From the IMG/VR virus record IMGVR_UViG_3300010430_000014, positions 1 through 64,000 of that record: a stretch of 64,000 bases of DNA. One strand, given 5' to 3'. This document shows positions 1 through 64,000 of this stretch, one piece after another. The translations under genes and the position numbers were made by a program. Each line of letters opens with the position of its first letter. Within the stretch, counting starts at the first letter, position 1. The notes beneath the pieces are model-generated. The model searched no databases and was not told the origin of the DNA. It saw nothing but the letters and a program-made list of their open reading frames with translations. Source of the stretch: a virus.

Positions 1-1
1 G

Positions 2-82
2 ACAGCTTTTTCACAACAAACAACTGCATTCAGAAAAGCCCTGATGAAATCAAAGCAAGGTTTAAAACCCATTTATAAATGA
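2..82 (+). CDS. C-terminal fragment of an upstream gene (partial)
   Basis: The window opens inside a reading frame that runs open to a TGA at 80-82 and ends in a basic tail (QGLKPIYK). A second frame also stays open to a TAA at 76-78, so the frame choice is a guess based on composition. A terminator follows directly, which supports a gene ending here. Product unknown. Confidence 0.35.
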   Translation, partial: TAFSQQTTAFRKALMKSKQGLKPIYK

Positions 83-102
83 TTTTAACGGAGTGTTTAC
101 AT

Positions 103-150
103 ATGCCCCTATCTTTTAATTAATTATATGTTATTAGATAGGGGCATTTT
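103..150 (+). terminator. Rho-independent terminator
   Basis: A perfect 12-bp stem (ATGCCCCTATCT at 103-114, AGATAGGGGCAT at 136-147) has a 21-nt AT-rich loop and is followed by TTTT. It separates the fragment at the window start from the operon beginning at 168. Confidence 0.85.
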
Positions 151-167
151 CACATAAAGGAGAGTTA

Positions 168-503
168 ATGTATAAATATAAAACCGCAGTTAAAAAAAGG
201 ATTGGAGAACACATATGTCCTTATTGCAAAAAGACTTTTCATTTATCTGAATCATTGGCAGGGCATATAGGTGGAGCGCACAGACGTTTTATTACTCAAA
301 GTGAAGAACCTAAATGTAAATTCTGTGAAGTTAAATTAATTGAAGATGATAATTGGCCTTTTTGGGCAGTTAAACAACGGAACTTAATTTGTAAAAGATG
401 CAAACGGATACAAAATCGAAAGTCTTATATGAAGCGGTTAACAAAACGAAAGAAGAATCTAAGAGAACATTTAAAACGCAAAAGAAAGGCATTAGCAAGA
501 TGA
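168..503 (+). CDS. C2H2 zinc-finger / zinc-ribbon protein
   Basis: A 111-aa basic protein with two visible metal sites. C17-x2-C20-x12-H33-x4-H38 has the spacing of a classical C2H2 finger. C50-x2-C53 paired with C75-x2-C78 forms a zinc ribbon resembling the N-terminal ribbon of phage HNH-type proteins, but no HNH residues follow. The C-terminal third is Lys/Arg-rich, which fits nucleic acid binding. Ribosome site AAAGGAGAG lies 5 nt before the ATG. The stop overlaps the next start as ATGA, so translation is probably coupled to the methyltransferase. Exact role unknown. Confidence 0.8.
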   Translation: MYKYKTAVKKRIGEHICPYCKKTFHLSESLAGHIGGAHRRFITQSEEPKCKFCEVKLIEDDNWPFWAVKQRNLICKRCKRIQNRKSYMKRLTKRKKNLREHLKRKRKALAR

Positions 504-1162
504 GTAATCCTACACCAATCATACCACGCAAATCTTTCATCGAATTAATTGAAGAAATGAATCTCGATGATTTTGCCACCATTCATTTCAAATGTCTAAA
601 GTATGTTTCAGGTAATATCTCAATGACTGAATTATTTTATCTTGTGATGACAGTTCGCTTATTCAAACCTGCAATGATCATGGAGTTTGGTACTTACAAT
701 GGTAGAAGTACATTGAATATGGCAATTAATACAGAAGGAACAATCACCACTGTTGATTTACCAAGATCCAAAAAACTCAGAACAAGTTATCCTTTAGCAA
801 GAGAAAAAGATTTAGATGAAAGTGGATATGTTGGATTAAAACACAAACTCTGGCAAGGCCAAGACAAAGAGATTACAAGTCGAATTGTACAAGTTTGGCA
901 AGATACCGCTAAATTAAAATTTGAACGATATATGAATAAATATGGTTTTATATTCATTGATGCTTCTCATACAAAAGATAATTGTAAAAATGATTCCTAC
1001 AATGCTCATAAAATGAAAACGAGACATGGAATCATTTATTGGCATGACTACAACGGTTGGCCTGGAGTCACAGAAGCATTGAATGAATATTACGAAGAAG
1101 AAGGTAGACCAGAAAAAATGTATTGGTTCAATGACACTTCACTTGTAGGGAGATTTTTCTAA
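500..1162 (+). CDS. Class I SAM methyltransferase (Methyltransf_24-like)
   Basis: A 220-aa protein. The SAM-binding glycine motif EFGTYNGRST is near residues 62-71, and the FIFIDASH and later WHDY motifs are typical of Methyltransf_24 enzymes that often modify sugars or small molecules. The start is set at the ATGA overlap with the upstream gene; an open extension to 398 is unlikely because it lies inside that gene. It belongs to an operon with a radical SAM enzyme, a glycosyltransferase and two more methyltransferases. The gene at 3633 is a likely paralogue with the same IDxxH and WHD pattern. Substrate unknown. Confidence 0.8.
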   Translation: MSNPTPIIPRKSFIELIEEMNLDDFATIHFKCLKYVSGNISMTELFYLVMTVRLFKPAMIMEFGTYNGRSTLNMAINTEGTITTVDLPRSKKLRTSYPLAREKDLDESGYVGLKHKLWQGQDKEITSRIVQVWQDTAKLKFERYMNKYGFIFIDASHTKDNCKNDSYNAHKMKTRHGIIYWHDYNGWPGVTEALNEYYEEEGRPEKMYWFNDTSLVGRFF

Positions 1163-1326
1163 TGCATGATGCTCTATTAAAATTATTAGACCTACCAATC
1201 ACTACATCTATAGATTTTACACCTTTATTTTGGTTTGGAATAATTGTTGGAATTATTATATCTGTTATTGGATGGATAACAATTAAAGGAATTATCTGGT
1301 TAATATCACATTTACAATGGATATAG
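1162..1326 (+). CDS. Small membrane protein (54 aa)
   Basis: The start overlaps the upstream stop (TAATG). Residues 22-48 are almost all Ile/Val/Trp/Phe/Gly, giving one long or two short membrane segments. The N-terminus is short and polar. Its position between a methyltransferase and a radical SAM enzyme suggests it could anchor or serve that set, but this is only inferred from context. Confidence 0.65.
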   Translation: MHDALLKLLDLPITTSIDFTPLFWFGIIVGIIISVIGWITIKGIIWLISHLQWI

Positions 1327-1337
1327 GAAAACTTTAA

Positions 1338-2285
1338 ATGAATGATTATATAAATAACTTTACAAGTAACCCAACTAAACTTCTTTTTCATACAGACCGA
1401 TTAAACGAAATGAAAATTGGTATTTTTAAACCTTTATCTTTACATTTTTCTTTAACAGATACTTGTAATCTTGATTGTGAATTTTGTTCAAATAAAAAAA
1501 GAGATGGTTATGAATTTACATTTGAAGAAGTAAAAAATATATTAAATGTATTTCATACTCTTGGTGCAGTTTCAGTAGAATTCACTGGAGGAGAACCTAC
1601 ATTACATAAAAACATCAATGAAATAATTGCTCATGCAAAATCAATTGGATACTCTGTTGGATTAAAATCAAATGGAGTAGACATAAAAAAATATCTGTTA
1701 AAAGATACCTTTAAAAAATTAACATGGCTCAGAATATCATTAAATTCCCTTGATTATGTTTCAGAAGATAAACTTAATTTTACAAACATATCAAATCTTA
1801 CTTTTCTTGGATTTTCCTATGTCTATAATGATAAAACCAATGATGCTGTATTTAATAAATTAAAAGAATTCAAAAACAAATATGATGGAAGATATTTAAG
1901 AATCATTCCTGATAATTCTTATGATGCCAAAAAACTAAATACACTGAATAAGACAATAAAATTAAATTCAATATTCAATGAAACTGGAGTTTTTTGGCAT
2001 GAGAAGAATTATTCTATTCCAGAAAAATGTTGGATGATGTGGTTAGTACCTTTTATAAACACCGACAAAAATATTTACTATTGTTGTGCAACTCAAATGT
2101 TTGAAAGAAAATTTGTACCAAAATATAAACTTTGTTCAACTGATATTACAGATATAATTCAAACATGGATGAAACCATATGTTTATTCTGGAAAAATGTG
2201 TGAAAATGGAATTTGTTATTATAGAGAACATAATATTGTAATTCAACAGATCACAGAAGGAAATCCCCATTCAGATTTCATTTAA
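1338..2285 (+). CDS. Radical SAM enzyme
   Basis: A 315-aa protein with the cluster motif C43-x3-C47-x2-C50, which binds the 4Fe-4S cluster that cleaves SAM, and a GGEP motif at 84-87, the usual SAM-contacting strand. The C-terminal third has further cysteines (CW near 233, YCC near 251, and two near 300), suggesting a SPASM-like auxiliary cluster domain. Such domains occur in peptide- and sugar-modifying radical SAM enzymes. Flanked by glycosyltransferase and methyltransferase genes on one transcript. Ribosome site AGGAAA lies before the ATG. Substrate cannot be read from sequence; glycan, peptide or nucleotide modification are all possible. Confidence 0.88.
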   Translation: MNDYINNFTSNPTKLLFHTDRLNEMKIGIFKPLSLHFSLTDTCNLDCEFCSNKKRDGYEFTFEEVKNILNVFHTLGAVSVEFTGGEPTLHKNINEIIAHAKSIGYSVGLKSNGVDIKKYLLKDTFKKLTWLRISLNSLDYVSEDKLNFTNISNLTFLGFSYVYNDKTNDAVFNKLKEFKNKYDGRYLRIIPDNSYDAKKLNTLNKTIKLNSIFNETGVFWHEKNYSIPEKCWMMWLVPFINTDKNIYYCCATQMFERKFVPKYKLCSTDITDIIQTWMKPYVYSGKMCENGICYYREHNIVIQQITEGNPHSDFI

Positions 2286-2298
2286 ACAAGGAGAAACT

Positions 2299-3057
2299 AT
2301 GAAATATTTTATCACAATGCGAGTTATTGATCGATCTCCAAAGGAAAACTACATACATACTACAATGGAAAGTTTAATTAAATCAGGATTGTTTGAATCT
2401 AAAATTTCATTTGAGTTACATCTATTTGATGGCAAATCTTCTTCTCTTGATTATTTGAATCAATATAAATTATTAAGAAATACATTTATTCATAAAACAA
2501 AAAAGAATATAACCAGAAATGAAAATTGGTTACGATCAGTACATCATTGTAAAAATAAAAATTGTAAATTTATTATTCAAATAGAAGATGATATTTTATT
2601 TTGTAAAAATTGGTTAGAATCAATTAATTCTTATGTGACAAAACATGAGAAATTAGTTAATAAAAACCCAATGGTTACTTTTTATGCTGCCTATCAAGAA
2701 ATAAAAAGAAGAACTAACAAGAAAGTAGAATATTGGGAAGAATCATTTCAACAGTTTTATGGTACACAATGCATTCTATTTAAAAAGGATATTGCTTTAA
2801 AAGCAGTAAAACATATTACAGATGGTATTAAAAACATCAATAATTATACTTTTAAATATCGCAAAAAAGATGTTATTCCATTAGGAATGAAAGGTGCTTG
2901 CATCGATCTATGGCTACAAGAATGGGGGATACATGAATATAAAGGTAAATTTTTTCTTGCTTCCTGTCCTTCTTTTGTTCAACATATTGGAAGATCAGAA
3001 AATAAACATCTCCATCAATCACATTTTTTAGGAGAAGATCATGCCTATGAAAAATGA
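2299..3057 (+). CDS. Glycosyltransferase-like protein
   Basis: A 252-aa protein with an acidic EDD motif at 96-98 after a hydrophobic strand (FIIQI), the position of the metal/nucleotide-sugar DXD site in GT-A folds. ACIDLWLQEWG near 201-210 resembles the acceptor-side helix of such enzymes. Strong site AAGGAG upstream; the end overlaps the next gene by 17 nt. Probably adds a sugar to whatever the neighbouring radical SAM enzyme and methyltransferases modify. Family number is not certain. Confidence 0.6.
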   Translation: MKYFITMRVIDRSPKENYIHTTMESLIKSGLFESKISFELHLFDGKSSSLDYLNQYKLLRNTFIHKTKKNITRNENWLRSVHHCKNKNCKFIIQIEDDILFCKNWLESINSYVTKHEKLVNKNPMVTFYAAYQEIKRRTNKKVEYWEESFQQFYGTQCILFKKDIALKAVKHITDGIKNINNYTFKYRKKDVIPLGMKGACIDLWLQEWGIHEYKGKFFLASCPSFVQHIGRSENKHLHQSHFLGEDHAYEK

Positions 3058-3640
3058 TCCTAAAAGTACTGCACTATATGGAAAACAATTTCAAAAAGGA
3101 CAAATGACTAAACCATATCTTTTTGGAAAAGCAATACTACCTATCCTAACAAAATACTTTGCTATTAAATCCATCATTGATATTGGATCTGGTAATTGTG
3201 GATTTTTAAAAGCAGCTATGGAGATGGGCATAACAGATGTTATTGGAGTCGATGGTAATTGGATTGATAATCTAATGATTCCTAAAAAATATTTCAAGAC
3301 TTCTAATTTAAGACTACCTTTTAAACTTGATCGAGAATTTGATCTGGTAGTAAGTCTTGAAGTGGCAGAACATATAAATGAAACCTTTGCAGAAACATTT
3401 ATTGAAACCTTGACCGGATTAGGTGATACTATACTATTTTCTGCTGCAAGAGTAGGTCAAGGTGGAGTAAACCATGTTAATTGTCAGCCCTTTGAATATT
3501 GGGAAAAAATATTTAATTCATTTAACTTTGTTAAACTATCAAGTTGCAATATACAAAATGTTTTAAAAAATAATAAAACTGTTAATGATCTATGGCAAAC
3601 AAAAAACTCAATGATGTATATAAGGAAAGAAAATGATTAA
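3041..3640 (+). CDS. Class I SAM methyltransferase
   Basis: A 199-aa protein with the SAM motif IIDIGSGNCG at about 45-54, an acidic residue after the second strand (GVDGN), and the LVVSLEVAEH strand typical of Methyltransf_11/23 enzymes. Start has AGGAG. Overlaps both neighbours slightly, so it is translated as part of the modification operon. Substrate unknown. Confidence 0.82.
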   Translation: MPMKNDPKSTALYGKQFQKGQMTKPYLFGKAILPILTKYFAIKSIIDIGSGNCGFLKAAMEMGITDVIGVDGNWIDNLMIPKKYFKTSNLRLPFKLDREFDLVVSLEVAEHINETFAETFIETLTGLGDTILFSAARVGQGGVNHVNCQPFEYWEKIFNSFNFVKLSSCNIQNVLKNNKTVNDLWQTKNSMMYIRKEND

Positions 3641-4211
3641 AATAATTGATCCACATTATTGGCAAGTTGAAGTAGAAGACTTTGGCAGAAGACCTACAAA
3701 CAAATATGATATTTCGGCTTTATTATACTTAATAGAATCTTGTAAAAAGAACATTGTTGAAATTGGAACTTGGTATGGAAAAACTACTTATGAAATAGCA
3801 TCAAGATTTCCAAAAAAAATAATTTATACATTGGATTACATGGAAGAAGATTTAGCAATCAGTAAACATGAGTTAAAAACAAGATGTAAAACCAAAGAAG
3901 ACATAGGCAAATATACCAGTGAACTTGGTAATGTTTTCCTTATTTATGCGAATTCTCAAACTTATGATTTTAACCTATTTAAAGAAGTTGATTTCTTTTT
4001 TATCGATGGTAATCATGGATTCGATGAAGTTAGAATAGATTCAGTAAAAGCAATTACATATTTAATGAAAAATGATGGTGGTACAATTGCTTGGCATGAT
4101 GTTCATACTAAAAACTTAACCCAAGTACCTAATTACATGCAACACCTTTCTAAAACGCAAGATATTTATTATCTTAAAAATTCAAACATTGGTTTTATAA
4201 AGGTGAGTTGA
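3633..4211 (+). CDS. Class I SAM methyltransferase (Methyltransf_24-like)
   Basis: A 192-aa protein with EIGTWYGKTT at about 43-52, FFFIDGNHGFDEV in the middle and a later WHDVH. This is the same motif order as the gene at 500-1162, so the two are probably paralogues within one operon. Ribosome site AAGGAAAG; starts 8 nt inside the previous gene. Ends the recognisable modification cluster. Confidence 0.82.
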   Translation: MIKIIDPHYWQVEVEDFGRRPTNKYDISALLYLIESCKKNIVEIGTWYGKTTYEIASRFPKKIIYTLDYMEEDLAISKHELKTRCKTKEDIGKYTSELGNVFLIYANSQTYDFNLFKEVDFFFIDGNHGFDEVRIDSVKAITYLMKNDGGTIAWHDVHTKNLTQVPNYMQHLSKTQDIYYLKNSNIGFIKVS

Positions 4212-4212
4212 A

Positions 4213-4626
4213 TTGACTCCAGATGAATTAGAAGAATTAAAAAAAGTATATGGAGCAATTAAATGTGTTTATGAATTAGCCTATGTTTCTGGAAAAAGTA
4301 ACCCTAATAATAAATTTAATGAATTAGAATTCGCTCTTAATAAACTTGCAAAAATAATTAAAAGAAAAACATTCATTGAAATAGATCCAAATTTAGAATA
4401 TATTGCTGAATATAAAATAGATAATTTTAAAATTCAATATAAACAATGGGTACAACAATGTAAAGAAGCAATTCTTAATGTTGCTGAAAGAAAAACCAAT
4501 AACATAACTCAAGCATGTAAGTTAATTGGTTGTTATCGAGAAACAGCCCGTTATATAAGAGGAACAAGCACTAAAAATAAAAAAAGGAGAAAAAATGAAA
4601 AAAGGAAAAATTCGCAAACTAATTAA
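4213..4626 (+). CDS. Fis-type helix-turn-helix protein
   Basis: A 137-aa protein starting at TTG with AGGTGAG upstream. Residues near 98-118 (NITQACKLIGCYRETARYI) match the Fis-type helix-turn-helix pattern seen at the C-terminus of NtrC-class and phage DNA-binding proteins. The N-terminal 90 residues are helical and unrecognised. The tail is very basic. Probably a DNA-binding regulator; target unknown. Confidence 0.6.
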   Translation: MTPDELEELKKVYGAIKCVYELAYVSGKSNPNNKFNELEFALNKLAKIIKRKTFIEIDPNLEYIAEYKIDNFKIQYKQWVQQCKEAILNVAERKTNNITQACKLIGCYRETARYIRGTSTKNKKRRKNEKRKNSQTN

Positions 4627-4777
4627 TCTGGAAGAAAAAGATGGAAAGGTAAAATCAATTAAAAGATTAAACAAACGTCTTAATTATATTAAATCTAAAT
4701 TAGGTAAATATAAAACAACTTCTAATCAAATAAAATATATTGAATTTCATCTTAAAAAGTTAGGAGTAAAAATATGA
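4595..4777 (+). CDS. Small basic protein (60 aa)
   Basis: AAAAGGAG precedes the ATG; overlaps the HTH gene by 32 nt. About one third Lys/Arg with regularly spaced Leu/Ile, suggesting a helical nucleic-acid-binding peptide. Not recognised. Confidence 0.6.
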   Translation: MKKGKIRKLINLEEKDGKVKSIKRLNKRLNYIKSKLGKYKTTSNQIKYIEFHLKKLGVKI

Positions 4778-4971
4778 AACGTGGTGGAGTTAGAACAACT
4801 AAACAATATGTGACTGAAGAAGATGGCAAAAAAATAATTAAATACGCAATTCAAGGCCGAAAAGGAAAACTTTGGATTCCAGTAGTTGAAAACAAAATTC
4901 CTATGGTCTATGATACATTAAAAGAAGCAGAAGAAAAACTATTGGAGATTGTCAGACAAATAAGGAAATAG
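4774..4971 (+). CDS. Hypothetical protein (65 aa)
   Basis: Good ribosome site (TAGGAG) and 4-nt overlap with the previous gene. Predicted beta hairpins then a C-terminal helix (LKEAEEKLLEIVRQIRK). Not recognised. Confidence 0.65.
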   Translation: MKRGGVRTTKQYVTEEDGKKIIKYAIQGRKGKLWIPVVENKIPMVYDTLKEAEEKLLEIVRQIRK

Positions 4972-4974
4972 TTA

Positions 4975-5178
4975 ATGAAATTAAGTGATGCTAAATTTTT
5001 ATTAGAAGAATTAGCAAGTGAAGAATGCCAATGTGGAAAATATAAAAAAAAGGGCAATTCATTTTGTTATAATTGTTACTCCAGTTTACCCAATGATATA
5101 CAAAAACGTTTATACAAGAGATTCAGAAACGGATATGAAGAAGCATATGAGGATGCAATTGAACATCTCAAGGAGTAA
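4975..5178 (+). CDS. Small zinc-binding phage protein (67 aa)
   Basis: CQCG at 18-21 and CYNCY at 31-35 form a compact four-cysteine metal site, followed by a helical C-terminus. This arrangement is familiar among small phage proteins of unknown role. AAGGAAA upstream; 3 nt after the previous stop. Confidence 0.65.
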   Translation: MKLSDAKFLLEELASEECQCGKYKKKGNSFCYNCYSSLPNDIQKRLYKRFRNGYEEAYEDAIEHLKE

Positions 5179-5180
5179 TA

Positions 5181-5657
5181 ATGAAAAAAATATTTTGGAC
5201 TTTAATTGGTATTTTAATTTTTCTTATAATTTGTGTATTTGTTGATTATTGTAATGCAGAAACTACTATTCATCCTGATTTAACTCTTTATACAATGACC
5301 ACAGATGTACCATTAACAATCGAATGGGATGATACTAATTCTCTTGTTGATTTCTTTGAATTTTATTTATGGAATTATGGAGAAGAAAAAAAATATCTAA
5401 TTGGTAAAACCCAACAAATACGAGCAACCATGTTTCTTCCACGTACAGGTCTTTGGGTATTTTATATTAAAACCTGTGACAAAGTTGAAACCGATGATAC
5501 CAGAGAATGCTCTGATTGGGTGCATTCTAACTTATTAGATTCACAAGGCGTACCTTATGGAAAAGTTGAAGATTCAAATAACCCAGGAACATATATTAAA
5601 GGAAAATGGATGATCTACGGTCACGTTGCACCACCAACAAGCGGTGGTATTGAATAA
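5181..5657 (+). CDS. Exported or membrane-anchored beta-sandwich protein
   Basis: A 158-aa protein with an N-terminal hydrophobic segment (residues 4-22) ending in a plausible signal-peptidase site (CNAE). The remainder is rich in beta-strand patterns and has two cysteines in the mature part (near 102 and 112), resembling a fibronectin-III-like fold. Strong CAAGGAG site. It may act in the periplasm or on the envelope. Not assigned to a family. Confidence 0.6.
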   Translation: MKKIFWTLIGILIFLIICVFVDYCNAETTIHPDLTLYTMTTDVPLTIEWDDTNSLVDFFEFYLWNYGEEKKYLIGKTQQIRATMFLPRTGLWVFYIKTCDKVETDDTRECSDWVHSNLLDSQGVPYGKVEDSNNPGTYIKGKWMIYGHVAPPTSGGIE

Positions 5658-5686
5658 CTAATCATTTAACAAGGAGGAAAATTATC

Positions 5687-6025
5687 ATGGCAGCAAGGAT
5701 TAAATTTAAACAATCAGGAAGTCAAGATGTGGTATCAAACATGATCTATGTTAAACCCCACAATCCGGCAGCAGAACCAATCACCAAAGATAACTATTTG
5801 GAAAAGGCAGAATTAGATCCGATACCTGCACCAGAAGCAGATGGCTACATTCATTTTGATATTCAGCCTTTATTTCCTAATCTCGATGGTGATTACGATT
5901 TTGGAGTTGCAGCAATTGATGATGCCGGAAACATTTCACCACTATTAACTCAAGGACTTGTTAATATAGGATTAGATTTCGTTGCACCAAGCCCTCCTAC
6001 GGACGCAAGCGTTTACTACGATTAA
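5687..6025 (+). CDS. Fibronectin-III-like beta-sandwich protein (112 aa)
   Basis: AAGGAGG precedes the ATG. Alternating hydrophobic strands and the pattern DGDYDFGVAAIDDAGNIS resemble one FN3/Ig-like module. Possibly a virion decoration or secreted protein. The 108 nt that follow hold no gene with a clear start, only an open frame lacking a start codon and an 8-nt inverted repeat (GCAAGCGT/ACGCTTGC). Confidence 0.55.
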   Translation: MAARIKFKQSGSQDVVSNMIYVKPHNPAAEPITKDNYLEKAELDPIPAPEADGYIHFDIQPLFPNLDGDYDFGVAAIDDAGNISPLLTQGLVNIGLDFVAPSPPTDASVYYD

Positions 6026-6133
6026 TCCAATGCTATTGGCATATTTGGATTACTTCTAAAAATTTTGGACAATTTTGGAAAAAAATTAAAAATCGTTCAG
6101 ACTTAGACGCTTGCTTAGAAAAAAAGAAATAAC

Positions 6134-6412
6134 ATGTATTTATATGATCCAAGAGTTAATAGTTTTGTAAATACAGATAACCCTGCTATTATTCTTGCTG
6201 ATGCTATGATAAGAATTGGCGCAGTTGTACCTGATAACAACTTTTGGGATAAGATAAAAATACTTGCTAATTACGCTGAAGCAGGAAATGGAATGGGAAA
6301 AATTGTTAAAGCTGAATTTAAAAAATACAACAAATCATTAAAGTTGAAATTAGATGAACAAAAAAAGAAAAATACACTTCGATCCAAAATACCGAAAGTT
6401 AAAAAGACATAA
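6134..6412 (+). CDS. Hypothetical protein (92 aa)
   Basis: Weak ribosome site. The N-terminal half is mixed; the C-terminus is strongly basic. Overlaps the downstream DUF4326-like gene by up to 59 nt in the +1 phase. Not recognised. Confidence 0.5.
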   Translation: MYLYDPRVNSFVNTDNPAIILADAMIRIGAVVPDNNFWDKIKILANYAEAGNGMGKIVKAEFKKYNKSLKLKLDEQKKKNTLRSKIPKVKKT

Positions 6413-6767
6413 ACTGACCTTTTATTGTAAACTTTTTAATGCGGATCTATCAGGGTGTAATATGTCATGCCCTTTTTGTGCTGCCTCTAAATATAAACAT
6501 TGTAAAACAAAAGTAGTTAATGTTAAAGATGAAGACTATGATGTTTATATTGGCAAAGGAACAAAGTGGGGCAACATCTTCAGGGAAGGGGTTGATGGAA
6601 CAAGAGAAGAAGTAATTGTGAAGTATGACAAAGACATTCGCAATAAGCCTTGGCTGATTCATGAGATTGGACATGAATTGAAAGGGCGCATCTTAGGCTG
6701 TCATTGTAAACCCCTTCCCTGTCATGGTGATATACTTGTTAAACTTGCTGAAAAAGGAAATCACTAA
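6354..6767 (+). CDS. DUF4326-like protein
   Basis: A 137-aa protein. YIGKGTKWGN in the middle and GCHCKPLPCHGDIL near the C-terminus are the hallmark motifs of DUF4326, a small family common in phages and of unknown activity. Extra cysteines before the domain (C25, C35, C40, C43, C50) could bind zinc. The ATG at 6354 has no good ribosome site; an internal ATG at 6462 has CAGGG upstream and may be the real start. Confidence 0.75.
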   Translation: MNKKRKIHFDPKYRKLKRHKLTFYCKLFNADLSGCNMSCPFCAASKYKHCKTKVVNVKDEDYDVYIGKGTKWGNIFREGVDGTREEVIVKYDKDIRNKPWLIHEIGHELKGRILGCHCKPLPCHGDILVKLAEKGNH

Positions 6768-7153
6768 TGGAAACAGAATTCTTATATCGGTTAACATTAA
6801 TTGTACTCAGGCTATTGATCATGTCTTATGGTGATCAATATGATATCGAACAACCCTACCTGTTTTTTCTTGAAGGTGAAAAAATTGTTCTTACCGGAGA
6901 ATTTGAAGGAGTAGAAAAGATAGTCTTATGTGATAACATATTATATAATAAATGTGGTCTACGCAATGAACAAAAAATTATTTTACATGGACAAACTCAA
7001 ATTCTTCTTAAAATTTCTACTTATCCTTGGTCATATGGTGATATGGTATGGTATCATGTTATACCATCATCTAAAAAACATAAAAAAGGTTATCGTTTTT
7101 TTATTGGACAAATTTATGATCGGGTAATGCCGATTGAAAAAGGAGGTTATTAA
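6767..7153 (+). CDS. Hypothetical protein (128 aa)
   Basis: AAAAAGGAAA lies upstream and the start overlaps the previous stop. The N-terminus has a hydrophobic stretch (residues 5-19); the rest is beta-rich with two cysteines. Not recognised. Confidence 0.55.
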   Translation: METEFLYRLTLIVLRLLIMSYGDQYDIEQPYLFFLEGEKIVLTGEFEGVEKIVLCDNILYNKCGLRNEQKIILHGQTQILLKISTYPWSYGDMVWYHVIPSSKKHKKGYRFFIGQIYDRVMPIEKGGY

Positions 7154-7425
7154 TGAATGACAAACAAAGGAGGAAAAAAGGAACAGAAATATGGCTTAGA
7201 GATACAGATCCAATCCGACTTGGTATTTATCAATGTTTAATTTGTATTAAATATTTTTTAATTGCTTTATTTGTTTATTTAACTATTTTATCTATTAGTG
7301 AAGGTGTTTTTACTTTACAAAACGCAAGAGATCATGCAGTTGGACATATTTATGTTAAACCAGAAGAAAATATAAAACAATGGCAACTCCCGAAAATGAA
7401 AATAAAAATTGTACTTAATGTTTAA
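7153..7425 (+). CDS. Small membrane protein (90 aa)
   Basis: The start shares a TAATG junction with the upstream gene and has AAAGGAGG. One clear membrane helix lies at about residues 25-50 after a basic N-terminus (N-in topology), followed by a short basic exterior domain. Function unknown. Confidence 0.6.
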   Translation: MNDKQRRKKGTEIWLRDTDPIRLGIYQCLICIKYFLIALFVYLTILSISEGVFTLQNARDHAVGHIYVKPEENIKQWQLPKMKIKIVLNV

Positions 7426-7443
7426 ATAAAAAGGAAAAAAATC

Positions 7444-7836
7444 ATGAATCAAAAATTTGATCCAAAATTACTTAGCAATCAAGGAACACAACCAGGACAA
7501 ATAGTTATAACTAAAGAAATTATTGAACAGGCAGAAGATATAACTTGTATCAATCAACTTCCTAAACTGGATACAAGAGGAAAGATAATTGATGGAGAAT
7601 TCATATTGTGTAATGGTCAGGTTTTTACTGATGCATTCAGATTAAAATATGTTTCTCCAATTTTATCACCTACCGGAAAACAGACCATTGGTAATCTCTT
7701 TATAGGCAAAATATGTCTTGTCTGTGGTAAAATTTTTAATCCTGATGAATGGGTAAAACAAAGAGATGAACATGTCAAAGCAACAAAAAATACAATCTTA
7801 GATAAGGAGAACAAAGATGCCAAAACCAAACTGTGA
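7444..7836 (+). CDS. Hypothetical phage protein with one CxxC (130 aa)
   Basis: A beta-rich middle region (SPILSPTGKQTIGN) followed by a CLVC pair near residues 97-100 and a basic helical tail. A recognisable type of small phage protein, but with no known role. Good ribosome site (AAAAAGGAAA). Confidence 0.6.
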   Translation: MNQKFDPKLLSNQGTQPGQIVITKEIIEQAEDITCINQLPKLDTRGKIIDGEFILCNGQVFTDAFRLKYVSPILSPTGKQTIGNLFIGKICLVCGKIFNPDEWVKQRDEHVKATKNTILDKENKDAKTKL

Positions 7837-7948
7837 TGATGAAACAAGAGGGGAGTACATGAGCAGATGCATTCCTGAAGTAATGGATGAAGGACTCAAT
7901 CAAGATCAGGCTGTAGGCCGTTGTGCCGGAATGTGGAATAGTGCCTGA
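7817..7948 (+). CDS. Small protein with ETR...RC...CxxxW motif (43 aa)
   Basis: Sequence pattern ETRGEYMSRCIPEVMDEG then QAVGRCAGMW matches a short module often found in phage head-protease and portal regions or as a free-standing peptide. ATAAGGAG lies upstream. After its TGA the same frame stays open for 61 more codons (7949-8134) encoding a zinc ribbon, so read-through is possible. Confidence 0.6.
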   Translation: MPKPNCDDETRGEYMSRCIPEVMDEGLNQDQAVGRCAGMWNSA

Positions 7949-8134
7949 GAGGAAGACGATCAAATAGATCTGGATGAGATCTATCAATGTTCTAATTGTA
8001 TGAATGCTATGAAACTACGTGATTGGTTTGATAGTTATTGTTGTTCCCTTCAAGAATTTACTTGCCCTAAATGCACCAAAATACTTATTGGATTTGTAGA
8101 ATTAAAAAAATGGAGAAATGACAATGCCACTTAA
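7949..8134 (+). other. Open zinc-ribbon frame without standard start, in frame after a TGA
   Basis: The 61 codons downstream of the TGA at 7946 encode CSNC near codon 14-17, CC near 31 and CPKC near 39-42, a convincing zinc ribbon. The first ATG (8000) falls just after the first CxxC, so a normal start would destroy the metal site. Expression would need read-through of the UGA, or a CTG start at 7970. Confidence 0.4.
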
Positions 8135-8282
8135 ATCAATGATGCTTTATTCATGCCCTATATGTGGTAACACATTATGTGGTATAGAATGGGAAGAACA
8201 TACAGGGAATGGCAATAAAGAATACTGCTGTCCTTCTTGTGGTGGTGGTTTAAATGAGGATGAATTAGTATCGGAGGAATAA
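8124..8282 (+). CDS. Zinc-ribbon protein (52 aa)
   Basis: CPIC at 11-14 and CPSC at 36-39 form a zinc ribbon; the C-terminus is acidic. TGGAGA upstream. Overlaps the preceding open frame by 11 nt. Confidence 0.65.
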   Translation: MPLKSMMLYSCPICGNTLCGIEWEEHTGNGNKEYCCPSCGGGLNEDELVSEE

Positions 8283-8297
8283 TTAAAAGGAGTAATT

Positions 8298-8624
8298 ATG
8301 CTAACTGCACCCATTAAACAAACATTTCCAATTATGATGAATCAAAAAGAATGGAATGAATTAAATACTTATAATGTTCCTAAAGATCTTCCAATGAAAT
8401 TTATGGCACAGTTTAGAGTACAAGTAATGGAAAATCACTATCAAACACTGGAACGATTAGCAGAACGTGGAGGGCTATGCCCAACTGAAATCTGTGCTGC
8501 TATGTATAATTTAAGTTTTCATATTTATTGGGGCCATAATACTATTACTATTGAACAAAAAAAAGTAGCACTACGTTTAATTTCATTACAATTAGCAAAA
8601 TTCAATAAAGATAAAAATGAATAA
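8298..8624 (+). CDS. Hypothetical helical protein (108 aa)
   Basis: AAAAGGAG precedes the ATG. Largely helical, with Met-rich N-terminus and a Lys-rich tail. Overlaps the next gene by 8 nt. Not recognised. Confidence 0.6.
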   Translation: MLTAPIKQTFPIMMNQKEWNELNTYNVPKDLPMKFMAQFRVQVMENHYQTLERLAERGGLCPTEICAAMYNLSFHIYWGHNTITIEQKKVALRLISLQLAKFNKDKNE

Positions 8625-8784
8625 AAGAGAAAAAAAACTTATTGAATATTTAAATTGGGCTTTAGAAATGATTGATAATAATTTTAAAGAAACAGGCAAA
8701 ATTGATATTGCAGAAGTAATTGTTTATAAAGCTGCAAAAAATTTTGTTAAAACTTTAAAAGAAGAAGAAGAAAAGGAGGACTAA
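8617..8784 (+). CDS. Small helical protein (55 aa)
   Basis: Amphipathic helix pattern throughout and an acidic EEEEKED tail whose codons also form the AAGGAGG ribosome site for the next gene. Not recognised. Confidence 0.55.
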   Translation: MNKREKKLIEYLNWALEMIDNNFKETGKIDIAEVIVYKAAKNFVKTLKEEEEKED

Positions 8785-8937
8785 ATGGAAATACATGTGC
8801 CGTATAAATTAACTCAATTAATGTATTGGATAGATACTACAACATGGGAAACATTAGGAATTTACTTTTTTGCTATAATAGGCTTACTTGTATCCATCCG
8901 GTATTTTTGGCATTGGGCATTAGGAATTAGAACATAA
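8785..8937 (+). CDS. Small membrane protein (50 aa)
   Basis: The ATG follows the previous stop directly, with AAGGAGG upstream. One membrane helix at about 24-44 (LGIYFFAIIGLLVSIRYFW). Unknown role; could be holin-like in size, but only one segment is seen. Confidence 0.6.
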   Translation: MEIHVPYKLTQLMYWIDTTTWETLGIYFFAIIGLLVSIRYFWHWALGIRT

Positions 8938-8950
8938 GGAAAATAAACAT

Positions 8951-9145
8951 ATGTCAAAAATACAATTAACACCAAAACAAGTTTTAGAATGGATAATTTT
9001 GGGCATTAAAAATGAACGGTATCAAGCAGCAATGGATTTAGCTCAAGATTGTATTAATATATTTAATGAACAAGATGATAAAATACCTGAAAGATATAAA
9101 CGTAAATTAACTTTTGATATAAAAGAGAAAAAAGGAGATTTATAA
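8951..9145 (+). CDS. Hypothetical protein with KRKLTF peptide (64 aa)
   Basis: AAGGAAA upstream. Helical N-terminus; YKRKLTF at about 49-55 matches the C-terminal tail peptide of replication genes at 36020 and 36931, followed here by nine more residues. TAATG overlap with the next gene. Confidence 0.6.
   Translation: MSKIQLTPKQVLEWIILGIKNERYQAAMDLAQDCINIFNEQDDKIPERYKRKLTFDIKEKKGDL
9102..9124 (+). repeat. Direct repeat, copy 1 of 2
   Basis: GTAAATTAACTTTT(G/A)ATATAAAAG occurs here and at 9633-9655, differing at one position. Here it encodes the KLTF peptide; in the second copy it lies just past the stop of the next gene. Confidence 0.7.
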
Positions 9146-9636
9146 TGCCGAATAATAATGAAGAAAATACAGAATCAGAATACCTTAAAGAAAGCATGGG
9201 CATTGACGCACATCTTGAAAAACAATTTGAAACAATTGATAAAGATCGATTGGATTTACTCGATGAGGAATTATCTAATACCCAATCTGATAAGGAATTA
9301 TATAATATGATGCACAATGTTGATGCGTCAGCATCCTTATTCAAATTCCCTCTTGGAACAAAAGTCCGAAACCGCCACATGGAAGATGGTTATGTAAACA
9401 TGTGCGGAATTGACATGAGAGGAGTAATATACCGTGTCATTCATACAGAGGGCAGAAGACAATGGTACACCGAAACCGAAATTAAAATTGTTCTCTTTGA
9501 TCCCGAAAACAAAAAATCTGAATCAATTGAAACTTCTTCAACAATTAAAACGGATATCCCTCAACCTGGAGGAGATGAATCAACCTGGAGATCCCCAAAT
9601 GGAAATAAGGCAACTTGTGAATTCAATAACAAGTAA
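9145..9636 (+). CDS. Hypothetical protein (163 aa)
   Basis: AAAAAAGGAG upstream. Acidic helical N-terminus, then a beta-rich region (FPLGTKVRNRHMEDGYVNM ... EGRRQWYTETEI) like the small barrel domains of phage proteins that start GxxVR...G. The frame stops at 9636, while the +1 frame continues to a C-terminus resembling that of the previous gene (SKLTFNIKGD). Confidence 0.65.
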   Translation: MPNNNEENTESEYLKESMGIDAHLEKQFETIDKDRLDLLDEELSNTQSDKELYNMMHNVDASASLFKFPLGTKVRNRHMEDGYVNMCGIDMRGVIYRVIHTEGRRQWYTETEIKIVLFDPENKKSESIETSSTIKTDIPQPGGDESTWRSPNGNKATCEFNNK

Positions 9637-9655
9637 ATTAACTTTTAATATAAAA
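9633..9655 (+). repeat. Direct repeat, copy 2 of 2
   Basis: Second copy of the sequence at 9102-9124. It spans the stop region of the gene ending at 9636 and the leader of the next one. Confidence 0.7.
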
Positions 9656-9666
9656 GGAGACTGATT

Positions 9667-9882
9667 ATGAAACTGTATTTTGTAGCATGGAAAATGTATG
9701 ATTCTGAACAATCAAACTTTGATTCACAATGGGTAGGATCTCAGGCTGAAGCTGCATCATTAAGAAAGAATGTAAGACAAAAACATGGTTACATACCAAA
9801 ATCAGTTGGAACAAAAACAATTAATGTGCCGACTGATAAAAGAGGTTTATTGAAATTTTTAAATGAACCTTCAAATTTCTAA
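9667..9882 (+). CDS. Hypothetical protein (71 aa)
   Basis: AAAAGGAG site. Mixed alpha/beta small protein (KLYFVAWKMYDS N-terminus). Not recognised. Confidence 0.6.
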   Translation: MKLYFVAWKMYDSEQSNFDSQWVGSQAEAASLRKNVRQKHGYIPKSVGTKTINVPTDKRGLLKFLNEPSNF

Positions 9883-9896
9883 AGGAATTATTAGTT

Positions 9897-10082
9897 ATGC
9901 CTAAAAAAATTAAAAGATTCTTTTCAACATATCGAGAAGCTAAAAAATATTTAAATACATTAATAAAAAGTAATTCTAATTTTAAACATACTCATATGAT
10001 TTACGATCTAAAGAAAACCCATCCAAGAAGAATAAAAACCCATTATTTAGTCGGAACATATTATGATTGGTTAGAATTATAA
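9897..10082 (+). CDS. Small basic protein (61 aa)
   Basis: AAAGGAA upstream. Rich in Lys/Arg and Tyr. Not recognised. Confidence 0.55.
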   Translation: MPKKIKRFFSTYREAKKYLNTLIKSNSNFKHTHMIYDLKKTHPRRIKTHYLVGTYYDWLEL

Positions 10083-10122
10083 ATATTTAATTAATTTTTC
10101 GGGATCATAAGGAAAATTTGTT

Positions 10123-10584
10123 ATGAGTGATAATTGGTTTTCCAATTTTAAGCCATTCGATAAACCTATGTTATATGGTCTTTATCGTTATGAGACTCCA
10201 GAGCATTTCTATCAAGCAATGAAGACTGATAATAAAACCCAAAGACATATGATTGCAACTGCACATACTCCTGGGCAAGCCAAAAAGTTAGGACGCATAT
10301 GCGATATCAAACCTAATTGGAATGATATTAAAGATGATTACATGTTATATGCTCTCCAATATAAATTCAGAAAAGGTACACTATTTAATAAGCAATTATT
10401 GCAGACCAAAGGACTCATATGTGAATGGAATAAATGGCATGACAACTATTGGGGATCTTGCACTTGCAATACTTGCATATCTATTAAAGGAAAGAATAAA
10501 TTGGGCAAAATGTTAATGTCTATTCGGTTATTGTCTAAATTTGGAATAGAACCTAAGATATTAGCTGCATTAGTATTGAAATAG
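10123..10584 (+). CDS. NADAR-family protein (YbiA-like)
   Basis: A 153-aa protein matching the NADAR fold over its full length: FSNF at 6-9, ETPEHFYQAMK near 24-34, TPGQAKKLGR near 49-58, WNDIKDDYM, then EWNKWHDNYWG near 100-110 and a final LGKMLMSIR. The conserved Glu, Trp, Asn and WHDxxWG residues are present. Established work describes NADAR proteins as N-glycosidases; some remove ADP-ribose from guanine in nucleic acids and counter DarT-like toxins, while YbiA acts in riboflavin metabolism. A phage copy could defend against NAD-linked or ADP-ribosylating host defence (inference). Two extra CxC/CxxC cysteines (near 112-117) are unusual. Confidence 0.85.
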   Translation: MSDNWFSNFKPFDKPMLYGLYRYETPEHFYQAMKTDNKTQRHMIATAHTPGQAKKLGRICDIKPNWNDIKDDYMLYALQYKFRKGTLFNKQLLQTKGLICEWNKWHDNYWGSCTCNTCISIKGKNKLGKMLMSIRLLSKFGIEPKILAALVLK

Positions 10585-10602
10585 TTTTATTTTAATCAGT
10601 AG

Positions 10603-10638
10603 ATAGCTCGGTCTTTAATTGGATCGGGCTATTTTTTT
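10603..10638 (+). terminator. Rho-independent terminator
   Basis: Stem ATAGCTCG (10603-10610) with CGGGCTAT (10625-10632), one G-T pair, then seven T. It ends the rightward accessory operon. Confidence 0.85.
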
Positions 10639-11159
10639 GTCTTGAAATCCCCGAAAACCCCACTTTTAAATAACCTTCCGAAAATAAAGACATATCATTA
10701 TATAACCTTTTATAATAACCCATTTTTGCATATATAGGTTTAAATTACCGAATAATACGTTATTTTTTAATGTATTCCGCAGGTTGAAATTTTGAAAATT
10801 TATTATATATAGTATTCATATAAGGTTTTTGCAACTTTATTAATGAAAATGAAAAAATTGTAAAAAATTTGTAGCGGTAGGCGGTAGGTTCAATCAATCA
10901 ATTGAATTGGATCGGTCGGTTTTCAATTGATTGGCATTGTAATTGCATATAGTTAATTGATTAATTGATTGCATTCCAATTGATTGAACTTGACTTGATT
11001 GCAATTGATTAATTGATACAATTGCCTTGCAATCTGATAACCTTAACTTGATTGCACTTGAAAGCTTCATAATGGAATGCAATCCCATAAGGTATAGCAA
11101 TGCCACTTCAATATGATATCGTCTTATATATGGCAAATGAAGCGACATTGCTTTCAAGT
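10639..11159. other. Non-coding AT-rich region with iteron-like repeats
   Basis: About 520 bp without a supportable gene, between a rightward operon and the end of a leftward one. From about 10885 it holds many overlapping copies of AATTGATT, three copies of TTGATTGCA, and a tandem GCGGTAG pair at about 10873-10886. Iteron arrays of this sort occur at replication origins and partition sites, but no initiator is identified here. Confidence 0.55.
11097..11151. repeat. Imperfect inverted repeat downstream of the leftward operon
   Basis: GCAATGCCACTTCA (11097-11110) pairs with TGAAGCGACATTGC (11138-11151), 12 of 14 positions, with a 27-nt loop. It sits just beyond the stop at 11160 of the leftward gene. 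There is no T-tract on the minus strand, so it may be a transcript-end hairpin rather than an intrinsic terminator. Confidence 0.5.
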
Positions 11160-11468
11160 TTAGATACCTTGATTGACCGTAGCAATATAAGCATTCATAG
11201 TATCCAGACAATGACTTTTGAAGGGCATATTAGCAATCAAAGGTATAAGCTTCACTTGATTACTTTCAATATGCCTAAAGTCAAATGCATTGTAAAGATA
11301 CCATGCGAATTGACGCAATGTTTCTTGACCTATATCAGATAGCAAATAGGTATCGATAATCCCGTCAATTTCTATCAAAGCAATATATTCAAATTCGCTT
11401 TTAGTATCCAGTATATCAGTAATGGAATTCAAAGCTTTGAAGCATTCGGTCTTATTGTTATCATTCAT
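11160..11468 (-). CDS. Hypothetical protein (102 aa)
   Basis: On the minus strand with AAAGGAAAA before the ATG. Acidic, mixed alpha/beta, with no recognised motif. Last gene of the leftward operon, separated from the previous one by a large nested hairpin. Confidence 0.6.
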   Translation of the reverse strand: MNDNNKTECFKALNSITDILDTKSEFEYIALIEIDGIIDTYLLSDIGQETLRQFAWYLYNAFDFRHIESNQVKLIPLIANMPFKSHCLDTMNAYIATVNQGI

Positions 11469-11522
11469 TGTTTTATTTTCCTTTCAATGGTCTTATATTC
11501 AATTAAGTGCAATCGCTTCATA

Positions 11523-11602
11523 TACGGTAAATGATAAGCTTTAAAAGCAGAAAACCGATACCACTATAAAGCTAATTATGATATCGGTTTTCTTTTACCG
11601 TA
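11523..11602 (-). terminator. Nested inverted repeat between leftward genes
   Basis: Inner perfect 12-bp arms AGAAAACCGATA (11549-11560) and TATCGGTTTTCT (11582-11593), plus outer perfect 9-bp arms TACGGTAAA (11523-11531) and TTTACCGTA (11594-11602). The right arms abut; the left arms are 17 nt apart. On the minus strand the inner stem is followed by GCTTTT, so it could partially terminate. The nesting suggests a structured RNA. Confidence 0.6.
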
Positions 11603-11611
11603 TTAAATGGA

Positions 11612-12754
11612 CTATGCGAATTTAGATGTTTTTAAATAAGTGAAAAAATCGCCATGATTAACTCCAGATAAATCATTGACTGAATTCTCATTCAAATATT
11701 CTGCAATCAAGCTTGACGTTTTATTATTCAATCCTTCCTGCTTCACCAAATCAACTACTTCAGATATAATCGATTTATCTGCAATCCCATATTGACTTGA
11801 CCAGTAGGCAAAGTCTTTCACTTCAGTATTGACCTTGCTATCAGATACACTGTTATCTGCAATCAAGTCAAGATCATTGCCTATAGCAATCAAGCTTTTG
11901 ACAGCAAGCTTCATGCTGTTCGGAGCAAATATCATTTGATTATTATTTGCATTCTTAAAAGCCTGCCATTGCGCTCTGGTAGTGGCATCAATAGTATCCA
12001 ATGAAGTGAAGTCAATTCCATTAATGAAAAATGAAAATTCGCTCAATTTATCCGCTTTACTGGACTTTGCGAATTTATGATTAAATTGACTTTTGAAAAG
12101 TTCGTATAATGCCTGAACTTCACCCTGCTCAAGACCTTCAATTACCGATTTAAACTCTGAAGTTTTTGCAGTCAATTTAGAATGCTGTTTTCTATTAATA
12201 ATGGTATCTGGATTACTATCGACAATTGCCATTGTCGGTAAAATTTTGGCAAAGTTACCATGCAGAGAATTAACTGCATTCAATGTTGACTTGATATCCT
12301 TAGCCGTGCTTGCGGTAAATTGATTGCATTCCATAATTACTTTGGTCAAAGCTTCAATATCGGATTGCATATTGACGGTATCTAATTGAAGGTTTTTAAT
12401 TTCTTGACGCAAAGCTTCAACTTGAGCAAATTTTTCGGCCGTCATAGAAGCTTCAGAAATGACCGAATCTTTACTTGCAAGCTTTGCAGCTAAACTACTT
12501 TTTTGTAATTGATTATTTGCATTTGCTGTAATGGGATTGACGTTTTTACTTGCATTTAATTTGTCTTTTAAACTCATGATTTTTCCTTTCATTTGGTTTA
12601 AATCAGCATAAATAGTGGGATTAAAAATCCTATGAATGATTATTTCATTTAATTCATTCTTAAAATATTGATTGACTGAAAAGCAATCAATTCTTGACTC
12701 TGCATATGGAATTAAGTGATTAATCATTGCGCTATTGCCAAAGGTATTTTCCAT
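11612..12754 (-). CDS. Hypothetical protein with internal in-frame start (380 or 321 aa)
   Basis: Leftward. The long form starts at 12754 behind AAAGGAAA. An internal ATG at 12577, also behind AAAGGAAA, would give a 321-aa form beginning MSLKDKLN. The ssDNA-binding protein gene at 37388 begins similarly (MSLQDRLN). The region is Lys/Ser/Asn-rich with a coiled-coil-like stretch (about 105-170 of the long form). No family recognised. Downstream of an RHH regulator and a small membrane protein, likely on one transcript. Confidence 0.7.
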   Translation of the reverse strand: MENTFGNSAMINHLIPYAESRIDCFSVNQYFKNELNEIIIHRIFNPTIYADLNQMKGKIMSLKDKLNASKNVNPITANANNQLQKSSLAAKLASKDSVISEASMTAEKFAQVEALRQEIKNLQLDTVNMQSDIEALTKVIMECNQFTASTAKDIKSTLNAVNSLHGNFAKILPTMAIVDSNPDTIINRKQHSKLTAKTSEFKSVIEGLEQGEVQALYELFKSQFNHKFAKSSKADKLSEFSFFINGIDFTSLDTIDATTRAQWQAFKNANNNQMIFAPNSMKLAVKSLIAIGNDLDLIADNSVSDSKVNTEVKDFAYWSSQYGIADKSIISEVVDLVKQEGLNNKTSSLIAEYLNENSVNDLSGVNHGDFFTYLKTSKFA

Positions 12755-12778
12755 AATTTTTTCCTTTCTTTTTAAGTG

Positions 12779-12940
12779 TTAGTCCGATAGCTTATTCATT
12801 TGTTCCATAAATACCGAATAAGCTTTTACCTTACCTTCAATTGCTTTGCCTGTAGGATTATTCCCATTGAAAGCATTCCAGATAGTAAATAAGCAAATTA
12901 CGAAAACGATTGCTAATAAATAACCAATTAAAAATTTCAT
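12779..12940 (-). CDS. Small membrane protein (53 aa)
   Basis: Leftward; ATGA overlap with the RHH gene and GAAAGGA upstream. A single N-terminal membrane helix (residues 3-21) is followed by a polar, basic domain. Unknown role. Confidence 0.65.
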   Translation of the reverse strand: MKFLIGYLLAIVFVICLFTIWNAFNGNNPTGKAIEGKVKAYSVFMEQMNKLSD

Positions 12941-13242
12941 GATTCATTCCTTTCATTGTTTAAAATGCTTTCCAAGTCAGTTAAGTCAAAAACTGATTTT
13001 GAGTCAATTTGATAAGTGATGCAATTGTCTTTCAAGTATTCCCTTTCAAATTTTGCGTTTTCAATTGCTTCAAAGCTATCTGCAATTTCTTTTTTATTTT
13101 CCATATAAAATTCAAAAAATTGCGCTATTGCATTTGAGCAAAGCTTTGAAAGATTGACCTTGATTTTTTCTTGCATTTCAAGTTCTTTCAATTGCCTTGC
13201 TAAGTCCATTGGAATTGAGATGTTAGTTCGTTTTGTTTTCAT
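12937..13242 (-). CDS. Ribbon-helix-helix-type regulator (101 aa)
   Basis: The N-terminus KRTNISIPMDLARQLKELE followed by a helix and KVNLSKLCSNAIAQF fits a MetJ/Arc or CcdA-like RHH DNA-binding domain. The C-terminal half is an acidic helical region. First gene after a strong minus-strand promoter, so probably autoregulatory. The divergent region beside it contains repeated TTATTAGATT half-sites that could be its operators (inference). Confidence 0.6.
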   Translation of the reverse strand: MKTKRTNISIPMDLARQLKELEMQEKIKVNLSKLCSNAIAQFFEFYMENKKEIADSFEAIENAKFEREYLKDNCITYQIDSKSVFDLTDLESILNNERNES

Positions 13243-13315
13243 TGTTTTTAATTCCTTTCATGTAGTTAAATTGTTTTGTAGTTGTATAGTGTTTTGTGAT
13301 TGCCATTGAAGTTAA

Positions 13316-13344
13316 AATATAATTCATTAAAATGCTATTGTCAA
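13316..13344 (-). promoter_or_regulatory. Sigma70-type promoter for the leftward operon
   Basis: On the minus strand: TTGACA (13344-13339), 17-nt spacer, TATATT (13321-13316). Near-consensus and about 70 nt upstream of the RHH start. Confidence 0.8.
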
Positions 13345-13557
13345 GTGTTTATACCTATTTTATTAAAGAAAAAGGGATTATTTTTTAAGTAATTGAATAA
13401 TATCTAATTAAATCAATTAATTAATTGTTATCAAATAATCAATTACGGTATTGTAATTAATTCTTATCAAATAACTGATTATTAGATTATTTCATTTGAT
13501 TGAAAAATATTTTTTTGCTTTAATTGAATATCTAATAATATTAAGTACTTATAAAAT

Positions 13558-13587
13558 TTGACAAGTCAATTTTTCTTATGATATACT
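13558..13587 (+). promoter_or_regulatory. Sigma70-type promoter with TTGAC-AA-GTCAA
   Basis: TTGACA (13558-13563), 18-nt spacer, TATACT (13582-13587). The -35 is embedded in the small inverted repeat TTGAC-AA-GTCAA, also present at the 16752 promoter. Drives the rightward block. Confidence 0.75.
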
Positions 13588-13593
13588 GTTTTT

Positions 13594-13623
13594 AATCTAA
13601 TAAATTCAATTAGTTATTAGATT
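13594..13623. promoter_or_regulatory. Operator-like inverted repeat at the transcription start
   Basis: Perfect 10-bp arms AATCTAATAA and TTATTAGATT with a 10-nt spacer begin at about +1 of the rightward promoter, the classic place for a repressor site. Confidence 0.65.
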
Positions 13624-13748
13624 AATTGATTGACCGGAAAAACCTTACCAGAAAAAAGGAAAAAAAGCGATCAATCAATTAGGCAGGTGTGATTGAATCA
13701 TTTTTTAAGTGGCGTATGCTGAGAGATTGATTAAAAATAATTAATCAA

Positions 13749-13783
13749 TAACAAAGCTTCCACAGAAAAATTTTTCAATTAAT
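13749..13783 (+). repeat. Leader element, copy 1
   Basis: TAACAAAGCTTCCACAG then AAAAATTTTTCAATTAA. Conserved leader motif found four times in 13.7-23.4 kb, each in front of a gene start. Confidence 0.65.
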
Positions 13784-13832
13784 TGTCAATTAATTCACAT
13801 TTCAAATCACATTCAATTAAAGGAGAGTAATT

Positions 13833-14663
13833 ATGAAAAAACATCATTTAATTAATCAATCAACTGGCATGACGTACTGTGGCATTAACCCTCTCAATCA
13901 ATTAATTGCATTTGAATATGAAAACGATTGGTTTGATTCAACTGTGCATCCAATTGATCATACCAATTATAAAGAAGTCCTCTGCATTAATTGTACGAAA
14001 CAGCATGACATTCAATTGATTGAAAAGTTTGAGTATGATGCATTCTTAATTGATTACAATAACCGATTGCCTAAAAGTGGTAGGGCAATGAAATTTTTTA
14101 AATCCCAATCCCGATTGAATCGAAAAGCCAATCAATCGAAAAAACCTTCCAATACCATTCAATCAAAACCTTCCGTACCTTCTAAAGAGAAGCAATCCAA
14201 ACCTGTTCAATCCAATCAATCAATCAAAACCTTTCCCAAATCATCTAAAGGCAAGGCAAGGCAAGAAAAGAAAAAAGCCAATCAATCAAAGGCTACTGAA
14301 TCAAAATGTGTTGTAATTGATAAGCCAAAAAAATCATTGATTGAAAAGCCCAAAGATGATATAATTGTATTAAAAGATGAAGTCAAACCATTGATTGATT
14401 TGTCTAAAGGTAGTCAAACGATTATTGCAATTGAAGAAGTTCCAATTGATAAGGATTGGCGATTCGGTGATCCAATTGAAAATGATGTAATTGAATTGGA
14501 AGTCAATGACGATTGGAAAATTGTTAGGCATGATAAGAAATTGAATCAATGGAAGTTTGTCAATCGAATCACCATTAAAGGATTGCCAAAATGGTCTGAT
14601 GATTCTGAATGGATTAATTATAAAGATGCTTGTCAATTAATCAATGACGGATACTGTGATTAA
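13833..14663 (+). CDS. Hypothetical protein with basic linker (276 aa)
   Basis: AAAGGAG upstream. The N-terminal 65 residues contain paired cysteines (C16, C50, C53) and could form a small zinc module. Residues about 85-165 are a Lys/Ser/Gln/Pro-rich low-complexity linker (repeated NQSK, QSKP). The C-terminal 100 residues are folded-looking and acidic. First gene of the word-biased block. No family recognised. Confidence 0.65.
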   Translation: MKKHHLINQSTGMTYCGINPLNQLIAFEYENDWFDSTVHPIDHTNYKEVLCINCTKQHDIQLIEKFEYDAFLIDYNNRLPKSGRAMKFFKSQSRLNRKANQSKKPSNTIQSKPSVPSKEKQSKPVQSNQSIKTFPKSSKGKARQEKKKANQSKATESKCVVIDKPKKSLIEKPKDDIIVLKDEVKPLIDLSKGSQTIIAIEEVPIDKDWRFGDPIENDVIELEVNDDWKIVRHDKKLNQWKFVNRITIKGLPKWSDDSEWINYKDACQLINDGYCD

Positions 14664-14670
14664 TCAATCA

Positions 14671-14737
14671 CCCTATTCCAGAACCCTATTCCAGAACTCA
14701 ATTAATCAATCCCTATTCCAGAACTCGATTAGGGATT
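14671..14737 (+). repeat. CCCTATTCCAGAAC repeats with hairpin
   Basis: Three exact copies (14671-14684, 14684-14697, 14711-14724) lie between two genes; a shortened copy recurs at 17703. The last sits in a perfect 8-bp hairpin (AATCCCTA 14708-14715, TAGGGATT 14730-14737) ending 3 nt before the ribosome site of the next gene. Confidence 0.65.
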
Positions 14738-14756
14738 GATTGAAAGGATTAATATC

Positions 14757-15176
14757 ATGCAATTAACAATTAATACTGAACATTTAAATGCAATTGAAAA
14801 GTATTTGCAATTGACTTTCAATCAAACGAATCGAATCAGCGAAAATCATGTAATTATTAAGACTAATGCATTTCATTTCTATTCATTGCTTAGTCGAATG
14901 AATGAGGAATTGATTGAAGCTGATCTATTGAATGCCTATACAATTCCTTCTAATGGAATCAATGATGGTGGTATTGAATATAATGATGATGAAATGCAAT
15001 TGATTCGATCAGAAGAGATGATCGATAAGATTAGATTGATTGATCAAACTCCAGAACCCAATCAATGTAGCAATTGCATATGTTGTATGAATAAGGAATT
15101 TAATCCATTTTGCATTGAAAGGAATAAATCAGTTCAATTGAATGAAACCTGTATTAATCATGAAAGGAATGATTAA
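14757..15176 (+). CDS. Hypothetical protein with C-terminal cysteine cluster (139 aa)
   Basis: Start chosen at 14757, where GAAAGGA is well placed; the frame is open to 14736. The C-terminal third has C-x2-C-x-C-C-x8-C-x12-C (CSNCICC onward), probably a metal site. Not recognised. Confidence 0.6.
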   Translation: MQLTINTEHLNAIEKYLQLTFNQTNRISENHVIIKTNAFHFYSLLSRMNEELIEADLLNAYTIPSNGINDGGIEYNDDEMQLIRSEEMIDKIRLIDQTPEPNQCSNCICCMNKEFNPFCIERNKSVQLNETCINHERND

Positions 15177-15376
15177 TGAATTATAAACGGCAATTGGAAT
15201 TGAAAGCAGATCCAGATCAATTGGCAATTGAGGAATTGACCAATCCTAAAATCAATCAATTAAACTTCACTGATTGGATTGCCGATAAACGTTCAATTGG
15301 TAAAAAGAAATTGAATCGAATCAGTAAAAGGCAAAGACGATTTGCAATTAAAAAGAAGCAATTGGGATTGCGATAA
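15176..15376 (+). CDS. Small basic protein (66 aa)
   Basis: TAATG junction with the previous gene. C-terminal half very basic (KKKLNRISKRQRRFAIKKK), suggesting nucleic acid binding. Followed by a terminator. Confidence 0.6.
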   Translation: MNYKRQLELKADPDQLAIEELTNPKINQLNFTDWIADKRSIGKKKLNRISKRQRRFAIKKKQLGLR

Positions 15377-15383
15377 TTCAATC

Positions 15384-15419
15384 AAGGCATATGGTCTGTA
15401 CTTGACATATGCCTTTTTA
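15384..15419 (+). terminator. Rho-independent terminator overlapping a promoter
   Basis: Perfect 10-bp stem AAGGCATATG (15384-15393) and CATATGCCTT (15406-15415) with a 12-nt loop and a run of T. Its right half overlaps the -35 of the next promoter. Confidence 0.85.
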
Positions 15420-15430
15420 TATTCTATAAT
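15402..15430 (+). promoter_or_regulatory. Consensus sigma70 promoter
   Basis: TTGACA (15402-15407), exactly 17 nt, TATAAT (15425-15430). It restarts transcription immediately after the overlapping terminator. Confidence 0.85.
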
Positions 15431-15481
15431 CAATTTTTCAATAACGTTCAATCACTTAATTAAATGAAAGGAATTAATCAT

Positions 15482-15748
15482 ATGAAGCAAAAAGATGCAA
15501 TCAATGGAGATACTTTAGGGGATATACAATTGGAATCATTTAATCATCCAATCAAGCAAACCTATGATCATTTTATGATAGTAAAAGCCGATGCCGAATC
15601 AATTGCCGAATCAATTAATCACTATCCATTATCTGAAATTGAAAATCAGGAAAAGCTTAATCAATTGATTAATACAATCGAAACCTATCGAGATAATATC
15701 CTATCACATCTGCATTGTATTGATGAAATAATTAACTCACCTGTTTAA
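15482..15748 (+). CDS. Hypothetical protein (88 aa)
   Basis: Start at 15482 fits GAAAGGA; an upstream in-frame ATG at 15464 precedes the ribosome site and is rejected. Acidic, helical C-terminus. Transcribed alone between a promoter and a terminator. Not recognised. Confidence 0.6.
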   Translation: MKQKDAINGDTLGDIQLESFNHPIKQTYDHFMIVKADAESIAESINHYPLSEIENQEKLNQLINTIETYRDNILSHLHCIDEIINSPV

Positions 15749-15778
15749 TCAATCAATCATACAATTAAATAATTAAAG

Positions 15779-15819
15779 ATCCCTGTTGCGATTCATTCAA
15801 TTGCAATCAGGGATTTTTA
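15779..15819 (+). terminator. Rho-independent terminator
   Basis: Stem ATCCCTGTTGC (15779-15789) with GCAATCAGGGAT (15803-15814), one bulged T, then TTTTTATT. Confidence 0.8.
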
Positions 15820-15851
15820 TTGCCTAAATTCCTAAATGAAAGGATCTATCA

Positions 15852-15947
15852 ATGGATAAACAGTCAATCCTAATAGCTCTATTTTCAATCATAATTCTTT
15901 TAATATATCTGTATCCCGATATTTTAAAATGGCTAATCTCTCATTGA
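15852..15947 (+). CDS. Very small membrane protein (31 aa)
   Basis: AAAGGA upstream. MDKQS followed by a 20-residue Leu/Ile/Phe/Tyr helix and a short tail. A single-span micro-protein; real or not, the composition is clearly membrane-like. Confidence 0.5.
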   Translation: MDKQSILIALFSIIILLIYLYPDILKWLISH

Positions 15948-15979
15948 AATCACTCAATCAAATGAAAGGAATCAATCAA

Positions 15980-16192
15980 ATGGCTAATAAGAAATTCATT
16001 GTCTTTTGGCAAATGGGTAATCGAATTGGATCAATTGAATTCACTAATTCCAATTGGATTGAAGTTCAAAGTCTATTTACTTTCAATGTAATTCAAACAG
16101 ATGATTCAGGAACTATTCATTTGGAATTGCTTGGAAAAGCCAATTCAAATGTAATTAAACTATCCGATTTAATCATTCAATCACTTAATTAA
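15980..16192 (+). CDS. Hypothetical protein (70 aa)
   Basis: Start at 15980 follows GAAAGGA; the longer frame from 15929 is rejected because it overlaps the micro-protein and lacks a ribosome site. Beta-rich. Not recognised. Confidence 0.6.
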   Translation: MANKKFIVFWQMGNRIGSIEFTNSNWIEVQSLFTFNVIQTDDSGTIHLELLGKANSNVIKLSDLIIQSLN

Positions 16193-16256
16193 TCAATCAA
16201 TCAATATATTAAAAAAATAGTAATGATTCATTAATTGATAATCATCCATATGTATA

Positions 16257-16290
16257 TGACAAACCTATCACAGAAAATTTTTCAATTAAA
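16257..16290 (+). repeat. Leader element, copy 2
   Basis: TGACAAACCTATCACAG then AAAATTTTTCAATTAAA, in front of the gene at 16309. Confidence 0.65.
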
Positions 16291-16308
16291 CTATGAAAGG
16301 AATCAATT

Positions 16309-16734
16309 ATGGGAAAGCAAATGATTAAAACAGATTTGAATTATGAACAATTGGCAGAAGCATTTCAGATTGAATTAGAGAATGTAGTATTACTCTATAA
16401 AGTAATCAACAATGACATTGACTTAGGCATATTTGAATCAGTTAAACAATTAAGAAGTCAATGCTACAATCCTCCCAAAGTAATTGATGAACAAATGGAA
16501 GCATTGAATGGATTGATTGAAGGATTTGGCATTGAAGCACTCACAAATGAAAACTTTTGGCATTCTCATTACTGGCAAGATACCTATGGATTATATGTCA
16601 ATCAAGGTGAATCCTATGCTTTGACAATCGTTTATAATGTGATTGATGATATATTTGAATTTACGTCAATGGGTGATTTTGTTGAATCTATGGAGAATCA
16701 ATTGCAATCAGAATCCGATGAAAATAATCTGTAA
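16309..16734 (+). CDS. Hypothetical protein (141 aa)
   Basis: GAAAGGA upstream. Acidic, mostly helical, ending in SESDENNL. Sits between leader copy 2 and the next promoter, so may form its own transcription unit. Not recognised. Confidence 0.6.
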   Translation: MGKQMIKTDLNYEQLAEAFQIELENVVLLYKVINNDIDLGIFESVKQLRSQCYNPPKVIDEQMEALNGLIEGFGIEALTNENFWHSHYWQDTYGLYVNQGESYALTIVYNVIDDIFEFTSMGDFVESMENQLQSESDENNL

Positions 16735-16751
16735 AATAATGTATTTTTTTC

Positions 16752-16780
16752 TTGACAAGTCAATCAATATTATATATAGT
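16752..16780 (+). promoter_or_regulatory. Sigma70-type promoter with TTGAC-AA-GTCAA
   Basis: TTGACA (16752-16757), 17-nt spacer, TATAGT (16775-16780). Shares the 13 nt TTGACAAGTCAAT with the 13558 promoter. Predicted start falls at the beginning of leader copy 3. Confidence 0.8.
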
Positions 16781-16791
16781 TCCATTTTATA

Positions 16792-16825
16792 TGACAAACC
16801 CTTCACAGCAGTTTTTTTCAATTAA
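16792..16825 (+). repeat. Leader element, copy 3
   Basis: TGACAAACCCTTCACAG then CAGTTTTTTTCAATTAA. The most diverged copy; it begins at about the predicted transcription start. Confidence 0.65.
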
Positions 16826-16866
16826 CTACAAACAATTAACAATCTAATCAATCGAAAGGAGTCATT

Positions 16867-17694
16867 ATGGATCACAAATTTTTCAATCAATTAATCGAAG
16901 ACATTAACATTACTATTGGATTACACATTGATTCAATGGAAAACATTCATTCCAAATGCATTTGTGATGATCCTGAATGTCATGGCAAATGTCCTCATTG
17001 TTTAACAAAAATAAATATTCACAACCTATCCAATGCAATCACTTCTTTAAATGACTACACTATTAACACTTCCAATCTCATTCAATTAATTGATGCTGAA
17101 GCATTTCGATATGCATTAGAAAACCATACTGATTTAAAATGTGTCAAATGCTATCCTGTATTCAATGATCCTAATGCAGAACTCGATTACCCTAATTCAG
17201 AACCCGATTCATTTGCAATTGAAGCAACTTATGAAAGGTATGCAATGAATCCAATGGGATATCATATTGGATATGAAACTGTTGTATTTAAATGGATGGC
17301 AATTAAAAAGAGTCAATTAGAAATACTTGGATTACCTAAATTGCTTTCCAATTGGGTTGTAATGATTGATAAGTATGTAATTGAATCAAAAGATCTTCCT
17401 GATAATGAAGATCCAATTCATAATGCCGATTGCGAATTTGATGATGTTTTCGCTTCATTTGATAATTGCGATTGCGCTGATTCATTTGAAGGCTATTGGC
17501 AACCAGATGATGACTTCTTTTATCAAGAAATGAATCATATCATTGAAATGATGCAAATCCCTGAAGCATCATTCAATCCAGATAAACGTGAATGGTGGTT
17601 AGGTGATATCTCATTCAATCTCGATGAATTTGAATCAATTAAAGAATATCATGAATGTTGTATAGAAGATAATGGAATGCCTTTTACTGGATAA
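16867..17694 (+). CDS. Cysteine-rich hypothetical protein (275 aa)
   Basis: GAAAGGAG upstream. Residues 31-45 (CICDDPECHGKCPHC) and CVKC near 94-97 form likely zinc sites. A second acidic Cys-containing stretch (DNCDC) lies near 195. The C-terminal half is acidic with many Trp/Phe. No family recognised. Confidence 0.6.
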   Translation: MDHKFFNQLIEDINITIGLHIDSMENIHSKCICDDPECHGKCPHCLTKINIHNLSNAITSLNDYTINTSNLIQLIDAEAFRYALENHTDLKCVKCYPVFNDPNAELDYPNSEPDSFAIEATYERYAMNPMGYHIGYETVVFKWMAIKKSQLEILGLPKLLSNWVVMIDKYVIESKDLPDNEDPIHNADCEFDDVFASFDNCDCADSFEGYWQPDDDFFYQEMNHIIEMMQIPEASFNPDKREWWLGDISFNLDEFESIKEYHECCIEDNGMPFTG

Positions 17695-17747
17695 TTGATT
17701 ATCCTATTCCAGAACTCAATTAATCCTATTATAGAAAGGAATTAATC

Positions 17748-17891
17748 ATGGCGAAATGTATTCAATCAATCAAAGATGGTAAAGTTAAACGTGTATCCAA
17801 TGATCAAGCAAAAGAAGATGTTCAATCAGGCAAATGGAAGTATATAGGTAAATCAGAATACGCACGAATCAAACAATCAAAGGAGAAATAA
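17748..17891 (+). CDS. Small basic protein (47 aa)
   Basis: GAAAGGA upstream. Pattern IKDGKVKRVSNDQAKEDV ... GKWKYIGKSEYAR resembles short phage proteins that read K...V.R.....A...V..G.w.YvpKs.wk. Role unknown. Confidence 0.6.
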   Translation: MAKCIQSIKDGKVKRVSNDQAKEDVQSGKWKYIGKSEYARIKQSKEK

Positions 17892-17895
17892 GCCT

Positions 17896-18204
17896 ATGAT
17901 CTATTATGTAATTGATTGTGGATTCAATCAAACAAATTATCCTGATTTAATTGGGCAATTCTTTTCAAATGCTCCATCTTATTCAATTGTTAAATTATTA
18001 CCTGATCCTTATCGAAAACATAGCTGTTGGAATTGTGATAAGGATTGGATTGTAAAAGTTGAATTGAATAAAACAACAATTAATCTATCAGGTGAAAAAA
18101 CTCAATATTGTCCTGAATGCAATCAAAAGTCTTCCATTGCAAGTAATTGGATTCAATCAAATAATAATCCATATCCATTTCCAAAACCTAAACTAATTAA
18201 ATGA
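17896..18204 (+). CDS. Zinc-ribbon protein (102 aa)
   Basis: CWNC at 44-47 and CPEC near 72-75 form a zinc ribbon with a long loop. Start follows AGGAG. Not assigned. Confidence 0.6.
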   Translation: MIYYVIDCGFNQTNYPDLIGQFFSNAPSYSIVKLLPDPYRKHSCWNCDKDWIVKVELNKTTINLSGEKTQYCPECNQKSSIASNWIQSNNNPYPFPKPKLIK

Positions 18205-18216
18205 AAGGAGTCAATT

Positions 18217-18768
18217 ATGATAGTAATTTATTCACCGACTACCAAATCAAGAATGGCAATCGATGGTATTATCCGCAATCAATCATCCTTATGGTATCTC
18301 ATTGGAATTGGAATGGGATTTGAAACCTGTTGTTTACTTGTCAATTGCGAATCAGAAGATGAAGCAATGGGTATATATGCCGATTCCAAATACGCTCATT
18401 TAACTGAGGTTGAATTAAAAGATTTAAATGATCATCTTATTCCAGAACGTAAAGAAGCAATTGATTTAATGGAACAGATTAGAGATGAAGCTGAAGATGC
18501 AATTGATCAATTAGAAAATCAATATGATTATAAAGATTATAATTTGGATCAATCAGGTATTTGTATTCGTGATTGGGCAAATGATTTAAGTTCAATTGAT
18601 TGGGATAACGATGAACTTCATTCCAATCTCACTTATTTAGGTAATGAAAGCAAACCACATCAATTGGATGAATTACGATTGTTTGAATGCATTCCCAAAA
18701 GTCAAATTGATTTCTTTCACAAAAAGACCGATCTTATGTTCGATCCCAAACGCAATCAACAGTTTTAA
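18217..18768 (+). CDS. Hypothetical acidic protein (183 aa)
   Basis: AAAGGAG upstream. N-terminal beta-rich part, then an acidic helical stretch (about 75-105). Not recognised. Confidence 0.6.
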   Translation: MIVIYSPTTKSRMAIDGIIRNQSSLWYLIGIGMGFETCCLLVNCESEDEAMGIYADSKYAHLTEVELKDLNDHLIPERKEAIDLMEQIRDEAEDAIDQLENQYDYKDYNLDQSGICIRDWANDLSSIDWDNDELHSNLTYLGNESKPHQLDELRLFECIPKSQIDFFHKKTDLMFDPKRNQQF

Positions 18769-18784
18769 TTAAAAGGAATCAATT

Positions 18785-19009
18785 ATGCCAGATAAACTAT
18801 TACCATTAGACAATCGAATATTGAATGCAGGTAATCATATTTGTAAATGGTGGAATCAATCAAGTAAAAAGGATGGTCATTGGGATAATGAAGGATATAA
18901 ACAGGGATTAAGGGATGCATTAGTAATTCTAAAAAAGCATCATGTAATTGAAAATTATTCAATGATCAATGGAATTACTCTAAACGAATCAGATAAACGA
19001 AAGGATTAA
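18785..19009 (+). CDS. Hypothetical protein (74 aa)
   Basis: AAAAGGAATC site. Helical centre with HICKWWNQ and a GYKQGLRDALV helix. Not recognised. Confidence 0.6.
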   Translation: MPDKLLPLDNRILNAGNHICKWWNQSSKKDGHWDNEGYKQGLRDALVILKKHHVIENYSMINGITLNESDKRKD

Positions 19010-19011
19010 TT

Positions 19012-20160
19012 ATGAAAAAAGAGATTCTAATTGGTAAAATCGGCAAAGACAAAGTTCAATTGGAAATTGAATTAAAAAACAACAAGCAATCAATAAATTC
19101 AATTACAACCCTATTAACTCCCTGTCCACCTACCTATAAAACTCTATCAATTACCGGATCAATTGGAAACCATGCATTCGGTCAAATTTATGATCAAATT
19201 TATCCTGCTGATTTTGATGAATTATATGTTGATCGAGATTGGTTAATTAAACTGCTTGCAATTTGGAAAGCTGCTCATTTAAATGATCTCAATGCCGGAT
19301 CTGAATTGCAAATGAAATATACTGATTTCTATCGAGAGCATTACTTGAAACATAATCGATGGGCATATGATGAAATCTCTGCAATGCTTAAACAACATCA
19401 TCTATTGATTGACAATGAAACCAATCCCAATCTATCAGTTGGATATAAATATGGATCACTTTGGTTGATTCGATTGCTTCCAGATTCAGTAATTGAATTT
19501 TTCCATCAAGCACCTACCACTTCTCCCGATCAATTACGTTCTCCAATAATGGATTATCTATTAAGCCATAATTATAAATGGAAAATTTGTTTAGTTAGTA
19601 ATAATCCTAATATGCAATCCAATCAATCAATGGATCATTGGCAAGTAACACTGATTCGTGAAACTCAAGAAAATTTTATTACATGGTTTAGTACGGGATT
19701 TGGGCATCGATTGATGCTTAAAGATCCAATGGATATTCATGACAAACCATTCAGTGTCAATTCATTACTTACCAATTGGAAAAACAAAACAATTAGAATG
19801 TTAGGACATAAACCTAAACAAATGAAATCAAATCAATCTAATGATGAATACAAAACAGTTCAGGAATTAGGTTTTATTATTCCTCCAATTGGACATTACA
19901 ATCGATCTAATAAACCTTTCAATGGATTGCCAGTACCACCTATGCCAGATACAGTAATTGAAACAATACTTAGTGATTGGTTATCAATTGAAAATTACAA
20001 TTCATGGGATGATTGGGCTTATGATATAGGATTTGATCTGAAACTTAAAGATCAGCGAAGGAATGCTAAAAGAAGTTATAATGCAATCATTCAACAATCA
20101 GAAGATGCTCAATGCTTTTTCTTATCTGATTGGTCACAATTAATTGAATTGGTATATTAA
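19012..20160 (+). CDS. Conserved phage protein, two-part architecture (382 aa)
   Basis: The N-terminal part contains IWKAAHLNDLNAGSELQ near 86-102, a pattern seen in phage proteins as W..wHLNdm.AGc.hQ. The C-terminal part reads WDDWAYDIGFDLKLKD then AKRSYN, similar to another widespread phage domain (fedWc.dfGyd....ker.y). DHWQVTLIRE near residue 205 also fits such proteins. The two modules are often separate genes, so this may be a fusion. Activity unknown. GAAAGGA site; TAATTATG start cassette. Confidence 0.6.
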   Translation: MKKEILIGKIGKDKVQLEIELKNNKQSINSITTLLTPCPPTYKTLSITGSIGNHAFGQIYDQIYPADFDELYVDRDWLIKLLAIWKAAHLNDLNAGSELQMKYTDFYREHYLKHNRWAYDEISAMLKQHHLLIDNETNPNLSVGYKYGSLWLIRLLPDSVIEFFHQAPTTSPDQLRSPIMDYLLSHNYKWKICLVSNNPNMQSNQSMDHWQVTLIRETQENFITWFSTGFGHRLMLKDPMDIHDKPFSVNSLLTNWKNKTIRMLGHKPKQMKSNQSNDEYKTVQELGFIIPPIGHYNRSNKPFNGLPVPPMPDTVIETILSDWLSIENYNSWDDWAYDIGFDLKLKDQRRNAKRSYNAIIQQSEDAQCFFLSDWSQLIELVY

Positions 20161-20175
20161 TCGAAAGGATTAATT

Positions 20176-20499
20176 ATGCATAAACACACAAAAAGACATT
20201 TGGATTTAATTAATAATTGGTTTGATCTTGCTTCAATTCATGCAATTACAGCAATTGAAACAGAAGCAAGGTATATTCTGGAACAAAGACTTGAATTAGA
20301 TGAATTTGTAATGGCAATGGGATCATTTTTTTTTACTTCTAAAGACCGAAACAATCCAAGTCCTAATAATGTAATTGATGAAAAGGATTTAAATGAACCT
20401 GAATTCTATGAAATGGTTTGGAAATTAAATGATAAATTTAATTGTTGCGGTCATCCAATGAGATTCAAAGCAGGACTTCCAACAATTAATAATTGGTAA
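20176..20499 (+). CDS. Hypothetical protein (107 aa)
   Basis: GAAAGGA site. Helical N-terminus (HLDLINNWFDLASIHAI), MAMGSFFF segment and a late CCGHP motif. Resembles small phage proteins of unknown role. Confidence 0.6.
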   Translation: MHKHTKRHLDLINNWFDLASIHAITAIETEARYILEQRLELDEFVMAMGSFFFTSKDRNNPSPNNVIDEKDLNEPEFYEMVWKLNDKFNCCGHPMRFKAGLPTINNW

Positions 20500-20533
20500 A
20501 TAAAGGGAATTAGTATATTAGAAAGGATTAATT

Positions 20534-20809
20534 ATGCTTAAAAAAGAATGTACTTCAAAGCAATATGAAATTGAAATTGACGATCTAATGGCAATTATTG
20601 ATGCCGATGCGGATCATGAAGATGATAGTGATTGGGATGAAGTATTAAGTGAACAATTGGATTTACTTGATGGTATAACTGATTCCGATTACAATGGTCA
20701 TTTTGGAAATTACATTTTCTTAACAATTGACTCAAAATATGATAACGATAAAACGTGGGATGCAATTGAAACAACAATTAAAAATCATATAAAAGGAATT
20801 AGCATATGA
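20534..20809 (+). CDS. Hypothetical acidic protein (91 aa)
   Basis: GAAAGGA site. Very acidic centre (DADADHEDDSDWDE). Overlaps the next gene by 4 nt. Could be a DNA mimic by charge alone, but nothing else supports that. Confidence 0.55.
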   Translation: MLKKECTSKQYEIEIDDLMAIIDADADHEDDSDWDEVLSEQLDLLDGITDSDYNGHFGNYIFLTIDSKYDNDKTWDAIETTIKNHIKGISI

Positions 20810-21153
20810 ATAGAAAATCAATTATAGATAAAGTTAATCGAATTAAAAAAGAACTGCACCAATTAGCTGAAGCAATCAGAAAGCTACCACCTAACCCTAA
20901 TGTAGAGCAGTTATCACATAATTGCATAGTGATTAAATCAAGCGAATTGTTTAAGCAAGACAAATGGAGTCCTGATTACTATATCTTCTATAATCAATAC
21001 AATCTCATTGCTGATTTACTTGAAGAATTTCCGATTCAATCAGCATTGCAAAGATTAGATCGAATCATTGATGATGGTAAAATCATTCATCATAATGTTT
21101 ACACTCAATTTCATCCATTGGTAATCCAGAACCTCAAAACAATAATCAATTAA
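20806..21153 (+). CDS. Hypothetical helical protein (115 aa)
   Basis: ATGA overlap with the previous gene; AAAGGAA upstream. Helical throughout. Not recognised. Confidence 0.6.
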   Translation: MNRKSIIDKVNRIKKELHQLAEAIRKLPPNPNVEQLSHNCIVIKSSELFKQDKWSPDYYIFYNQYNLIADLLEEFPIQSALQRLDRIIDDGKIIHHNVYTQFHPLVIQNLKTIIN

Positions 21154-21165
21154 AAGGAGTCAATT

Positions 21166-21396
21166 ATGATTAAATCACTTAGAGTAAGTCCTGCAACTTT
21201 CCCTGCATTAATCAATCAAACGGTAACACCTAAACAAAGGGCAAAACAAATCATTAAAAGGCAAATGAATACCGATTTCTATATCCTGAAGCAAGAGGAA
21301 TTATATCGTGATGATTCAATGACTGATCGAGAATGGAATTTGGTTCAAGAACAGATGCATAAATACTTTGATAGAATCGATAAAGTAATCGGTTAA
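21166..21396 (+). CDS. Hypothetical protein (76 aa)
   Basis: AAAGGAGTC start cassette. Basic N-terminal half, acidic helical C-terminal half. Not recognised. Confidence 0.55.
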   Translation: MIKSLRVSPATFPALINQTVTPKQRAKQIIKRQMNTDFYILKQEELYRDDSMTDREWNLVQEQMHKYFDRIDKVIG

Positions 21397-21412
21397 TTGA
21401 AAGGAGTCAATT

Positions 21413-21706
21413 ATGTCTAAACTATGGAAAATTGAATTCACAGTTCAATCAAAGTCAAAGTTAGTTCGTGCATTTCCAATTGATATGCTTCGATATGATT
21501 CATGCTATCCGGCAAGAGATCAATATTCAACTGCACGAATAATTGATTCATTGGATCAAAACATATCAGCAAAAGAATTCGATCCACAACCAATTGCATT
21601 GATTCATAATTCACATGGCAATAAGCAATGGCAACCAACTGCTCCAAGATGGGAATCATTTGGTTACACTGTAATTGAAGTTAAACAAGCAAGAGAAGGA
21701 TATTAA
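21413..21706 (+). CDS. Hypothetical protein (97 aa)
   Basis: AAAGGAGTC start cassette. Mixed alpha/beta. Not recognised. Confidence 0.55.
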   Translation: MSKLWKIEFTVQSKSKLVRAFPIDMLRYDSCYPARDQYSTARIIDSLDQNISAKEFDPQPIALIHNSHGNKQWQPTAPRWESFGYTVIEVKQAREGY

Positions 21707-21710
21707 TCAA

Positions 21711-21998
21711 ATGAAAATGGCAATTATATTTGAACATGATGATTTGATTAAACTCCAGACTCCAATTATAGTTGAAATGTGGGATCGAGTAATGAATACC
21801 GGATCTGGAAAACGAAAGCTTAACAATGAATTCACTCCAGAGGAAATCAATCGGATTAGACAATTATATAAAGTTTTTTATATATGGCATTTCAAAAAAT
21901 TTGGTGGTACTGGAATTCCCAAAGAATGCCATTCAATGACAATCGCAGATTATCAATTAACTGAAAGAACAGTTCACTTCTTTGCAACAATCAATTGA
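21711..21998 (+). CDS. Hypothetical protein (95 aa)
   Basis: Start at 21711 uses GAGAAGGA upstream; the open extension to 21675 overlaps the previous gene. Pattern FTPEEINRIRQLYKVFYIWH is a helical segment. Not recognised. Confidence 0.55.
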   Translation: MKMAIIFEHDDLIKLQTPIIVEMWDRVMNTGSGKRKLNNEFTPEEINRIRQLYKVFYIWHFKKFGGTGIPKECHSMTIADYQLTERTVHFFATIN

Positions 21999-22008
21999 AG
22001 TACATATT

Positions 22009-22263
22009 ATGAATAAAAAGAAAACACAATCCAATTGGGAAAAAGATTTAATAGAACTTCAAGATAAACTTGCTATTGAAAGTAAAGTATTTGCTAACAT
22101 TTTAAAATCTGAAAGAACAAAAGATATACAATCAACTAATCATCCTAAATCAAAAACACGAAATGCAATAATAATTAAACAATTGTATAAAACTATTAAA
22201 GAATGGGAAAATGATTTATTAACAAATGATTTTTATAAAATTGAAAGGGGATTAAATGAATGA
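22009..22263 (+). CDS. Hypothetical basic helical protein (84 aa)
   Basis: Weak ribosome site; start at 22009 avoids overlap with the previous gene. Coiled-coil-like Lys/Glu/Leu content. Ends in an ATGA overlap with the next gene. Confidence 0.5.
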   Translation: MNKKKTQSNWEKDLIELQDKLAIESKVFANILKSERTKDIQSTNHPKSKTRNAIIIKQLYKTIKEWENDLLTNDFYKIERGLNE

Positions 22264-22409
22264 TCTATAAACTTTACGGAACTTACAAAGGCAATCGAGA
22301 GCTAATTGATCAAGCGGATACATTGGCTGAAGCTCAATATATGCAAAGTGAATATCAATTAGCATTTGGTAATGAATGGTTAATTACAATTAAAAAGGAA
22401 AGGAATTAA
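22260..22409 (+). CDS. Small protein (49 aa)
   Basis: ATGA overlap with the previous gene; GAAAGGGG upstream. Pattern YGTYKGNRELIDQADTLAEA is typical of small phage proteins in which a short beta hairpin is followed by a helix. Role unknown. Confidence 0.6.
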   Translation: MIYKLYGTYKGNRELIDQADTLAEAQYMQSEYQLAFGNEWLITIKKERN

Positions 22410-22412
22410 ATT

Positions 22413-23306
22413 ATGTATCAATCAAAAACTACAAGAGATCCGAATAATTACAATGATTTAAACTTCTATCTCCAAAATGATAAGAGAGGCAAACGCAAAT
22501 CAATTGATGATAGACCAATTGATAATAATACAAGAGTAATCAGACGATCTCACAATTCAATTGCAATTAAATTGTGGGATACTGATATAATCACATTCTA
22601 TGACAATGGATCAATTCAATTGGATACAGGTGGGTGGAAAACAGTATTAACAAAAGAACGAATGAATCAATACCTACCTTCAACCATTCGTGTTTATTCA
22701 GAACAATACATTTGGTATATTCGATTCAATAAAAAGCAATATCTTTTTGAAAACGGAATGTATTTAACTTATGATCGAATTATAACTGATTCCGATGGCA
22801 ATCCAATTGCAGAACATTCCAAAGATGTTGAAAAGAAAAAGCGAAGTCAATTGAAAAAAATCAATGAATACATTCAATTATTTCTTAAAGCATTACAAAA
22901 TGGTGAAGTACCTGCTCCATCTCAAGGTGATTGCTTTATTTGCCAAGCATTCAATGGTCAACCAATTGCCGATAAAATGAGTGAAGGTAAATTAGTCAAT
23001 GGTAAACTGGAACTCACTCCATTCAAAGACAATCCCCATTGTGATTGCATTCAATCACATATCGATGAACCTTATTTCGTTCCTACCTTACTCTGGAATG
23101 CAATTAAATCCGAATGCTATGATGCTGAAGGAATATTTGGCAATCCTAAAATGACTTATGGATTAAGTCGATGGGATAAGCATAACATATCATGTTGGTT
23201 TAATCATGATTCTAATTTAGAACATAAACCATTTGCAAGTGATATGACAATTAAACGATTGCAAAAGGTTATGAAACAATTTATCTTGAAGCAATTAAAC
23301 TTCTAA
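22413..23306 (+). CDS. Conserved phage protein (297 aa)
   Basis: The order NNTRVIRRSHNSIAIKLWDT, ITFYDNGSIQLDTGGWKT, RMNQYLP and WYIRF is a signature of a large phage family of unknown function. The second half has GDCFICQAF near 171-179 and HCDCIQSHIDE near 210-220, supplying a probable zinc site, then FVPTLLWNAI. Members sit among early accessory genes in many phages. AAAGGAAAGG upstream; ends in the stop that starts leader copy 4. Confidence 0.65.
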   Translation: MYQSKTTRDPNNYNDLNFYLQNDKRGKRKSIDDRPIDNNTRVIRRSHNSIAIKLWDTDIITFYDNGSIQLDTGGWKTVLTKERMNQYLPSTIRVYSEQYIWYIRFNKKQYLFENGMYLTYDRIITDSDGNPIAEHSKDVEKKKRSQLKKINEYIQLFLKALQNGEVPAPSQGDCFICQAFNGQPIADKMSEGKLVNGKLELTPFKDNPHCDCIQSHIDEPYFVPTLLWNAIKSECYDAEGIFGNPKMTYGLSRWDKHNISCWFNHDSNLEHKPFASDMTIKRLQKVMKQFILKQLNF

Positions 23307-23337
23307 CAAAGCAACCACAGAAAATTTTTCAATTAAA
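23304..23337 (+). repeat. Leader element, copy 4
   Basis: TAACAAAGCAACCACAG then AAAATTTTTCAATTAAA. The first TAA is the stop of the upstream gene and no promoter is visible, so this copy is probably active as RNA. Confidence 0.65.
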
Positions 23338-23355
23338 AAACGAAAGGAATTAATT

Positions 23356-24102
23356 ATGGAAGATCCATATGAAACAATTGAATATCGTGGTTTCAACATC
23401 AACATTCATACTGACATTGATCCATTAGATCCAATTGATAATCATCATTGGTTCGGAACTATGATTACATGGCATCGTAATTATTCATTAGGTCATGAAC
23501 AACCTAAAAGAGATCCAGATGAATTCCTACAAGATCTTGCAATCAATGCCGATCAATCATTACAAGATGTGATCCTTTATTGGGAAGAATTGCCTCATTC
23601 AAAATATGCTGAAAAACAAATCAAAACATCAATTCAAAGAAGAATCGATAAACACTATATCATCCTACCTTTATACCTTTACGATCATTCCGGCATTACA
23701 ATGAGAACAAGTCCATTTTCCTGCCCTTGGGATTCAGGTCAAGTTGGATTCATTTATGTATCTAATGATAAGGTAAAAAAGGAATTCAATCGAAAACGAA
23801 TGTCAAAGAAGTTAAAACAAAAAGCAATTGATTTGATGATAGGTGAAGTCAATACTTATGATCAATATCTAACCGGAGAAATTTTTGGTTACATGATTGA
23901 ACCTACCGATAAGAATAAATCAATTAATTGTGATGATTCCTGTTGGGGATTTTATGGTTATGATCATGAAAAGTCTGGATTGCTTGAAATGTCAAAGGAT
24001 GCAATTAATTGTGCAATCAAATCTTATAAAGAGGAATGTAAACAAAACCATCAAAGGCAAATGCAAATGAATCAATTCATGCAATCCTGTTGGGCATTCT
24101 AA
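23356..24102 (+). CDS. Conserved phage protein with DHSGITM...CPWDSGQVGFIYV motif (248 aa)
   Basis: Residues about 109-137 contain YDHSGITMRT, SPFSCPWDSGQ and VGFIYVS, a highly characteristic stretch of a family found in phages and bacteria. Its His/Ser/Cys/Asp residues look like an active site, but the function is unknown. Lys/Arg-rich central helix; C-terminal helix with Gln/Met. GAAAGGA start cassette after leader copy 4. Confidence 0.65.
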   Translation: MEDPYETIEYRGFNINIHTDIDPLDPIDNHHWFGTMITWHRNYSLGHEQPKRDPDEFLQDLAINADQSLQDVILYWEELPHSKYAEKQIKTSIQRRIDKHYIILPLYLYDHSGITMRTSPFSCPWDSGQVGFIYVSNDKVKKEFNRKRMSKKLKQKAIDLMIGEVNTYDQYLTGEIFGYMIEPTDKNKSINCDDSCWGFYGYDHEKSGLLEMSKDAINCAIKSYKEECKQNHQRQMQMNQFMQSCWAF

Positions 24103-24128
24103 CAAACAAATGAAAGGAGATAATTGAA

Positions 24129-24497
24129 ATGACATACGATGAAATATGTGAAAAAATTGAAATAGGTGATTACAATGATTATACTGATATGAATGATATT
24201 AATATTGAAATTAGTTTAATTGAGTATAGTCCAATTCGTAATCCTAAAACAAATGAATGCCTATTCTGGATCGATGATTGTAAAGGTGATTTACCAAATG
24301 ACGATCATGAAATGATAATCAAATCAGTTGACATTTCAATTGATGATATTAAAGAATACTTAGAGAAATGGGCAACTGATGGATTTTTCTCATTCATTGG
24401 ATCTGATAAACAAAAAGAATTAGATCAATTGGATAATGATTATTTAGCAGGTATAATCCAGAGCATTACTATGTACGATGGACACTTTACTAATTAA
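24129..24497 (+). CDS. Hypothetical acidic protein (122 aa)
   Basis: AAAGGAG upstream, preceded by an AACAAACAAA-type leader. Acidic, beta-rich N-terminal half. Not recognised. Confidence 0.6.
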   Translation: MTYDEICEKIEIGDYNDYTDMNDINIEISLIEYSPIRNPKTNECLFWIDDCKGDLPNDDHEMIIKSVDISIDDIKEYLEKWATDGFFSFIGSDKQKELDQLDNDYLAGIIQSITMYDGHFTN

Positions 24498-24527
24498 ACT
24501 TCTAACAAACAAACGAAAGGAATCAAT

Positions 24528-24695
24528 ATGGATGTATTCAACAAACATCAGAAAGCAATTGCAATTAAAACATTGCGAATGTCTGATGAAATGGCAGATG
24601 TAATGGGGGGAACGACTAAAAAAGAAGCAATTGAATTCCTAAAATCCCAAGGCTATTCAGATAAACAAATAACAAACATGATTGAAAGGAAATAA
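24528..24695 (+). CDS. Small conserved-type phage protein (55 aa)
   Basis: CGAAAGGA upstream. IKTLRMSDEMADVMGG then TKKEAIEFLK is a familiar short phage protein pattern of unknown role. Leader AACAAACAAACGAAAGG. Confidence 0.65.
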   Translation: MDVFNKHQKAIAIKTLRMSDEMADVMGGTTKKEAIEFLKSQGYSDKQITNMIERK

Positions 24696-24700
24696 TTAAA

Positions 24701-24985
24701 ATGCCAATTACATTAGAACAAGCAAAGCAATTGAAATATGGTGATTACCTTTATGCTAATTGTCTTTTTAATGCTGATGAAAAAACTCCAAGAAAATATA
24801 AAATTAATGGAAAACCTAAAACTTGGAAACGTGATCCTGATAGAATTAAAGTACCTTTAAAATGGGGATTATATGAATATGGTGAATTGACCAATGGAAC
24901 ATATGAGGGTAATCAGTTTACCTATTTTTTAAATGAAATGGAATTAACTGAAGAAGCTGCAATTAAACAATCAACAAAGGAATGA
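24701..24985 (+). CDS. Small conserved-type phage protein (94 aa)
   Basis: ITLEQAKQLKYGD at the start and GKPKTWKRDPDRIKVPLK then WGLYEYG match a widespread small phage family, probably a compact barrel. Function unknown. Confidence 0.7.
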   Translation: MPITLEQAKQLKYGDYLYANCLFNADEKTPRKYKINGKPKTWKRDPDRIKVPLKWGLYEYGELTNGTYEGNQFTYFLNEMELTEEAAIKQSTKE

Positions 24986-24990
24986 ATCCT

Positions 24991-25227
24991 ATGGCAACTA
25001 ACAAAGAGCTTGACCGAATGATAATGAATGTTGAACAATCAATTGGAATAGTTATGGATAAAATCAATTGTCTTGTTACCGTTTGGGATCATAAAAAACA
25101 AAGGCTTAATGATGAATTTCTTCAATTGCGATCACAACAATCCAAACTGATTGAAGTATCAACCAAACTTCAATTGCAACATTGTGATAACTATCAAAAA
25201 ACACTTAAAATAACGAAAGGAGAATGA
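24991..25227 (+). CDS. Helical protein (78 aa)
   Basis: Start at 24991 gives proper spacing from AAAGGA; an ATG at 24982 is too close. Coiled-coil-like helix over most of its length. Not recognised. Confidence 0.55.
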   Translation: MATNKELDRMIMNVEQSIGIVMDKINCLVTVWDHKKQRLNDEFLQLRSQQSKLIEVSTKLQLQHCDNYQKTLKITKGE

Positions 25228-25229
25228 TT

Positions 25230-25868
25230 ATGGAAGAAGAAAAATATGTTATAGGAATTGTAGAGTCAAGTGGTGGTCGATTAGTAATTCACCTTGAAAC
25301 AGGCAAAGTACTTAATTATTTTGTCGATGATGCAGATTATACAGCAGCATTTGCATCAATTAATCATTTTAATATGGTTGAATGGCATGAACGTTATCCA
25401 TTTGATCAAAATAGTGATTCATTTGATATCCTTGATTTAGGATACACAAATAAAGATGGAAAATATATACCTCCCGATGAAGATTATCGAAGTCAATCTC
25501 ATTGGGATCATGTCTATGAATTAAAACAAATATTAATTGATGAAGTAATATTACATATTCAAAATGATCTTCATGAAGTTCCTGATACAGATCCAATTAC
25601 ACAACTCATTAATCAATTACCCATTCCTAATCTTTATCATTACCTATCTGAAAACATGACTCACCAAAACAGATTCAAATATCTAATTGATCAAGGCTTA
25701 ACTGAATTCAAACATAGTCATAAAGAGTGCAATGATCGTTTTGGATTAGCTTGCCCTCAGTGTAGAACTCCAATTGATTCATTTGATGAATCTTTAATTG
25801 ATCAATCAACACGATATTATTGTGATAAATGTAAAGTTATAATCACAATTCAACCATTGGAGGATTAA
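25230..25868 (+). CDS. Hypothetical protein with C-terminal zinc ribbon (212 aa)
   Basis: AAAGGAG precedes the ATG at 25230. The first 130 residues are acidic and mixed. The last 45 contain CPQC and CDKC, a zinc ribbon. Not recognised. Confidence 0.6.
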   Translation: MEEEKYVIGIVESSGGRLVIHLETGKVLNYFVDDADYTAAFASINHFNMVEWHERYPFDQNSDSFDILDLGYTNKDGKYIPPDEDYRSQSHWDHVYELKQILIDEVILHIQNDLHEVPDTDPITQLINQLPIPNLYHYLSENMTHQNRFKYLIDQGLTEFKHSHKECNDRFGLACPQCRTPIDSFDESLIDQSTRYYCDKCKVIITIQPLED

Positions 25869-25869
25869 T

Positions 25870-26070
25870 ATGATACCTCAATTAGAAATAACTCAACAAG
25901 GATCAATATCAATTGAACAAGATCTATACATAGGTGTTCTAATTGGAGATTTTGGATTACAAGTAGCAAAAGATGGTAGAATTTGGATCTGTTTAAATGA
26001 TCAAGCTCTAATTAGATTTAAACCATTAACTAATGAAATGATAAAACTATTAAAAAAGAAAGGAAATTGA
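25870..26070 (+). CDS. Hypothetical beta-rich protein (66 aa)
   Basis: GGAGGA upstream, within the 3' end of the previous gene. Repeated strand patterns. Not recognised. Confidence 0.55.
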   Translation: MIPQLEITQQGSISIEQDLYIGVLIGDFGLQVAKDGRIWICLNDQALIRFKPLTNEMIKLLKKKGN

Positions 26071-26072
26071 TT

Positions 26073-26267
26073 ATGGCATATCCAATTAAATATCTTAATG
26101 CAGAAGACTTTGTTCAAATGAAAGAAAACATTTCTGCAACAATCTTTGACTATGAACCTGAATTAGCAGGAATTAGTTCATTTAGATTACATGAAGAAGA
26201 TTGCAATGCTATTGCAGAACTCATTATGAAAAACCTCAATTATCAATGGGATGAAAAGGAGAATTAA
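26073..26267 (+). CDS. Hypothetical protein (64 aa)
   Basis: ATG at 26073 preferred over the TTG at 26067 by spacing from AAAGGAAA. YPIKYLNAEDFVQMK N-terminus and helical C-terminus. Not recognised. Confidence 0.55.
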   Translation: MAYPIKYLNAEDFVQMKENISATIFDYEPELAGISSFRLHEEDCNAIAELIMKNLNYQWDEKEN

Positions 26268-26269
26268 TC

Positions 26270-26623
26270 ATGGCTAAAAAAATAATTCAATTAAGCAGAC
26301 CTAAAGTATTTAATATTGAAACCTATAAACTGTGGGATATTACAGAAGAAAACCATCGAAGAAAATTAATATGTACTTCTCCTAAAGGTGATTCAATTGA
26401 ATTTTCAATTGATATTAAACGAGAATCATTTGCACCTGAATTCAGTTGTATTTACAGAAATAAAGATGGTCAAGGTTGTGTTCTATATAGAGCAAAACCA
26501 AATGATCATGTTCAAAAATTCTGGATTGATCTTGGAAGTGAATATTTTAAAAGAACTTCCGGCAATCAGGATTTCATTCGGGATAAGTTTCTAAAAGAAT
26601 TCGACTTTAATTGGGAGGGTTAA
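26270..26623 (+). CDS. Hypothetical beta-rich protein (117 aa)
   Basis: AAAAGGAG site. Repeated beta strands (FAPEFSCIYRNKDGQGCVLYR). Not recognised. Confidence 0.55.
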   Translation: MAKKIIQLSRPKVFNIETYKLWDITEENHRRKLICTSPKGDSIEFSIDIKRESFAPEFSCIYRNKDGQGCVLYRAKPNDHVQKFWIDLGSEYFKRTSGNQDFIRDKFLKEFDFNWEG

Positions 26624-26627
26624 TCAT

Positions 26628-27143
26628 ATGATTAAAAAAAGAAAATACTCTGACAAATGGATATTGGCAATTAAATCTTATTCAAATGTTTCAGCAGATA
26701 AATATCTTGACATTGTTTTTTGTTATTTGCCTCATAATAAAATAACTCCATATGTTACATGGATCTACAATCATTCAGATGGTGGGTTTCATGAAGGACA
26801 TTATTTCAATCTCATTAACAAAGCTATTCTTGATTTTTTAATAAGAGGTAAAAAAGCAGTACGTTTCAATGATGATTGGATTAAACAACATGATGCAATT
26901 GAAACTCATTATGTTAGATATCTTAAAGAACATAGTTGTTGGGAAGAATGCAATGCTGAAGATGCTCAAATGATCTCTGTTTATCTCCATAAGCCGGAAG
27001 GTGGAATTGAATGCATTTCAGATCATTATGATCCTAAAGATGCAATGCGGATTGTCCGGTGGATTTCCAATCAATATGAATTACCAATTCAATATCAACC
27101 TAAAGATGTTCATTATACTAAATTACAACCAATTATTAAATAA
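26628..27143 (+). CDS. Hypothetical protein (171 aa)
   Basis: GGGAGGG site. Mixed fold, with SCWEECNAEDAQ in the middle and a YDPKDAMRIVRW helix. Not recognised. Confidence 0.55.
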   Translation: MIKKRKYSDKWILAIKSYSNVSADKYLDIVFCYLPHNKITPYVTWIYNHSDGGFHEGHYFNLINKAILDFLIRGKKAVRFNDDWIKQHDAIETHYVRYLKEHSCWEECNAEDAQMISVYLHKPEGGIECISDHYDPKDAMRIVRWISNQYELPIQYQPKDVHYTKLQPIIK

Positions 27144-27152
27144 GGAGAAATT

Positions 27153-27338
27153 ATGGCGCAATTAACTAAACATATAAATGTACGAATTACTGAACCTGTT
27201 AGTAAACAAATTGATTCAATCAAAGAAGAATTGACTGAAAAAGATGCTATGATTTATACTCGATCTCAAGTGATCTTTATGTTGATTGTTAGAGGGATTG
27301 AAAAATACAATGAAAATCAATTAAATGAAATTAATTAG
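27153..27338 (+). CDS. RHH-like small protein (61 aa)
   Basis: HINVRITEPVSKQIDSIKEEL followed by YTRSQVIFMLIVRGIEKY matches the ribbon-helix-helix layout (strand, helix, turn, helix), so probably a DNA-binding regulator. It lies just upstream of a promoter carrying an inverted repeat (27361), a natural target. Confidence 0.6.
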   Translation: MAQLTKHINVRITEPVSKQIDSIKEELTEKDAMIYTRSQVIFMLIVRGIEKYNENQLNEIN

Positions 27339-27360
27339 TTAAATCAACAGGTTTTAGAGC

Positions 27361-27389
27361 TTGACACCTGATTTAAGGTGTGTTATGCT
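27361..27389 (+). promoter_or_regulatory. Sigma70-type promoter with operator-like repeats
   Basis: TTGACA (27361-27366), 17-nt spacer, TATGCT (27384-27389). The spacer holds the hairpin ACACCTGATTTAAGGTGT, and CAGGT about 12 nt upstream pairs with ACCTG. Likely regulated, perhaps by the adjacent RHH protein. Confidence 0.7.
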
Positions 27390-27438
27390 TATATAATCAA
27401 TCAAAAGACCATAACAAACAAACGAAAGGAAAAATTTT

Positions 27439-27924
27439 ATGAATGATTGGAAAAAATTCAATAATGAAATCAAAGAAGCAATTGATCAGCCAAGTAAAAA
27501 AGATATGCTTCAAATGAATGATTTACACTTAGCTATTTATGAACTCGATCAAGAAAAAATTTCTTTATCCGAATCATTAAATAAAGTCGATGAACAATTA
27601 AAAATACATTATGATCGAGTTAGTGAATTACTTGATTCAAAAGATCCTCCCAATTGGGCATGGACTTGGGAATTTAAAAAGTCTAATATTAAATGGAAAG
27701 AAGAATTCATTAATCGATTAGGCAAAGCTGAAGCAAACAAAATTCTATCCGTTGCCAAACAAAAATCTTATCCTAAGATTGGCATTCAATATATCGATCC
27801 TAATCCTGACCATATTCCCGAAACTCCAATTGCAAAATTAAAGAAAGGAAAACCTGTAAGATTAGATCTACCCATTCCTAAATCCAATCCTTTATTTGAT
27901 AGATTAGAAAAATTAAAAGGTTAA
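27439..27924 (+). CDS. Hypothetical protein (161 aa)
   Basis: CGAAAGGA upstream, with the AACAAACAAACG leader. Coiled-coil N-terminal half (about 28-68), then WAWTWEFKKSNIKWKEEF and a Pro/Lys-rich tail. First gene behind the 27361 promoter. Not recognised. Confidence 0.6.
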   Translation: MNDWKKFNNEIKEAIDQPSKKDMLQMNDLHLAIYELDQEKISLSESLNKVDEQLKIHYDRVSELLDSKDPPNWAWTWEFKKSNIKWKEEFINRLGKAEANKILSVAKQKSYPKIGIQYIDPNPDHIPETPIAKLKKGKPVRLDLPIPKSNPLFDRLEKLKG

Positions 27925-27930
27925 TCACAA

Positions 27931-29553
27931 TTGTATGTTCAATTACCACTCTGGAAATGTTATCTTTATAGTCTTATCCAGAGATGGAGATTGTACAAAG
28001 CAATTAATACCAATCGCTATCGATGGGGTTTTAATAAAGAAGAAGTTCTTTTGTTACGTCAAATGTTTTCTAAATATATGGTGAAAGGAGGAATGAAAAA
28101 ATTAAATGTAATTAGGTATGACCGATTGATTGATAAAGTCTTAGGTCATAGAATCGTGGTTGCTGATAAAGAAGAAATTGAATTAGCCCACAGGTTATTA
28201 ATCATAAAAAAAATCAATTACAGGAGGTTAATCATGGAAATTAAACAAGTTAAAGAATTTGGTAAAGAAGTTGGATTGAAGCTTGCTGAAATGAACAAAT
28301 TGGCAGAAGATGAATTGATCCTTGAAATCATCCGTAATGTAGAACCTAAAATCCAATACAGCAAAGAACTTGTAGCATGGTATAATGAATTGGATGATGC
28401 TTTATTTGATAAAGCTGAAGCTGAATCAGGAGCTACTTCTGATGGAGAATCAGCAGCAAATGGTGACGTTTCAATTGCCGATGTGATCGAAGTCATTGAA
28501 GGATACACAAAAGTTGCTGAATTGAAAGAAATCCTTACTGATAACGATGTTGCTCCATTATTTGCAACATTCGATCCTGCACCTTTCAAAATGCCTAAGA
28601 AGTTAAAAGCTGCAATGATTGAACATCTACAAACACCTGCTGAAAAACCTGATACCAATGGTGATGATCAAACAGAAGAAATCCTTGAATTAATCAATGA
28701 AGCTGAAGATGAGGATGGATTAGTTACAATCTATGGTGAATATCAAACTGTATTCAATGATATGGAAGTGCCAGATGATATTGATGCAGAAGCACTTCAA
28801 ACGGCAATGGTTGCTCACGTTGAATCAAAAAAAGGCACTACTCCCGAACCGGATAAACCAATTTCATTGAAAGATCGATTGGCTAATAAAGGCAAAAGCA
28901 AAAAGGACAAACCTGAAGTTGATCTTGCTGAAAAATTTGATTGGTGGACACCTGATGCTGATGGATTCAGTGTTGATGATGCATTTGCAAAAGTGGAAGA
29001 ATTGAAAATGACTGAATTGCGTCAATTTGCAAAACACATTGGTCTTTCAATTGGTGTTGGTGGTGGTAATACAAAAGATGTGATTCTTGATAAGGTTGCC
29101 AGTAAGATTCAAGAAATTACTGAAGGTGTTACTCAATCTACTACTGCCGGAGAAATTGAACTTACTGCTCAATTAATTAAAGATGCAGTAAAGGCAAAGG
29201 ATCGGGAGGCTTTAGCTGAAATGTGTGAACAAGCAGACATTCAATTGAATGCACTCCAGAAAAAATCAATCCCTGGAATGGAAAAGAAATTGCTTGAAAC
29301 AATCAAAGACAAAACTGATGATAAATCTACTACAACCAAAGGTAAAGCTAAACTATCTGCAAAAGAACCTATTTCAGATGCACAATCCGTTTATGCAATT
29401 ATGGAAGCAATGGTTCTTGAAGGTAAATCGGAAGATGCAATCACAAAGAAAGTATCTCCTATTTACAAAGAAAAAGGTCAATCAATTATCTTTATCAAAA
29501 AGCGTGTCAATACCATGACTCAGATTATTAAACTCGACAATAATCTGGAATAA
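27931..29553 (+). CDS. Hypothetical acidic protein with internal in-frame start (540 or 439 aa)
   Basis: The long form begins at TTG 27931. Inside the same frame an AGGAGG site precedes an ATG at 28234, giving a 439-aa form (MEIKQVKEFG). The first 101 residues are basic and aromatic; the remainder is acidic, with two SAP/LEM-like helix-turn-helix segments (LKEILTDNDVAPLF and LRQFAKHIGLSI) and the SLKDRLANKGK motif. A structural or DNA-associated role is possible. No family assigned. Confidence 0.7.
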   Translation: MYVQLPLWKCYLYSLIQRWRLYKAINTNRYRWGFNKEEVLLLRQMFSKYMVKGGMKKLNVIRYDRLIDKVLGHRIVVADKEEIELAHRLLIIKKINYRRLIMEIKQVKEFGKEVGLKLAEMNKLAEDELILEIIRNVEPKIQYSKELVAWYNELDDALFDKAEAESGATSDGESAANGDVSIADVIEVIEGYTKVAELKEILTDNDVAPLFATFDPAPFKMPKKLKAAMIEHLQTPAEKPDTNGDDQTEEILELINEAEDEDGLVTIYGEYQTVFNDMEVPDDIDAEALQTAMVAHVESKKGTTPEPDKPISLKDRLANKGKSKKDKPEVDLAEKFDWWTPDADGFSVDDAFAKVEELKMTELRQFAKHIGLSIGVGGGNTKDVILDKVASKIQEITEGVTQSTTAGEIELTAQLIKDAVKAKDREALAEMCEQADIQLNALQKKSIPGMEKKLLETIKDKTDDKSTTTKGKAKLSAKEPISDAQSVYAIMEAMVLEGKSEDAITKKVSPIYKEKGQSIIFIKKRVNTMTQIIKLDNNLE

Positions 29554-29574
29554 TCTTTTAATCGATTATAACTT

Positions 29575-29604
29575 AGCAGGGGATTGAACTCTTGATCCCC
29601 TGCT
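29575..29604 (+). terminator. Stem-loop after the acidic gene, possible terminator
   Basis: Perfect 10-bp stem AGCAGGGGAT (29575-29584) and ATCCCCTGCT (29595-29604) with a 10-nt loop. There is no proper T-run, so it may be a weak terminator or a processing site just before the polymerase gene. Confidence 0.5.
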
Positions 29605-29624
29605 TATTATCTCATGGTGATAAC

Positions 29625-31196
29625 ATGACTTTTTATTATCCCCTGCCTCAATCAAAACAGACCACAATTAAATATGATTGTGAAAAATGTGGACTGTATT
29701 CAAATACCAAATTAGAAACCCCTTTCTTTGAACCTATAATTGGAGAAAATTACAATGGATTGGTTATATTAGGACAGCAACCATCTAAAGATGATGATTT
29801 TAAATCAATTCCATTTTCAAATAAAAGAGCGCAATTAGTTAGAGCAACAGCATTTAAAAATGGAGTTAATCTAAAAAAAGTAAGTGCATTTGTATATGCA
29901 TTGCAATGTCATTCAGGAAAGAAAACTACTGATGTTCAATATAGATGTTGCCGTGAACGATTAAAAACTCAATTAGAAGAATTAAAACCAAAGATGGTTA
30001 TCTGCTGTGGAGAAATGGCATTTAAATCATTATTCGATCTAAAGAACAAAATCCCTCCAACAAAACTCAGAGGAAGATTAATACCTAATTTTGAATTCAA
30101 TTGCATAGTATTCACTCTACTTAATCCAAATGATGTTTATTCCTTTGACCGTCAATACTCAATTAAATTAGATATAAAACGTGCATTAAAATTTTGGGTT
30201 AAGTATAACAAACGTAAAAGTGTCAATCAATTACTTGAAGAACGTAAAATTCTAAAAGATACTCATATAATGGAAATCACAAACCCTGGAGAATTAGAAG
30301 GTTTGTTTTATTGTATTGGTAAAATGAAAAGAATAGCACTTGACTATGAAACAACCAATGTAAAACCATATGATAAATACTTTGAAATTACTCATATTCA
30401 ATTCGGTAATGCTAATAATGGATGGGTAATTAATGAATCACTTTGGAAGAACTATCCTGTCTGGAAATTAATTAAAGAATTTATGCGTCATTTTTTAACA
30501 GATCCATCAATTGAAAAGATAATCCAGAATGTTAAGTTTGAAGAAAATTGTAGTCGATGGGTTTTTGGTATTGATAAAATAATAAATACTCAAGATCCAA
30601 TGCTTGCTACTCATGTGATTGATGAACGTAGAGGATGTACTTCATTAGATTTTCAAAATTTAATTAGATTTGGAATTCCTCCTTATTCAGATACAGTTAA
30701 ATCTTTTCTTAAAAAGAAAAACAAAGATGATAAACGTAATCGAATTCGACAAGCACCATATGATGATATGATTACCTATGCCGGATTAGATGTAATTACA
30801 ACTTTTCATAATTGGCTTTTCATTGAAAAAATATTACCTATTGCTTATCCTCAAGCTAATTTCGATTACCAATTTCTACATAGAGGGCATCAATTGTTTT
30901 CTAATATGACACACAAAGGAATCAATGCAGGAAATGATGAACTGGAAGAAATTGAAACTACTTTAGTAAATCATATGGAAGATGTTTTAACACGTATTAC
31001 TCAAATTCCTGAGTTTATTGAATACAACAAATATCTGGAAGACAAAACCAATCTTAAAAGCACAAGCAATAAACAATTAAAAACACTTTCGATTAAAATG
31101 AAAGGAGATGGAAAATATGAAAAATCAATCGATAATGATGCAACAAACAATAATGAAAAAAAGAAAAAACCAATTAGAAGAAAGTTATCATTTTAA
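29625..31196 (+). CDS. DNA polymerase I N-terminal part: UDG-like + 3'-5' exonuclease + start of thumb
   Basis: A 523-aa protein. Residues 15-195 resemble a family-4-type uracil-DNA glycosylase domain: C19/C22 and C95 and C108/C109 as candidate FeS ligands, GQQPSKDDD for the GEAPG..ED motif, and KPKMVICCGEMAF. Residues 233-400 form a DEDD exonuclease with D240/E242, QNVKFE at 301-306 and Y385-x3-D389. The protein enters the pol I thumb (MTHKGIN) and stops before the palm. A UDG-like domain on a phage polymerase has precedent in SPO1. Ends in RRKLSF. Start has only a weak ribosome site; a TTG at 29592 is inside the stem-loop. Confidence 0.85.
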   Translation: MTFYYPLPQSKQTTIKYDCEKCGLYSNTKLETPFFEPIIGENYNGLVILGQQPSKDDDFKSIPFSNKRAQLVRATAFKNGVNLKKVSAFVYALQCHSGKKTTDVQYRCCRERLKTQLEELKPKMVICCGEMAFKSLFDLKNKIPPTKLRGRLIPNFEFNCIVFTLLNPNDVYSFDRQYSIKLDIKRALKFWVKYNKRKSVNQLLEERKILKDTHIMEITNPGELEGLFYCIGKMKRIALDYETTNVKPYDKYFEITHIQFGNANNGWVINESLWKNYPVWKLIKEFMRHFLTDPSIEKIIQNVKFEENCSRWVFGIDKIINTQDPMLATHVIDERRGCTSLDFQNLIRFGIPPYSDTVKSFLKKKNKDDKRNRIRQAPYDDMITYAGLDVITTFHNWLFIEKILPIAYPQANFDYQFLHRGHQLFSNMTHKGINAGNDELEEIETTLVNHMEDVLTRITQIPEFIEYNKYLEDKTNLKSTSNKQLKTLSIKMKGDGKYEKSIDNDATNNNEKKKKPIRRKLSF

Positions 31197-31782
31197 AGAA
31201 GAATTAGGTTCTCATTCATTTATTTACAAAGGAAAGAAAGCATTTATTTTAAACATAAATGAAAATATAACATTGATTAGTTCTTTTATGAAATATAGAA
31301 AAGAACTTTCTGATAGAACTAATTTAATTCATCAAAATAAATCAGTTAATTTTGATGATTATTATAAATTCTTATTAAATTGTATGGGAATCATTGGTAA
31401 TATGCTTGATGATGAAAAAATGGGATCTATTACTGCTTATTTAGATCATATTTGGAATGGTATAAATAAAATAATAGAAAATAAAGATATAACTAACTTT
31501 GCAAAAGCTGTGGGAGAAATATCAGACATAATTACAATGATTGATTTTGTAACTGAAAAAAGTTTAAATAAAATAGATCAATCAGATATTAAACTGGCAA
31601 TTGCTCAAGCTGCCATTAATGAATATAATCCTAATCTGGAAGTTCTTGATGTTCTTGAAATCACAGATGATGGATCAATTAAAAGATTAAAAATTAAACA
31701 AAGTGAAATGGATAAACCTGAATCAAAAGAACAACAATATGATCTTAAACATATGATACCATTGAATACAAAGGAAATCTAA
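31117..31782 (+). CDS. Unknown helical protein inserted between the two polymerase genes
   Basis: A 221-aa protein read from ATG 31117, spaced 9 nt from AAAGGAG; an ATG at 31108 is too close. It overlaps the polymerase N-terminal gene by 80 nt in the +1 phase. Mostly helical, no GIY-YIG, HNH or LAGLIDADG motif, no intein blocks. It may be a subunit bridging the two polymerase halves, or an unrelated insertion. TAATG junction with the next gene. Confidence 0.65.
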   Translation: MKNQSIMMQQTIMKKRKNQLEESYHFKEELGSHSFIYKGKKAFILNINENITLISSFMKYRKELSDRTNLIHQNKSVNFDDYYKFLLNCMGIIGNMLDDEKMGSITAYLDHIWNGINKIIENKDITNFAKAVGEISDIITMIDFVTEKSLNKIDQSDIKLAIAQAAINEYNPNLEVLDVLEITDDGSIKRLKIKQSEMDKPESKEQQYDLKHMIPLNTKEI

Positions 31783-32993
31783 TGATTAGTGAAGCAGACT
31801 TTAATTTCAATCTTAGATCTAATCCACAAATGCAGGAATTCTTATATGAATTTCTTGGATTGACTCCTATTACAGAACCTAATGCAAAAACAGGTAATTA
31901 TAAAACAGATGAACCGACAATCATTCATTATGCAGAAAATGAAAATATTGAATTCTGTAAATTGTTATTGCAATATAGAAAACTTAACAAAGCATTGAAT
32001 ACTTATATTGCAGATTTAAAAAGAAATATATCTGTACATGACAATCGCATTCATCATGAATTATGGTTGAATATACCTGAAACCTATCGATCAAGTTCAT
32101 CTGATCCAAATTTACACAATCAACCTAAACATGGTGATATACTCCCAAATTTAGCTTGGAAAATAATTAGAAAAGTATTTATTCGATTAGGTACAGATTG
32201 GTTTTTATGTGAATTTGATTATGATGGTGCAGAAGTTAAAGTTGCAGGTATGTTAAGCAATGATCCACAAATGATTGAAGATCTAAACAATGATTTAGAC
32301 ATGCATTCACATTGGGCAATTAGATTATTCGGAATTAAAGGATTGTCTTATACACAAATAAAAGAACAACATGAAGTAGAGAGGTTTTTAGCCAAAAATA
32401 ATTTCACCTTTGCAAATTTCTTTGGTGCAGGATTTAAATCAATTGCAGAAGAAATGCGAAAAAATGATTTTTATAAAAATTATATTCATTCAATTTACAA
32501 TCAACGTGCAACAAAATTAGAAACATTCGATACTTACTTTGTTAATTATTCAATCAATCATATACAAAAGTGTCAAAATCAATTTTGGGATAGATACACT
32601 GTTTATAAAAAATGGCAAGAATTTTTAATTGACAGTTATTACAAAAAAGGATATGTAGAAAATCCTTTTGGATTTAGAAGAAGATATCCATTAACTTATA
32701 ATGAAGTAATTAATTTTCCAATTCAGTCTTCTTCATTTTTATTATTACTTGATTCTTTAATTCAAATTGAAGATGAACTGATGAAAGGAGGTTGGGAATC
32801 ACATTTAATCAATCAGATTCATGACTCAGGTATGGGAAATGTCTATAAGTATGAAGCAGGAGATTTCATTGATATGGTAGATAATAAAATGATTTATAAA
32901 CCTCATTTACAATGGACTACCAAAGTCAAAATGAAAACTGATTGGGAATTCGGCAAAAACTGGCTCGATATGAAAAAAATTAAAACCAATTAA
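31782..32993 (+). CDS. DNA polymerase I C-terminal part: palm and fingers
   Basis: A 403-aa protein. It begins at the exact pol I block FNLNS.kQL (here DFNFNLRSNPQMQEF). Motif A is FDYDGAEVKVAG with D146. The O-helix carries R201 and K205 (RFLAKNNFTFANFFG), with the usual Tyr of motif B replaced by Phe. Motif C is QIHDSG with H347/D348, the usual following Glu being Ser. Q315 fits the NxPIQ segment. All expected catalytic aspartates are present, so it should polymerise when assembled with the 29625 product (inference). Confidence 0.88.
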   Translation: MISEADFNFNLRSNPQMQEFLYEFLGLTPITEPNAKTGNYKTDEPTIIHYAENENIEFCKLLLQYRKLNKALNTYIADLKRNISVHDNRIHHELWLNIPETYRSSSSDPNLHNQPKHGDILPNLAWKIIRKVFIRLGTDWFLCEFDYDGAEVKVAGMLSNDPQMIEDLNNDLDMHSHWAIRLFGIKGLSYTQIKEQHEVERFLAKNNFTFANFFGAGFKSIAEEMRKNDFYKNYIHSIYNQRATKLETFDTYFVNYSINHIQKCQNQFWDRYTVYKKWQEFLIDSYYKKGYVENPFGFRRRYPLTYNEVINFPIQSSSFLLLLDSLIQIEDELMKGGWESHLINQIHDSGMGNVYKYEAGDFIDMVDNKMIYKPHLQWTTKVKMKTDWEFGKNWLDMKKIKTN

Positions 32994-33015
32994 ACAAACG
33001 AAAGGAGTAATGCTT

Positions 33016-34506
33016 ATGTTAAACTTAACTAACTATCAAAAGGCAGGGTATGGTTGTGTGTTTGTCGAAACAATGGAAATTAAACGTGCAATCAAATCAA
33101 TTGAAATCGATGAACCATTTAAGAAAAAAATCTGGAGTCCTATTCGGGGCATCATCAATGATATGCACCAATTCGATAAAGATCAACCAATAAGTCCAAT
33201 TGATGTTCTTCGATTATCTGTCGGACAACAGGAAGATGGATCATTTGGCAATGCTCCACAAAACACCGCTTTTATTTTGGAAAATTTCGATGAATTCATT
33301 GAACAATTCGATGTAGTCCAGACTATCCTTGATATTTATGATCTATTAAAAGCCAATGCTACCATGATTATTATGGTGGGATCTAATGCAGAGGCGATTC
33401 CCTCCAAACTTAAAGAATTCATCCCTGTTGAAAAATTTGAATTACCAAATGATGAAGAAATCAAATTGATTGCTGATGGTATTGCCGAATCTTCAATTGA
33501 AGAATTAGGTGATAGCTATAAGGATAAATTTACAGTTAACAATTCAGTAATTGAAGCATTCAAAGGGTTGACTTGGGAAGAAATTGAAAACGCAGCAGCT
33601 AAATCAGCAGTTGAAACCCGATCATTCGATTATCGTCATATCATGGATCGTAAAGCAATGGTAATTAAAAAGACCGGATTCATGCAATTCATTGAACCTG
33701 AACCATTGGAAAATCTTGGTGGTCTGGATGAGTACAAAGAATATTGGCAATTAAGATCAGAACCTTTCCTTAATGAATCATCCAATAAGCCTAAAGTCAA
33801 AGCTATCCTTTGTGCCGGATACCCTGGAACTGGAAAAACACTTGCTGCTAAAGTCCTTTGTTCTATTCTCAATTGGCCTGGGATCTTATTCGACATTGGT
33901 GCAATTAAAGAGGGTATTGTAGGTGAAACTGAGAAGAAGATGCGTAGAGCAACATATACAATTGATTCCATTGGAAGATGCGTAATCATTATGGATGAAA
34001 TTGAAAAGTTCTTTGGATCTGAAAGTAATACAATGGACAGTGGTGTTCAATCAGGAATGCTTGGACATATGCTTACATGGATGCAAGAAAGACAATCTGA
34101 AGGTATTCTATTTGGAACGGCAAATAAACTCGATGCACTTCCACCTGAATTCAAAAGAGCAGGTGGTCGATGGGATACTATCTTCTTTGTTAATTTACCT
34201 AATCCTAATGAAGTCAAAAAGATAATTGAAATTCACAATCGAAAATATAATGCTGATGTTCAAACAGATAATAAATTTTGCGCTCAATTATCTAATGATG
34301 GATGGTCTGGAGCAGAAATTGAACAATTGGTTAAAGATTCTCATTATGAACCAATTGAAGAAGCAATGATACATATTCCTGTTCTTTCCAAACATGAAGC
34401 TAAAAAGTTTCAAAGAACAAGAGAACAAGCACAATTGTTTCGATGGGCTAATGAAAAGAAAGAAACAACAGAAGTTAAAAAACCCCGAAAAATTAAACTT
34501 CAGTAA
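33016..34506 (+). CDS. Ycf46-like AAA ATPase
   Basis: A 496-aa protein. An N-terminal alpha/beta region (1-220) resembles Ycf46 proteins (LENFDEFI, MVGSNAEAIPSKLKEFI). The AAA module has Walker A GYPGTGKT (268-275), Walker B IIMDEIE with D327/E328, sensor GTANKLDALP and arginine-finger context FKRAGGRWD. Start at 33016 is spaced 9 nt from AAAGGAG. The next genes encode DUF1257-like and DUF2997-like proteins, the usual Ycf46 companions. Molecular role not established. Confidence 0.85.
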   Translation: MLNLTNYQKAGYGCVFVETMEIKRAIKSIEIDEPFKKKIWSPIRGIINDMHQFDKDQPISPIDVLRLSVGQQEDGSFGNAPQNTAFILENFDEFIEQFDVVQTILDIYDLLKANATMIIMVGSNAEAIPSKLKEFIPVEKFELPNDEEIKLIADGIAESSIEELGDSYKDKFTVNNSVIEAFKGLTWEEIENAAAKSAVETRSFDYRHIMDRKAMVIKKTGFMQFIEPEPLENLGGLDEYKEYWQLRSEPFLNESSNKPKVKAILCAGYPGTGKTLAAKVLCSILNWPGILFDIGAIKEGIVGETEKKMRRATYTIDSIGRCVIIMDEIEKFFGSESNTMDSGVQSGMLGHMLTWMQERQSEGILFGTANKLDALPPEFKRAGGRWDTIFFVNLPNPNEVKKIIEIHNRKYNADVQTDNKFCAQLSNDGWSGAEIEQLVKDSHYEPIEEAMIHIPVLSKHEAKKFQRTREQAQLFRWANEKKETTEVKKPRKIKLQ

Positions 34507-34507
34507 A

Positions 34508-34792
34508 ATGAATAAATATATACAACAATATTGGACAATTGATTATGAAGATCCTGATCCATATCGAATATTAAAATGTCCTAATCCTAAATGTGGACAT
34601 GAACAAGCAGAAACAAAATGGGTAGGATGGCATTCAATGGAAATTGAAGCTAAATGTCCTAAATGTAAATGTGTTTATCTACATGATTGTGAAACAGGAG
34701 CAAGTGATTTAATTTTTGTTAAAAATATAATGACATTAAAACAAAAATTAAATGCAATTAAATTTAAATACCAATTAGAAAAAGGAGATTGA
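34508..34792 (+). CDS. Zinc-ribbon protein (94 aa)
   Basis: CPNPKCG near 24-30 and CPKCKC near 52-57 form a zinc ribbon. No strong ribosome site; probably translated by coupling to the ATPase gene 1 nt upstream. Not recognised beyond that. Confidence 0.6.
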   Translation: MNKYIQQYWTIDYEDPDPYRILKCPNPKCGHEQAETKWVGWHSMEIEAKCPKCKCVYLHDCETGASDLIFVKNIMTLKQKLNAIKFKYQLEKGD

Positions 34793-34793
34793 T

Positions 34794-35234
34794 ATGTCAC
34801 ATAATGAAATAATTGATTTAGAAATAGGTGATCTCAAAGTATTAGCTGCAACAGTTAAACGAATGAATGGCGAATTGATACTTAATAAAAAAACCTATCG
34901 TTGGTATGGACATAATGTTGGTGATTACCCTTTACCGGAAGGTGTTAAAGCAGAAGATCTTGGCAAATGTAAACATGCAATTGTATTTCCTGATATTGAT
35001 TATCAAGTCGGAGTAATTGAATCTCGATCTAAAAAAGGAGCATATGAATTACTTTGGGATTTTTATGATCGTCAATTGAAAGAAAGAATGGGAGGAGAAA
35101 AAGGAATTGCACTTATTCAACATTATACAATGGTAAAAGCTAAAAATGCTGCTACTCAAAAAGGTAAAATATGTCGTGAATCAATGATTAAAACCAAAAC
35201 AGGAATCAAACGCAAAATAGTAATCAACGTATAA
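34794..35234 (+). CDS. DUF1257 / Ycf35-like protein
   Basis: A 146-aa protein. DLKVLAATVKRMNGEL at the start, then YQVGVIES and GAYELLWDFYD, follow the DUF1257 pattern. In cyanobacteria and many phages this family travels with Ycf46 and DUF2997, exactly as here. The first motif recurs in the gene at 41612 (DLRIIAALVKRLGGEVIL). Confidence 0.7.
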   Translation: MSHNEIIDLEIGDLKVLAATVKRMNGELILNKKTYRWYGHNVGDYPLPEGVKAEDLGKCKHAIVFPDIDYQVGVIESRSKKGAYELLWDFYDRQLKERMGGEKGIALIQHYTMVKAKNAATQKGKICRESMIKTKTGIKRKIVINV

Positions 35235-35245
35235 AGGAGTCAATT

Positions 35246-35449
35246 ATGCAAAAACAAATAATCATAGAAGTCGATGAAAATGGAAAGATCAATTTTGAAA
35301 CTGACGGATTTGTTGGGCCAGAATGCGTTAATAATGATATAGTCAATCATATTAAAAATGCATTAGGCAATGGACTTGGGCCAGATCTTAAACCTATATT
35401 TTATCAGAAAGGTCAAACAAAAACAGTTCATAAAAATCTCTGTGGTTAA
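35246..35449 (+). CDS. DUF2997-like protein (67 aa)
   Basis: KQIIIEVDENGKINFETDGF followed by GPECVNNDIVNHIKNALG has the length and pattern of DUF2997. Third member of the Ycf46-DUF1257-DUF2997 set; AAAGGAGTC cassette. Confidence 0.7.
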   Translation: MQKQIIIEVDENGKINFETDGFVGPECVNNDIVNHIKNALGNGLGPDLKPIFYQKGQTKTVHKNLCG

Positions 35450-35477
35450 ACATAAAACAGGGGAATCATACTTTCAA

Positions 35478-36020
35478 ATGGATCTTTATAAAGTTATATT
35501 TATTATACCCTCAACTGGCAATCGAATTATATTTGATCAAGTTCAAGCTGAAGTTGAAATACAAGAAAAAAATTATGAACATAAAAATGCATTTGGTGCA
35601 ATTGATGCTATAATACCATTATCGCATTATTTAGATATTGTTCTTACAATACATCATCATGATATAGCTCAATTGAATGAAGTTAAAGGACAATTATATT
35701 CAGAAGAATTATATCTTCATTTTAAAGATGCTCATCCTTGTTTAATTCGTGGAACAGTAAGAGCAATGACATTTGATAATCATAATGCAACAGTTAGATT
35801 CAAGGGTAATACAATTGATAAAACTTACGATGATTATATTACAGAAGCAACTACTCAATTAAATGAAGCTTTTGAATATACTTTAGAATCAGAAAATCCA
35901 ATTGACGATGGTAAAACAGATTTTGATGAATGGAAAGAAGGTACAATTGTGAGTAAAGGAATAAATCAAGCAGATAAAGAAAAGAAAGGTAAAGTAATTA
36001 AACGCAAACTTACTTTTTAA
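35478..36020 (+). CDS. Hypothetical protein with C-terminal KRKLTF (180 aa)
   Basis: ATG at 35478 chosen, with GGGGA upstream; the open frame to 35370 overlaps DUF2997. Beta-rich first half (FIIPSTGNRIIF, DIVLTIHHHDIAQL), acidic linker, then a basic tail ending exactly in KRKLTF. Unknown function within the replication module. Confidence 0.65.
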   Translation: MDLYKVIFIIPSTGNRIIFDQVQAEVEIQEKNYEHKNAFGAIDAIIPLSHYLDIVLTIHHHDIAQLNEVKGQLYSEELYLHFKDAHPCLIRGTVRAMTFDNHNATVRFKGNTIDKTYDDYITEATTQLNEAFEYTLESENPIDDGKTDFDEWKEGTIVSKGINQADKEKKGKVIKRKLTF

Positions 36021-36037
36021 AAGAAAGGAATAATGCT

Positions 36038-36931
36038 ATGCCGAAAATATCAAAAAACAAAAGCAATGAAATTAATATTTTTGACCTTGGAACCTTATGC
36101 CAATTTGAAACTCATTCATGGCAAGCACGTAAAACCATACCTAAAGAGATTAAAGAACGAATGACTGAAGAAACTGAATGGGTATCTGGTTTTAGACGAT
36201 TAATTAAAAAGGAACGTCTACAACCAATCAATTCAGTCATTACTTCAGTTCGGAACTATATTTGGGATATCTCTTTGGAATTTCCAATTAAATCCGTTCA
36301 TTTCATTTCCAATCAAGTTACAGAAGAAGCAGACATTAAACTCAGGGCATATGTTAAAATGCTTAAAAAAGAAGTTAATCTATTTGCCAAAGACTATGAC
36401 AAATGGATTAAGGAATCTGAAAAAGCCTTAAAGAAAGACGGATTATTCGATAAGGGATTATATCCAATGAATGTTAGGAATTTATATTCAATTGAATGGA
36501 GATGGTTTGACATGACTATCCCTGCCGGAATTACTGATGAGATGTATAAGGTTGAATCTGATCGTATTCAAAATATGATGGATGAAACAAGGCATAACTG
36601 CATTATCGCAATGCGTGAAGGATTTGGTCAATTGGTAATGCATTTAACCGATACTCTGAATGGTAAATTGGATGGTGAAAAGCGCAGGGTCAGACCTGAA
36701 TCATTGGAAAAGATTGACAAGTTCTTTGAAACCTTCAAATACAAAAATATATTCAATGATAATCAATTGCAAGGTATAGTTACTCAAGCTAAAGATCTGT
36801 TGTCTGATGTAACTCCTAAAGATATTCGCAATGATGAATCATTGACCAAATTGATTCATTCTGAATTAAGTGATATGCAAAATGAACTTTCTAAAGCAAC
36901 TGAAACATATAAACGTAAGTTAACCTTTTAG
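36038..36931 (+). CDS. DUF3150-like protein ending in KRKLTF (297 aa)
   Basis: WQARKTIPKEI at 29-39, SGFRRLIKKERLQPINSV then RNYIWDISLEFPI and VHFIS, followed by a long helical region, resemble DUF3150. Members sit near AAA ATPases, which fits the Ycf46-like gene upstream. The C-terminus TYKRKLTF matches the previous gene. Role unknown. Confidence 0.6.
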   Translation: MPKISKNKSNEINIFDLGTLCQFETHSWQARKTIPKEIKERMTEETEWVSGFRRLIKKERLQPINSVITSVRNYIWDISLEFPIKSVHFISNQVTEEADIKLRAYVKMLKKEVNLFAKDYDKWIKESEKALKKDGLFDKGLYPMNVRNLYSIEWRWFDMTIPAGITDEMYKVESDRIQNMMDETRHNCIIAMREGFGQLVMHLTDTLNGKLDGEKRRVRPESLEKIDKFFETFKYKNIFNDNQLQGIVTQAKDLLSDVTPKDIRNDESLTKLIHSELSDMQNELSKATETYKRKLTF

Positions 36932-36941
36932 GAGTTACCTA

Positions 36942-37385
36942 ATGGCATATGATCCAGAATTTTCAGTTGATCGATATAACCTTGAAATTGAAGCAGAACG
37001 TCAATCAGCATTGATGCGTAAATGGACTAAACGACAAGGAAGACATAAATCATTACTCAAATCAGCACAAAAAAATCTGGATATTCTGGAAGGTGAATTA
37101 GCTGAAGAATATAGACGTAACAAAAAAACATATGGTATTCAAAAGGATACTGATCAAGTAATCTTTCGATTAATTAAAGGTGATCCTAAATATGAAACTC
37201 AATACAAAGAAGTAATAAAATATCAACGATTGTATGATGATGCTAAATCAGCAGTAGATTCAATTGTTGAGAAAGGATGGATGATTAAAGAATTGGTTAA
37301 ACTATGGTTAAATAATTATTATTCAAATCCAATTGTTAAAGAAAATGAAATTAAACCCAAACGAATTATTTTAAAGGAGGATTAA
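36942..37385 (+). CDS. UvsY-like recombination mediator (candidate)
   Basis: A 147-aa helical basic protein of UvsY size (T4 UvsY is 137 aa), with a Lys-rich central helix, a kDxDxxY-like middle (KGDPKYETQYKEV) and a final helix KGWMIKELVKLW as in UvsY-type families. It lies directly before a gp32-like ssDNA-binding protein and a UvsX/RecA-like recombinase, the expected company. Confidence 0.5.
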   Translation: MAYDPEFSVDRYNLEIEAERQSALMRKWTKRQGRHKSLLKSAQKNLDILEGELAEEYRRNKKTYGIQKDTDQVIFRLIKGDPKYETQYKEVIKYQRLYDDAKSAVDSIVEKGWMIKELVKLWLNNYYSNPIVKENEIKPKRIILKED

Positions 37386-37387
37386 TT

Positions 37388-38584
37388 ATGTCATTACAAG
37401 ATCGATTGAACAAAAACAAAGCAAAATTGGGATTAGGTACAAAATCTTCTGAAAGTGCAATTGTTGATAAGTTTAAAAAGCGCAGTACAACTACATTGGA
37501 AAAAACATATGATGATAGAGATAAACAGACTAAATCAGGTGGAATGGGTAAAACTATTTTTGATCCTGAAATGCTTATAGAATATGGATTAGAAGAATGG
37601 CAACCTCATCAAACAGTAGGTGATCACTTTTTTGATATCATGCCTGTTTCATTCGATCCATTGATTCCTTATTGCTTTGAAACATTAGTTCATTTTGCAG
37701 TAGGTTTCGCAAAAGATCAATACATTTGTCCTCATCATTCTCATAGAAAAACTTGCTATCGATGTGAAGCTCAATCAAAACTCTATCGTAAAAAGGAAGA
37801 AATGCTTAAAATATGGTCAGAAGAACGATTCAAAGATGCAGCAAAACGATTGTATCCAAGAGATAGAGTTATTTTCTTAATCTGGAAACGTACTGAAGAA
37901 TTACTGCAAGATGAACCATCTGATCTTACATTACGATTGTGGAATGCACCAAAAGAAGCAGTTCATAAAGAAATCCAAGCAAAAGTTAGAGATAAGATCA
38001 ATCGAACAACATTGGATATTTCTGATATCTCTCCTAATGGTGAAGGTCGAACTGTTGGAATGGAAATTGCAAAAAATAAAACATCAGCAGGTACATTTCC
38101 TGGGTATAGTGCATTTGAATTACATCCAAGAGAAAAACCAATTCCAAAGGAAATATTAGAACAATTGAATAAAATCATAATTGATGCAGATGAAAATGGT
38201 TTTAATAACGCAATTGAAATGTTCATTCACTTCCCTACCTATGAAGAAATCAAAGAATCAATGTTGACTGAAGAAGATGATGATGAAAAAACTCCTACTG
38301 CTTCTGACAAAAAATCATCATTAAAACAACAATTACAATCAAAAGACATAGAAGATGATAATAACAAAACAGTTACCGTTGAAGAAGTTTTAAAAGAAAT
38401 TGAATTAATATGTGCTGAATTACAAGAAATGCTTAATAAAAAATCTTCAATTGCATTTAAAGCATGGTGCAAAAATAATAATTACGAAGAAGCATTAGAA
38501 TTTTCTGAACAGACAGCAGCAGTTGAAGCTATTATTGAAGATTTTTATGAAAAACAAATAGCTGAAGCAGATGTTGATATTTAA
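37388..38584 (+). CDS. gp32-like single-stranded DNA-binding protein
   Basis: A 398-aa protein. The zinc segment CPHHSHRKTCYRC (C114, H116/H117/H119, C123, C126) corresponds to the zinc-stabilised OB-fold of T4 gp32. It is followed by basic-aromatic strands (YPRDRVIFLIWKR). The C-terminal third is strongly acidic (EEDDDEKT onward) like the protein-interaction tail of gp32, though it continues into a helical end. N-terminal basic arm MSLQDRLNKNKAK. AAAGGAGG site. Coats ssDNA for replication and recombination. Confidence 0.8.
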   Translation: MSLQDRLNKNKAKLGLGTKSSESAIVDKFKKRSTTTLEKTYDDRDKQTKSGGMGKTIFDPEMLIEYGLEEWQPHQTVGDHFFDIMPVSFDPLIPYCFETLVHFAVGFAKDQYICPHHSHRKTCYRCEAQSKLYRKKEEMLKIWSEERFKDAAKRLYPRDRVIFLIWKRTEELLQDEPSDLTLRLWNAPKEAVHKEIQAKVRDKINRTTLDISDISPNGEGRTVGMEIAKNKTSAGTFPGYSAFELHPREKPIPKEILEQLNKIIIDADENGFNNAIEMFIHFPTYEEIKESMLTEEDDDEKTPTASDKKSSLKQQLQSKDIEDDNNKTVTVEEVLKEIELICAELQEMLNKKSSIAFKAWCKNNNYEEALEFSEQTAAVEAIIEDFYEKQIAEADVDI

Positions 38585-38615
38585 CTTTTAATTAATTATA
38601 TAATAAGGAGCAATC

Positions 38616-39743
38616 ATGGCAAGAATTAAATTGGAATCCAAAATACCCAATTTACGTGAGCGATTAAAAACTTGCGAAATATTGCCAGAAGTAGAGATAG
38701 GTTTAAAAAAACCTCTCTATTTTGTGGATTCGGGTTCTTGGATGTTAAATTTAGCATTAACAAATCAAGTGGATCAAGGTTATCCAGTCGGTAGAGTAAT
38801 TAATCCAATTGGAGATTATTCTACCGGAAAAACCTTATTAGCATGTGAAGAAGTCAATTCAATATGGTATTTGGAGCATATACTTAAAAATAAAAAAGTT
38901 AAAATCTATTATGATGAACCAGAACATGCTTTTGATTATCGATTAGCTGCAAAGTTTAATGTACCATTAAATGAAGTATATGGATTACGTGAAGATCTAA
39001 AAGGATACAAACATAAAAAAGGTGAAAAACCTTTTACACGATCACGTACAGTTGAAGATCTTTATAATAATCTTGATCGCATTACTAAAACTGAAAGTGA
39101 TTATGACATTGTTCTTTATGTATTAGATTCACTTGATTCATTAAGAGATGCAAGAGAAATTAAACATCTTAAAACAAAAGGTATTGCTAAACAAGACATG
39201 GGAGGATCTAAAGCAAGGGTATTATCTCAATTGTTTCGTAATATGATTGAAGGTGTACATAATTCAAATATTCTATTGTTTATCTTATCTCAAATCCGAA
39301 TGAATGTCGGTGTAGTATTTGGAGATCCAAATGGAAGGGCAGGTGGCAAAGCTCTGGATCATTATGCTTCACAAATGTTTATGCTCAAAGAAATTGGAAA
39401 AATTCAAACTGAGAAAAAAATCAATCAAGGAATTGAAGTTAGAGTTAAAATTAAAAAGAACAAAACAGGTAGTCGTTACAATGATGTTGTTTTTAATATT
39501 TTACATGGATATGGAATTGATAACTATGGATCTGCTGTAAATTTTCTTTGGGATGAAAAACAATTTGAACGATCCGGTAATTATCTTATTTTTAATGGAG
39601 AAAAAATGTATCGAGCAGATCTAATTGAATTAGCAGCTAACAATATAAATGTTGCAGATCTTTTAAAAGAAAAATTACAATTCTATTGGAATGAAATCGT
39701 TCTTGAAGCTGAGATTGATCGAAAACCTAAATGGGGAGGTTAA
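38616..39743 (+). CDS. RecA/UvsX-like recombinase
   Basis: A 375-aa protein with Walker A GDYSTGKT at 66-73, catalytic-Glu region YDEPEHAF near 99-106, Walker B IVLYVLDSLD near 165-174, and LSQIRMNVG in the loop L1/L2 area followed by GGKALDHYAS. Gene order (UvsY-like, gp32-like, this gene) supports a homologous-recombination and recombination-dependent replication role. N-terminus MARIKLES. AAGGAG site. Confidence 0.85.
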   Translation: MARIKLESKIPNLRERLKTCEILPEVEIGLKKPLYFVDSGSWMLNLALTNQVDQGYPVGRVINPIGDYSTGKTLLACEEVNSIWYLEHILKNKKVKIYYDEPEHAFDYRLAAKFNVPLNEVYGLREDLKGYKHKKGEKPFTRSRTVEDLYNNLDRITKTESDYDIVLYVLDSLDSLRDAREIKHLKTKGIAKQDMGGSKARVLSQLFRNMIEGVHNSNILLFILSQIRMNVGVVFGDPNGRAGGKALDHYASQMFMLKEIGKIQTEKKINQGIEVRVKIKKNKTGSRYNDVVFNILHGYGIDNYGSAVNFLWDEKQFERSGNYLIFNGEKMYRADLIELAANNINVADLLKEKLQFYWNEIVLEAEIDRKPKWGG

Positions 39744-39744
39744 C

Positions 39745-40158
39745 TTGGATGATTTAAAAAAGTTTTTTGATTTTTTTTTGAGTGCAGATTCCAAAGAAAG
39801 AGAAGCAGTTTTTGGAAAAATACCCAATTTTCGTGGACTATTAAAAATCAATCAAGAGTTTAATTTTATTAAGCTAACGGATTTAATTCAATTATATGTC
39901 TATCTTTTTTATCCAAAGGATATTATTGTAGTTATTTTAGATCCTCAATTAGCAATAGAATATGTACCAAAAATTAAAATGTTAAAGAGGGATAATTTTG
40001 ATGCATATTTAAAAGCCAAATATTGTAATTTTATTGTAATTGATTTTGAATCAATTGTAGCAGCAGAAGATTGGGTATTTTCTTTTCCTACTAATGAAAT
40101 CAAATATGAAATTTATTCAAAAACAAAATTAGTTCGGAGTCAAGAAGGAAAAATATAA
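39745..40158 (+). CDS. Hypothetical protein starting at TTG (137 aa)
   Basis: TTG at 39745 lies 5 nt after GGGGAGG, an excellent site; the longer ATG frame from 39691 would overlap the recombinase. Acidic N-terminal helix, then mixed fold. Not recognised. Confidence 0.6.
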   Translation: MDDLKKFFDFFLSADSKEREAVFGKIPNFRGLLKINQEFNFIKLTDLIQLYVYLFYPKDIIVVILDPQLAIEYVPKIKMLKRDNFDAYLKAKYCNFIVIDFESIVAAEDWVFSFPTNEIKYEIYSKTKLVRSQEGKI

Positions 40159-40159
40159 T

Positions 40160-40795
40160 ATGGCAAAAGGTGGAACATATGAAGGGGAAATATCAAAAGA
40201 ACTATCTCTTTATTTAACCCATATGAAAACTGAAGATGGGATCTGGAGAACTGAACAATCAGGTGGTAGAGCAACAACTAAAGCAAAAGCTAATATGCAA
40301 GTGCGCCAAGATCAATATGGAGATATAACCTATACTATTCCAGAAACAAAATTCTGGTTCGATATATTTTCAATTGAATGCAAAACGGGATATGCAAAGA
40401 AAACCAAATCAAAGAAAAAGAAAAGTACAACAGTAACAATGTGGTCACTTCTGGATTTAATTGATTCACAACAAATAATGACTCAGTTTCATGAATTTTG
40501 GAATCAATGTCTTAATGATGCAATTGAATCAAAACGTGAACCAATGCTTATATTCCGTAGAAACAGACGATCTTCCTGTATTGCTATGCATATTGATATT
40601 TTTATAGGATTTATAAAACGTTTTGGAGATCCTACTTTTAATTTTATAACTGTTAATGGTGAGTTTTGTTATCTTCCAGTTACTATAATGAATTTACGAC
40701 AATTTTTTGATTGGACTGAAGCTATTAATCCTATTGTAGTACAGAACTATATTGTACGACAATTGATGCGGAGGAAAAAAAATGAAACGAAATAA
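40160..40795 (+). CDS. PD-(D/E)xK nuclease-like protein (resolvase candidate)
   Basis: A 211-aa protein. An N-terminal Glu (GEISKE), WRTEQSGGR, then a strand with FDIFSIECKTG near 69-79 fit the E...D...ExK active site of PD-(D/E)xK nucleases such as phage Holliday-junction resolvases. A very basic loop follows. Position after the recombinase gene agrees with junction processing. Family inferred from motifs only. Confidence 0.5.
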   Translation: MAKGGTYEGEISKELSLYLTHMKTEDGIWRTEQSGGRATTKAKANMQVRQDQYGDITYTIPETKFWFDIFSIECKTGYAKKTKSKKKKSTTVTMWSLLDLIDSQQIMTQFHEFWNQCLNDAIESKREPMLIFRRNRRSSCIAMHIDIFIGFIKRFGDPTFNFITVNGEFCYLPVTIMNLRQFFDWTEAINPIVVQNYIVRQLMRRKKNETK

Positions 40796-41351
40796 CATAA
40801 ACTGGATATTTAACAATCATTCAACAGAAAGGTTTTTTGAACGTACCTCTTTAAATTCAACTAAAAAACAAATTGCTAAAGCAATAATTAATAAACAAAT
40901 AACACCCTTCAAAAGAATAAATGTTACTCGATCTATGACTTACATTCATGTGAATAAAGAAATCATTAAAACTGTTATGCATCGAAAGAAAAATAAAATC
41001 ATTACAATCCTACCCTGGAAGTCCATCTATCAATACATTATCAAATTAGAAATTACTCAATATCAAAGTGGAGTATATACTATTCATCTATTCCCTGATT
41101 GTTACCTTGAAACTAATAAACCAAATGCTTTGACCAAAATATATAGAGAAAATATTGAAAATATTGAATACAATCATCCATTATTCAATACAATATTTAA
41201 TATAGCATGGTATTATTTTCAATTAGATGAAGAACATAAAACTATACAAAAGAAAAGGATAACAGGGAATGAAACGTTTGAAATTAAAAGAAAAGCCAAA
41301 ACGATTGAGCCTATCATCCGATACGGAATCGACCATTGCGAATTACATTGA
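40782..41351 (+). CDS. DUF4258-like protein (189 aa)
   Basis: The first 70 residues (NNHSTERFFERT then KKQIAKAIINK ... KIITILPW) resemble DUF4258/RelE-like small folds, in which an H..eRm.eR helix precedes beta strands. The remaining 110 residues are unrecognised. GCGGAGG site; ends 83 nt inside the next gene in the +1 phase. Confidence 0.5.
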   Translation: MKRNNINWIFNNHSTERFFERTSLNSTKKQIAKAIINKQITPFKRINVTRSMTYIHVNKEIIKTVMHRKKNKIITILPWKSIYQYIIKLEITQYQSGVYTIHLFPDCYLETNKPNALTKIYRENIENIEYNHPLFNTIFNIAWYYFQLDEEHKTIQKKRITGNETFEIKRKAKTIEPIIRYGIDHCELH

Positions 41352-41610
41352 TAATATAGAATATTTGTTAGACGAATATCATTTACACACAAAAATAAAT
41401 GAAGATCTTCCCTATTATAAATGGATTAAATACACTGACCATTTACCATTAAATGAACATAGACCTATCTTAATTTACGATTCACATTATGATAACATAT
41501 CTGAAGGTATCTCTTTTGTTGCTCTACAACATGGTTTATACAGTAAGTACATGAAATATGATAAGTATTTACCTTCCCACTGGATGCGAATAAAAAAACC
41601 GGAGGATTAA
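41269..41610 (+). CDS. DUF551-like protein (113 aa)
   Basis: WIKYTDHLPLNEHRPILIYDS in the middle and PSHWMRIKKPED at the end match the DUF551 pattern (W...LP....vLvyd...tHWmp.p.pp). The basic N-terminus has KRLKL and KRLSL peptides. Overlaps the preceding gene by 83 nt. Confidence 0.65.
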   Translation: MKRLKLKEKPKRLSLSSDTESTIANYIDNIEYLLDEYHLHTKINEDLPYYKWIKYTDHLPLNEHRPILIYDSHYDNISEGISFVALQHGLYSKYMKYDKYLPSHWMRIKKPED

Positions 41611-41611
41611 T

Positions 41612-41821
41612 ATGCCTACAGAAAAAATATTAGAAGATAAAATAGTAATAACAGGAAAACGATTAGAAGACATGCCAAATGATTTAAGAATAATTGCTGC
41701 ATTGGTTAAACGTTTAGGCGGTGAAGTTATATTAGCAGATAAAGAAGTAGCAATCACTAATTTTAAAGGAGTCATGCTTCAACTATCAAAACATGGTAGT
41801 GTAATTATAAAGGTTAAATAA
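41612..41821 (+). CDS. Small protein sharing a motif with the DUF1257-like gene (69 aa)
   Basis: DLRIIAALVKRLGGEVILADKE parallels DLKVLAATVKRMNGEL of the 34794 gene, then IKVK ends the protein. CGGAGGA site, TAATG junction with SbcC-N. Function unknown. Confidence 0.6.
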   Translation: MPTEKILEDKIVITGKRLEDMPNDLRIIAALVKRLGGEVILADKEVAITNFKGVMLQLSKHGSVIIKVK

Positions 41822-42891
41822 TGTATTTCACAGAACTCATAGTTAAAGCATTCGGATTGCATGAAAGTGTAAAGGTTAAATTTACACAAGGATTGAATGT
41901 GCTTGTTGGTGAATCGGAAACTGGCAAAACTACTTTAATCAGAGCATTATACCTTTTAATTGAAAATCAACCAAGAGCAGGAGAAAAACTATATCACAAT
42001 TGGGATATTGACGATCCAGTAGATATTCAATTAACCACTAATAAAGGTGATACAGTTAGACGTAAAGATAATAAATATTATCTCAATGATGGTCGGCCTT
42101 TAAAAGCCTTTGGTTCATCTGTTCCAGAACCAATACGTCAATTGTTTAATTTTAAAGAAATCAATTGGCAAAGACAAATGGATATACATTATCTTTTATT
42201 TTCTACCGGAGGTAAAGCAGCAAGGCTTTTAAATAAAGCAACTGGATTATCTGATCAAGAGATAATCATTGCAGATATAAAAGAAAATTTATCTAAATCA
42301 AAATCTGAAATCAAACGATTGAAAAAAAATAATCATGAACATCAACAAACTATTGAAAGGTTAAAAAATGTAACTCGATATAAAATTAAAATTGAAGCAG
42401 TTTTGTATATAAAAGAAGAAGCAAAAGATTTACAATTAAAAGCAAATAAATTAGAAAATATATTAGTTCAACTTCAATTAATAGAGGAAATCAAAATGGA
42501 TTATAATAAATTAAAACCTTATAGAATTAATTTGAATAAAATATTTAAAAAATTTGAAGAAGTTCAAGATTTTAAAGAATACGTTGAAGAACTTAGAACC
42601 ATATTAACAAAAATAGAAGAAACTCATACTGTCGATCCTGATCTTGTACTGAATTATTTAGAAACATTACAAACCCTCCACAGCAGATTTTCAGAAAATT
42701 CTACAATGTTAAACAAAACCATTTTGTTAGAACGATTATTAGCAGATATTGAAACAACAAAGAAAATAAAAAATCAATTAACAACTGAAATTAAACAAGA
42801 CAAAAAAGAAATAGACAATAAATTTATAGAATTAGGTTACTGTCCATTCTGTAATAGAAAGGTAAAAGATGGAGATACTTGTAGTTGCTGA
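41821..42891 (+). CDS. SbcC/Rad50-like ATPase, N-terminal half
   Basis: A 356-aa protein with Walker A GESETGKT at 30-37 in the usual N-terminal ATPase lobe, then long coiled coil (about 145-330). It ends in C341-x2-C344 and C354-x-C356, a terminal cysteine cluster that may replace the zinc hook. Signature and Walker B motifs are absent; they are on the gene at 44647. Works with the SbcD-like gene that overlaps its end. Equivalent to T4 gp46 in function. Confidence 0.8.
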   Translation: MYFTELIVKAFGLHESVKVKFTQGLNVLVGESETGKTTLIRALYLLIENQPRAGEKLYHNWDIDDPVDIQLTTNKGDTVRRKDNKYYLNDGRPLKAFGSSVPEPIRQLFNFKEINWQRQMDIHYLLFSTGGKAARLLNKATGLSDQEIIIADIKENLSKSKSEIKRLKKNNHEHQQTIERLKNVTRYKIKIEAVLYIKEEAKDLQLKANKLENILVQLQLIEEIKMDYNKLKPYRINLNKIFKKFEEVQDFKEYVEELRTILTKIEETHTVDPDLVLNYLETLQTLHSRFSENSTMLNKTILLERLLADIETTKKIKNQLTTEIKQDKKEIDNKFIELGYCPFCNRKVKDGDTCSC

Positions 42892-43807
42892 TAGTCATTT
42901 AACCGGACGCAATCCTATTGCACGTTTAGATGATCTTGTTGAACTCCAATTTGAAAAATGGAAAGAAATTGTACATCATGCAAATTATTATGATGTACCA
43001 ATCATTCATGCCGGAGATATATTTAACGTTGCAGTAGTAGCAAACTCATTACTTACTCGATTGGGAGAAATATTAAATAAATTAAAACAACCATTATATT
43101 TTGTTTGGGGCAATCATGATCTTCAATATCATTCACCTGAAATGTGGGATCGTACATCTCTTGGAGTACTTTGGAAAAACAATAATAAAGTAAAACATAT
43201 CTCTGAATTTTTCATGAATTATAAAGCTAAAATTAATTGGGCATGGTGGGATTGGGGATCAGATGATATACAATGGTTAGGTAATCCTCCAAAATTATTG
43301 CTCAGTCATAAAGCAATTGTTAATGATAAATTAACTGGAACAAACTCATGGATTCAAAATGATCGAGAATTCTGTCATCCAATAAAGGAAGTACATCCAA
43401 AATTTAAACTTGTTATCTGTGGTCATTGGCATAGAACTTATAACTATAACTATCAAGGTACAAGGGTTATAAATCCTGGGCCAATGATCAGACGCACAGT
43501 TGATGAATGGTTAAAACCTTCAGTTATATTATTAAATATTGATACATTAATACATAAGAAAATCTATTTAGACACCCCTGATCCAGAACTCATATTATCC
43601 AGAACACATATTGAACAGAAAATTGAAACCAGAACAGATAATATTGTCAAATTTGTTGATGCATTAAAAATTAAAAAGGAATCTAAAAAAGCATCGTTTA
43701 TGAAAAATCTATTTCATAACTTAGATCAACATGAAATTCCACCAAGAGTTGAAAAGGTAATTAGAGAAACAGTAATGAGATTAATAGAAAAAGGACAATT
43801 AAAATGA
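42869..43807 (+). CDS. SbcD/Mre11-like nuclease
   Basis: A 312-aa protein with the full metallophosphoesterase set: D8/H10 (VVADSH), D50 (HAGD), N82-H83-D84 (GNHD), H147 (LSH) and G185-H-x-H188 (CGHWH). Likely processes DNA ends together with the split SbcC; counterpart of T4 gp47. Starts inside the SbcC-N gene. Confidence 0.88.
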   Translation: MEILVVADSHLTGRNPIARLDDLVELQFEKWKEIVHHANYYDVPIIHAGDIFNVAVVANSLLTRLGEILNKLKQPLYFVWGNHDLQYHSPEMWDRTSLGVLWKNNNKVKHISEFFMNYKAKINWAWWDWGSDDIQWLGNPPKLLLSHKAIVNDKLTGTNSWIQNDREFCHPIKEVHPKFKLVICGHWHRTYNYNYQGTRVINPGPMIRRTVDEWLKPSVILLNIDTLIHKKIYLDTPDPELILSRTHIEQKIETRTDNIVKFVDALKIKKESKKASFMKNLFHNLDQHEIPPRVEKVIRETVMRLIEKGQLK

Positions 43808-44319
43808 CAAAAAGAAAATTATTTTTTAAAAACACAACTCCCTCTACTTCTTGTGATCATGTTCAACACCATTGGTTATCTGATTTATCGTGGAAAATGC
43901 AAACAGTAATAAACCAGGGGTTTCGTGCGCCTGATACACATTTTTGTAAAAAAGTTAAAATAATATGTAGATGGATAAGATCAGTTGTGTTACAAAATGC
44001 AGACAAAGAACATACTTTCATGTGTACAAAAAAAGAAATGCCTGAAGTAGAAGAATTAGAACATGAATTAAACTATTGCTCTGTTCATTTTGCCTCTCAT
44101 TTTTTATATGCTTTAGAAATAATCGGTTATATGCATCCTGATTCAGAAATAAGAGCTTTGGGTATTAAATATTATGAAGGAATCACAAAAGATCTTTGGC
44201 ATTTTAATTGTGAAACTAAAAAACAATTAAAAATACGTTTAGCAGATGTAGATCATACACCTGTTGTAAAAGAGTGTCCAAAAGAAGAATATAATGATAG
44301 ATATATAAACTATGGATAA
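43804..44319 (+). CDS. Conserved phage protein (171 aa)
   Basis: QGFRAPDTHFCKKVKIICRW near 38-57, then TFMCTKKEMPE and HFASHFLYALEIIGY followed by YYEGI and LWHFN, match a phage family of unknown role. Several His/Cys could bind metal. Sits between the SbcD gene and the second SbcC half. Confidence 0.65.
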   Translation: MTKRKLFFKNTTPSTSCDHVQHHWLSDLSWKMQTVINQGFRAPDTHFCKKVKIICRWIRSVVLQNADKEHTFMCTKKEMPEVEELEHELNYCSVHFASHFLYALEIIGYMHPDSEIRALGIKYYEGITKDLWHFNCETKKQLKIRLADVDHTPVVKECPKEEYNDRYINYG

Positions 44320-44376
44320 AAATAACTTGAATAAATTCAAAATTTAATTTTTAAAAATTTTTTATGGGGCAAATTA

Positions 44377-44628
44377 ATGAATACAATAGAAGATAAACTT
44401 ATAAGAATGAAAAAACTTTTGGATGAAAAAAAAGATAAAAATTCAAAAGCAATTGCTCAAGAAGAATTACTTTTAAAACAATTAAAAGAGGAATTCGGAA
44501 TAGATAATTTAGATGAAGGATATGAGTTATATGAGCAATTGATTGATGAAAAAAATGATAAAGAAAAAAGAGTTGCAAACGAAACAAATTCATTATATGA
44601 TTCTATAACCAATGAGGGTTTAATATAA
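44377..44628 (+). CDS. Coiled-coil protein (83 aa)
   Basis: Heptad-rich Glu/Lys/Leu helix across the whole length. It lies immediately before the C-terminal SbcC half, so it could be a remnant of, or stand-in for, the missing return coiled coil (inference). Weak GGGGC site. Confidence 0.6.
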   Translation: MNTIEDKLIRMKKLLDEKKDKNSKAIAQEELLLKQLKEEFGIDNLDEGYELYEQLIDEKNDKEKRVANETNSLYDSITNEGLI

Positions 44629-44646
44629 ATACCACAGAGTAACACT

Positions 44647-45222
44647 ATGATAGAACAATTATACGAAAACATTACAAATTTAGAAACCGAATTGGTGATA
44701 GCTGAACGGTTTCTGAATTCCAATAGGATCACCATTGCAAAGGAAAAATCTTTAATAGAAACCTTTGAGATGGCAAAAGCATATATTATTCGTGTCGGAG
44801 AACACACACAAAAGGAGGTAAAGAAGTTCATTGAAGACACTGTAACTTTTGCTATACAAACTGTTCATGGAGATGAATATAGTTTTATAGCAGATTTTAA
44901 TTATGACAAAAGAGATCAACTTGAAATTAAATGGTTCATTAGTAAATATGGTAATCTTCTTGAACCACGTAAAGATACAATTTCTGGTAGTTTAACTGAC
45001 GTTAGTGCTTTCTCACTCAGATTTGTCATTCATGCATTAGAAGAACCTGAACCTGCACCTATCTTTATTATGGATGAACCATTTAAAAATTGTTCAAAGA
45101 AGTATATCCCTTTGGTGTCACAAATGGTAAAAGAAATTTCTAAATTATTAAACCTTCAGATTGTTATGTGTAGTCACACTGATGAGTTAATTGAAATGGC
45201 AGACAATATTATTTATATGTAG
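44647..45222 (+). CDS. SbcC/Rad50-like ATPase, C-terminal half
   Basis: A 191-aa protein with a short coiled coil (1-60), an ABC signature-like SGSLTDVSAFSLRF at about 113-126, Walker B IFIMDEPF at 139-146 with D143/E144, and an H-loop SH at 176-177. There is no Walker A; that is supplied by the 41821 product. Together they reconstitute one ATPase head from two chains separated by three genes. Confidence 0.85.
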   Translation: MIEQLYENITNLETELVIAERFLNSNRITIAKEKSLIETFEMAKAYIIRVGEHTQKEVKKFIEDTVTFAIQTVHGDEYSFIADFNYDKRDQLEIKWFISKYGNLLEPRKDTISGSLTDVSAFSLRFVIHALEEPEPAPIFIMDEPFKNCSKKYIPLVSQMVKEISKLLNLQIVMCSHTDELIEMADNIIYM

Positions 45223-45241
45223 ACCAGAGAGGACATTGACT

Positions 45242-45346
45242 ATGAAATGGAAACAAGTTGAGCATGAAAATCATAAAGGGTTAATAACAAACAAAGGACA
45301 GAATTATTTAAAAAAAATAAAAGACATATGTAAAAAATTATATTGA
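45242..45346 (+). CDS. Very small basic protein (34 aa)
   Basis: GAGAGGA lies about 9 nt upstream. Lys-rich. Plausible because it fills a gap between two genes on the same strand, but evidence is limited. Confidence 0.4.
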   Translation: MKWKQVEHENHKGLITNKGQNYLKKIKDICKKLY

Positions 45347-45359
45347 TGGAGATATAGCC

Positions 45360-45767
45360 ATGTACTGTGAATGCTTTCAGGCTACTATGTCCGTCAATGC
45401 TTGCATAAGAAGACAAGGATGGGCAAAGTTATACAAAAAAGAAGTGACAGACAAACCTGTTCATGACCATTCACTAATTACCTGCCAAATGTGTACCACA
45501 GGTAAAAAGGTAATTAAAAATCCCGACTGTTTTATAAATAGAGATTATCAATCCTTAAAAAATAAACACTTACAAACTATCAGATGTAGAGGATGGTTAT
45601 TCAAAGATGGTATCTCTTATGAATCTTTATTTGATTCTTTTAATTATACTATGATTAAAAAAGGAGGAAATAACAATGGTGAAAATTCAGCAATCTTTAA
45701 ACTCAATCAACAAGAACGAATTAATAGATTTGTTAGAAAACACAGGCGTCTTGCAAGAAGTAAATAG
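45360..45767 (+). CDS. Cysteine-rich protein (135 aa)
   Basis: MYCECFQATMSVNACIRRQ at the start plus CQMC near 42-45 and C57 form probable metal sites; such an N-terminus is seen in phage and bacterial small Zn proteins. The basic end is over-printed for 92 nt by the next gene. Confidence 0.6.
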   Translation: MYCECFQATMSVNACIRRQGWAKLYKKEVTDKPVHDHSLITCQMCTTGKKVIKNPDCFINRDYQSLKNKHLQTIRCRGWLFKDGISYESLFDSFNYTMIKKGGNNNGENSAIFKLNQQERINRFVRKHRRLARSK

Positions 45768-46296
45768 AACTTTCTTTAACCCTTTAGGATTAAATTTAAT
45801 TTTAAAACCAGATCTGACTTTAGATCTTCAAAAAGCAGACAATGATTATGGTATTGCTGTGCATACAATAGATAAATTTAAATTAGGTGCATTCAATGCT
45901 TACAGAATGAAAAGACATGAAAGAAGACAACAAAGACTTGGTTTTATTATTCAAACCCAAGACTTTATTCGTGGTAACAAATTTGAAGAAGAAGATATTA
46001 ATCTTGCTTCACCGGAATCCTTAAAATTAAATACATTATTACGTTGCATCGATAATATTGCTTATCGTGCAAAAAGAAGACTTATGGAAAACTCTCACGA
46101 CAAAGACAAAGATGCACAATCAATAAATTATAGAGCATTATATCATAGTCTGGAAGTTGATATTGCCAATAGTAATTATGTTGATGCAATAGCAAAATCA
46201 GCTATTTTATTATTTGAATCAGAAATCGATGATAAAATTGAAAAGATAAAAAAAGATAAAGAAAAAAAGGATAAACTATTTAAAAAGGAAAAATAA
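45676..46296 (+). CDS. Conserved-type phage protein (206 aa)
   Basis: AAAGGAGG site. EVNRTFFNPLGLNLIL near 28-43 and MKRHERRQQRLGFI near 78-91 resemble a phage protein family without known function. The C-terminal tail is highly Lys/Glu-rich. Overlaps the previous gene by 92 nt, +1 phase. Confidence 0.65.
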   Translation: MVKIQQSLNSINKNELIDLLENTGVLQEVNRTFFNPLGLNLILKPDLTLDLQKADNDYGIAVHTIDKFKLGAFNAYRMKRHERRQQRLGFIIQTQDFIRGNKFEEEDINLASPESLKLNTLLRCIDNIAYRAKRRLMENSHDKDKDAQSINYRALYHSLEVDIANSNYVDAIAKSAILLFESEIDDKIEKIKKDKEKKDKLFKKEK

Positions 46297-46461
46297 ATGG
46301 CTAAGAAAAAATTAAAAAAGGTAAGAAAAAGATCATTAACCATTAGACTTAAAAAAGAAACAGACAATCATTTATTTATTATCATTGCCATAAGTGATAA
46401 TAATTTTAAATGGCATGAATTAAAATTAAAAATTCCAAAAAGCAGATTTAAAGAAATGTAA
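46297..46461 (+). CDS. Small basic protein (54 aa)
   Basis: ATG directly after the previous stop with AAAAGGAAA. Starts with Lys/Arg-rich residues, then a beta-like segment (NHLFIIIAI). Not recognised. Confidence 0.6.
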   Translation: MAKKKLKKVRKRSLTIRLKKETDNHLFIIIAISDNNFKWHELKLKIPKSRFKEM

Positions 46462-46473
46462 AGGAAATAATAA

Positions 46474-46884
46474 ATGGCACGATTAAGTCTTCAAACTAAA
46501 GGAGAAGAAAACTTAGTAATTGAACGAAAGATTTCTTCTAAAGATCCAAACTACATACAAGTAAATGATCCATCTAATTTCAATCTGTTAAGAGACAACA
46601 GACATAATGATGAATCTTTTTCCAGAGTGGACAGATTCATGGTTAATCATTACTGGAGAGTTGGTATTGAAATACTATATGAAAGAATATTCTATCCATC
46701 TCAATTTGGTTTTGAAGAAATAGAAGATGATAAATATCATCCTTATAAAAATATGTGTAATCAATTAATAAAAAAAGGTATTGGTCTTTATGGTGATCGG
46801 CCTATACCTCAAATTAGAAAACCTGTTCAACGTCTTACATTAGAATGTAGACCAAAAAGGATGAAATTAGAATGCAAAGACTAA
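46474..46884 (+). CDS. Hypothetical protein (136 aa)
   Basis: AAAGGAAA site. MARLSLQTK N-terminus; middle has VNHYWRVGIEILYERIFYPSQFGFEE; end has the duplicated peptide QRLTLEC / KRMKLEC. Not recognised. Confidence 0.6.
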   Translation: MARLSLQTKGEENLVIERKISSKDPNYIQVNDPSNFNLLRDNRHNDESFSRVDRFMVNHYWRVGIEILYERIFYPSQFGFEEIEDDKYHPYKNMCNQLIKKGIGLYGDRPIPQIRKPVQRLTLECRPKRMKLECKD

Positions 46885-47762
46885 AATTAATACCAAATCT
46901 CGATGATGAAATCACTCTTATAATTGATGGTAGGTTCTTAGCATATCGAACCATGTATTCACAACATGGTAAAATGTCTCATAAAGGAAATGATACTGGA
47001 ATGATTTATGGATTTTTTAAATCCCTTCAGTCTATTGCTAATAAATTTGAAGTTACCAATACAGTTATCATGTGGGATGTAACTCCATCAAAAGAAGGTA
47101 TTCGTAGAGAAGAATATGAAGGTTACAAAGTCAGGGAATTAAAAGAAAAACCTGATCCTAAAGAAATAGCTATGAGAAAACAATTTGAATTTGATTATGA
47201 AGATCTTCTTTTTCTTACACATAAAATGGGATTCGCTGATTACGTTCTTCCACGTTATGAAGCTGATGATATCATAGCTTTATTTTGTAAATGCTTTGGT
47301 GGTAAAAAAATAATAGCTACCAGAGATGAAGACATGTATCAGTTAATCAATGAAAATACTATGGTATATGATCCTGCTGCTAAAAAGAAAAAAGATTTAA
47401 AATGGTTCATGAAAACTTACGGTATCAACCCCGAACAATGGGTAGACTACAAAGCAATTGCCGGATGCAAATCAGATACCGTTCCAGGCATTCCAGGCAT
47501 GGGCCATAAAAGAACATTAGATTATTTACAAGGTAAAAAGGATTATGAAAATAAAATAGTAGAACATGATAATTTATATCAATTATGTTATAATCTTGTT
47601 AAACTGCCTCATCCTTCATTAGATGGTCAAAGAATGCAATGGTTAAGAACTAATTTAGATGAAGAACAATTCATATCTTTTTGTCAATCATATAACTTTC
47701 AATCATTTTTAAATGAGATACATAACTTTTATATTTTTATGGAAGGAGGGAAATCTTGGTGA
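46872..47762 (+). CDS. 5'-3' exonuclease / flap endonuclease
   Basis: A 296-aa protein with FEN/pol-I-5'-nuclease residues: D19 (LIIDGR), D69 (MWDV), E130-x-D132-D133 (YEADDI), D152/D154 (TRDED), D202 (KSDTVPG) and the helix-3-turn-helix VPGIPGMGHKRT near 204-215. Probably removes RNA primers, in the manner of T4 RNase H or T5 exonuclease. It supplies the 5' nuclease missing from the split polymerase. Confidence 0.88.
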   Translation: MQRLKLIPNLDDEITLIIDGRFLAYRTMYSQHGKMSHKGNDTGMIYGFFKSLQSIANKFEVTNTVIMWDVTPSKEGIRREEYEGYKVRELKEKPDPKEIAMRKQFEFDYEDLLFLTHKMGFADYVLPRYEADDIIALFCKCFGGKKIIATRDEDMYQLINENTMVYDPAAKKKKDLKWFMKTYGINPEQWVDYKAIAGCKSDTVPGIPGMGHKRTLDYLQGKKDYENKIVEHDNLYQLCYNLVKLPHPSLDGQRMQWLRTNLDEEQFISFCQSYNFQSFLNEIHNFYIFMEGGKSW

Positions 47763-48424
47763 GTCATAAACCTAAATTTGAAAAAGATTATTATGAAAGG
47801 TGCGCCAGTGAAGGTATGGACTATGCCTACTATGGTAATTGGCAAAAACAATATGTAAAGATGGTAATATTCGTTACTCAAATTTATATGAATGATTTAA
47901 GTAATAAAGTTTTTCTTGATGTAGGTACTGCTTGTGGTGCTACCCTTCTTGCATTTAAAGAAACAAAAATATTTGAAAAATGTATAGGAATAGATACAAG
48001 TGAATTTCTGGTAGCATTAGGAAATGAAAAATTTAATTTTAAAAAAGGTGAATTAATTGTTGAAAACAGTACAACTATGGAATCGATCAAAGACAATTCA
48101 ATTGATCTCTTACATTGTTCACAATTATTTGAATATTTAAGTGAAAGTGACGCAAATATTACACTTGAACAATTTAAAAGAGTAATGAAAACTGGAAGTA
48201 TAGGATTTATTAACATATCTACTATTAAAGAAAAACAAAACAAATCACAATTAACTATGCTATCAGAAAAAGTATGGAAAGAAAAAATAAAAGAATATGG
48301 TTTTACTCTTAAAAAGGACACAATAAAATTAATGAAACAAGCAGCATTCTTCCCAGGAAATGATAAGCGAAACTTCTATGAACATTATATTGATGATTGG
48401 AGTGTATTTACATTCACTAAATAA
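47759..48424 (+). CDS. SAM methyltransferase (paralogue A)
   Basis: GTG at 47759 (alternative TTG at 47756) behind GGAGGG. A 221-aa class I methyltransferase with FLDVGTACGATLLA near 58-71 and GIDTSE after it. Residues YAYYGNWQKQYVKM before the fold are shared with the 51212 gene. Substrate unknown. Confidence 0.75.
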   Translation: MSHKPKFEKDYYERCASEGMDYAYYGNWQKQYVKMVIFVTQIYMNDLSNKVFLDVGTACGATLLAFKETKIFEKCIGIDTSEFLVALGNEKFNFKKGELIVENSTTMESIKDNSIDLLHCSQLFEYLSESDANITLEQFKRVMKTGSIGFINISTIKEKQNKSQLTMLSEKVWKEKIKEYGFTLKKDTIKLMKQAAFFPGNDKRNFYEHYIDDWSVFTFTK

Positions 48425-48446
48425 AGTAGAAAGGATATAGCCTGAA

Positions 48447-49835
48447 ATGGAACTGGACTTCAATAATCATTTCCTTAATCAAATAATATATCATTCTATT
48501 AAAGACGATACTTTTTTAAAAGCAATAAGGAATTCAATTCCTATTGAAATATATAAAACAAAAGATCGTAAATTTCTTATGCAAATGATATATGGTTATT
48601 ATGATGACTTCAAAGAATCACCAAAAGAAAACTTTACAGATCTATTTAAAGAACAAGAATCTATTATCAATGAAGATCTCCAAAAAAAATGTATTAACTT
48701 ATTTAATATAATTAATGAGATTACCGGATCAAATGGTGAATACATTCTTACCCGAATTAATGATGCTGTTTATCACTTCCAATTAGAAGAAGCAAGTATT
48801 GACTTTGCATCATTAATAAAAGGACAAAAGTATAATGATGCTGTTGCTACTATTTTAAAAGCAATCAAACAACCAAAGGTGGTTGAAGATCCCTATTATA
48901 ATTATTTTGAAGACAGATCATTTGTTGAAGAAAGAATAAAAGAAAAAAGATATAAAATGATAACTCAAATTCCTATGTTAGATAATATAATAGGTGGGTT
49001 TCAATCTAAATGGTTAATCACTTGTCTTGGAGCAACAAAAACAGGAAAGACATGGATGCTCATAGATCTTACTCTTGCTGCGGTATGGCAGGGGTTAAAT
49101 GTTTTATTCATTTCCTTAGAAATGGGTAAAGAACAAATCGATGAACGTTTTGATATGGCAGTTGGCTTTATGTCATCAGAACCTAATGGTCAAGCTGAAA
49201 TACTTCGCAAAATGAATGACAATTATGTTAAAACACTTGAAAAAGTTAATAGCATATATGAAGTTGAAAAAGTTATCAAAGCACGTAACACATATAAAAA
49301 ATATTCATCTGGAGGAAATCTTGAAATAGTTGCATTCAATCGTGGTCGTTTAAATTATCATGATGTAGATAGACTTCTCGATGAACTGGAAGAAAAGAAA
49401 GGATTTTATGCTGATGTGGTTGTCGTAGATTATTTAGGACAAATGAAAGAAACTGTTTCAGGTCAAACTAAAAAAGAAAGAATATCTGAAAACAGTATTG
49501 GTTTAAAAGAAATTGCAGGTACACGCAATGTAATATCAATCTCAGCAATGCAGGGTAATCGTAAAGCAATGACAGCTAAAGTATTCAAATCAAATCTGGT
49601 AGCTGATGATATTGATACTATATTTAATTCTGATTTGGTAGTTGCTATTTGTCAAACAGAAATAGAAGAAAAAGAAAACAAAGCACGACTTTATATAGCT
49701 AATGCCCGACATGGCAAACAACATGGATCAGTAGGTATATATAGAGATCTTGCTATTGGTCAATTTTCTATTGATACCTTTGAGGTAAAAGAATTAACTC
49801 CCGATGAAGAAAAGGAAATAGGAATTGATTATTGA
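48447..49835 (+). CDS. DnaB-type replicative helicase
   Basis: A 462-aa protein with Walker A GATKTGKT (195-202), FISLEMGKEQ, Walker B VVVVDYLGQM, and a C-terminal RecA core typical of DnaB/T4 gp41. The N-terminal 150 residues are helical (primase-interacting domain position). Near the primase gene at 51904. GAAAGGA site. Confidence 0.85.
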   Translation: MELDFNNHFLNQIIYHSIKDDTFLKAIRNSIPIEIYKTKDRKFLMQMIYGYYDDFKESPKENFTDLFKEQESIINEDLQKKCINLFNIINEITGSNGEYILTRINDAVYHFQLEEASIDFASLIKGQKYNDAVATILKAIKQPKVVEDPYYNYFEDRSFVEERIKEKRYKMITQIPMLDNIIGGFQSKWLITCLGATKTGKTWMLIDLTLAAVWQGLNVLFISLEMGKEQIDERFDMAVGFMSSEPNGQAEILRKMNDNYVKTLEKVNSIYEVEKVIKARNTYKKYSSGGNLEIVAFNRGRLNYHDVDRLLDELEEKKGFYADVVVVDYLGQMKETVSGQTKKERISENSIGLKEIAGTRNVISISAMQGNRKAMTAKVFKSNLVADDIDTIFNSDLVVAICQTEIEEKENKARLYIANARHGKQHGSVGIYRDLAIGQFSIDTFEVKELTPDEEKEIGIDY

Positions 49836-51195
49836 AATTGAACAATATGATGCTCATAAATGTAGATTAACTAATAGACTACAACAAAAAGTAGTCTGGA
49901 AAATACTCTCATGGTTTGATGAAGGAGTAGGTGTACAAAAGTCTATGCTCAGATGTATAGGTAAACATGGCTGTTATTTTTCAATAGGGTTATTACCATT
50001 TATATATAAGCAATTAAAAATACTTGGTCATGCTATGGAATATACCTATCTTGATTTTCCTATTATAAAACATAAACTCATTCCTAAATTGCCAGGAATT
50101 AAATTTGAACCATATCAAAATAAGATTCTTTCTAAAATTGGTGCTAAGAAACGTGGTATCATTGTCAGTCCAACAGGATCAGGCAAATCAATTGTTATTG
50201 GTGGTATAGTTGATAAATTAAGAGTACCAGAAACTATTATAGTTGTACCTACTAAAGATATTTTTAATCAGTTAAGTCATGACTTTTCCAATTGGTTTCC
50301 AGATAAAAAAATAGGACAAATGGGAGATGGTAAAAAATTTATGGGAAAAATTACCATCAGTTTATTTCAAACTCTTAGAGAAATGAATCTCAAAAAAAAT
50401 AAATCACAATTAGTTATTGTAGATGAGGCTCATCGTATTGCTGAATCTCACATTAAAATTTTATCTAAATTAAGATGGGCTAACTATCGATATGGTTTAA
50501 CTGCTACTCCTCATATTCAAAAAAATTTTAAAAAATGGGCTAACATGATTGGATGTATTGGCCCTATTATATATGAAGCACAAGAAGAAGAAGTCACAGC
50601 AAGAGTAGTTCCAGTTCAAGTTAACATGATACACTTTCACGTTACTAAAAAACATTCACCTTATCAGAAATGCTTACGTGAAGACGTATTATTTAATAAG
50701 AAACGTAATACTAAACTTATTACAGCAGCAAAAATATTAGCATTAGACAAAGGGATGAACTGTCTATTTTTAATAGATGAAATTGAACAAGGTAAAGTAG
50801 TATTAAAAATAGCTGAACAAATGAATATCCCTACAGAGTTTGCTCATGGTAATAATAAAAAAGATCAAAATAATCAAATTAAAGAAAAACTTAATGAAGG
50901 AAAAACTAAATTTGTTATTGCTACTCAAGTATTTGGCCTTGGAACAAATATACCTAATATTGATTGTGTTGTTTTAGGCTCAGTTAAAAAAAGTTATATC
51001 GATACTATTCAAAAAATAGGTCGTGGTCGTAGACGTACATCTGTAAAGAATAAACTTATTGTTATTGATAGTATTGACAGAGTTTCCGGCAAACCTAAAT
51101 TCTGTAACTATTTTTATGGATATTCTATGGAACGAATCAAACATTACAAATCTAAAAAATGGGAAATCAAAAGATTTTTAGCATCAACACTTTAA
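49825..51195 (+). CDS. UvsW-like SF2 helicase
   Basis: A 456-aa protein from TTG 49825 (GGAAATAGG upstream; overlaps the helicase gene by 11 nt). Motif I SPTGSGKS (115-122), II DEAH (200-203), III TATPH, and late motifs QVFGLGTNIPNID and QKIGRGRR. The N-terminal 90-residue domain before the helicase core and overall length resemble T4 UvsW, which remodels recombination intermediates. Confidence 0.85.
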   Translation: MIIEIEQYDAHKCRLTNRLQQKVVWKILSWFDEGVGVQKSMLRCIGKHGCYFSIGLLPFIYKQLKILGHAMEYTYLDFPIIKHKLIPKLPGIKFEPYQNKILSKIGAKKRGIIVSPTGSGKSIVIGGIVDKLRVPETIIVVPTKDIFNQLSHDFSNWFPDKKIGQMGDGKKFMGKITISLFQTLREMNLKKNKSQLVIVDEAHRIAESHIKILSKLRWANYRYGLTATPHIQKNFKKWANMIGCIGPIIYEAQEEEVTARVVPVQVNMIHFHVTKKHSPYQKCLREDVLFNKKRNTKLITAAKILALDKGMNCLFLIDEIEQGKVVLKIAEQMNIPTEFAHGNNKKDQNNQIKEKLNEGKTKFVIATQVFGLGTNIPNIDCVVLGSVKKSYIDTIQKIGRGRRRTSVKNKLIVIDSIDRVSGKPKFCNYFYGYSMERIKHYKSKKWEIKRFLASTL

Positions 51196-51211
51196 CAAAG
51201 GGAGAATAAGT

Positions 51212-51907
51212 ATGAAAAAGAAATTGTACGATGTAAATGAATTAAAAGAGTATGGAGAAACATGGTTTAATTGGGCTAAAGATGAAAGAGAAGTTGATTT
51301 AACTTACTATGGCAACTGGCAAAAAGATTTTGGAAAATTAATTATTGAACTGGCAGAACTTGAAGGGTCAATTGAAACAATTCTTGATGTAGGTTGTGCT
51401 ACTGCTCTTAATTTAAGAGCTATCGATGAATTAGGTGTCTTTGGTAAATTGTATGGTACAGATATTTCAGAATACATGATCAATATGATTCCTTCCCTTC
51501 ATGACTTTGGATCTTATGCTGAATTTTATACTACTCCTGCATGGGATCAACCAATGATAAGTGATAACAGTATTGATTTTATTCTTTGTACTCATGTTCT
51601 TGAACATATACCTGATGAAGATCTCTTAGACAAAACATTAAAAGAATTTAAACGTATCCTTTATAAAGATGGTAAAATTATAATTATTATGCCTATCAAA
51701 ACATCACCAGATGAAGAAAAAACACATTCTATTATTAAAAATTCAATTTGGTGGAGCAAAACATTTTCAAAACATTTTAAATCAGAAACAACTAATGCAC
51801 GTAAAAAATTTAAAGCAACTAAACTAAAACCAAATCGTAAACATAAAAATACTTTCTATGATGAATATGATGAAGTCTGGAAAATATATAGGCTTATTCA
51901 AAAATGA
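51212..51907 (+). CDS. SAM methyltransferase (paralogue B)
   Basis: A 231-aa class I methyltransferase with ILDVGCATALNLRA near 63-76, TDISEYM, and LCTHVLEHIPDE. Shares the YYGNWQK lead-in with the 47759 gene, so the two are likely a duplicated pair either side of the helicases. Nucleic acid or small-molecule substrate unknown. Confidence 0.78.
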   Translation: MKKKLYDVNELKEYGETWFNWAKDEREVDLTYYGNWQKDFGKLIIELAELEGSIETILDVGCATALNLRAIDELGVFGKLYGTDISEYMINMIPSLHDFGSYAEFYTTPAWDQPMISDNSIDFILCTHVLEHIPDEDLLDKTLKEFKRILYKDGKIIIIMPIKTSPDEEKTHSIIKNSIWWSKTFSKHFKSETTNARKKFKATKLKPNRKHKNTFYDEYDEVWKIYRLIQK

Positions 51908-52944
51908 TAGACGATCCAAGATTAGAAAAAGCAATTGATGTATTCGACTTGCTTTCTTTTTTAGATGAATGCCAAGTGGATTATGCTCTTGAAGGTGAAA
52001 ACATTGGTAGAAATTTTATTGGTGTTTCTCCCTGTCCTAATTGTGGTGATACAATGAATCACTTTGGTATTCATCTTGAAAAGAAATTTGGAACTTGTTT
52101 TAAATGCAAATTTGGAATGAATACAATTTACATTGTTAAATACTTTGCACATCTACCTACATTTGATGAAGCAAAAGAATTCCTTACAGATAAACTCGAT
52201 GAAGGAGATTATGATCTTGTTGCCAGAGTTAAAGATATTATAAGAATAGAGAAAAAAGAAAAAACTTATACTCCTCCAAAGAAAGATCTCTTTCCTTATA
52301 ATACTTATCCTATAACATATAAAACATTAAGAAGAAATAAATATATTAAAAATTTTTTTAAAGAACGTAAACTATATCTATGGCATGTCAATAGATATGA
52401 TCTAAGAATGGGGGGTGTTCACAGTGATTGGCATGGATATATTTTATTTCCAATTTATTTAAGAGGTAAAATCGTATCCTGGCAAGCTCGACATGTACTT
52501 TCTAAACGGTATCATAATCCTCAAAATATGGGTGAATATATATACAATGAAGATAATATCATAAAAAACAAACCTTTAATATTAGTTGAAGGATTCTTAG
52601 ATCTCACAAGAGTTGATTCTTATTTAAAAATATATTATAATAATAGTATATCAGCTACTACAGGATTTGTAAAAATGATTTCAAAAAAACAAATTCAAAG
52701 AATTATAAATTGTAAACCTTCTAAAATAATTGTTATGTTTGACGCTGATTCGTGGTTTGATTATAATCGTATAAAATCTGAAGTTCCCATAGATGTTGAT
52801 TTCACCATACTTCCCAAAGGTAAAGATCCGAATGATCTAAATTGGGATGAATTGAATGGAGTATTTAATGACATACTATCGGGATACGACACCGGAATAC
52901 ACAAATCCAGAAAAGGAAAAAATACTAAAATGGGATTACATTAA
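51904..52944 (+). CDS. DnaG-type primase
   Basis: A 346-aa protein. The zinc domain has C44-x2-C47, H53 region and C65-x2-C68. The TOPRIM domain has E229 (LVEGFLDL) and D280-x-D282 (MFDAD). Shorter than bacterial DnaG, as is common in phages, and lacks a clear helicase-interaction tail. ATGA overlap with the methyltransferase gene. Confidence 0.85.
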   Translation: MIDDPRLEKAIDVFDLLSFLDECQVDYALEGENIGRNFIGVSPCPNCGDTMNHFGIHLEKKFGTCFKCKFGMNTIYIVKYFAHLPTFDEAKEFLTDKLDEGDYDLVARVKDIIRIEKKEKTYTPPKKDLFPYNTYPITYKTLRRNKYIKNFFKERKLYLWHVNRYDLRMGGVHSDWHGYILFPIYLRGKIVSWQARHVLSKRYHNPQNMGEYIYNEDNIIKNKPLILVEGFLDLTRVDSYLKIYYNNSISATTGFVKMISKKQIQRIINCKPSKIIVMFDADSWFDYNRIKSEVPIDVDFTILPKGKDPNDLNWDELNGVFNDILSGYDTGIHKSRKGKNTKMGLH

Positions 52945-53095
52945 CAAACATAAACGCTGTCCAAGATGTAAAGAAAGATTATTATTAAATAATAAAAAAA
53001 GAATAAGTATGATAGCAATTGTAATTGAATGTAGGAAATGCAATGTTACAATATGGTTCGGAAAAAATATCTGGTTCGGGGCTTTTTACTTATAG
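52868..53095 (+). CDS. Zinc-ribbon protein (75 aa)
   Basis: Start at 52868 is spaced well from GGAG. CPRC and CRKC form a zinc ribbon. It overlaps the primase end by 77 nt in the +1 phase. Role unknown; a primase accessory protein is only a guess. Confidence 0.6.
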   Translation: MTYYRDTTPEYTNPEKEKILKWDYINKHKRCPRCKERLLLNNKKRISMIAIVIECRKCNVTIWFGKNIWFGAFYL

Positions 53096-53108
53096 AGGAG
53101 GAAAGAAT

Positions 53109-53561
53109 ATGGATCTATTCAAACCTACCTATATAATAATACATCATTCATTAACAAAAGATTCAAAGACAGTTTCATGGCAAGCAATTCGTAACTATCA
53201 TGTTAACACATTAGGATGGCAAGAAATAGGGTATCACTATGGAATCGAATTGGTTAATGATCAACATGAAATCCTGGTGGGCAGAATGGAAGGCACTCAA
53301 GGCGCACATTGCGTACAAAAAAGAATCAATCATAAGTCCATTGGCATCTGTTGTATTGGAAATTATGATAATGATCTTCCAAATCTTGCTATTTGGAGTA
53401 TGCTTCTTGATTTATGTACAAATATTTGCGTGAGATACGATATTCCGGCAGGAAATGTAAAAGGGCATAGGGAATATGCCTCTTACAAATCCTGCCCAGG
53501 AAACGCATTTAACATGGTTGATCTTAGAAATGATTTAGAAGCCTATCTATTGAATGAATAA
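53109..53561 (+). CDS. N-acetylmuramoyl-L-alanine amidase (T7-lysozyme-like)
   Basis: A 150-aa protein, the same size as T7 lysozyme (151 aa). Zinc ligands H12 or H13 (IIIHHS), H120 (GH) and C129 (SCPG), with Y43 and K127 at the catalytic positions. Cleaves the amide bond of peptidoglycan for lysis. In T7 the homologue also inhibits RNA polymerase, but no phage polymerase is visible here. GAGGAGG site; the open frame extending upstream overlaps the previous gene. Convergent with the next gene, overlapping by 15 nt. Confidence 0.9.
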   Translation: MDLFKPTYIIIHHSLTKDSKTVSWQAIRNYHVNTLGWQEIGYHYGIELVNDQHEILVGRMEGTQGAHCVQKRINHKSIGICCIGNYDNDLPNLAIWSMLLDLCTNICVRYDIPAGNVKGHREYASYKSCPGNAFNMVDLRNDLEAYLLNE

Positions 53562-54029
53562 TAATCGTTTAGCACCAGACCATCCATGACGATACATACA
53601 ATCATCATATGTATTAATCATAAATGTAGATCTAAAATAACCAATTCTTGTACTCAATATCGAAATAGCTAATTCAACCTTTTCTCCCCAAATCTTTTCA
53701 GATACCATATAAGTGATCAACTGATCATGAGTTAAATTAGGATACCTATCATTATAAAAGACAGCTACCCTACCCAAATAATCAGCAATCCATTCCTTTT
53801 TAATTACATCAGTAATCAACATAATTCTGGCAGTATCAATAAGGCCATAGTAAACTTCATTAAGAGGAACATTATATTCCTCCTGAATTTTAAGCAATAA
53901 AGAATTAGGTTTATCTGCCTCATACAATTGACAAAGAGTAGGTGGAATAGGTGGCGCACCAAATCCACCACCATTAGCACAACCAAAAGCAAACATACAC
54001 AGTACTAATCCAATAATTAATTTTTTCAT
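53547..54029 (-). CDS. Lipoprotein (160 aa)
   Basis: Start at 54029 is spaced 8 nt from AAAGGAG. Signal MKKLIIGLVLCMFAFGC with a lipobox-like FAFGC, so C17 is probably lipidated. The rest is a helical domain with no family match. Adjacent to the amidase, it could take part in lysis or superinfection exclusion (inference). Confidence 0.7.
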   Translation of the reverse strand: MKKLIIGLVLCMFAFGCANGGGFGAPPIPPTLCQLYEADKPNSLLLKIQEEYNVPLNEVYYGLIDTARIMLITDVIKKEWIADYLGRVAVFYNDRYPNLTHDQLITYMVSEKIWGEKVELAISILSTRIGYFRSTFMINTYDDCMYRHGWSGAKRLLFIQ

Positions 54030-54862
54030 AACCATTTCTCCTTTAGTTTAAGTTGTTTATAAATTGTTCCTGATTTATATTCATTCACAGAAACAGTAGT
54101 GATATGTTTTGGTAAAAAATTATTATGCTTTTTTTGATTTTCAAGTCCTATAAGACGATCCGTTCCAAGCAATGCTGAAGCAAGGTATATTGGGCCAGAA
54201 TCTACACCAACAAAAAACTTACATTTACCTGTTTCTTGTATCATTCTTAAAAGATTAGGTTCCGTATATCTCAATGAACATGATTTATTAATACAGTCAA
54301 TATAATCTGCTTCAATAAAATCAGGATAATCACTTGCAAAATTAGGAGTCATATGAATTTCATATGGTTTATATCCTGCACTAATTATCTCATGCCAAAT
54401 TTCCTCTGCTACATCTACCGGACAAAACTTTTTATCCATTCCAGTATGACCAAACAAATGAATTCCTACACGTTTAGAGTTATTTACCTTCCATCTATTT
54501 AACATCCGATAAGGTTTCCACGTAAATTCTTCCATACCTAATTCATAATAAGCACAAATATAAGGTTTAGCTGCTTCTTCAGAAATAACTATAGGGATAG
54601 ATGTATTCTTAGGATCAGGGTACATAACTTTATATACATAATCAAATTGATAACGTAAATGTGTAAAATCTTCAATCTCAATTATTTTTTTATTTATATA
54701 TTTAAATTGTCTTTTAGGAGAAGTACCAAGAACTACTCTACAACGAGTTTGATCACGAAATTCTTTAAAAACAGGTAAAAAATTAATAAGATCACCTAAA
54801 CCATGTTCAAAAATAAATAAAACTTTACCTCTGGCATTTTTTACTTTATCAATTGGTTTCAT
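54026..54862 (-). CDS. GT9-like glycosyltransferase
   Basis: A 278-aa protein. N-terminal FEHGLGDLINFLPVF matches the G.GD.....P motif of heptosyltransferases; FVGVDSGPIYLASALLG near 220-236 matches their nucleotide-sugar site. Modifies a surface or virion glycan (inference). Overlaps the lipoprotein gene by 4 nt. A second relative is at 59902. Confidence 0.7.
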   Translation of the reverse strand: MKPIDKVKNARGKVLFIFEHGLGDLINFLPVFKEFRDQTRCRVVLGTSPKRQFKYINKKIIEIEDFTHLRYQFDYVYKVMYPDPKNTSIPIVISEEAAKPYICAYYELGMEEFTWKPYRMLNRWKVNNSKRVGIHLFGHTGMDKKFCPVDVAEEIWHEIISAGYKPYEIHMTPNFASDYPDFIEADYIDCINKSCSLRYTEPNLLRMIQETGKCKFFVGVDSGPIYLASALLGTDRLIGLENQKKHNNFLPKHITTVSVNEYKSGTIYKQLKLKEKWL

Positions 54863-54872
54863 TATTTCTCCA

Positions 54873-55727
54873 CTAAAACAACTTAGTTATAAATCCTTCA
54901 GCTTCTACTATATTATAAATATCATATGTATTAGAAATAACTATTTCATTATCTACTAATCCATCATAATTTAAGAATACTAATCGAGCAGACATAAGAG
55001 GAACATTCTCTCTCTCAGCAGATAAAGCTATCCAGTAACCATTGTTCTCTCGATCTTCTATTACTCCTCTTGGATATCCTCCCAAATAAACAATGTTTTG
55101 TCCAAAATGAAATAGTCCTTTACCAGATTCACAAAAACATAATTCATCATTACGATTAAAAAACAATGAATTAGGTTGATTTATATTAGAGTATATCTTT
55201 CTATTATTTGATGACAATTCAATGATAGCACCATTTTCAAAATTTCCATCTCTCCATCCTTCACCAAAAAATGATGCATACCATCTACGATCCCAATTTA
55301 TAAGAGAATTAAAATGTATATCTTGATCAAATTTATAATGATGAACATCTCTTATGATATTATTTGTGGCAGGACTAAGTACTACTTGATTCATAGAATT
55401 AGTTCCTGTTGAACTTACATAAAATCGTCCTCTAAAAACAGAATTAATACTATGAATATCGGAAGATCTAATACAATTAGCTATTTTACACTGTTGATCA
55501 ACTACATTTATTATTAATATTTTATCTTTCTTACTATTAGTTATCACAGAAACAACAAGAAAATCTCCTGAATAAGCAATTCCTTTTGTACCTACAATAT
55601 CTTTAAAATCAGAAATTTCTACTGGCAACCAATTAATCTTTTCTGTTTCTGTGTTTAATAATAAAAGTAAATGATCTTTATTTGTAACTGACTTAACATC
55701 ATGAATACAACTCAAAATTAACCGCAT
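54873..55727 (-). CDS. Beta-propeller-like protein (284 aa)
   Basis: Repeated four-strand patterns (GIAYSGDFLVVS, SVFRGRFYVSST, IHFNSLINWDRRWYASFFGEGW, GLFHFGQNIVYLGG) resemble the DUF4915-like propeller family associated with glycan biosynthesis. No signal peptide. Next to a glycosyltransferase. Confidence 0.5.
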   Translation of the reverse strand: MRLILSCIHDVKSVTNKDHLLLLLNTETEKINWLPVEISDFKDIVGTKGIAYSGDFLVVSVITNSKKDKILIINVVDQQCKIANCIRSSDIHSINSVFRGRFYVSSTGTNSMNQVVLSPATNNIIRDVHHYKFDQDIHFNSLINWDRRWYASFFGEGWRDGNFENGAIIELSSNNRKIYSNINQPNSLFFNRNDELCFCESGKGLFHFGQNIVYLGGYPRGVIEDRENNGYWIALSAERENVPLMSARLVFLNYDGLVDNEIVISNTYDIYNIVEAEGFITKLF

Positions 55728-55748
55728 AATATTATCTCTCTACATAAT

Positions 55749-56291
55749 TTAATTAATGTTCTTCTGAGACATAACTTCTTGCACTACCAATTTAACCATC
55801 TCAACAGTTTCTTCTTTCCTATCTCTTGCTAAAATTGTTTTCATTTGAGTCATAAGCTCTATCAATTTTGCATTCATAGTCGTAATTTCTGTTCGGGTAT
55901 TCTCTCTTTTTCGATCAGCTTGATTTACAATTATTTTCAACTCAGAACTGATAGTATCAAGTTTTCTACAAAAAGTATTTTGAAATTCTTTTTGATGCAT
56001 CTGACACTCCTCTCTTAATCCATGACACATAGGAACAGTTGGAAATTTAAGTTGATTATTATGATCAAACAAAGTAGATTTACCAATAGGTTCTCTATCC
56101 TCCATTTTTTTAATTTTATAAAAAACATCATCCATTCTTTTTTCAAGAAGTGGAATTTTACTTTTTAATACTATAAGAATAGATCCTGCAAAAGTTAAAA
56201 TAGCAACAATTATAGTCCAATAATCTTTTATAAAATGAACAACTGCATGACTATCATTTGCTACATGAGTTATCGCATTTGGATCAGTCAT
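55749..56291 (-). CDS. Membrane-anchored coiled-coil protein (180 aa)
   Basis: One membrane helix at about 23-43 and a long heptad-like helix from about 45 to 175. Two cysteines near 89 and 96. Size and topology would suit a holin/spanin-type or tail-associated role; neither can be shown. Confidence 0.6.
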   Translation of the reverse strand: MTDPNAITHVANDSHAVVHFIKDYWTIIVAILTFAGSILIVLKSKIPLLEKRMDDVFYKIKKMEDREPIGKSTLFDHNNQLKFPTVPMCHGLREECQMHQKEFQNTFCRKLDTISSELKIIVNQADRKRENTRTEITTMNAKLIELMTQMKTILARDRKEETVEMVKLVVQEVMSQKNIN

Positions 56292-56310
56292 AAAAACATT
56301 AGCTCCTCTT

Positions 56311-57345
56311 TTAAGTTTTATTTAACTCAACCCCAAATTCACAGGCATTTATTTTTGCTTGAGTCCAGGGATTAGAATCATCTGGATCATCTTCCCAAAT
56401 ACTTTGTTTATAACCAAGAAAGTTTTCTCCACAAGGCCAATCCTGAGATCCATAATAATCTGATCCACCTGATCTAACCATATTTCTTAAATCTATATTA
56501 CCAACAGATAACGTTCTTTGACCAACAGATTGTACTGACACTCCATAAATATTACTATCATCTATATCCACATTTACATTCTCATAAGTATAAGTATCTT
56601 TTTCACCATCTGTATCCCCTTCTACATAATCTGCCGTTTCTATTGGATCTTCATCAACACATTCGTAATTATCTCCTACTGATGGAGTTAATTGACTATA
56701 ATTCCCATCTCCATTTGGAAAAATAGTATCTACTCTACAGTCTCCAAGAAAATCAGTTAACCCAACAGCATCATTCATTATAACATACATATCATCTACT
56801 TTACATGCTGAATAAGCCTGATTGTAAACATATATTCCAACCATTGAATTAGCAGTAGAATATTTCGTATCTCCAGTATAGTCAACTATCTCATCTGTTC
56901 CATTTACTATTATCTGGTGTCTTCCACCAGAATCAGCCATTTTATAACGCCACTCAACATAATACCATGTACCTTGTGTAATTGGATAATAAGTAGAAGG
57001 TTGATAAGAATTCCACTGTCTACTCCTAATTTCAGTTTTTGTCCAATAAACCCCCCATGCCTCTGTATATGATCCTGAAGCTATACACCTTATACCTCCT
57101 GGTTGTGTACCTCCATTTGAACAAATAGCAAGTCCAACAATAATTTCAGATCCAACAGAAAAACCAAAATCAGTAAAATAAATCCGTAAACCCATACTAC
57201 TACTGGCACTATTTTTTTGAATCGCTTGTCCTCCAAATCGTCCGGCAACAATAGCTGAATCACTTGCCCAAGAGCTTGAATGAAAAACTTTATTTACATC
57301 CCCTATAGCAAGACCTTCAAATCCCTGCATATAAATTAAACTCAT
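56311..57345 (-). CDS. Tail-fibre-like virion protein, paralogue 1 (344 aa)
   Basis: N-terminal LamG/concanavalin-like beta-sandwich (about 1-200), then a C-terminal segment with CRVDTIFPNGDGNYSQ and GDNYECVDE repeated in the 57645 gene. AGGAGAAA site. Likely an exposed tail or fibre component. Confidence 0.65.
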   Translation of the reverse strand: MSLIYMQGFEGLAIGDVNKVFHSSSWASDSAIVAGRFGGQAIQKNSASSSMGLRIYFTDFGFSVGSEIIVGLAICSNGGTQPGGIRCIASGSYTEAWGVYWTKTEIRSRQWNSYQPSTYYPITQGTWYYVEWRYKMADSGGRHQIIVNGTDEIVDYTGDTKYSTANSMVGIYVYNQAYSACKVDDMYVIMNDAVGLTDFLGDCRVDTIFPNGDGNYSQLTPSVGDNYECVDEDPIETADYVEGDTDGEKDTYTYENVNVDIDDSNIYGVSVQSVGQRTLSVGNIDLRNMVRSGGSDYYGSQDWPCGENFLGYKQSIWEDDPDDSNPWTQAKINACEFGVELNKT

Positions 57346-57355
57346 TTTTTTTCTC

Positions 57356-57634
57356 CTAAGTAATTATTATTGTTTGTACACCTGAAGATGGTACATATAC
57401 CTTTGAAAGAACTTGAACCATTTGATGAACAAGCTGTCCTTTATTAGCAGTATAAACAGAAGTCGGTCTTGAAATAGAATGAACTACTTGATGGGCAACT
57501 TGTATAGCATTAAAATTATCTATATCTTCTCTTAATACTTCAATAGTTGATTGAGTTATTTTAACTCCTTCATTACCCGTTTCTTCACGAAGAACTTCAA
57601 TAGTTGATTGAGTTATTTTTCCTTCATCAGCCAT
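57356..57634 (-). CDS. Repeat-containing virion-type protein (92 aa)
   Basis: Two copies of KITQSTIEVLRE near 6-17 and 25-36, then QVAHQVVHSIS and QLVHQMVQVLS. Such (S/T)Q..vEvL repeats are known in small phage structural proteins. Confidence 0.65.
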   Translation of the reverse strand: MADEGKITQSTIEVLREETGNEGVKITQSTIEVLREDIDNFNAIQVAHQVVHSISRPTSVYTANKGQLVHQMVQVLSKVYVPSSGVQTIIIT

Positions 57635-57644
57635 TTTTTACTCC

Positions 57645-58652
57645 TTAAATTGTAGATATAAATGCACCTGCTTCCATAGCATTAATGTCTGCTTCTTCCC
57701 AAGCAGCAGCATCGTCAGGATTATCATCCCATATAGTTTGAAAAATTCGATAAGTAGTTTCTAACTCCTTTTCAACTGAATCATCATAATCTGAACCATT
57801 TACTCTAACAGTATTTTTTATTTTAACAGTATTCACATCTGTTTTTTGAGCAATATTATTTACTGCAATACCTTTAATTGCTGATCCAGATAATGCAGGT
57901 ATGCTTTCAAAAGTAAATGTATCCCGTTCATCTGCTGCATCTCCAGTTACATAATCAGAAGTATTCCACATAAGAGAATCATCGACACATTCGTAATTAT
58001 CCCCTGCTGATGGAGCCATTTGACTATAATTCCCATCCCCATCAGGCCAAAGAGTTTCTATTCGACATGGGCCATGAAATTGTGCATCATCAATCCAAAA
58101 ATCATCTATATACATAGCTCCACGCATATGTACTGCTGTGATTGTTTCATTGCCACTAAGCAATGTATCTTGACTTGTTAAATTAATAACGGTAACTCCA
58201 TTTTTCTTTACATGAACTACTCCTACGGTATCACTAAGAACAACATTAAACTCCCAATAATTCCAATCAGCTTGAGGAAAAATAGTATCCACACTATCCC
58301 ATAATTGTGTTCCTCCAGTTCCACGATAAATAATGAGTGATCCATCAGCTTGTATATCAAAATGAACTTGAACAGCAGTTGAATTTGAAATACTTATATC
58401 TGGCTGTTGAGATTCATGATCTGATCTTATTGCTAATCCCATATAAATCTCACTCAATGACAACCAATACCAATGAACTAATCGATCAGCAGCTAAAAGA
58501 TTTAATACTCTTGCGCCAGTTCTTAATGTATCATCCTGCAAACCCTGCACCCAATACCCACTTGAAGTATCAAATTTATATCGATCTGTATCATCAGCAT
58601 GAGCAGATCCAATACGATGATGATCAAAACCGTCCATTCTTATTAATGCCAT
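57645..58652 (-). CDS. Tail-fibre-like virion protein, paralogue 2 (335 aa)
   Basis: Same architecture as the 56311 gene: N-terminal beta-sandwich, then CRIETLWPDGDGNYSQ and GDNYECVDD. The N-terminal halves are much more diverged than the C-terminal halves, as expected if the former bind receptors. Confidence 0.65.
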   Translation of the reverse strand: MALIRMDGFDHHRIGSAHADDTDRYKFDTSSGYWVQGLQDDTLRTGARVLNLLAADRLVHWYWLSLSEIYMGLAIRSDHESQQPDISISNSTAVQVHFDIQADGSLIIYRGTGGTQLWDSVDTIFPQADWNYWEFNVVLSDTVGVVHVKKNGVTVINLTSQDTLLSGNETITAVHMRGAMYIDDFWIDDAQFHGPCRIETLWPDGDGNYSQMAPSAGDNYECVDDSLMWNTSDYVTGDAADERDTFTFESIPALSGSAIKGIAVNNIAQKTDVNTVKIKNTVRVNGSDYDDSVEKELETTYRIFQTIWDDNPDDAAAWEEADINAMEAGAFISTI

Positions 58653-58678
58653 TTTCTTATCTCCTAACTAATTATTAT

Positions 58679-59452
58679 TTAAGTTCTAATACCCTCAATA
58701 GTAATAGCTACATCCTCCAAAGTGGCATCTGCTGATACAGGGCCAGTAACTTTTACAATATCTCCGGCAATTAAAGTTATATCATTAGTCCAAGTAAATG
58801 ATCCTGTGGTTACAGAATCTAAAATAGTGGCTGTACCTTTAGATACTCCATTAACTAAAATATCAAAATCTGCCTGTGCCGTAGGAGCAGTTCCACATTT
58901 TATTATACTATAAGGAAGACGTTTTCTTAATTTTACCGTTTCACTTCCGGCAACGGCATGAAGGGCAACTACTTGTGCATCAATCAATGTTCCAGGGATA
59001 CTAATACCTATAATATATATATTTTTAAATTTTGTCGGTTTACTTTTACCTTTAGTATCCCCCACATCCCCCGATCCAGTATCCCAAAGAACAGTAGCCA
59101 CTGGAACTTGAGTAGAAAGATTCCAAATAGTTTGACTTGCTACTAAAACACCAGAAGAATTATAAGAAATATACCAAAGAGCATCAACATCATCTATCTG
59201 AACAGTATCAGCTTCAGTTTTTTCAAACCGAGTTCCAAATGCCCAAAAAACAAATGAATCTCCTACAGGAGTAATTGAAAATATTCTGGTTCCATCATCA
59301 AAAGATAATGTACTATTAGCAGGATCAACAAACCCCGTACCTTCCGTTACTTCCGTATAGTAATTATTAATTTCATTTACTACAGTATTATTCTCAATCG
59401 TTTCATTAATTATAGTCGATGATGCACCTAACGGTTTTATATTTGTTTTCAT
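58679..59452 (-). CDS. Tail-fibre-like virion protein (257 aa)
   Basis: N-terminal helical/Asn-rich leader (TIINETIENNTVVNEI) suited to trimer formation, a central beta domain (FDDGTRIFSITP) and a C-terminal beta-sandwich (APTAQADFDILVNG onward). Fibre- or appendage-like. Confidence 0.6.
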   Translation of the reverse strand: MKTNIKPLGASSTIINETIENNTVVNEINNYYTEVTEGTGFVDPANSTLSFDDGTRIFSITPVGDSFVFWAFGTRFEKTEADTVQIDDVDALWYISYNSSGVLVASQTIWNLSTQVPVATVLWDTGSGDVGDTKGKSKPTKFKNIYIIGISIPGTLIDAQVVALHAVAGSETVKLRKRLPYSIIKCGTAPTAQADFDILVNGVSKGTATILDSVTTGSFTWTNDITLIAGDIVKVTGPVSADATLEDVAITIEGIRT

Positions 59453-59460
59453 TTTTCCTC

Positions 59461-59883
59461 CTAAACTCTTTGTTCACAATAAACTGTTCCGGCAACATCA
59501 AACACAAAAATAATTTGTTCAACATTATAATCTAATAAAATAATACGTTCTGTATTAGGATGGCATGGAATTCCAGGGTAATTGGTTAATAAACCTAAAT
59601 AAGCTAATACATTTGCACTACCTGAATTAAAAACAGACATTTCACTTGAATATAAATTTATCTGAATAGTTTGATTATCACCTGATCCTGAACTTACTAC
59701 AGTATCTTGTTGATAAATAGGATTATATCGTGGAAAATCATTAAGCTTTGTAAAATTAACATCAGTTAAAATACGAGTAGTTTCTACATGTTCTCCTGGG
59801 TTAATTTTAAATACTCTTTTTCGGCCCCTAACAATAATAGTTTCTACAATAGTTTCTAATGTTTGATTTTCATAAATTGGCAT
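59461..59883 (-). CDS. Virion-associated protein (140 aa)
   Basis: Beta-rich, no signal peptide, in the middle of the tail-fibre gene run. GAGGGATT site. Not recognised. Confidence 0.55.
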   Translation of the reverse strand: MPIYENQTLETIVETIIVRGRKRVFKINPGEHVETTRILTDVNFTKLNDFPRYNPIYQQDTVVSSGSGDNQTIQINLYSSEMSVFNSGSANVLAYLGLLTNYPGIPCHPNTERIILLDYNVEQIIFVFDVAGTVYCEQRV

Positions 59884-59901
59884 AATCCCTCTCCCTATTA
59901 T

Positions 59902-60774
59902 TTAATTTATATAACTTAAAACCTCATTTACAATTCTTTCAGGTTTAATCATAGCAATACACCTTCCATAAGGTTTACCATGCCAACGATTTTTACAATC
60001 TTCTGCATAGGAAATCCAACATCCTCTTTGCTGACAACAATCCAATAAACCAATAGTATCTAAATATCGATGACCAGGATAAGACTCCCATCTACAATCT
60101 TCTCTACCACCTGCAATTACAACACAAGGTTTATTAAAAGCAGCAGCAACATGCATATGCATTGAGACATGCCCAATTGTACCTTCAGAATGAAATACCA
60201 TTGAAAAAAAATCTCTTAAATTTGTTTGACCTATTATACTCTGAACATCATGATGAATAGGATGAATATCATTTTGATTACCTGCCTGAACTAAATTAAT
60301 ACCTGCTTTTTTTAAATCCATAATAACTTTTTGCCATAAATCAGGAGGATATCCTTTTATGGGTATATCAATTTTTACTCCAGAATTAATTATCCAATAA
60401 GGTTTTTTAACCCTAAGACGATCAAGAATATTTTCTGACATTTCATCTTCGGTCAAATGAATATCAGGACACATTGAAGTTTTTTGAATATTTAAACCAT
60501 ACATCTGATTAAGAAGATAAATAAAAGCATCTGAAAAATGAAAACCTAAAGGAGCAAGTTTATCTCTTACTTTATTATATTCTAAATTTATTATAGGTAC
60601 TCCTTTATTTTTAGAAAAATAAGTAATGTTAGGATTATTAAAAAATACTTCTGGATAACAACTAAACACACCTGTACGCATAAGAGTAGGATAACTTTTA
60701 TGTAAATCCCTAAGAGCAACAGAAAGCATCAAAAGATCTCCTGGTGCTTGCCATTGTTTAAATATTATATCCAT
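59902..60774 (-). CDS. GT9-like glycosyltransferase (290 aa)
   Basis: APGDLLMLSVALRDLHKSYP at 10-29 matches the N-terminal motif, and EGTIGHVSMHMHVAAAFNKP with VIAGGRED the C-terminal sugar-nucleotide site. Cysteine-rich end (CCQQRGCWISYAEDC). Inserted among virion genes, which suggests glycosylation of a tail component. Confidence 0.65.
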   Translation of the reverse strand: MDIIFKQWQAPGDLLMLSVALRDLHKSYPTLMRTGVFSCYPEVFFNNPNITYFSKNKGVPIINLEYNKVRDKLAPLGFHFSDAFIYLLNQMYGLNIQKTSMCPDIHLTEDEMSENILDRLRVKKPYWIINSGVKIDIPIKGYPPDLWQKVIMDLKKAGINLVQAGNQNDIHPIHHDVQSIIGQTNLRDFFSMVFHSEGTIGHVSMHMHVAAAFNKPCVVIAGGREDCRWESYPGHRYLDTIGLLDCCQQRGCWISYAEDCKNRWHGKPYGRCIAMIKPERIVNEVLSYIN

Positions 60775-61976
60775 TATATTAACCTTATGTAATAGTGAAA
60801 CCCATTATAATTCCTACCTGACATTTGTGGAACACAAAATCGAGTAGAAGGATCATAGTTACCATATGGAAGTCGATAAACATAATCATATACCGTTTCT
60901 CCGGCATCCCATGCAATCATAAGCATATAATCTTCATACTTAGAGTCAAAATGAAAAGGAGGGCCAGTAACACCATTAAGAGAAGCAAAAACAGTTAAAG
61001 AATTACCATCTTTCATATAATAACCCTTATCATTTACTGCAAACTGTATCCAACAATCACCATCCCATTTTGCTCCTCCCCAAAGTCCTTGACTACTTAT
61101 AGGTAATCTACCATCCCACCAAATTGATCCCCAAGTAGTTCCATCATCAAATGATTCCCACGCACAATTAGGAGAATAAGATACATCATCAATTCCAACA
61201 ATCCATTTATCTGAATCTGGAAAATACATTACATTTACTGGATAACCACCTATATCATAAGGACGCATCATATAAGTCCAAGTGGTTTTACTTGTCCAAT
61301 TAATGCCATCGGTTGAGTGATATATTGTTGGAGTAGTTGAATAATTAACAATCATTAATTCATTATTAACTAAATCAACTGCTATTCCACTTGAAGTACA
61401 ATTGGGTAATCCTGTTCGTGTTGTCCAATTAATTCCATCTGAAGAAGTACAATATGTTCCTCCTGAATTGGCACATAGTAACCATTGCGTTCCATCCCAT
61501 ATAAGATAATCCCAATTTCCAGAAGAAGGTAATGTTACTGAATTCCAAGTAATTCCATCAGATGAATATGCTGCCTGAGTACCACCATATGCTGCTGCTA
61601 CAAATTGACTATTCGCATAAGCGCATACTCTCCAATCACCTGATGCCGGAAGATTAACTGAATATTCTGTCCAATTATCTCCACCATCAGATGTTCGCCA
61701 ATGGTATCTTGTTGTTCCTCCTAACATTACAGCAATATCACCATTTACTGCTACTGTTTTAATTTGTGCTGCCGGAGTATTTGTAAACCATATTTTTTCA
61801 CATGTTTGAAATCTTAAAGGATGTAAATCAAAATTACCATTAATATAATCAGAATAATTACTTTTAAGATAATCAGATCCATCACACAATACCCATCCTG
61901 CTCCTGGTGATCCAACAGAAGGAATAATTTGACCAAGAGGAAATTCTGCTACATTAGAAGTAGGATAAAGTTTCAT
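60774..61976 (-). CDS. Tail-collar protein with inserted beta-propeller (paralogue A, 400 aa)
   Basis: Collar start PLGQIIPSVGSPGAGWVLCDG near 13-33, then a run of BNR/propeller repeats (e.g. SDGITWNSVTLPSSG, STDGINWTSK), then RFCVPQMSG near 379-387 and the terminal YYIRLI. The collar halves flank the propeller. Probably receptor-facing. Confidence 0.7.
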   Translation of the reverse strand: MKLYPTSNVAEFPLGQIIPSVGSPGAGWVLCDGSDYLKSNYSDYINGNFDLHPLRFQTCEKIWFTNTPAAQIKTVAVNGDIAVMLGGTTRYHWRTSDGGDNWTEYSVNLPASGDWRVCAYANSQFVAAAYGGTQAAYSSDGITWNSVTLPSSGNWDYLIWDGTQWLLCANSGGTYCTSSDGINWTTRTGLPNCTSSGIAVDLVNNELMIVNYSTTPTIYHSTDGINWTSKTTWTYMMRPYDIGGYPVNVMYFPDSDKWIVGIDDVSYSPNCAWESFDDGTTWGSIWWDGRLPISSQGLWGGAKWDGDCWIQFAVNDKGYYMKDGNSLTVFASLNGVTGPPFHFDSKYEDYMLMIAWDAGETVYDYVYRLPYGNYDPSTRFCVPQMSGRNYNGFHYYIRLI

Positions 61977-63145
61977 TAGACAATCCTTATATAGTTATGT
62001 ACATTATTAATTCCAAAAGAATTATGAGGTCTTCTTGGTAATTGAAAATAAGTTGATTCATCAAATTTATATTCTTCACAAACAGTCATATACCTATACC
62101 ATCCTTCAATTATAACTATCTTTCCTGAAGAACTGTTATAAAGCATATCTGTTTGTGCTGACTGATTACCAATGTTTTGATACCAGGGATAAAATGTTTT
62201 TAAATCTGGAGATCTAACCCCCACATCATTTGTAGACATTCCAAACCATTGATCCTTAAAATATTTCCACCGAGTAACACTTTCTTGATTATCTCTATCA
62301 TGTGACCAATTAGGCCCACCATAATACCAGATTTGTTTCCAATTATATCCATCATCAGAAATCCATGTATGCCCTGCATTTATATGAGAATTCATCATAA
62401 AATATCCATTAGCATAAGATATTTTTGGCATATCACTAAATCCCCAAGGAAGATAAGGCAAAGTAACTCGATCCCAATTTGTTCCTCCATTACTTGAAAT
62501 TAAAAAATAACTATTAGATATTGCTACCGTCAAACCACTACCATCACTACAAATAGCTTCAGGTGCTTGAAAAAATGTTCCTGCTGCTCCCCATGTAATC
62601 CCATCTGTAGATCGGTAGCATTGTGTTGTATCATCAGCAGCAAGAATGAAATAAGTTCCATCCCAACAAATTCCTTGCCAATCATAAATTCCTGGCAAAG
62701 TTCGTGCTGTCCATGATGATCCATTATTAGATGTTGCTGCTGAAGTAGTATTTACTCCAACTGTACACCACACAGATCCATTATAAGCAATGCTAAAGTA
62801 ATCTTTTGAAGTATCAGGCAATGTTCCACTTGTCCATGTCACACCATCATCAGAATAAGCAAAATCACCCTCCCATCCTACAGCAACCCATCGACTACCA
62901 TCATCTGCCATTTCCTCTAAACCTGAAGAATCAAATGCTGCATCTAAAGGTCTTATAATTTCTTGCTGTTCCCATGCATTAGGATTATCTGTTTCTAAAA
63001 CAGATAATAAGGTGGCATATGTAGTTCGATTTAATAACTGCCCTTCCATTCTAAGCCAGTTATCATTAGGAGGTTTAGTCGCTTCAATTATAGATCCAAT
63101 AGGATATATTTCTTGTGTTTGAATTGATGGATGCAAAAGAGTCAT
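61976..63145 (-). CDS. Tail-collar protein with inserted beta-propeller (paralogue B, 389 aa)
   Basis: Collar start PIGSIIEATKPPNDNWLRM near 15-33, propeller repeats with SDDGVTW, NNGSSWTART and STDGITWGAA, then YFQLPRRP near 366-373 and a terminal NYIRIV. TAATG junctions on both sides. Paralogue of the 60774 gene. Confidence 0.7.
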   Translation of the reverse strand: MTLLHPSIQTQEIYPIGSIIEATKPPNDNWLRMEGQLLNRTTYATLLSVLETDNPNAWEQQEIIRPLDAAFDSSGLEEMADDGSRWVAVGWEGDFAYSDDGVTWTSGTLPDTSKDYFSIAYNGSVWCTVGVNTTSAATSNNGSSWTARTLPGIYDWQGICWDGTYFILAADDTTQCYRSTDGITWGAAGTFFQAPEAICSDGSGLTVAISNSYFLISSNGGTNWDRVTLPYLPWGFSDMPKISYANGYFMMNSHINAGHTWISDDGYNWKQIWYYGGPNWSHDRDNQESVTRWKYFKDQWFGMSTNDVGVRSPDLKTFYPWYQNIGNQSAQTDMLYNSSSGKIVIIEGWYRYMTVCEEYKFDESTYFQLPRRPHNSFGINNVHNYIRIV

Positions 63146-63597
63146 TAGGTTACTCCATAATCTATTGAAATATTATCTCCTGAAGATATTGATTCAAGGG
63201 ATACCTTAAATGATTTTGCCCCAAAGATATTAGCAAAAACAATTATGTCTCCCCAAAATCTTCCTGATACTGATTTAGCAAGATTGTTTATAGTAATCAA
63301 TTCTGTATATCCAATCTCAGTATCCCCACTATCAAAAAATAAAAATCGAATTGATGCTACTGCTGCGTTATCATTATATGTATTTTTCAATATGATATAA
63401 TAACGTCCACGCACTTCAATAGCAGAAACAGGATATAATCCAGGTGTTCCTTGCGTAGCAGTAATAGAAGCAAGAGTAATTTCCCCCATGCCAGGAAGAT
63501 CTCTTTCAATTTGTCTGGAAGTTCCACCAATAGACACCTGTACCGTTGAAACATTTTTGCCCGAACCTTCAGTTACGGCAATTTGTGACTCAGACAT
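63145..63597 (-). CDS. Virion-type protein (150 aa)
   Basis: Beta-rich, beginning SESQIAVTEGSGKNVSTVQV, a start seen in phage tail or baseplate decoration proteins. AAGGAGTAA site. Not assigned further. Confidence 0.55.
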   Translation of the reverse strand: MSESQIAVTEGSGKNVSTVQVSIGGTSRQIERDLPGMGEITLASITATQGTPGLYPVSAIEVRGRYYIILKNTYNDNAAVASIRFLFFDSGDTEIGYTELITINNLAKSVSGRFWGDIIVFANIFGAKSFKVSLESISSGDNISIDYGVT

Positions 63598-63607
63598 AAT
63601 TTACTCC

Positions 63608-64000
63608 TTATACATCTTGACTATTAATAGTAATAACTAATTTTAATACCTCTGCTGCATTAAAAGGTCTGGAAGAACCAAAACGTGCTGCGGAAAACAA
63701 TATACCAGATCCACTTGCTACATCACCTTTAGTTGAAACATTATTTAACATTCCACCATAAATCGTATTTGATCCAGAGGTACAAGTAAATTCTGCCGGA
63801 GATGCAGAGTTATCAAGAGACTGTGAAGAAATAGCTCCTTCAACCCATTCCTCTCTTGTAGCTTCATCATAATTAGTAAATTCTGTACAGACAGGAACAG
63901 CATATGTCCATCCGGCAGCAGGGGTTGAATCAGAACCAAAGATAGCAATATACCAAGTAGCAGATTGTGAACCTGATTTAAAATAAACATCAAGTACATC
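63608..64000 (-). CDS. Virion structural protein, C-terminal part (cut by window)
   Basis: Reading leftward from 64000 the frame is open for 130 residues to TAA at 63610-63608. It contains WYIAIFGSDSTPAAGWTYA and EFTNYDEATREEW, a pattern of phage structural proteins in tail regions. The 5' end lies beyond the window. A different minus-strand frame starting at 63999 is a shadow. Confidence 0.65.
   Translation of the reverse strand, partial: DVLDVYFKSGSQSATWYIAIFGSDSTPAAGWTYAVPVCTEFTNYDEATREEWVEGAISSQSLDNSASPAEFTCTSGSNTIYGGMLNNVSTKGDVASGSGILFSAARFGSSRPFNAAEVLKLVITINSQDV

Follow-up and report, generated by a model that had tools for sequence, protein, structure and literature searches.

Short DNA words that organise chromosomes, such as Chi, KOPS and the architecture-imparting sequences, show a skewed or graded distribution, are strand-polar and are 5–8 bp long or longer. 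DNA uptake sequences and HIP1 form a further class of abundant words, which are 8–12 bp in length and occur genome-wide. Here, we describe a field of the tetramer CAAT, and its complement ATTG, in the early region of a phage. The field resembles the chromosome-organising words in that a very frequent short word lies within genes and in all frames, with exchangeable sites and a density that varies along the replicon; it is unlike them in that CAAT is 4 bp long, strand-neutral and confined to phage early units. A polar word of the Chi or KOPS type is thereby rejected, both strands being enriched 4- to 7-fold. With uptake sequences and HIP1 it shares a massive over-representation inside coding DNA, but it forms a graded field from one hub. 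Uptake or packaging words had been suggested in an earlier note on this DNA; we find no positive evidence for them, and a 4-bp driver that is confined to early units and decays over 30 kb is unlike either, and is not an 8–12-bp genome-wide word.

Two groups of phages provide further comparisons. The T5-type first-step-transfer region, for which we used the terminal repeat (1–12521) of Serratia phage Slocum (Demerecviridae, T5-like), offers a likeness in early, first-entering DNA with a word usage of its own. The Slocum repeat differs in that CGCC and CCCC are raised and AGA lowered, the change is a step and not a gradient, CAAT is unchanged and the signal is weak after synonymous shuffling. 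Large siphophages such as Rhizobium phage L338C and those like Pseudomonas PaMx31 share a distant homologue of the AAA+ ATPase (27–32% identity), and in L338C no word peaks in any one region (chi2/df at most 2.2). A limited full-text search of the open-access literature found no description of such a word field.

The window analysed is the first 64 kb of virus record IMGVR_UViG_3300010430_000014 (labelled G000 in comparisons), which has a full length of 89,161 bp and a GC content of about 30%. Among its products are a family-A DNA polymerase in split form, with uracil-DNA glycosylase (UDG) and exonuclease domains, as well as an AAA+ ATPase, a UvsX-like recombinase and a DnaB-like helicase; its tail genes are of the siphophage type. 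Rfam and ARAGORN gave no matches in the window. A search of the phage collection with the record returned no close match, and one AAA scan for a host across 84,980 genomes returned distant, unrelated matches only. Its nearest relatives, all of them IMG/VR contigs from uncultivated viruses, are G001 (107,962 bp), G002, G003, the more distant G004 and several shorter contigs. G002 and G003 are counted as non-independent because they are 93% identical to each other; the fully independent hubs compared are three (G000, G001 and G004), plus G002. Genes are termed early on the basis of promoters, gene order and gene type.

The earlier note had singled out the octamer AATCAATC, which occurs 30 times on the plus strand and 7 times on the minus strand of the 89,161-bp record, against 1 and 2 copies of the reversed word used as a control. 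Most copies (27 of 37) lie between 10,892 and 21,852, none at 21.9–27.4 kb, and the remaining ten are scattered up to 53.3 kb, with none in 54–89 kb. The first copy, at 10,892, agrees with the statement that the word is absent before 10.8 kb. The statement that it is frequent to about 27 kb is imprecise for the octamer itself; the underlying tetramer CAAT/ATTG is raised to ~44 kb. A Markov-corrected count lacking any excess had been named beforehand as the refuting outcome; an excess is present, with 20 copies of AATCAATC at 12–18 kb against 1.8, 4.6 and 10.8 expected under Markov orders 1, 2 and 3, and 31 copies of CAATTG against 5.6, 13.5 and 22. Since tetramers account for most of the octamer signal in these models, we focus on CAAT: most of the octamer excess is inherited from shorter words, and the CAAT/ATTG excess is the primary fact.

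This excess was measured against a synonymous shuffle in which every protein sequence and its codon usage were held fixed. In hub genes pooled from four genomes, 1313 copies of CAAT/ATTG stand against an expectation of 814 (z=32), while the runner-up tetramer reaches z=17; single hubs give z of 13–18, and the top tetramer in control gene sets from two other phages has z of ~6. Along the operon the CAAT z declines from 8.7 through 7.9 to 2.2 in G000 and from 10.7 through 10.3 to 6.1 in G001. The main pentamers are raised 4- to 7-fold in both orientations on the coding strand, all reading frames carry the CAAT excess beyond codon usage, and non-coding gaps are as rich in CAAT as genes. RNA folding of early genes is no different from that of late genes (z −2.54 versus −2.50). 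As both orientations, all frames and the gaps are affected while RNA folding is ordinary, the pattern is a property of double-stranded DNA and not of protein, codon or RNA. The frame and gap counts confirm the earlier description of a word present both within and between genes and in every frame and, with the strand symmetry, support its placement at the DNA level.

CAAT sites show neither a fixed spacing nor a helical periodicity of ~10.5 bp, only a preference for overlap, and phased A-tract curvature is ruled out by the lack of that periodicity. Sites of the integration host factor (IHF) type (CAA-N4-TTR) are also rejected: a gap of 4 occurs 110 times, a gap of 5 occurs 100 times and gaps of 6–12 occur 63–93 times, and the only clear peak in the CAA/TTR gap scan is at the overlapping CAATTG. 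Short tandem AATC runs are present, but arrays are short only; with the core devoid of long arrays and its sites scattered, repeat expansion, as the earlier note had envisaged, is not supported, and a repeat or microsatellite block is further excluded by the same field in relatives at ~72% DNA identity.

The field is organised around a divergent early control region, the hub, whose sigma-70-like promoters at 13.3–13.8 kb are strong and from which two operons run in opposite directions (table 1).

Table 1. Features in and beside the CAAT/ATTG field of the studied phage (positions in the window).
Feature	Position	Strand	Remarks
Terminator-like hairpin of neighbouring operon	10601..10634	+	Just outside left edge of field
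Leftward early operon	10888..13242	-	CAAT 29–37/kb; sharp stop at ~10.88 kb
380-aa coiled-coil-like protein of leftward operon	11612..12754	-	42% identical in G001; similar kind in G004
Ribbon-helix-helix (CcdA/CopG-like) regulator beside hub	12937..13242	-	Candidate DNA binder
Divergent early control region (hub)	13243..13832	.	Non-coding; sigma-70-like promoters on both strands; CAAT/ATTG 47–65/kb around hub
Hub promoter TTGACA-17-TATATT	13344	-	Sigma-70-like
Hub promoter TTGACA-18-TATACT	13558	+	Sigma-70-like
Core of word field (first rightward early operon genes)	13833..22300	+	CAAT/ATTG up to 65/kb
First rightward early gene, 276 aa	13833..14663	+	Orthologue at peak in relatives
Consensus sigma-70 promoter TTGACA-17-TATAAT inside core	15402..15430	+	Another at 16752
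Decaying part of field	22300..44000	+	CAAT from ~45 to ~20/kb

CAAT density reaches its maximum of 65–72/kb in the hub region at 13.3–14.8 kb, and in the core the pentamers ATTGA/TCAAT reach 39/kb over a background of ~5. Rightward, CAAT decays to about 15–18/kb over ~30 kb of the operon; leftward, it holds at ~35/kb along the whole of the short leftward operon. Beyond the core, accessory genes are followed by those for UDG/exonuclease, DNA polymerase A, AAA ATPase and UvsX-like recombinase, and the rightward decay spans small uncharacterised genes and replication genes alike. Exponential fits give an e-fold distance of 9–14 kb (r2 0.87–0.95), with 13.8 kb and r2 0.90 for G000. The left edge of the field falls in the gap between convergent genes. 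Within the block at 10.9–13.8 kb there are also 14 copies of AAGCTT, with 5 elsewhere in 89 kb and 0 in the 108 kb of G001.

A comparison with relatives, which the earlier note had proposed, recovers the same CAAT profile in IMG/VR contigs at 27–86% protein identity. When 13 contigs are aligned on the AAA+ gene, mean CAAT density along the operon is 57, 45, 38, 29, 26, 28, 22, 21 and 20 per kb. The left edge in G001 also lies between convergent genes and the arrangement in G004 is similar. A five-letter word score trained on G001 predicts the profile in the other genomes. The distant phages that share the 23356 gene (G005 and G006) have no such CAAT field. A young block, as had been suggested, is not supported, since relatives with ~72% DNA identity or less carry this graded profile at the syntenic position. 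One gene is found at different distances from the hub: the orthologue of 21413–21706 has a score of 0.15 at 7.6 kb, as in G000, against 0.57 at 1.2 kb and 0.40 at 0.3 kb; in G001 and G004 it lies about 1 kb or less from the hub. The orthologue nearer the hub carries the stronger score, and the signal thus follows position and not gene.

Individual sites behave differently from their density. When G002 is compared with G003, CAAT ranks first in conservation among 80 tetramers at 4.5–12 kb from the hub, and 25th of 102 at 20–31.7 kb. Isolated substitutions in this pair spare CAAT sites only slightly relative to a random distribution (ratios 0.92, 0.83 and 1.16), and in a comparison at ~72% identity the core does not exceed the other regions in codon identity once usage is allowed for, so that individual sites are not strongly protected and density matters more than sites. 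This is the pattern of conservation that selection on density with turnover of sites would give; a mutational equilibrium might conceivably yield it too.

The explanation that we favour, tentatively and at somewhat short of even confidence, is that selection acts on the double-stranded DNA of the early units to keep CAAT/ATTG dense, the word most likely being read by a DNA-recognising factor; among the suggestions of the earlier note, this favours protein-binding sites. Such a factor would be phage- or host-encoded and nucleoid-like or regulatory in nature, and would read CAAT on the first-transcribed, possibly first-entering, DNA. It would respond to local density and not to fixed sites; with density mattering in this way, sites may turn over while density is kept. 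We propose that the field weakens away from the hub because DNA that is transcribed or enters later needs it less, and that the role of the factor may be to load or coat early DNA so that it is expressed or protected. A 4-bp word is very short for recognition by a protein, and the absence of a spacing rule also counts against a CAAT-binding factor. We put forward with about the same reserve the wider reading that this phage clade may possess a 30-kb positional code, in which a 4-bp strand-neutral word is selected for its density, graded from an early promoter hub and read by the proposed factor for the first-used incoming DNA. If true, phage DNA would hold a layer of information that is new in kind. 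If selection for a dense, graded 4-bp word is indeed at work, a DNA-level demand tied to early transcription or entry shapes the synonymous sites, and even the amino-acid composition, of tens of early genes. It would point to a host or phage factor that acts on incoming phage DNA, and would mean that inferences on codon usage and horizontal transfer drawn from early phage genes can mislead.

The ribbon-helix-helix regulator and the first rightward early protein lie in the neighbourhood of the hub and are no more than candidates for the CAAT-reading factor. The product of 12937..13242 scores a weak 18.1 bits against CcdA (cut-off 22.4) and its G001 counterpart 25.5 bits, above the cut-off; as the reader of CAAT its position is suggestive, yet it fails in G004, where no counterpart was seen. 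The 276-aa protein has conserved residues C16, C51, C54 and H5 and a long basic linker rich in K/S/N/Q, and its predicted structure (mean pLDDT 45) is too poor for use. With regard to a possible modification of CAAT by a phage DNA methylase or deazaguanine system, a comparison of 25 selected G001 proteins with Pfam identified only methyltransferases of the Methyltransf_11 and similar types, and no DNA methylase or TGT/Que family.

An alternative that we consider unlikely is that the field marks the first-entering DNA, the word hiding it from a host defence or nuclease or improving its cover by an injected protein, with the gradient reflecting the order of entry. The sharp left edge and monotonic decay would fit, as would the distinct words found at near-equal GC in the first-step-transfer repeat of Slocum (0–12.5 kb). 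However, an edge between convergent genes in G000 and G001, and probably in G004, fits transcription units as well, and the Slocum words are different ones, arranged in a step, which survive synonymous shuffling weakly (top z 5.7).

Somewhat less credence is due to an evasion of AT-binding silencers or spurious promoters, by which early genes, expressed before a phage anti-silencer accumulates, would have their long AT-runs, TpA steps and TANNNT motifs resembling −10 elements broken up, with CAAT as a by-product. The T4 protein MotB, which acts early and has been examined in connection with H-NS (PMC7827196), counts in its favour. So does the composition of the core, which has G/C bases at even intervals (variance ratio 0.62–0.76 versus 0.9–1.0), fewer AT-runs of 8+ and 10+, fewer TpA steps and TANNNT at about half the level. 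Simulations with synonymous codons count against it: penalties on AT-runs and TpA reach the observed levels of both, but yield CAAT at ~26–34/kb where 48.5 and 54.4 are seen and CAATTG at ~1–3 where 5.7 and 7.6 are seen, and lower AATT, which is raised in the real core. Avoidance of AT-runs, TpA or −10 elements as the sole driver is thus insufficient. A bonus for CAAT, or for CAAT and GAAT, applied to late-gene codons brings most features of G000 near to those observed, the lower levels of TpA and AT-runs among them, although the best bonus overshoots CAAT itself (64.7 versus 48.5/kb). The CAAT bonus brings the loss of AT-runs and TpA along and the converse fails; the AT-run effect is therefore best read as a consequence. 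TCAA, AATT, GAAT and TCAAT fit worse as drivers than CAAT or CAAT with GAAT, and CAA fits about as well as CAAT. In G001 the CAAT bonus accounts neither for the higher CGA nor for all of the loss of TpA and AT-runs, which leaves a second component, of raised CGA and extra TpA loss, in this genome.

It is very unlikely that the early block imitates, or derives from, the genome of another organism rich in CAAT words. The codons of core genes are also shifted (TTG 0.27 versus 0.04, CGA 0.42 versus 0.11), as an imported dialect would have it, but the gradient runs smoothly over unrelated genes and modules, is clade-wide and depends on position, and the AAA scan found no host. Equally improbable is a context-dependent mutator, or slippage, that creates words on early-transcribed DNA. 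Turnover of sites and the short tandem AATC runs would be expected of such a process; against it, no plausible chemistry would generate CAAT on either strand alike while leaving GC content unchanged, CAAT is over-conserved near the hub, and the amino-acid composition of core proteins is shifted too, with N, Q and S up. From these patterns we infer selection and not mutation. A preference of early mRNA for particular codons or codon pairs, which the differing codon usage of early and late genes might suggest, is hardly credible and already largely refuted by an excess that survives fixed codon usage and extends to all frames, non-coding gaps and both strands with RNA folding unchanged.

The record has several further features. 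CTAG has 0 copies in its 89 kb, where block models expect ~250, and 0 in every clade relative examined. DNA polymerase A is split over ORFs at 29592–32993 in an order kept in relatives: a protein with UDG and 3′–5′ exonuclease domains comes first, its end is overlapped by a 224-aa insert ORF, and the polymerase domain lies on a protein of its own. Left of the CAAT field, at 398–4211, lies a cluster of radical-SAM-like, methyltransferase-like and glycosyltransferase-like genes. At 85.1–88.95 kb of the record a 1281-aa protein, likely a tail or fibre repeat protein, has many repeats of the type SLDALL.K that give rise to a peak of the word GCATCC, and similar repeats occur at the C-terminus of another ORF (L009:6855-12077). 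In or near the early intergenic gaps, degenerate CCTATTCCAGAAC repeats are found at 14670–14724, 17159–17208 and 17692–17741, and a repeated leader-like element (ACAAACC..TCACAG.AAATTTTTTCAATTAA) lies 5′ of early genes at 16253–16293, 16788–16828 and 13745–13785.
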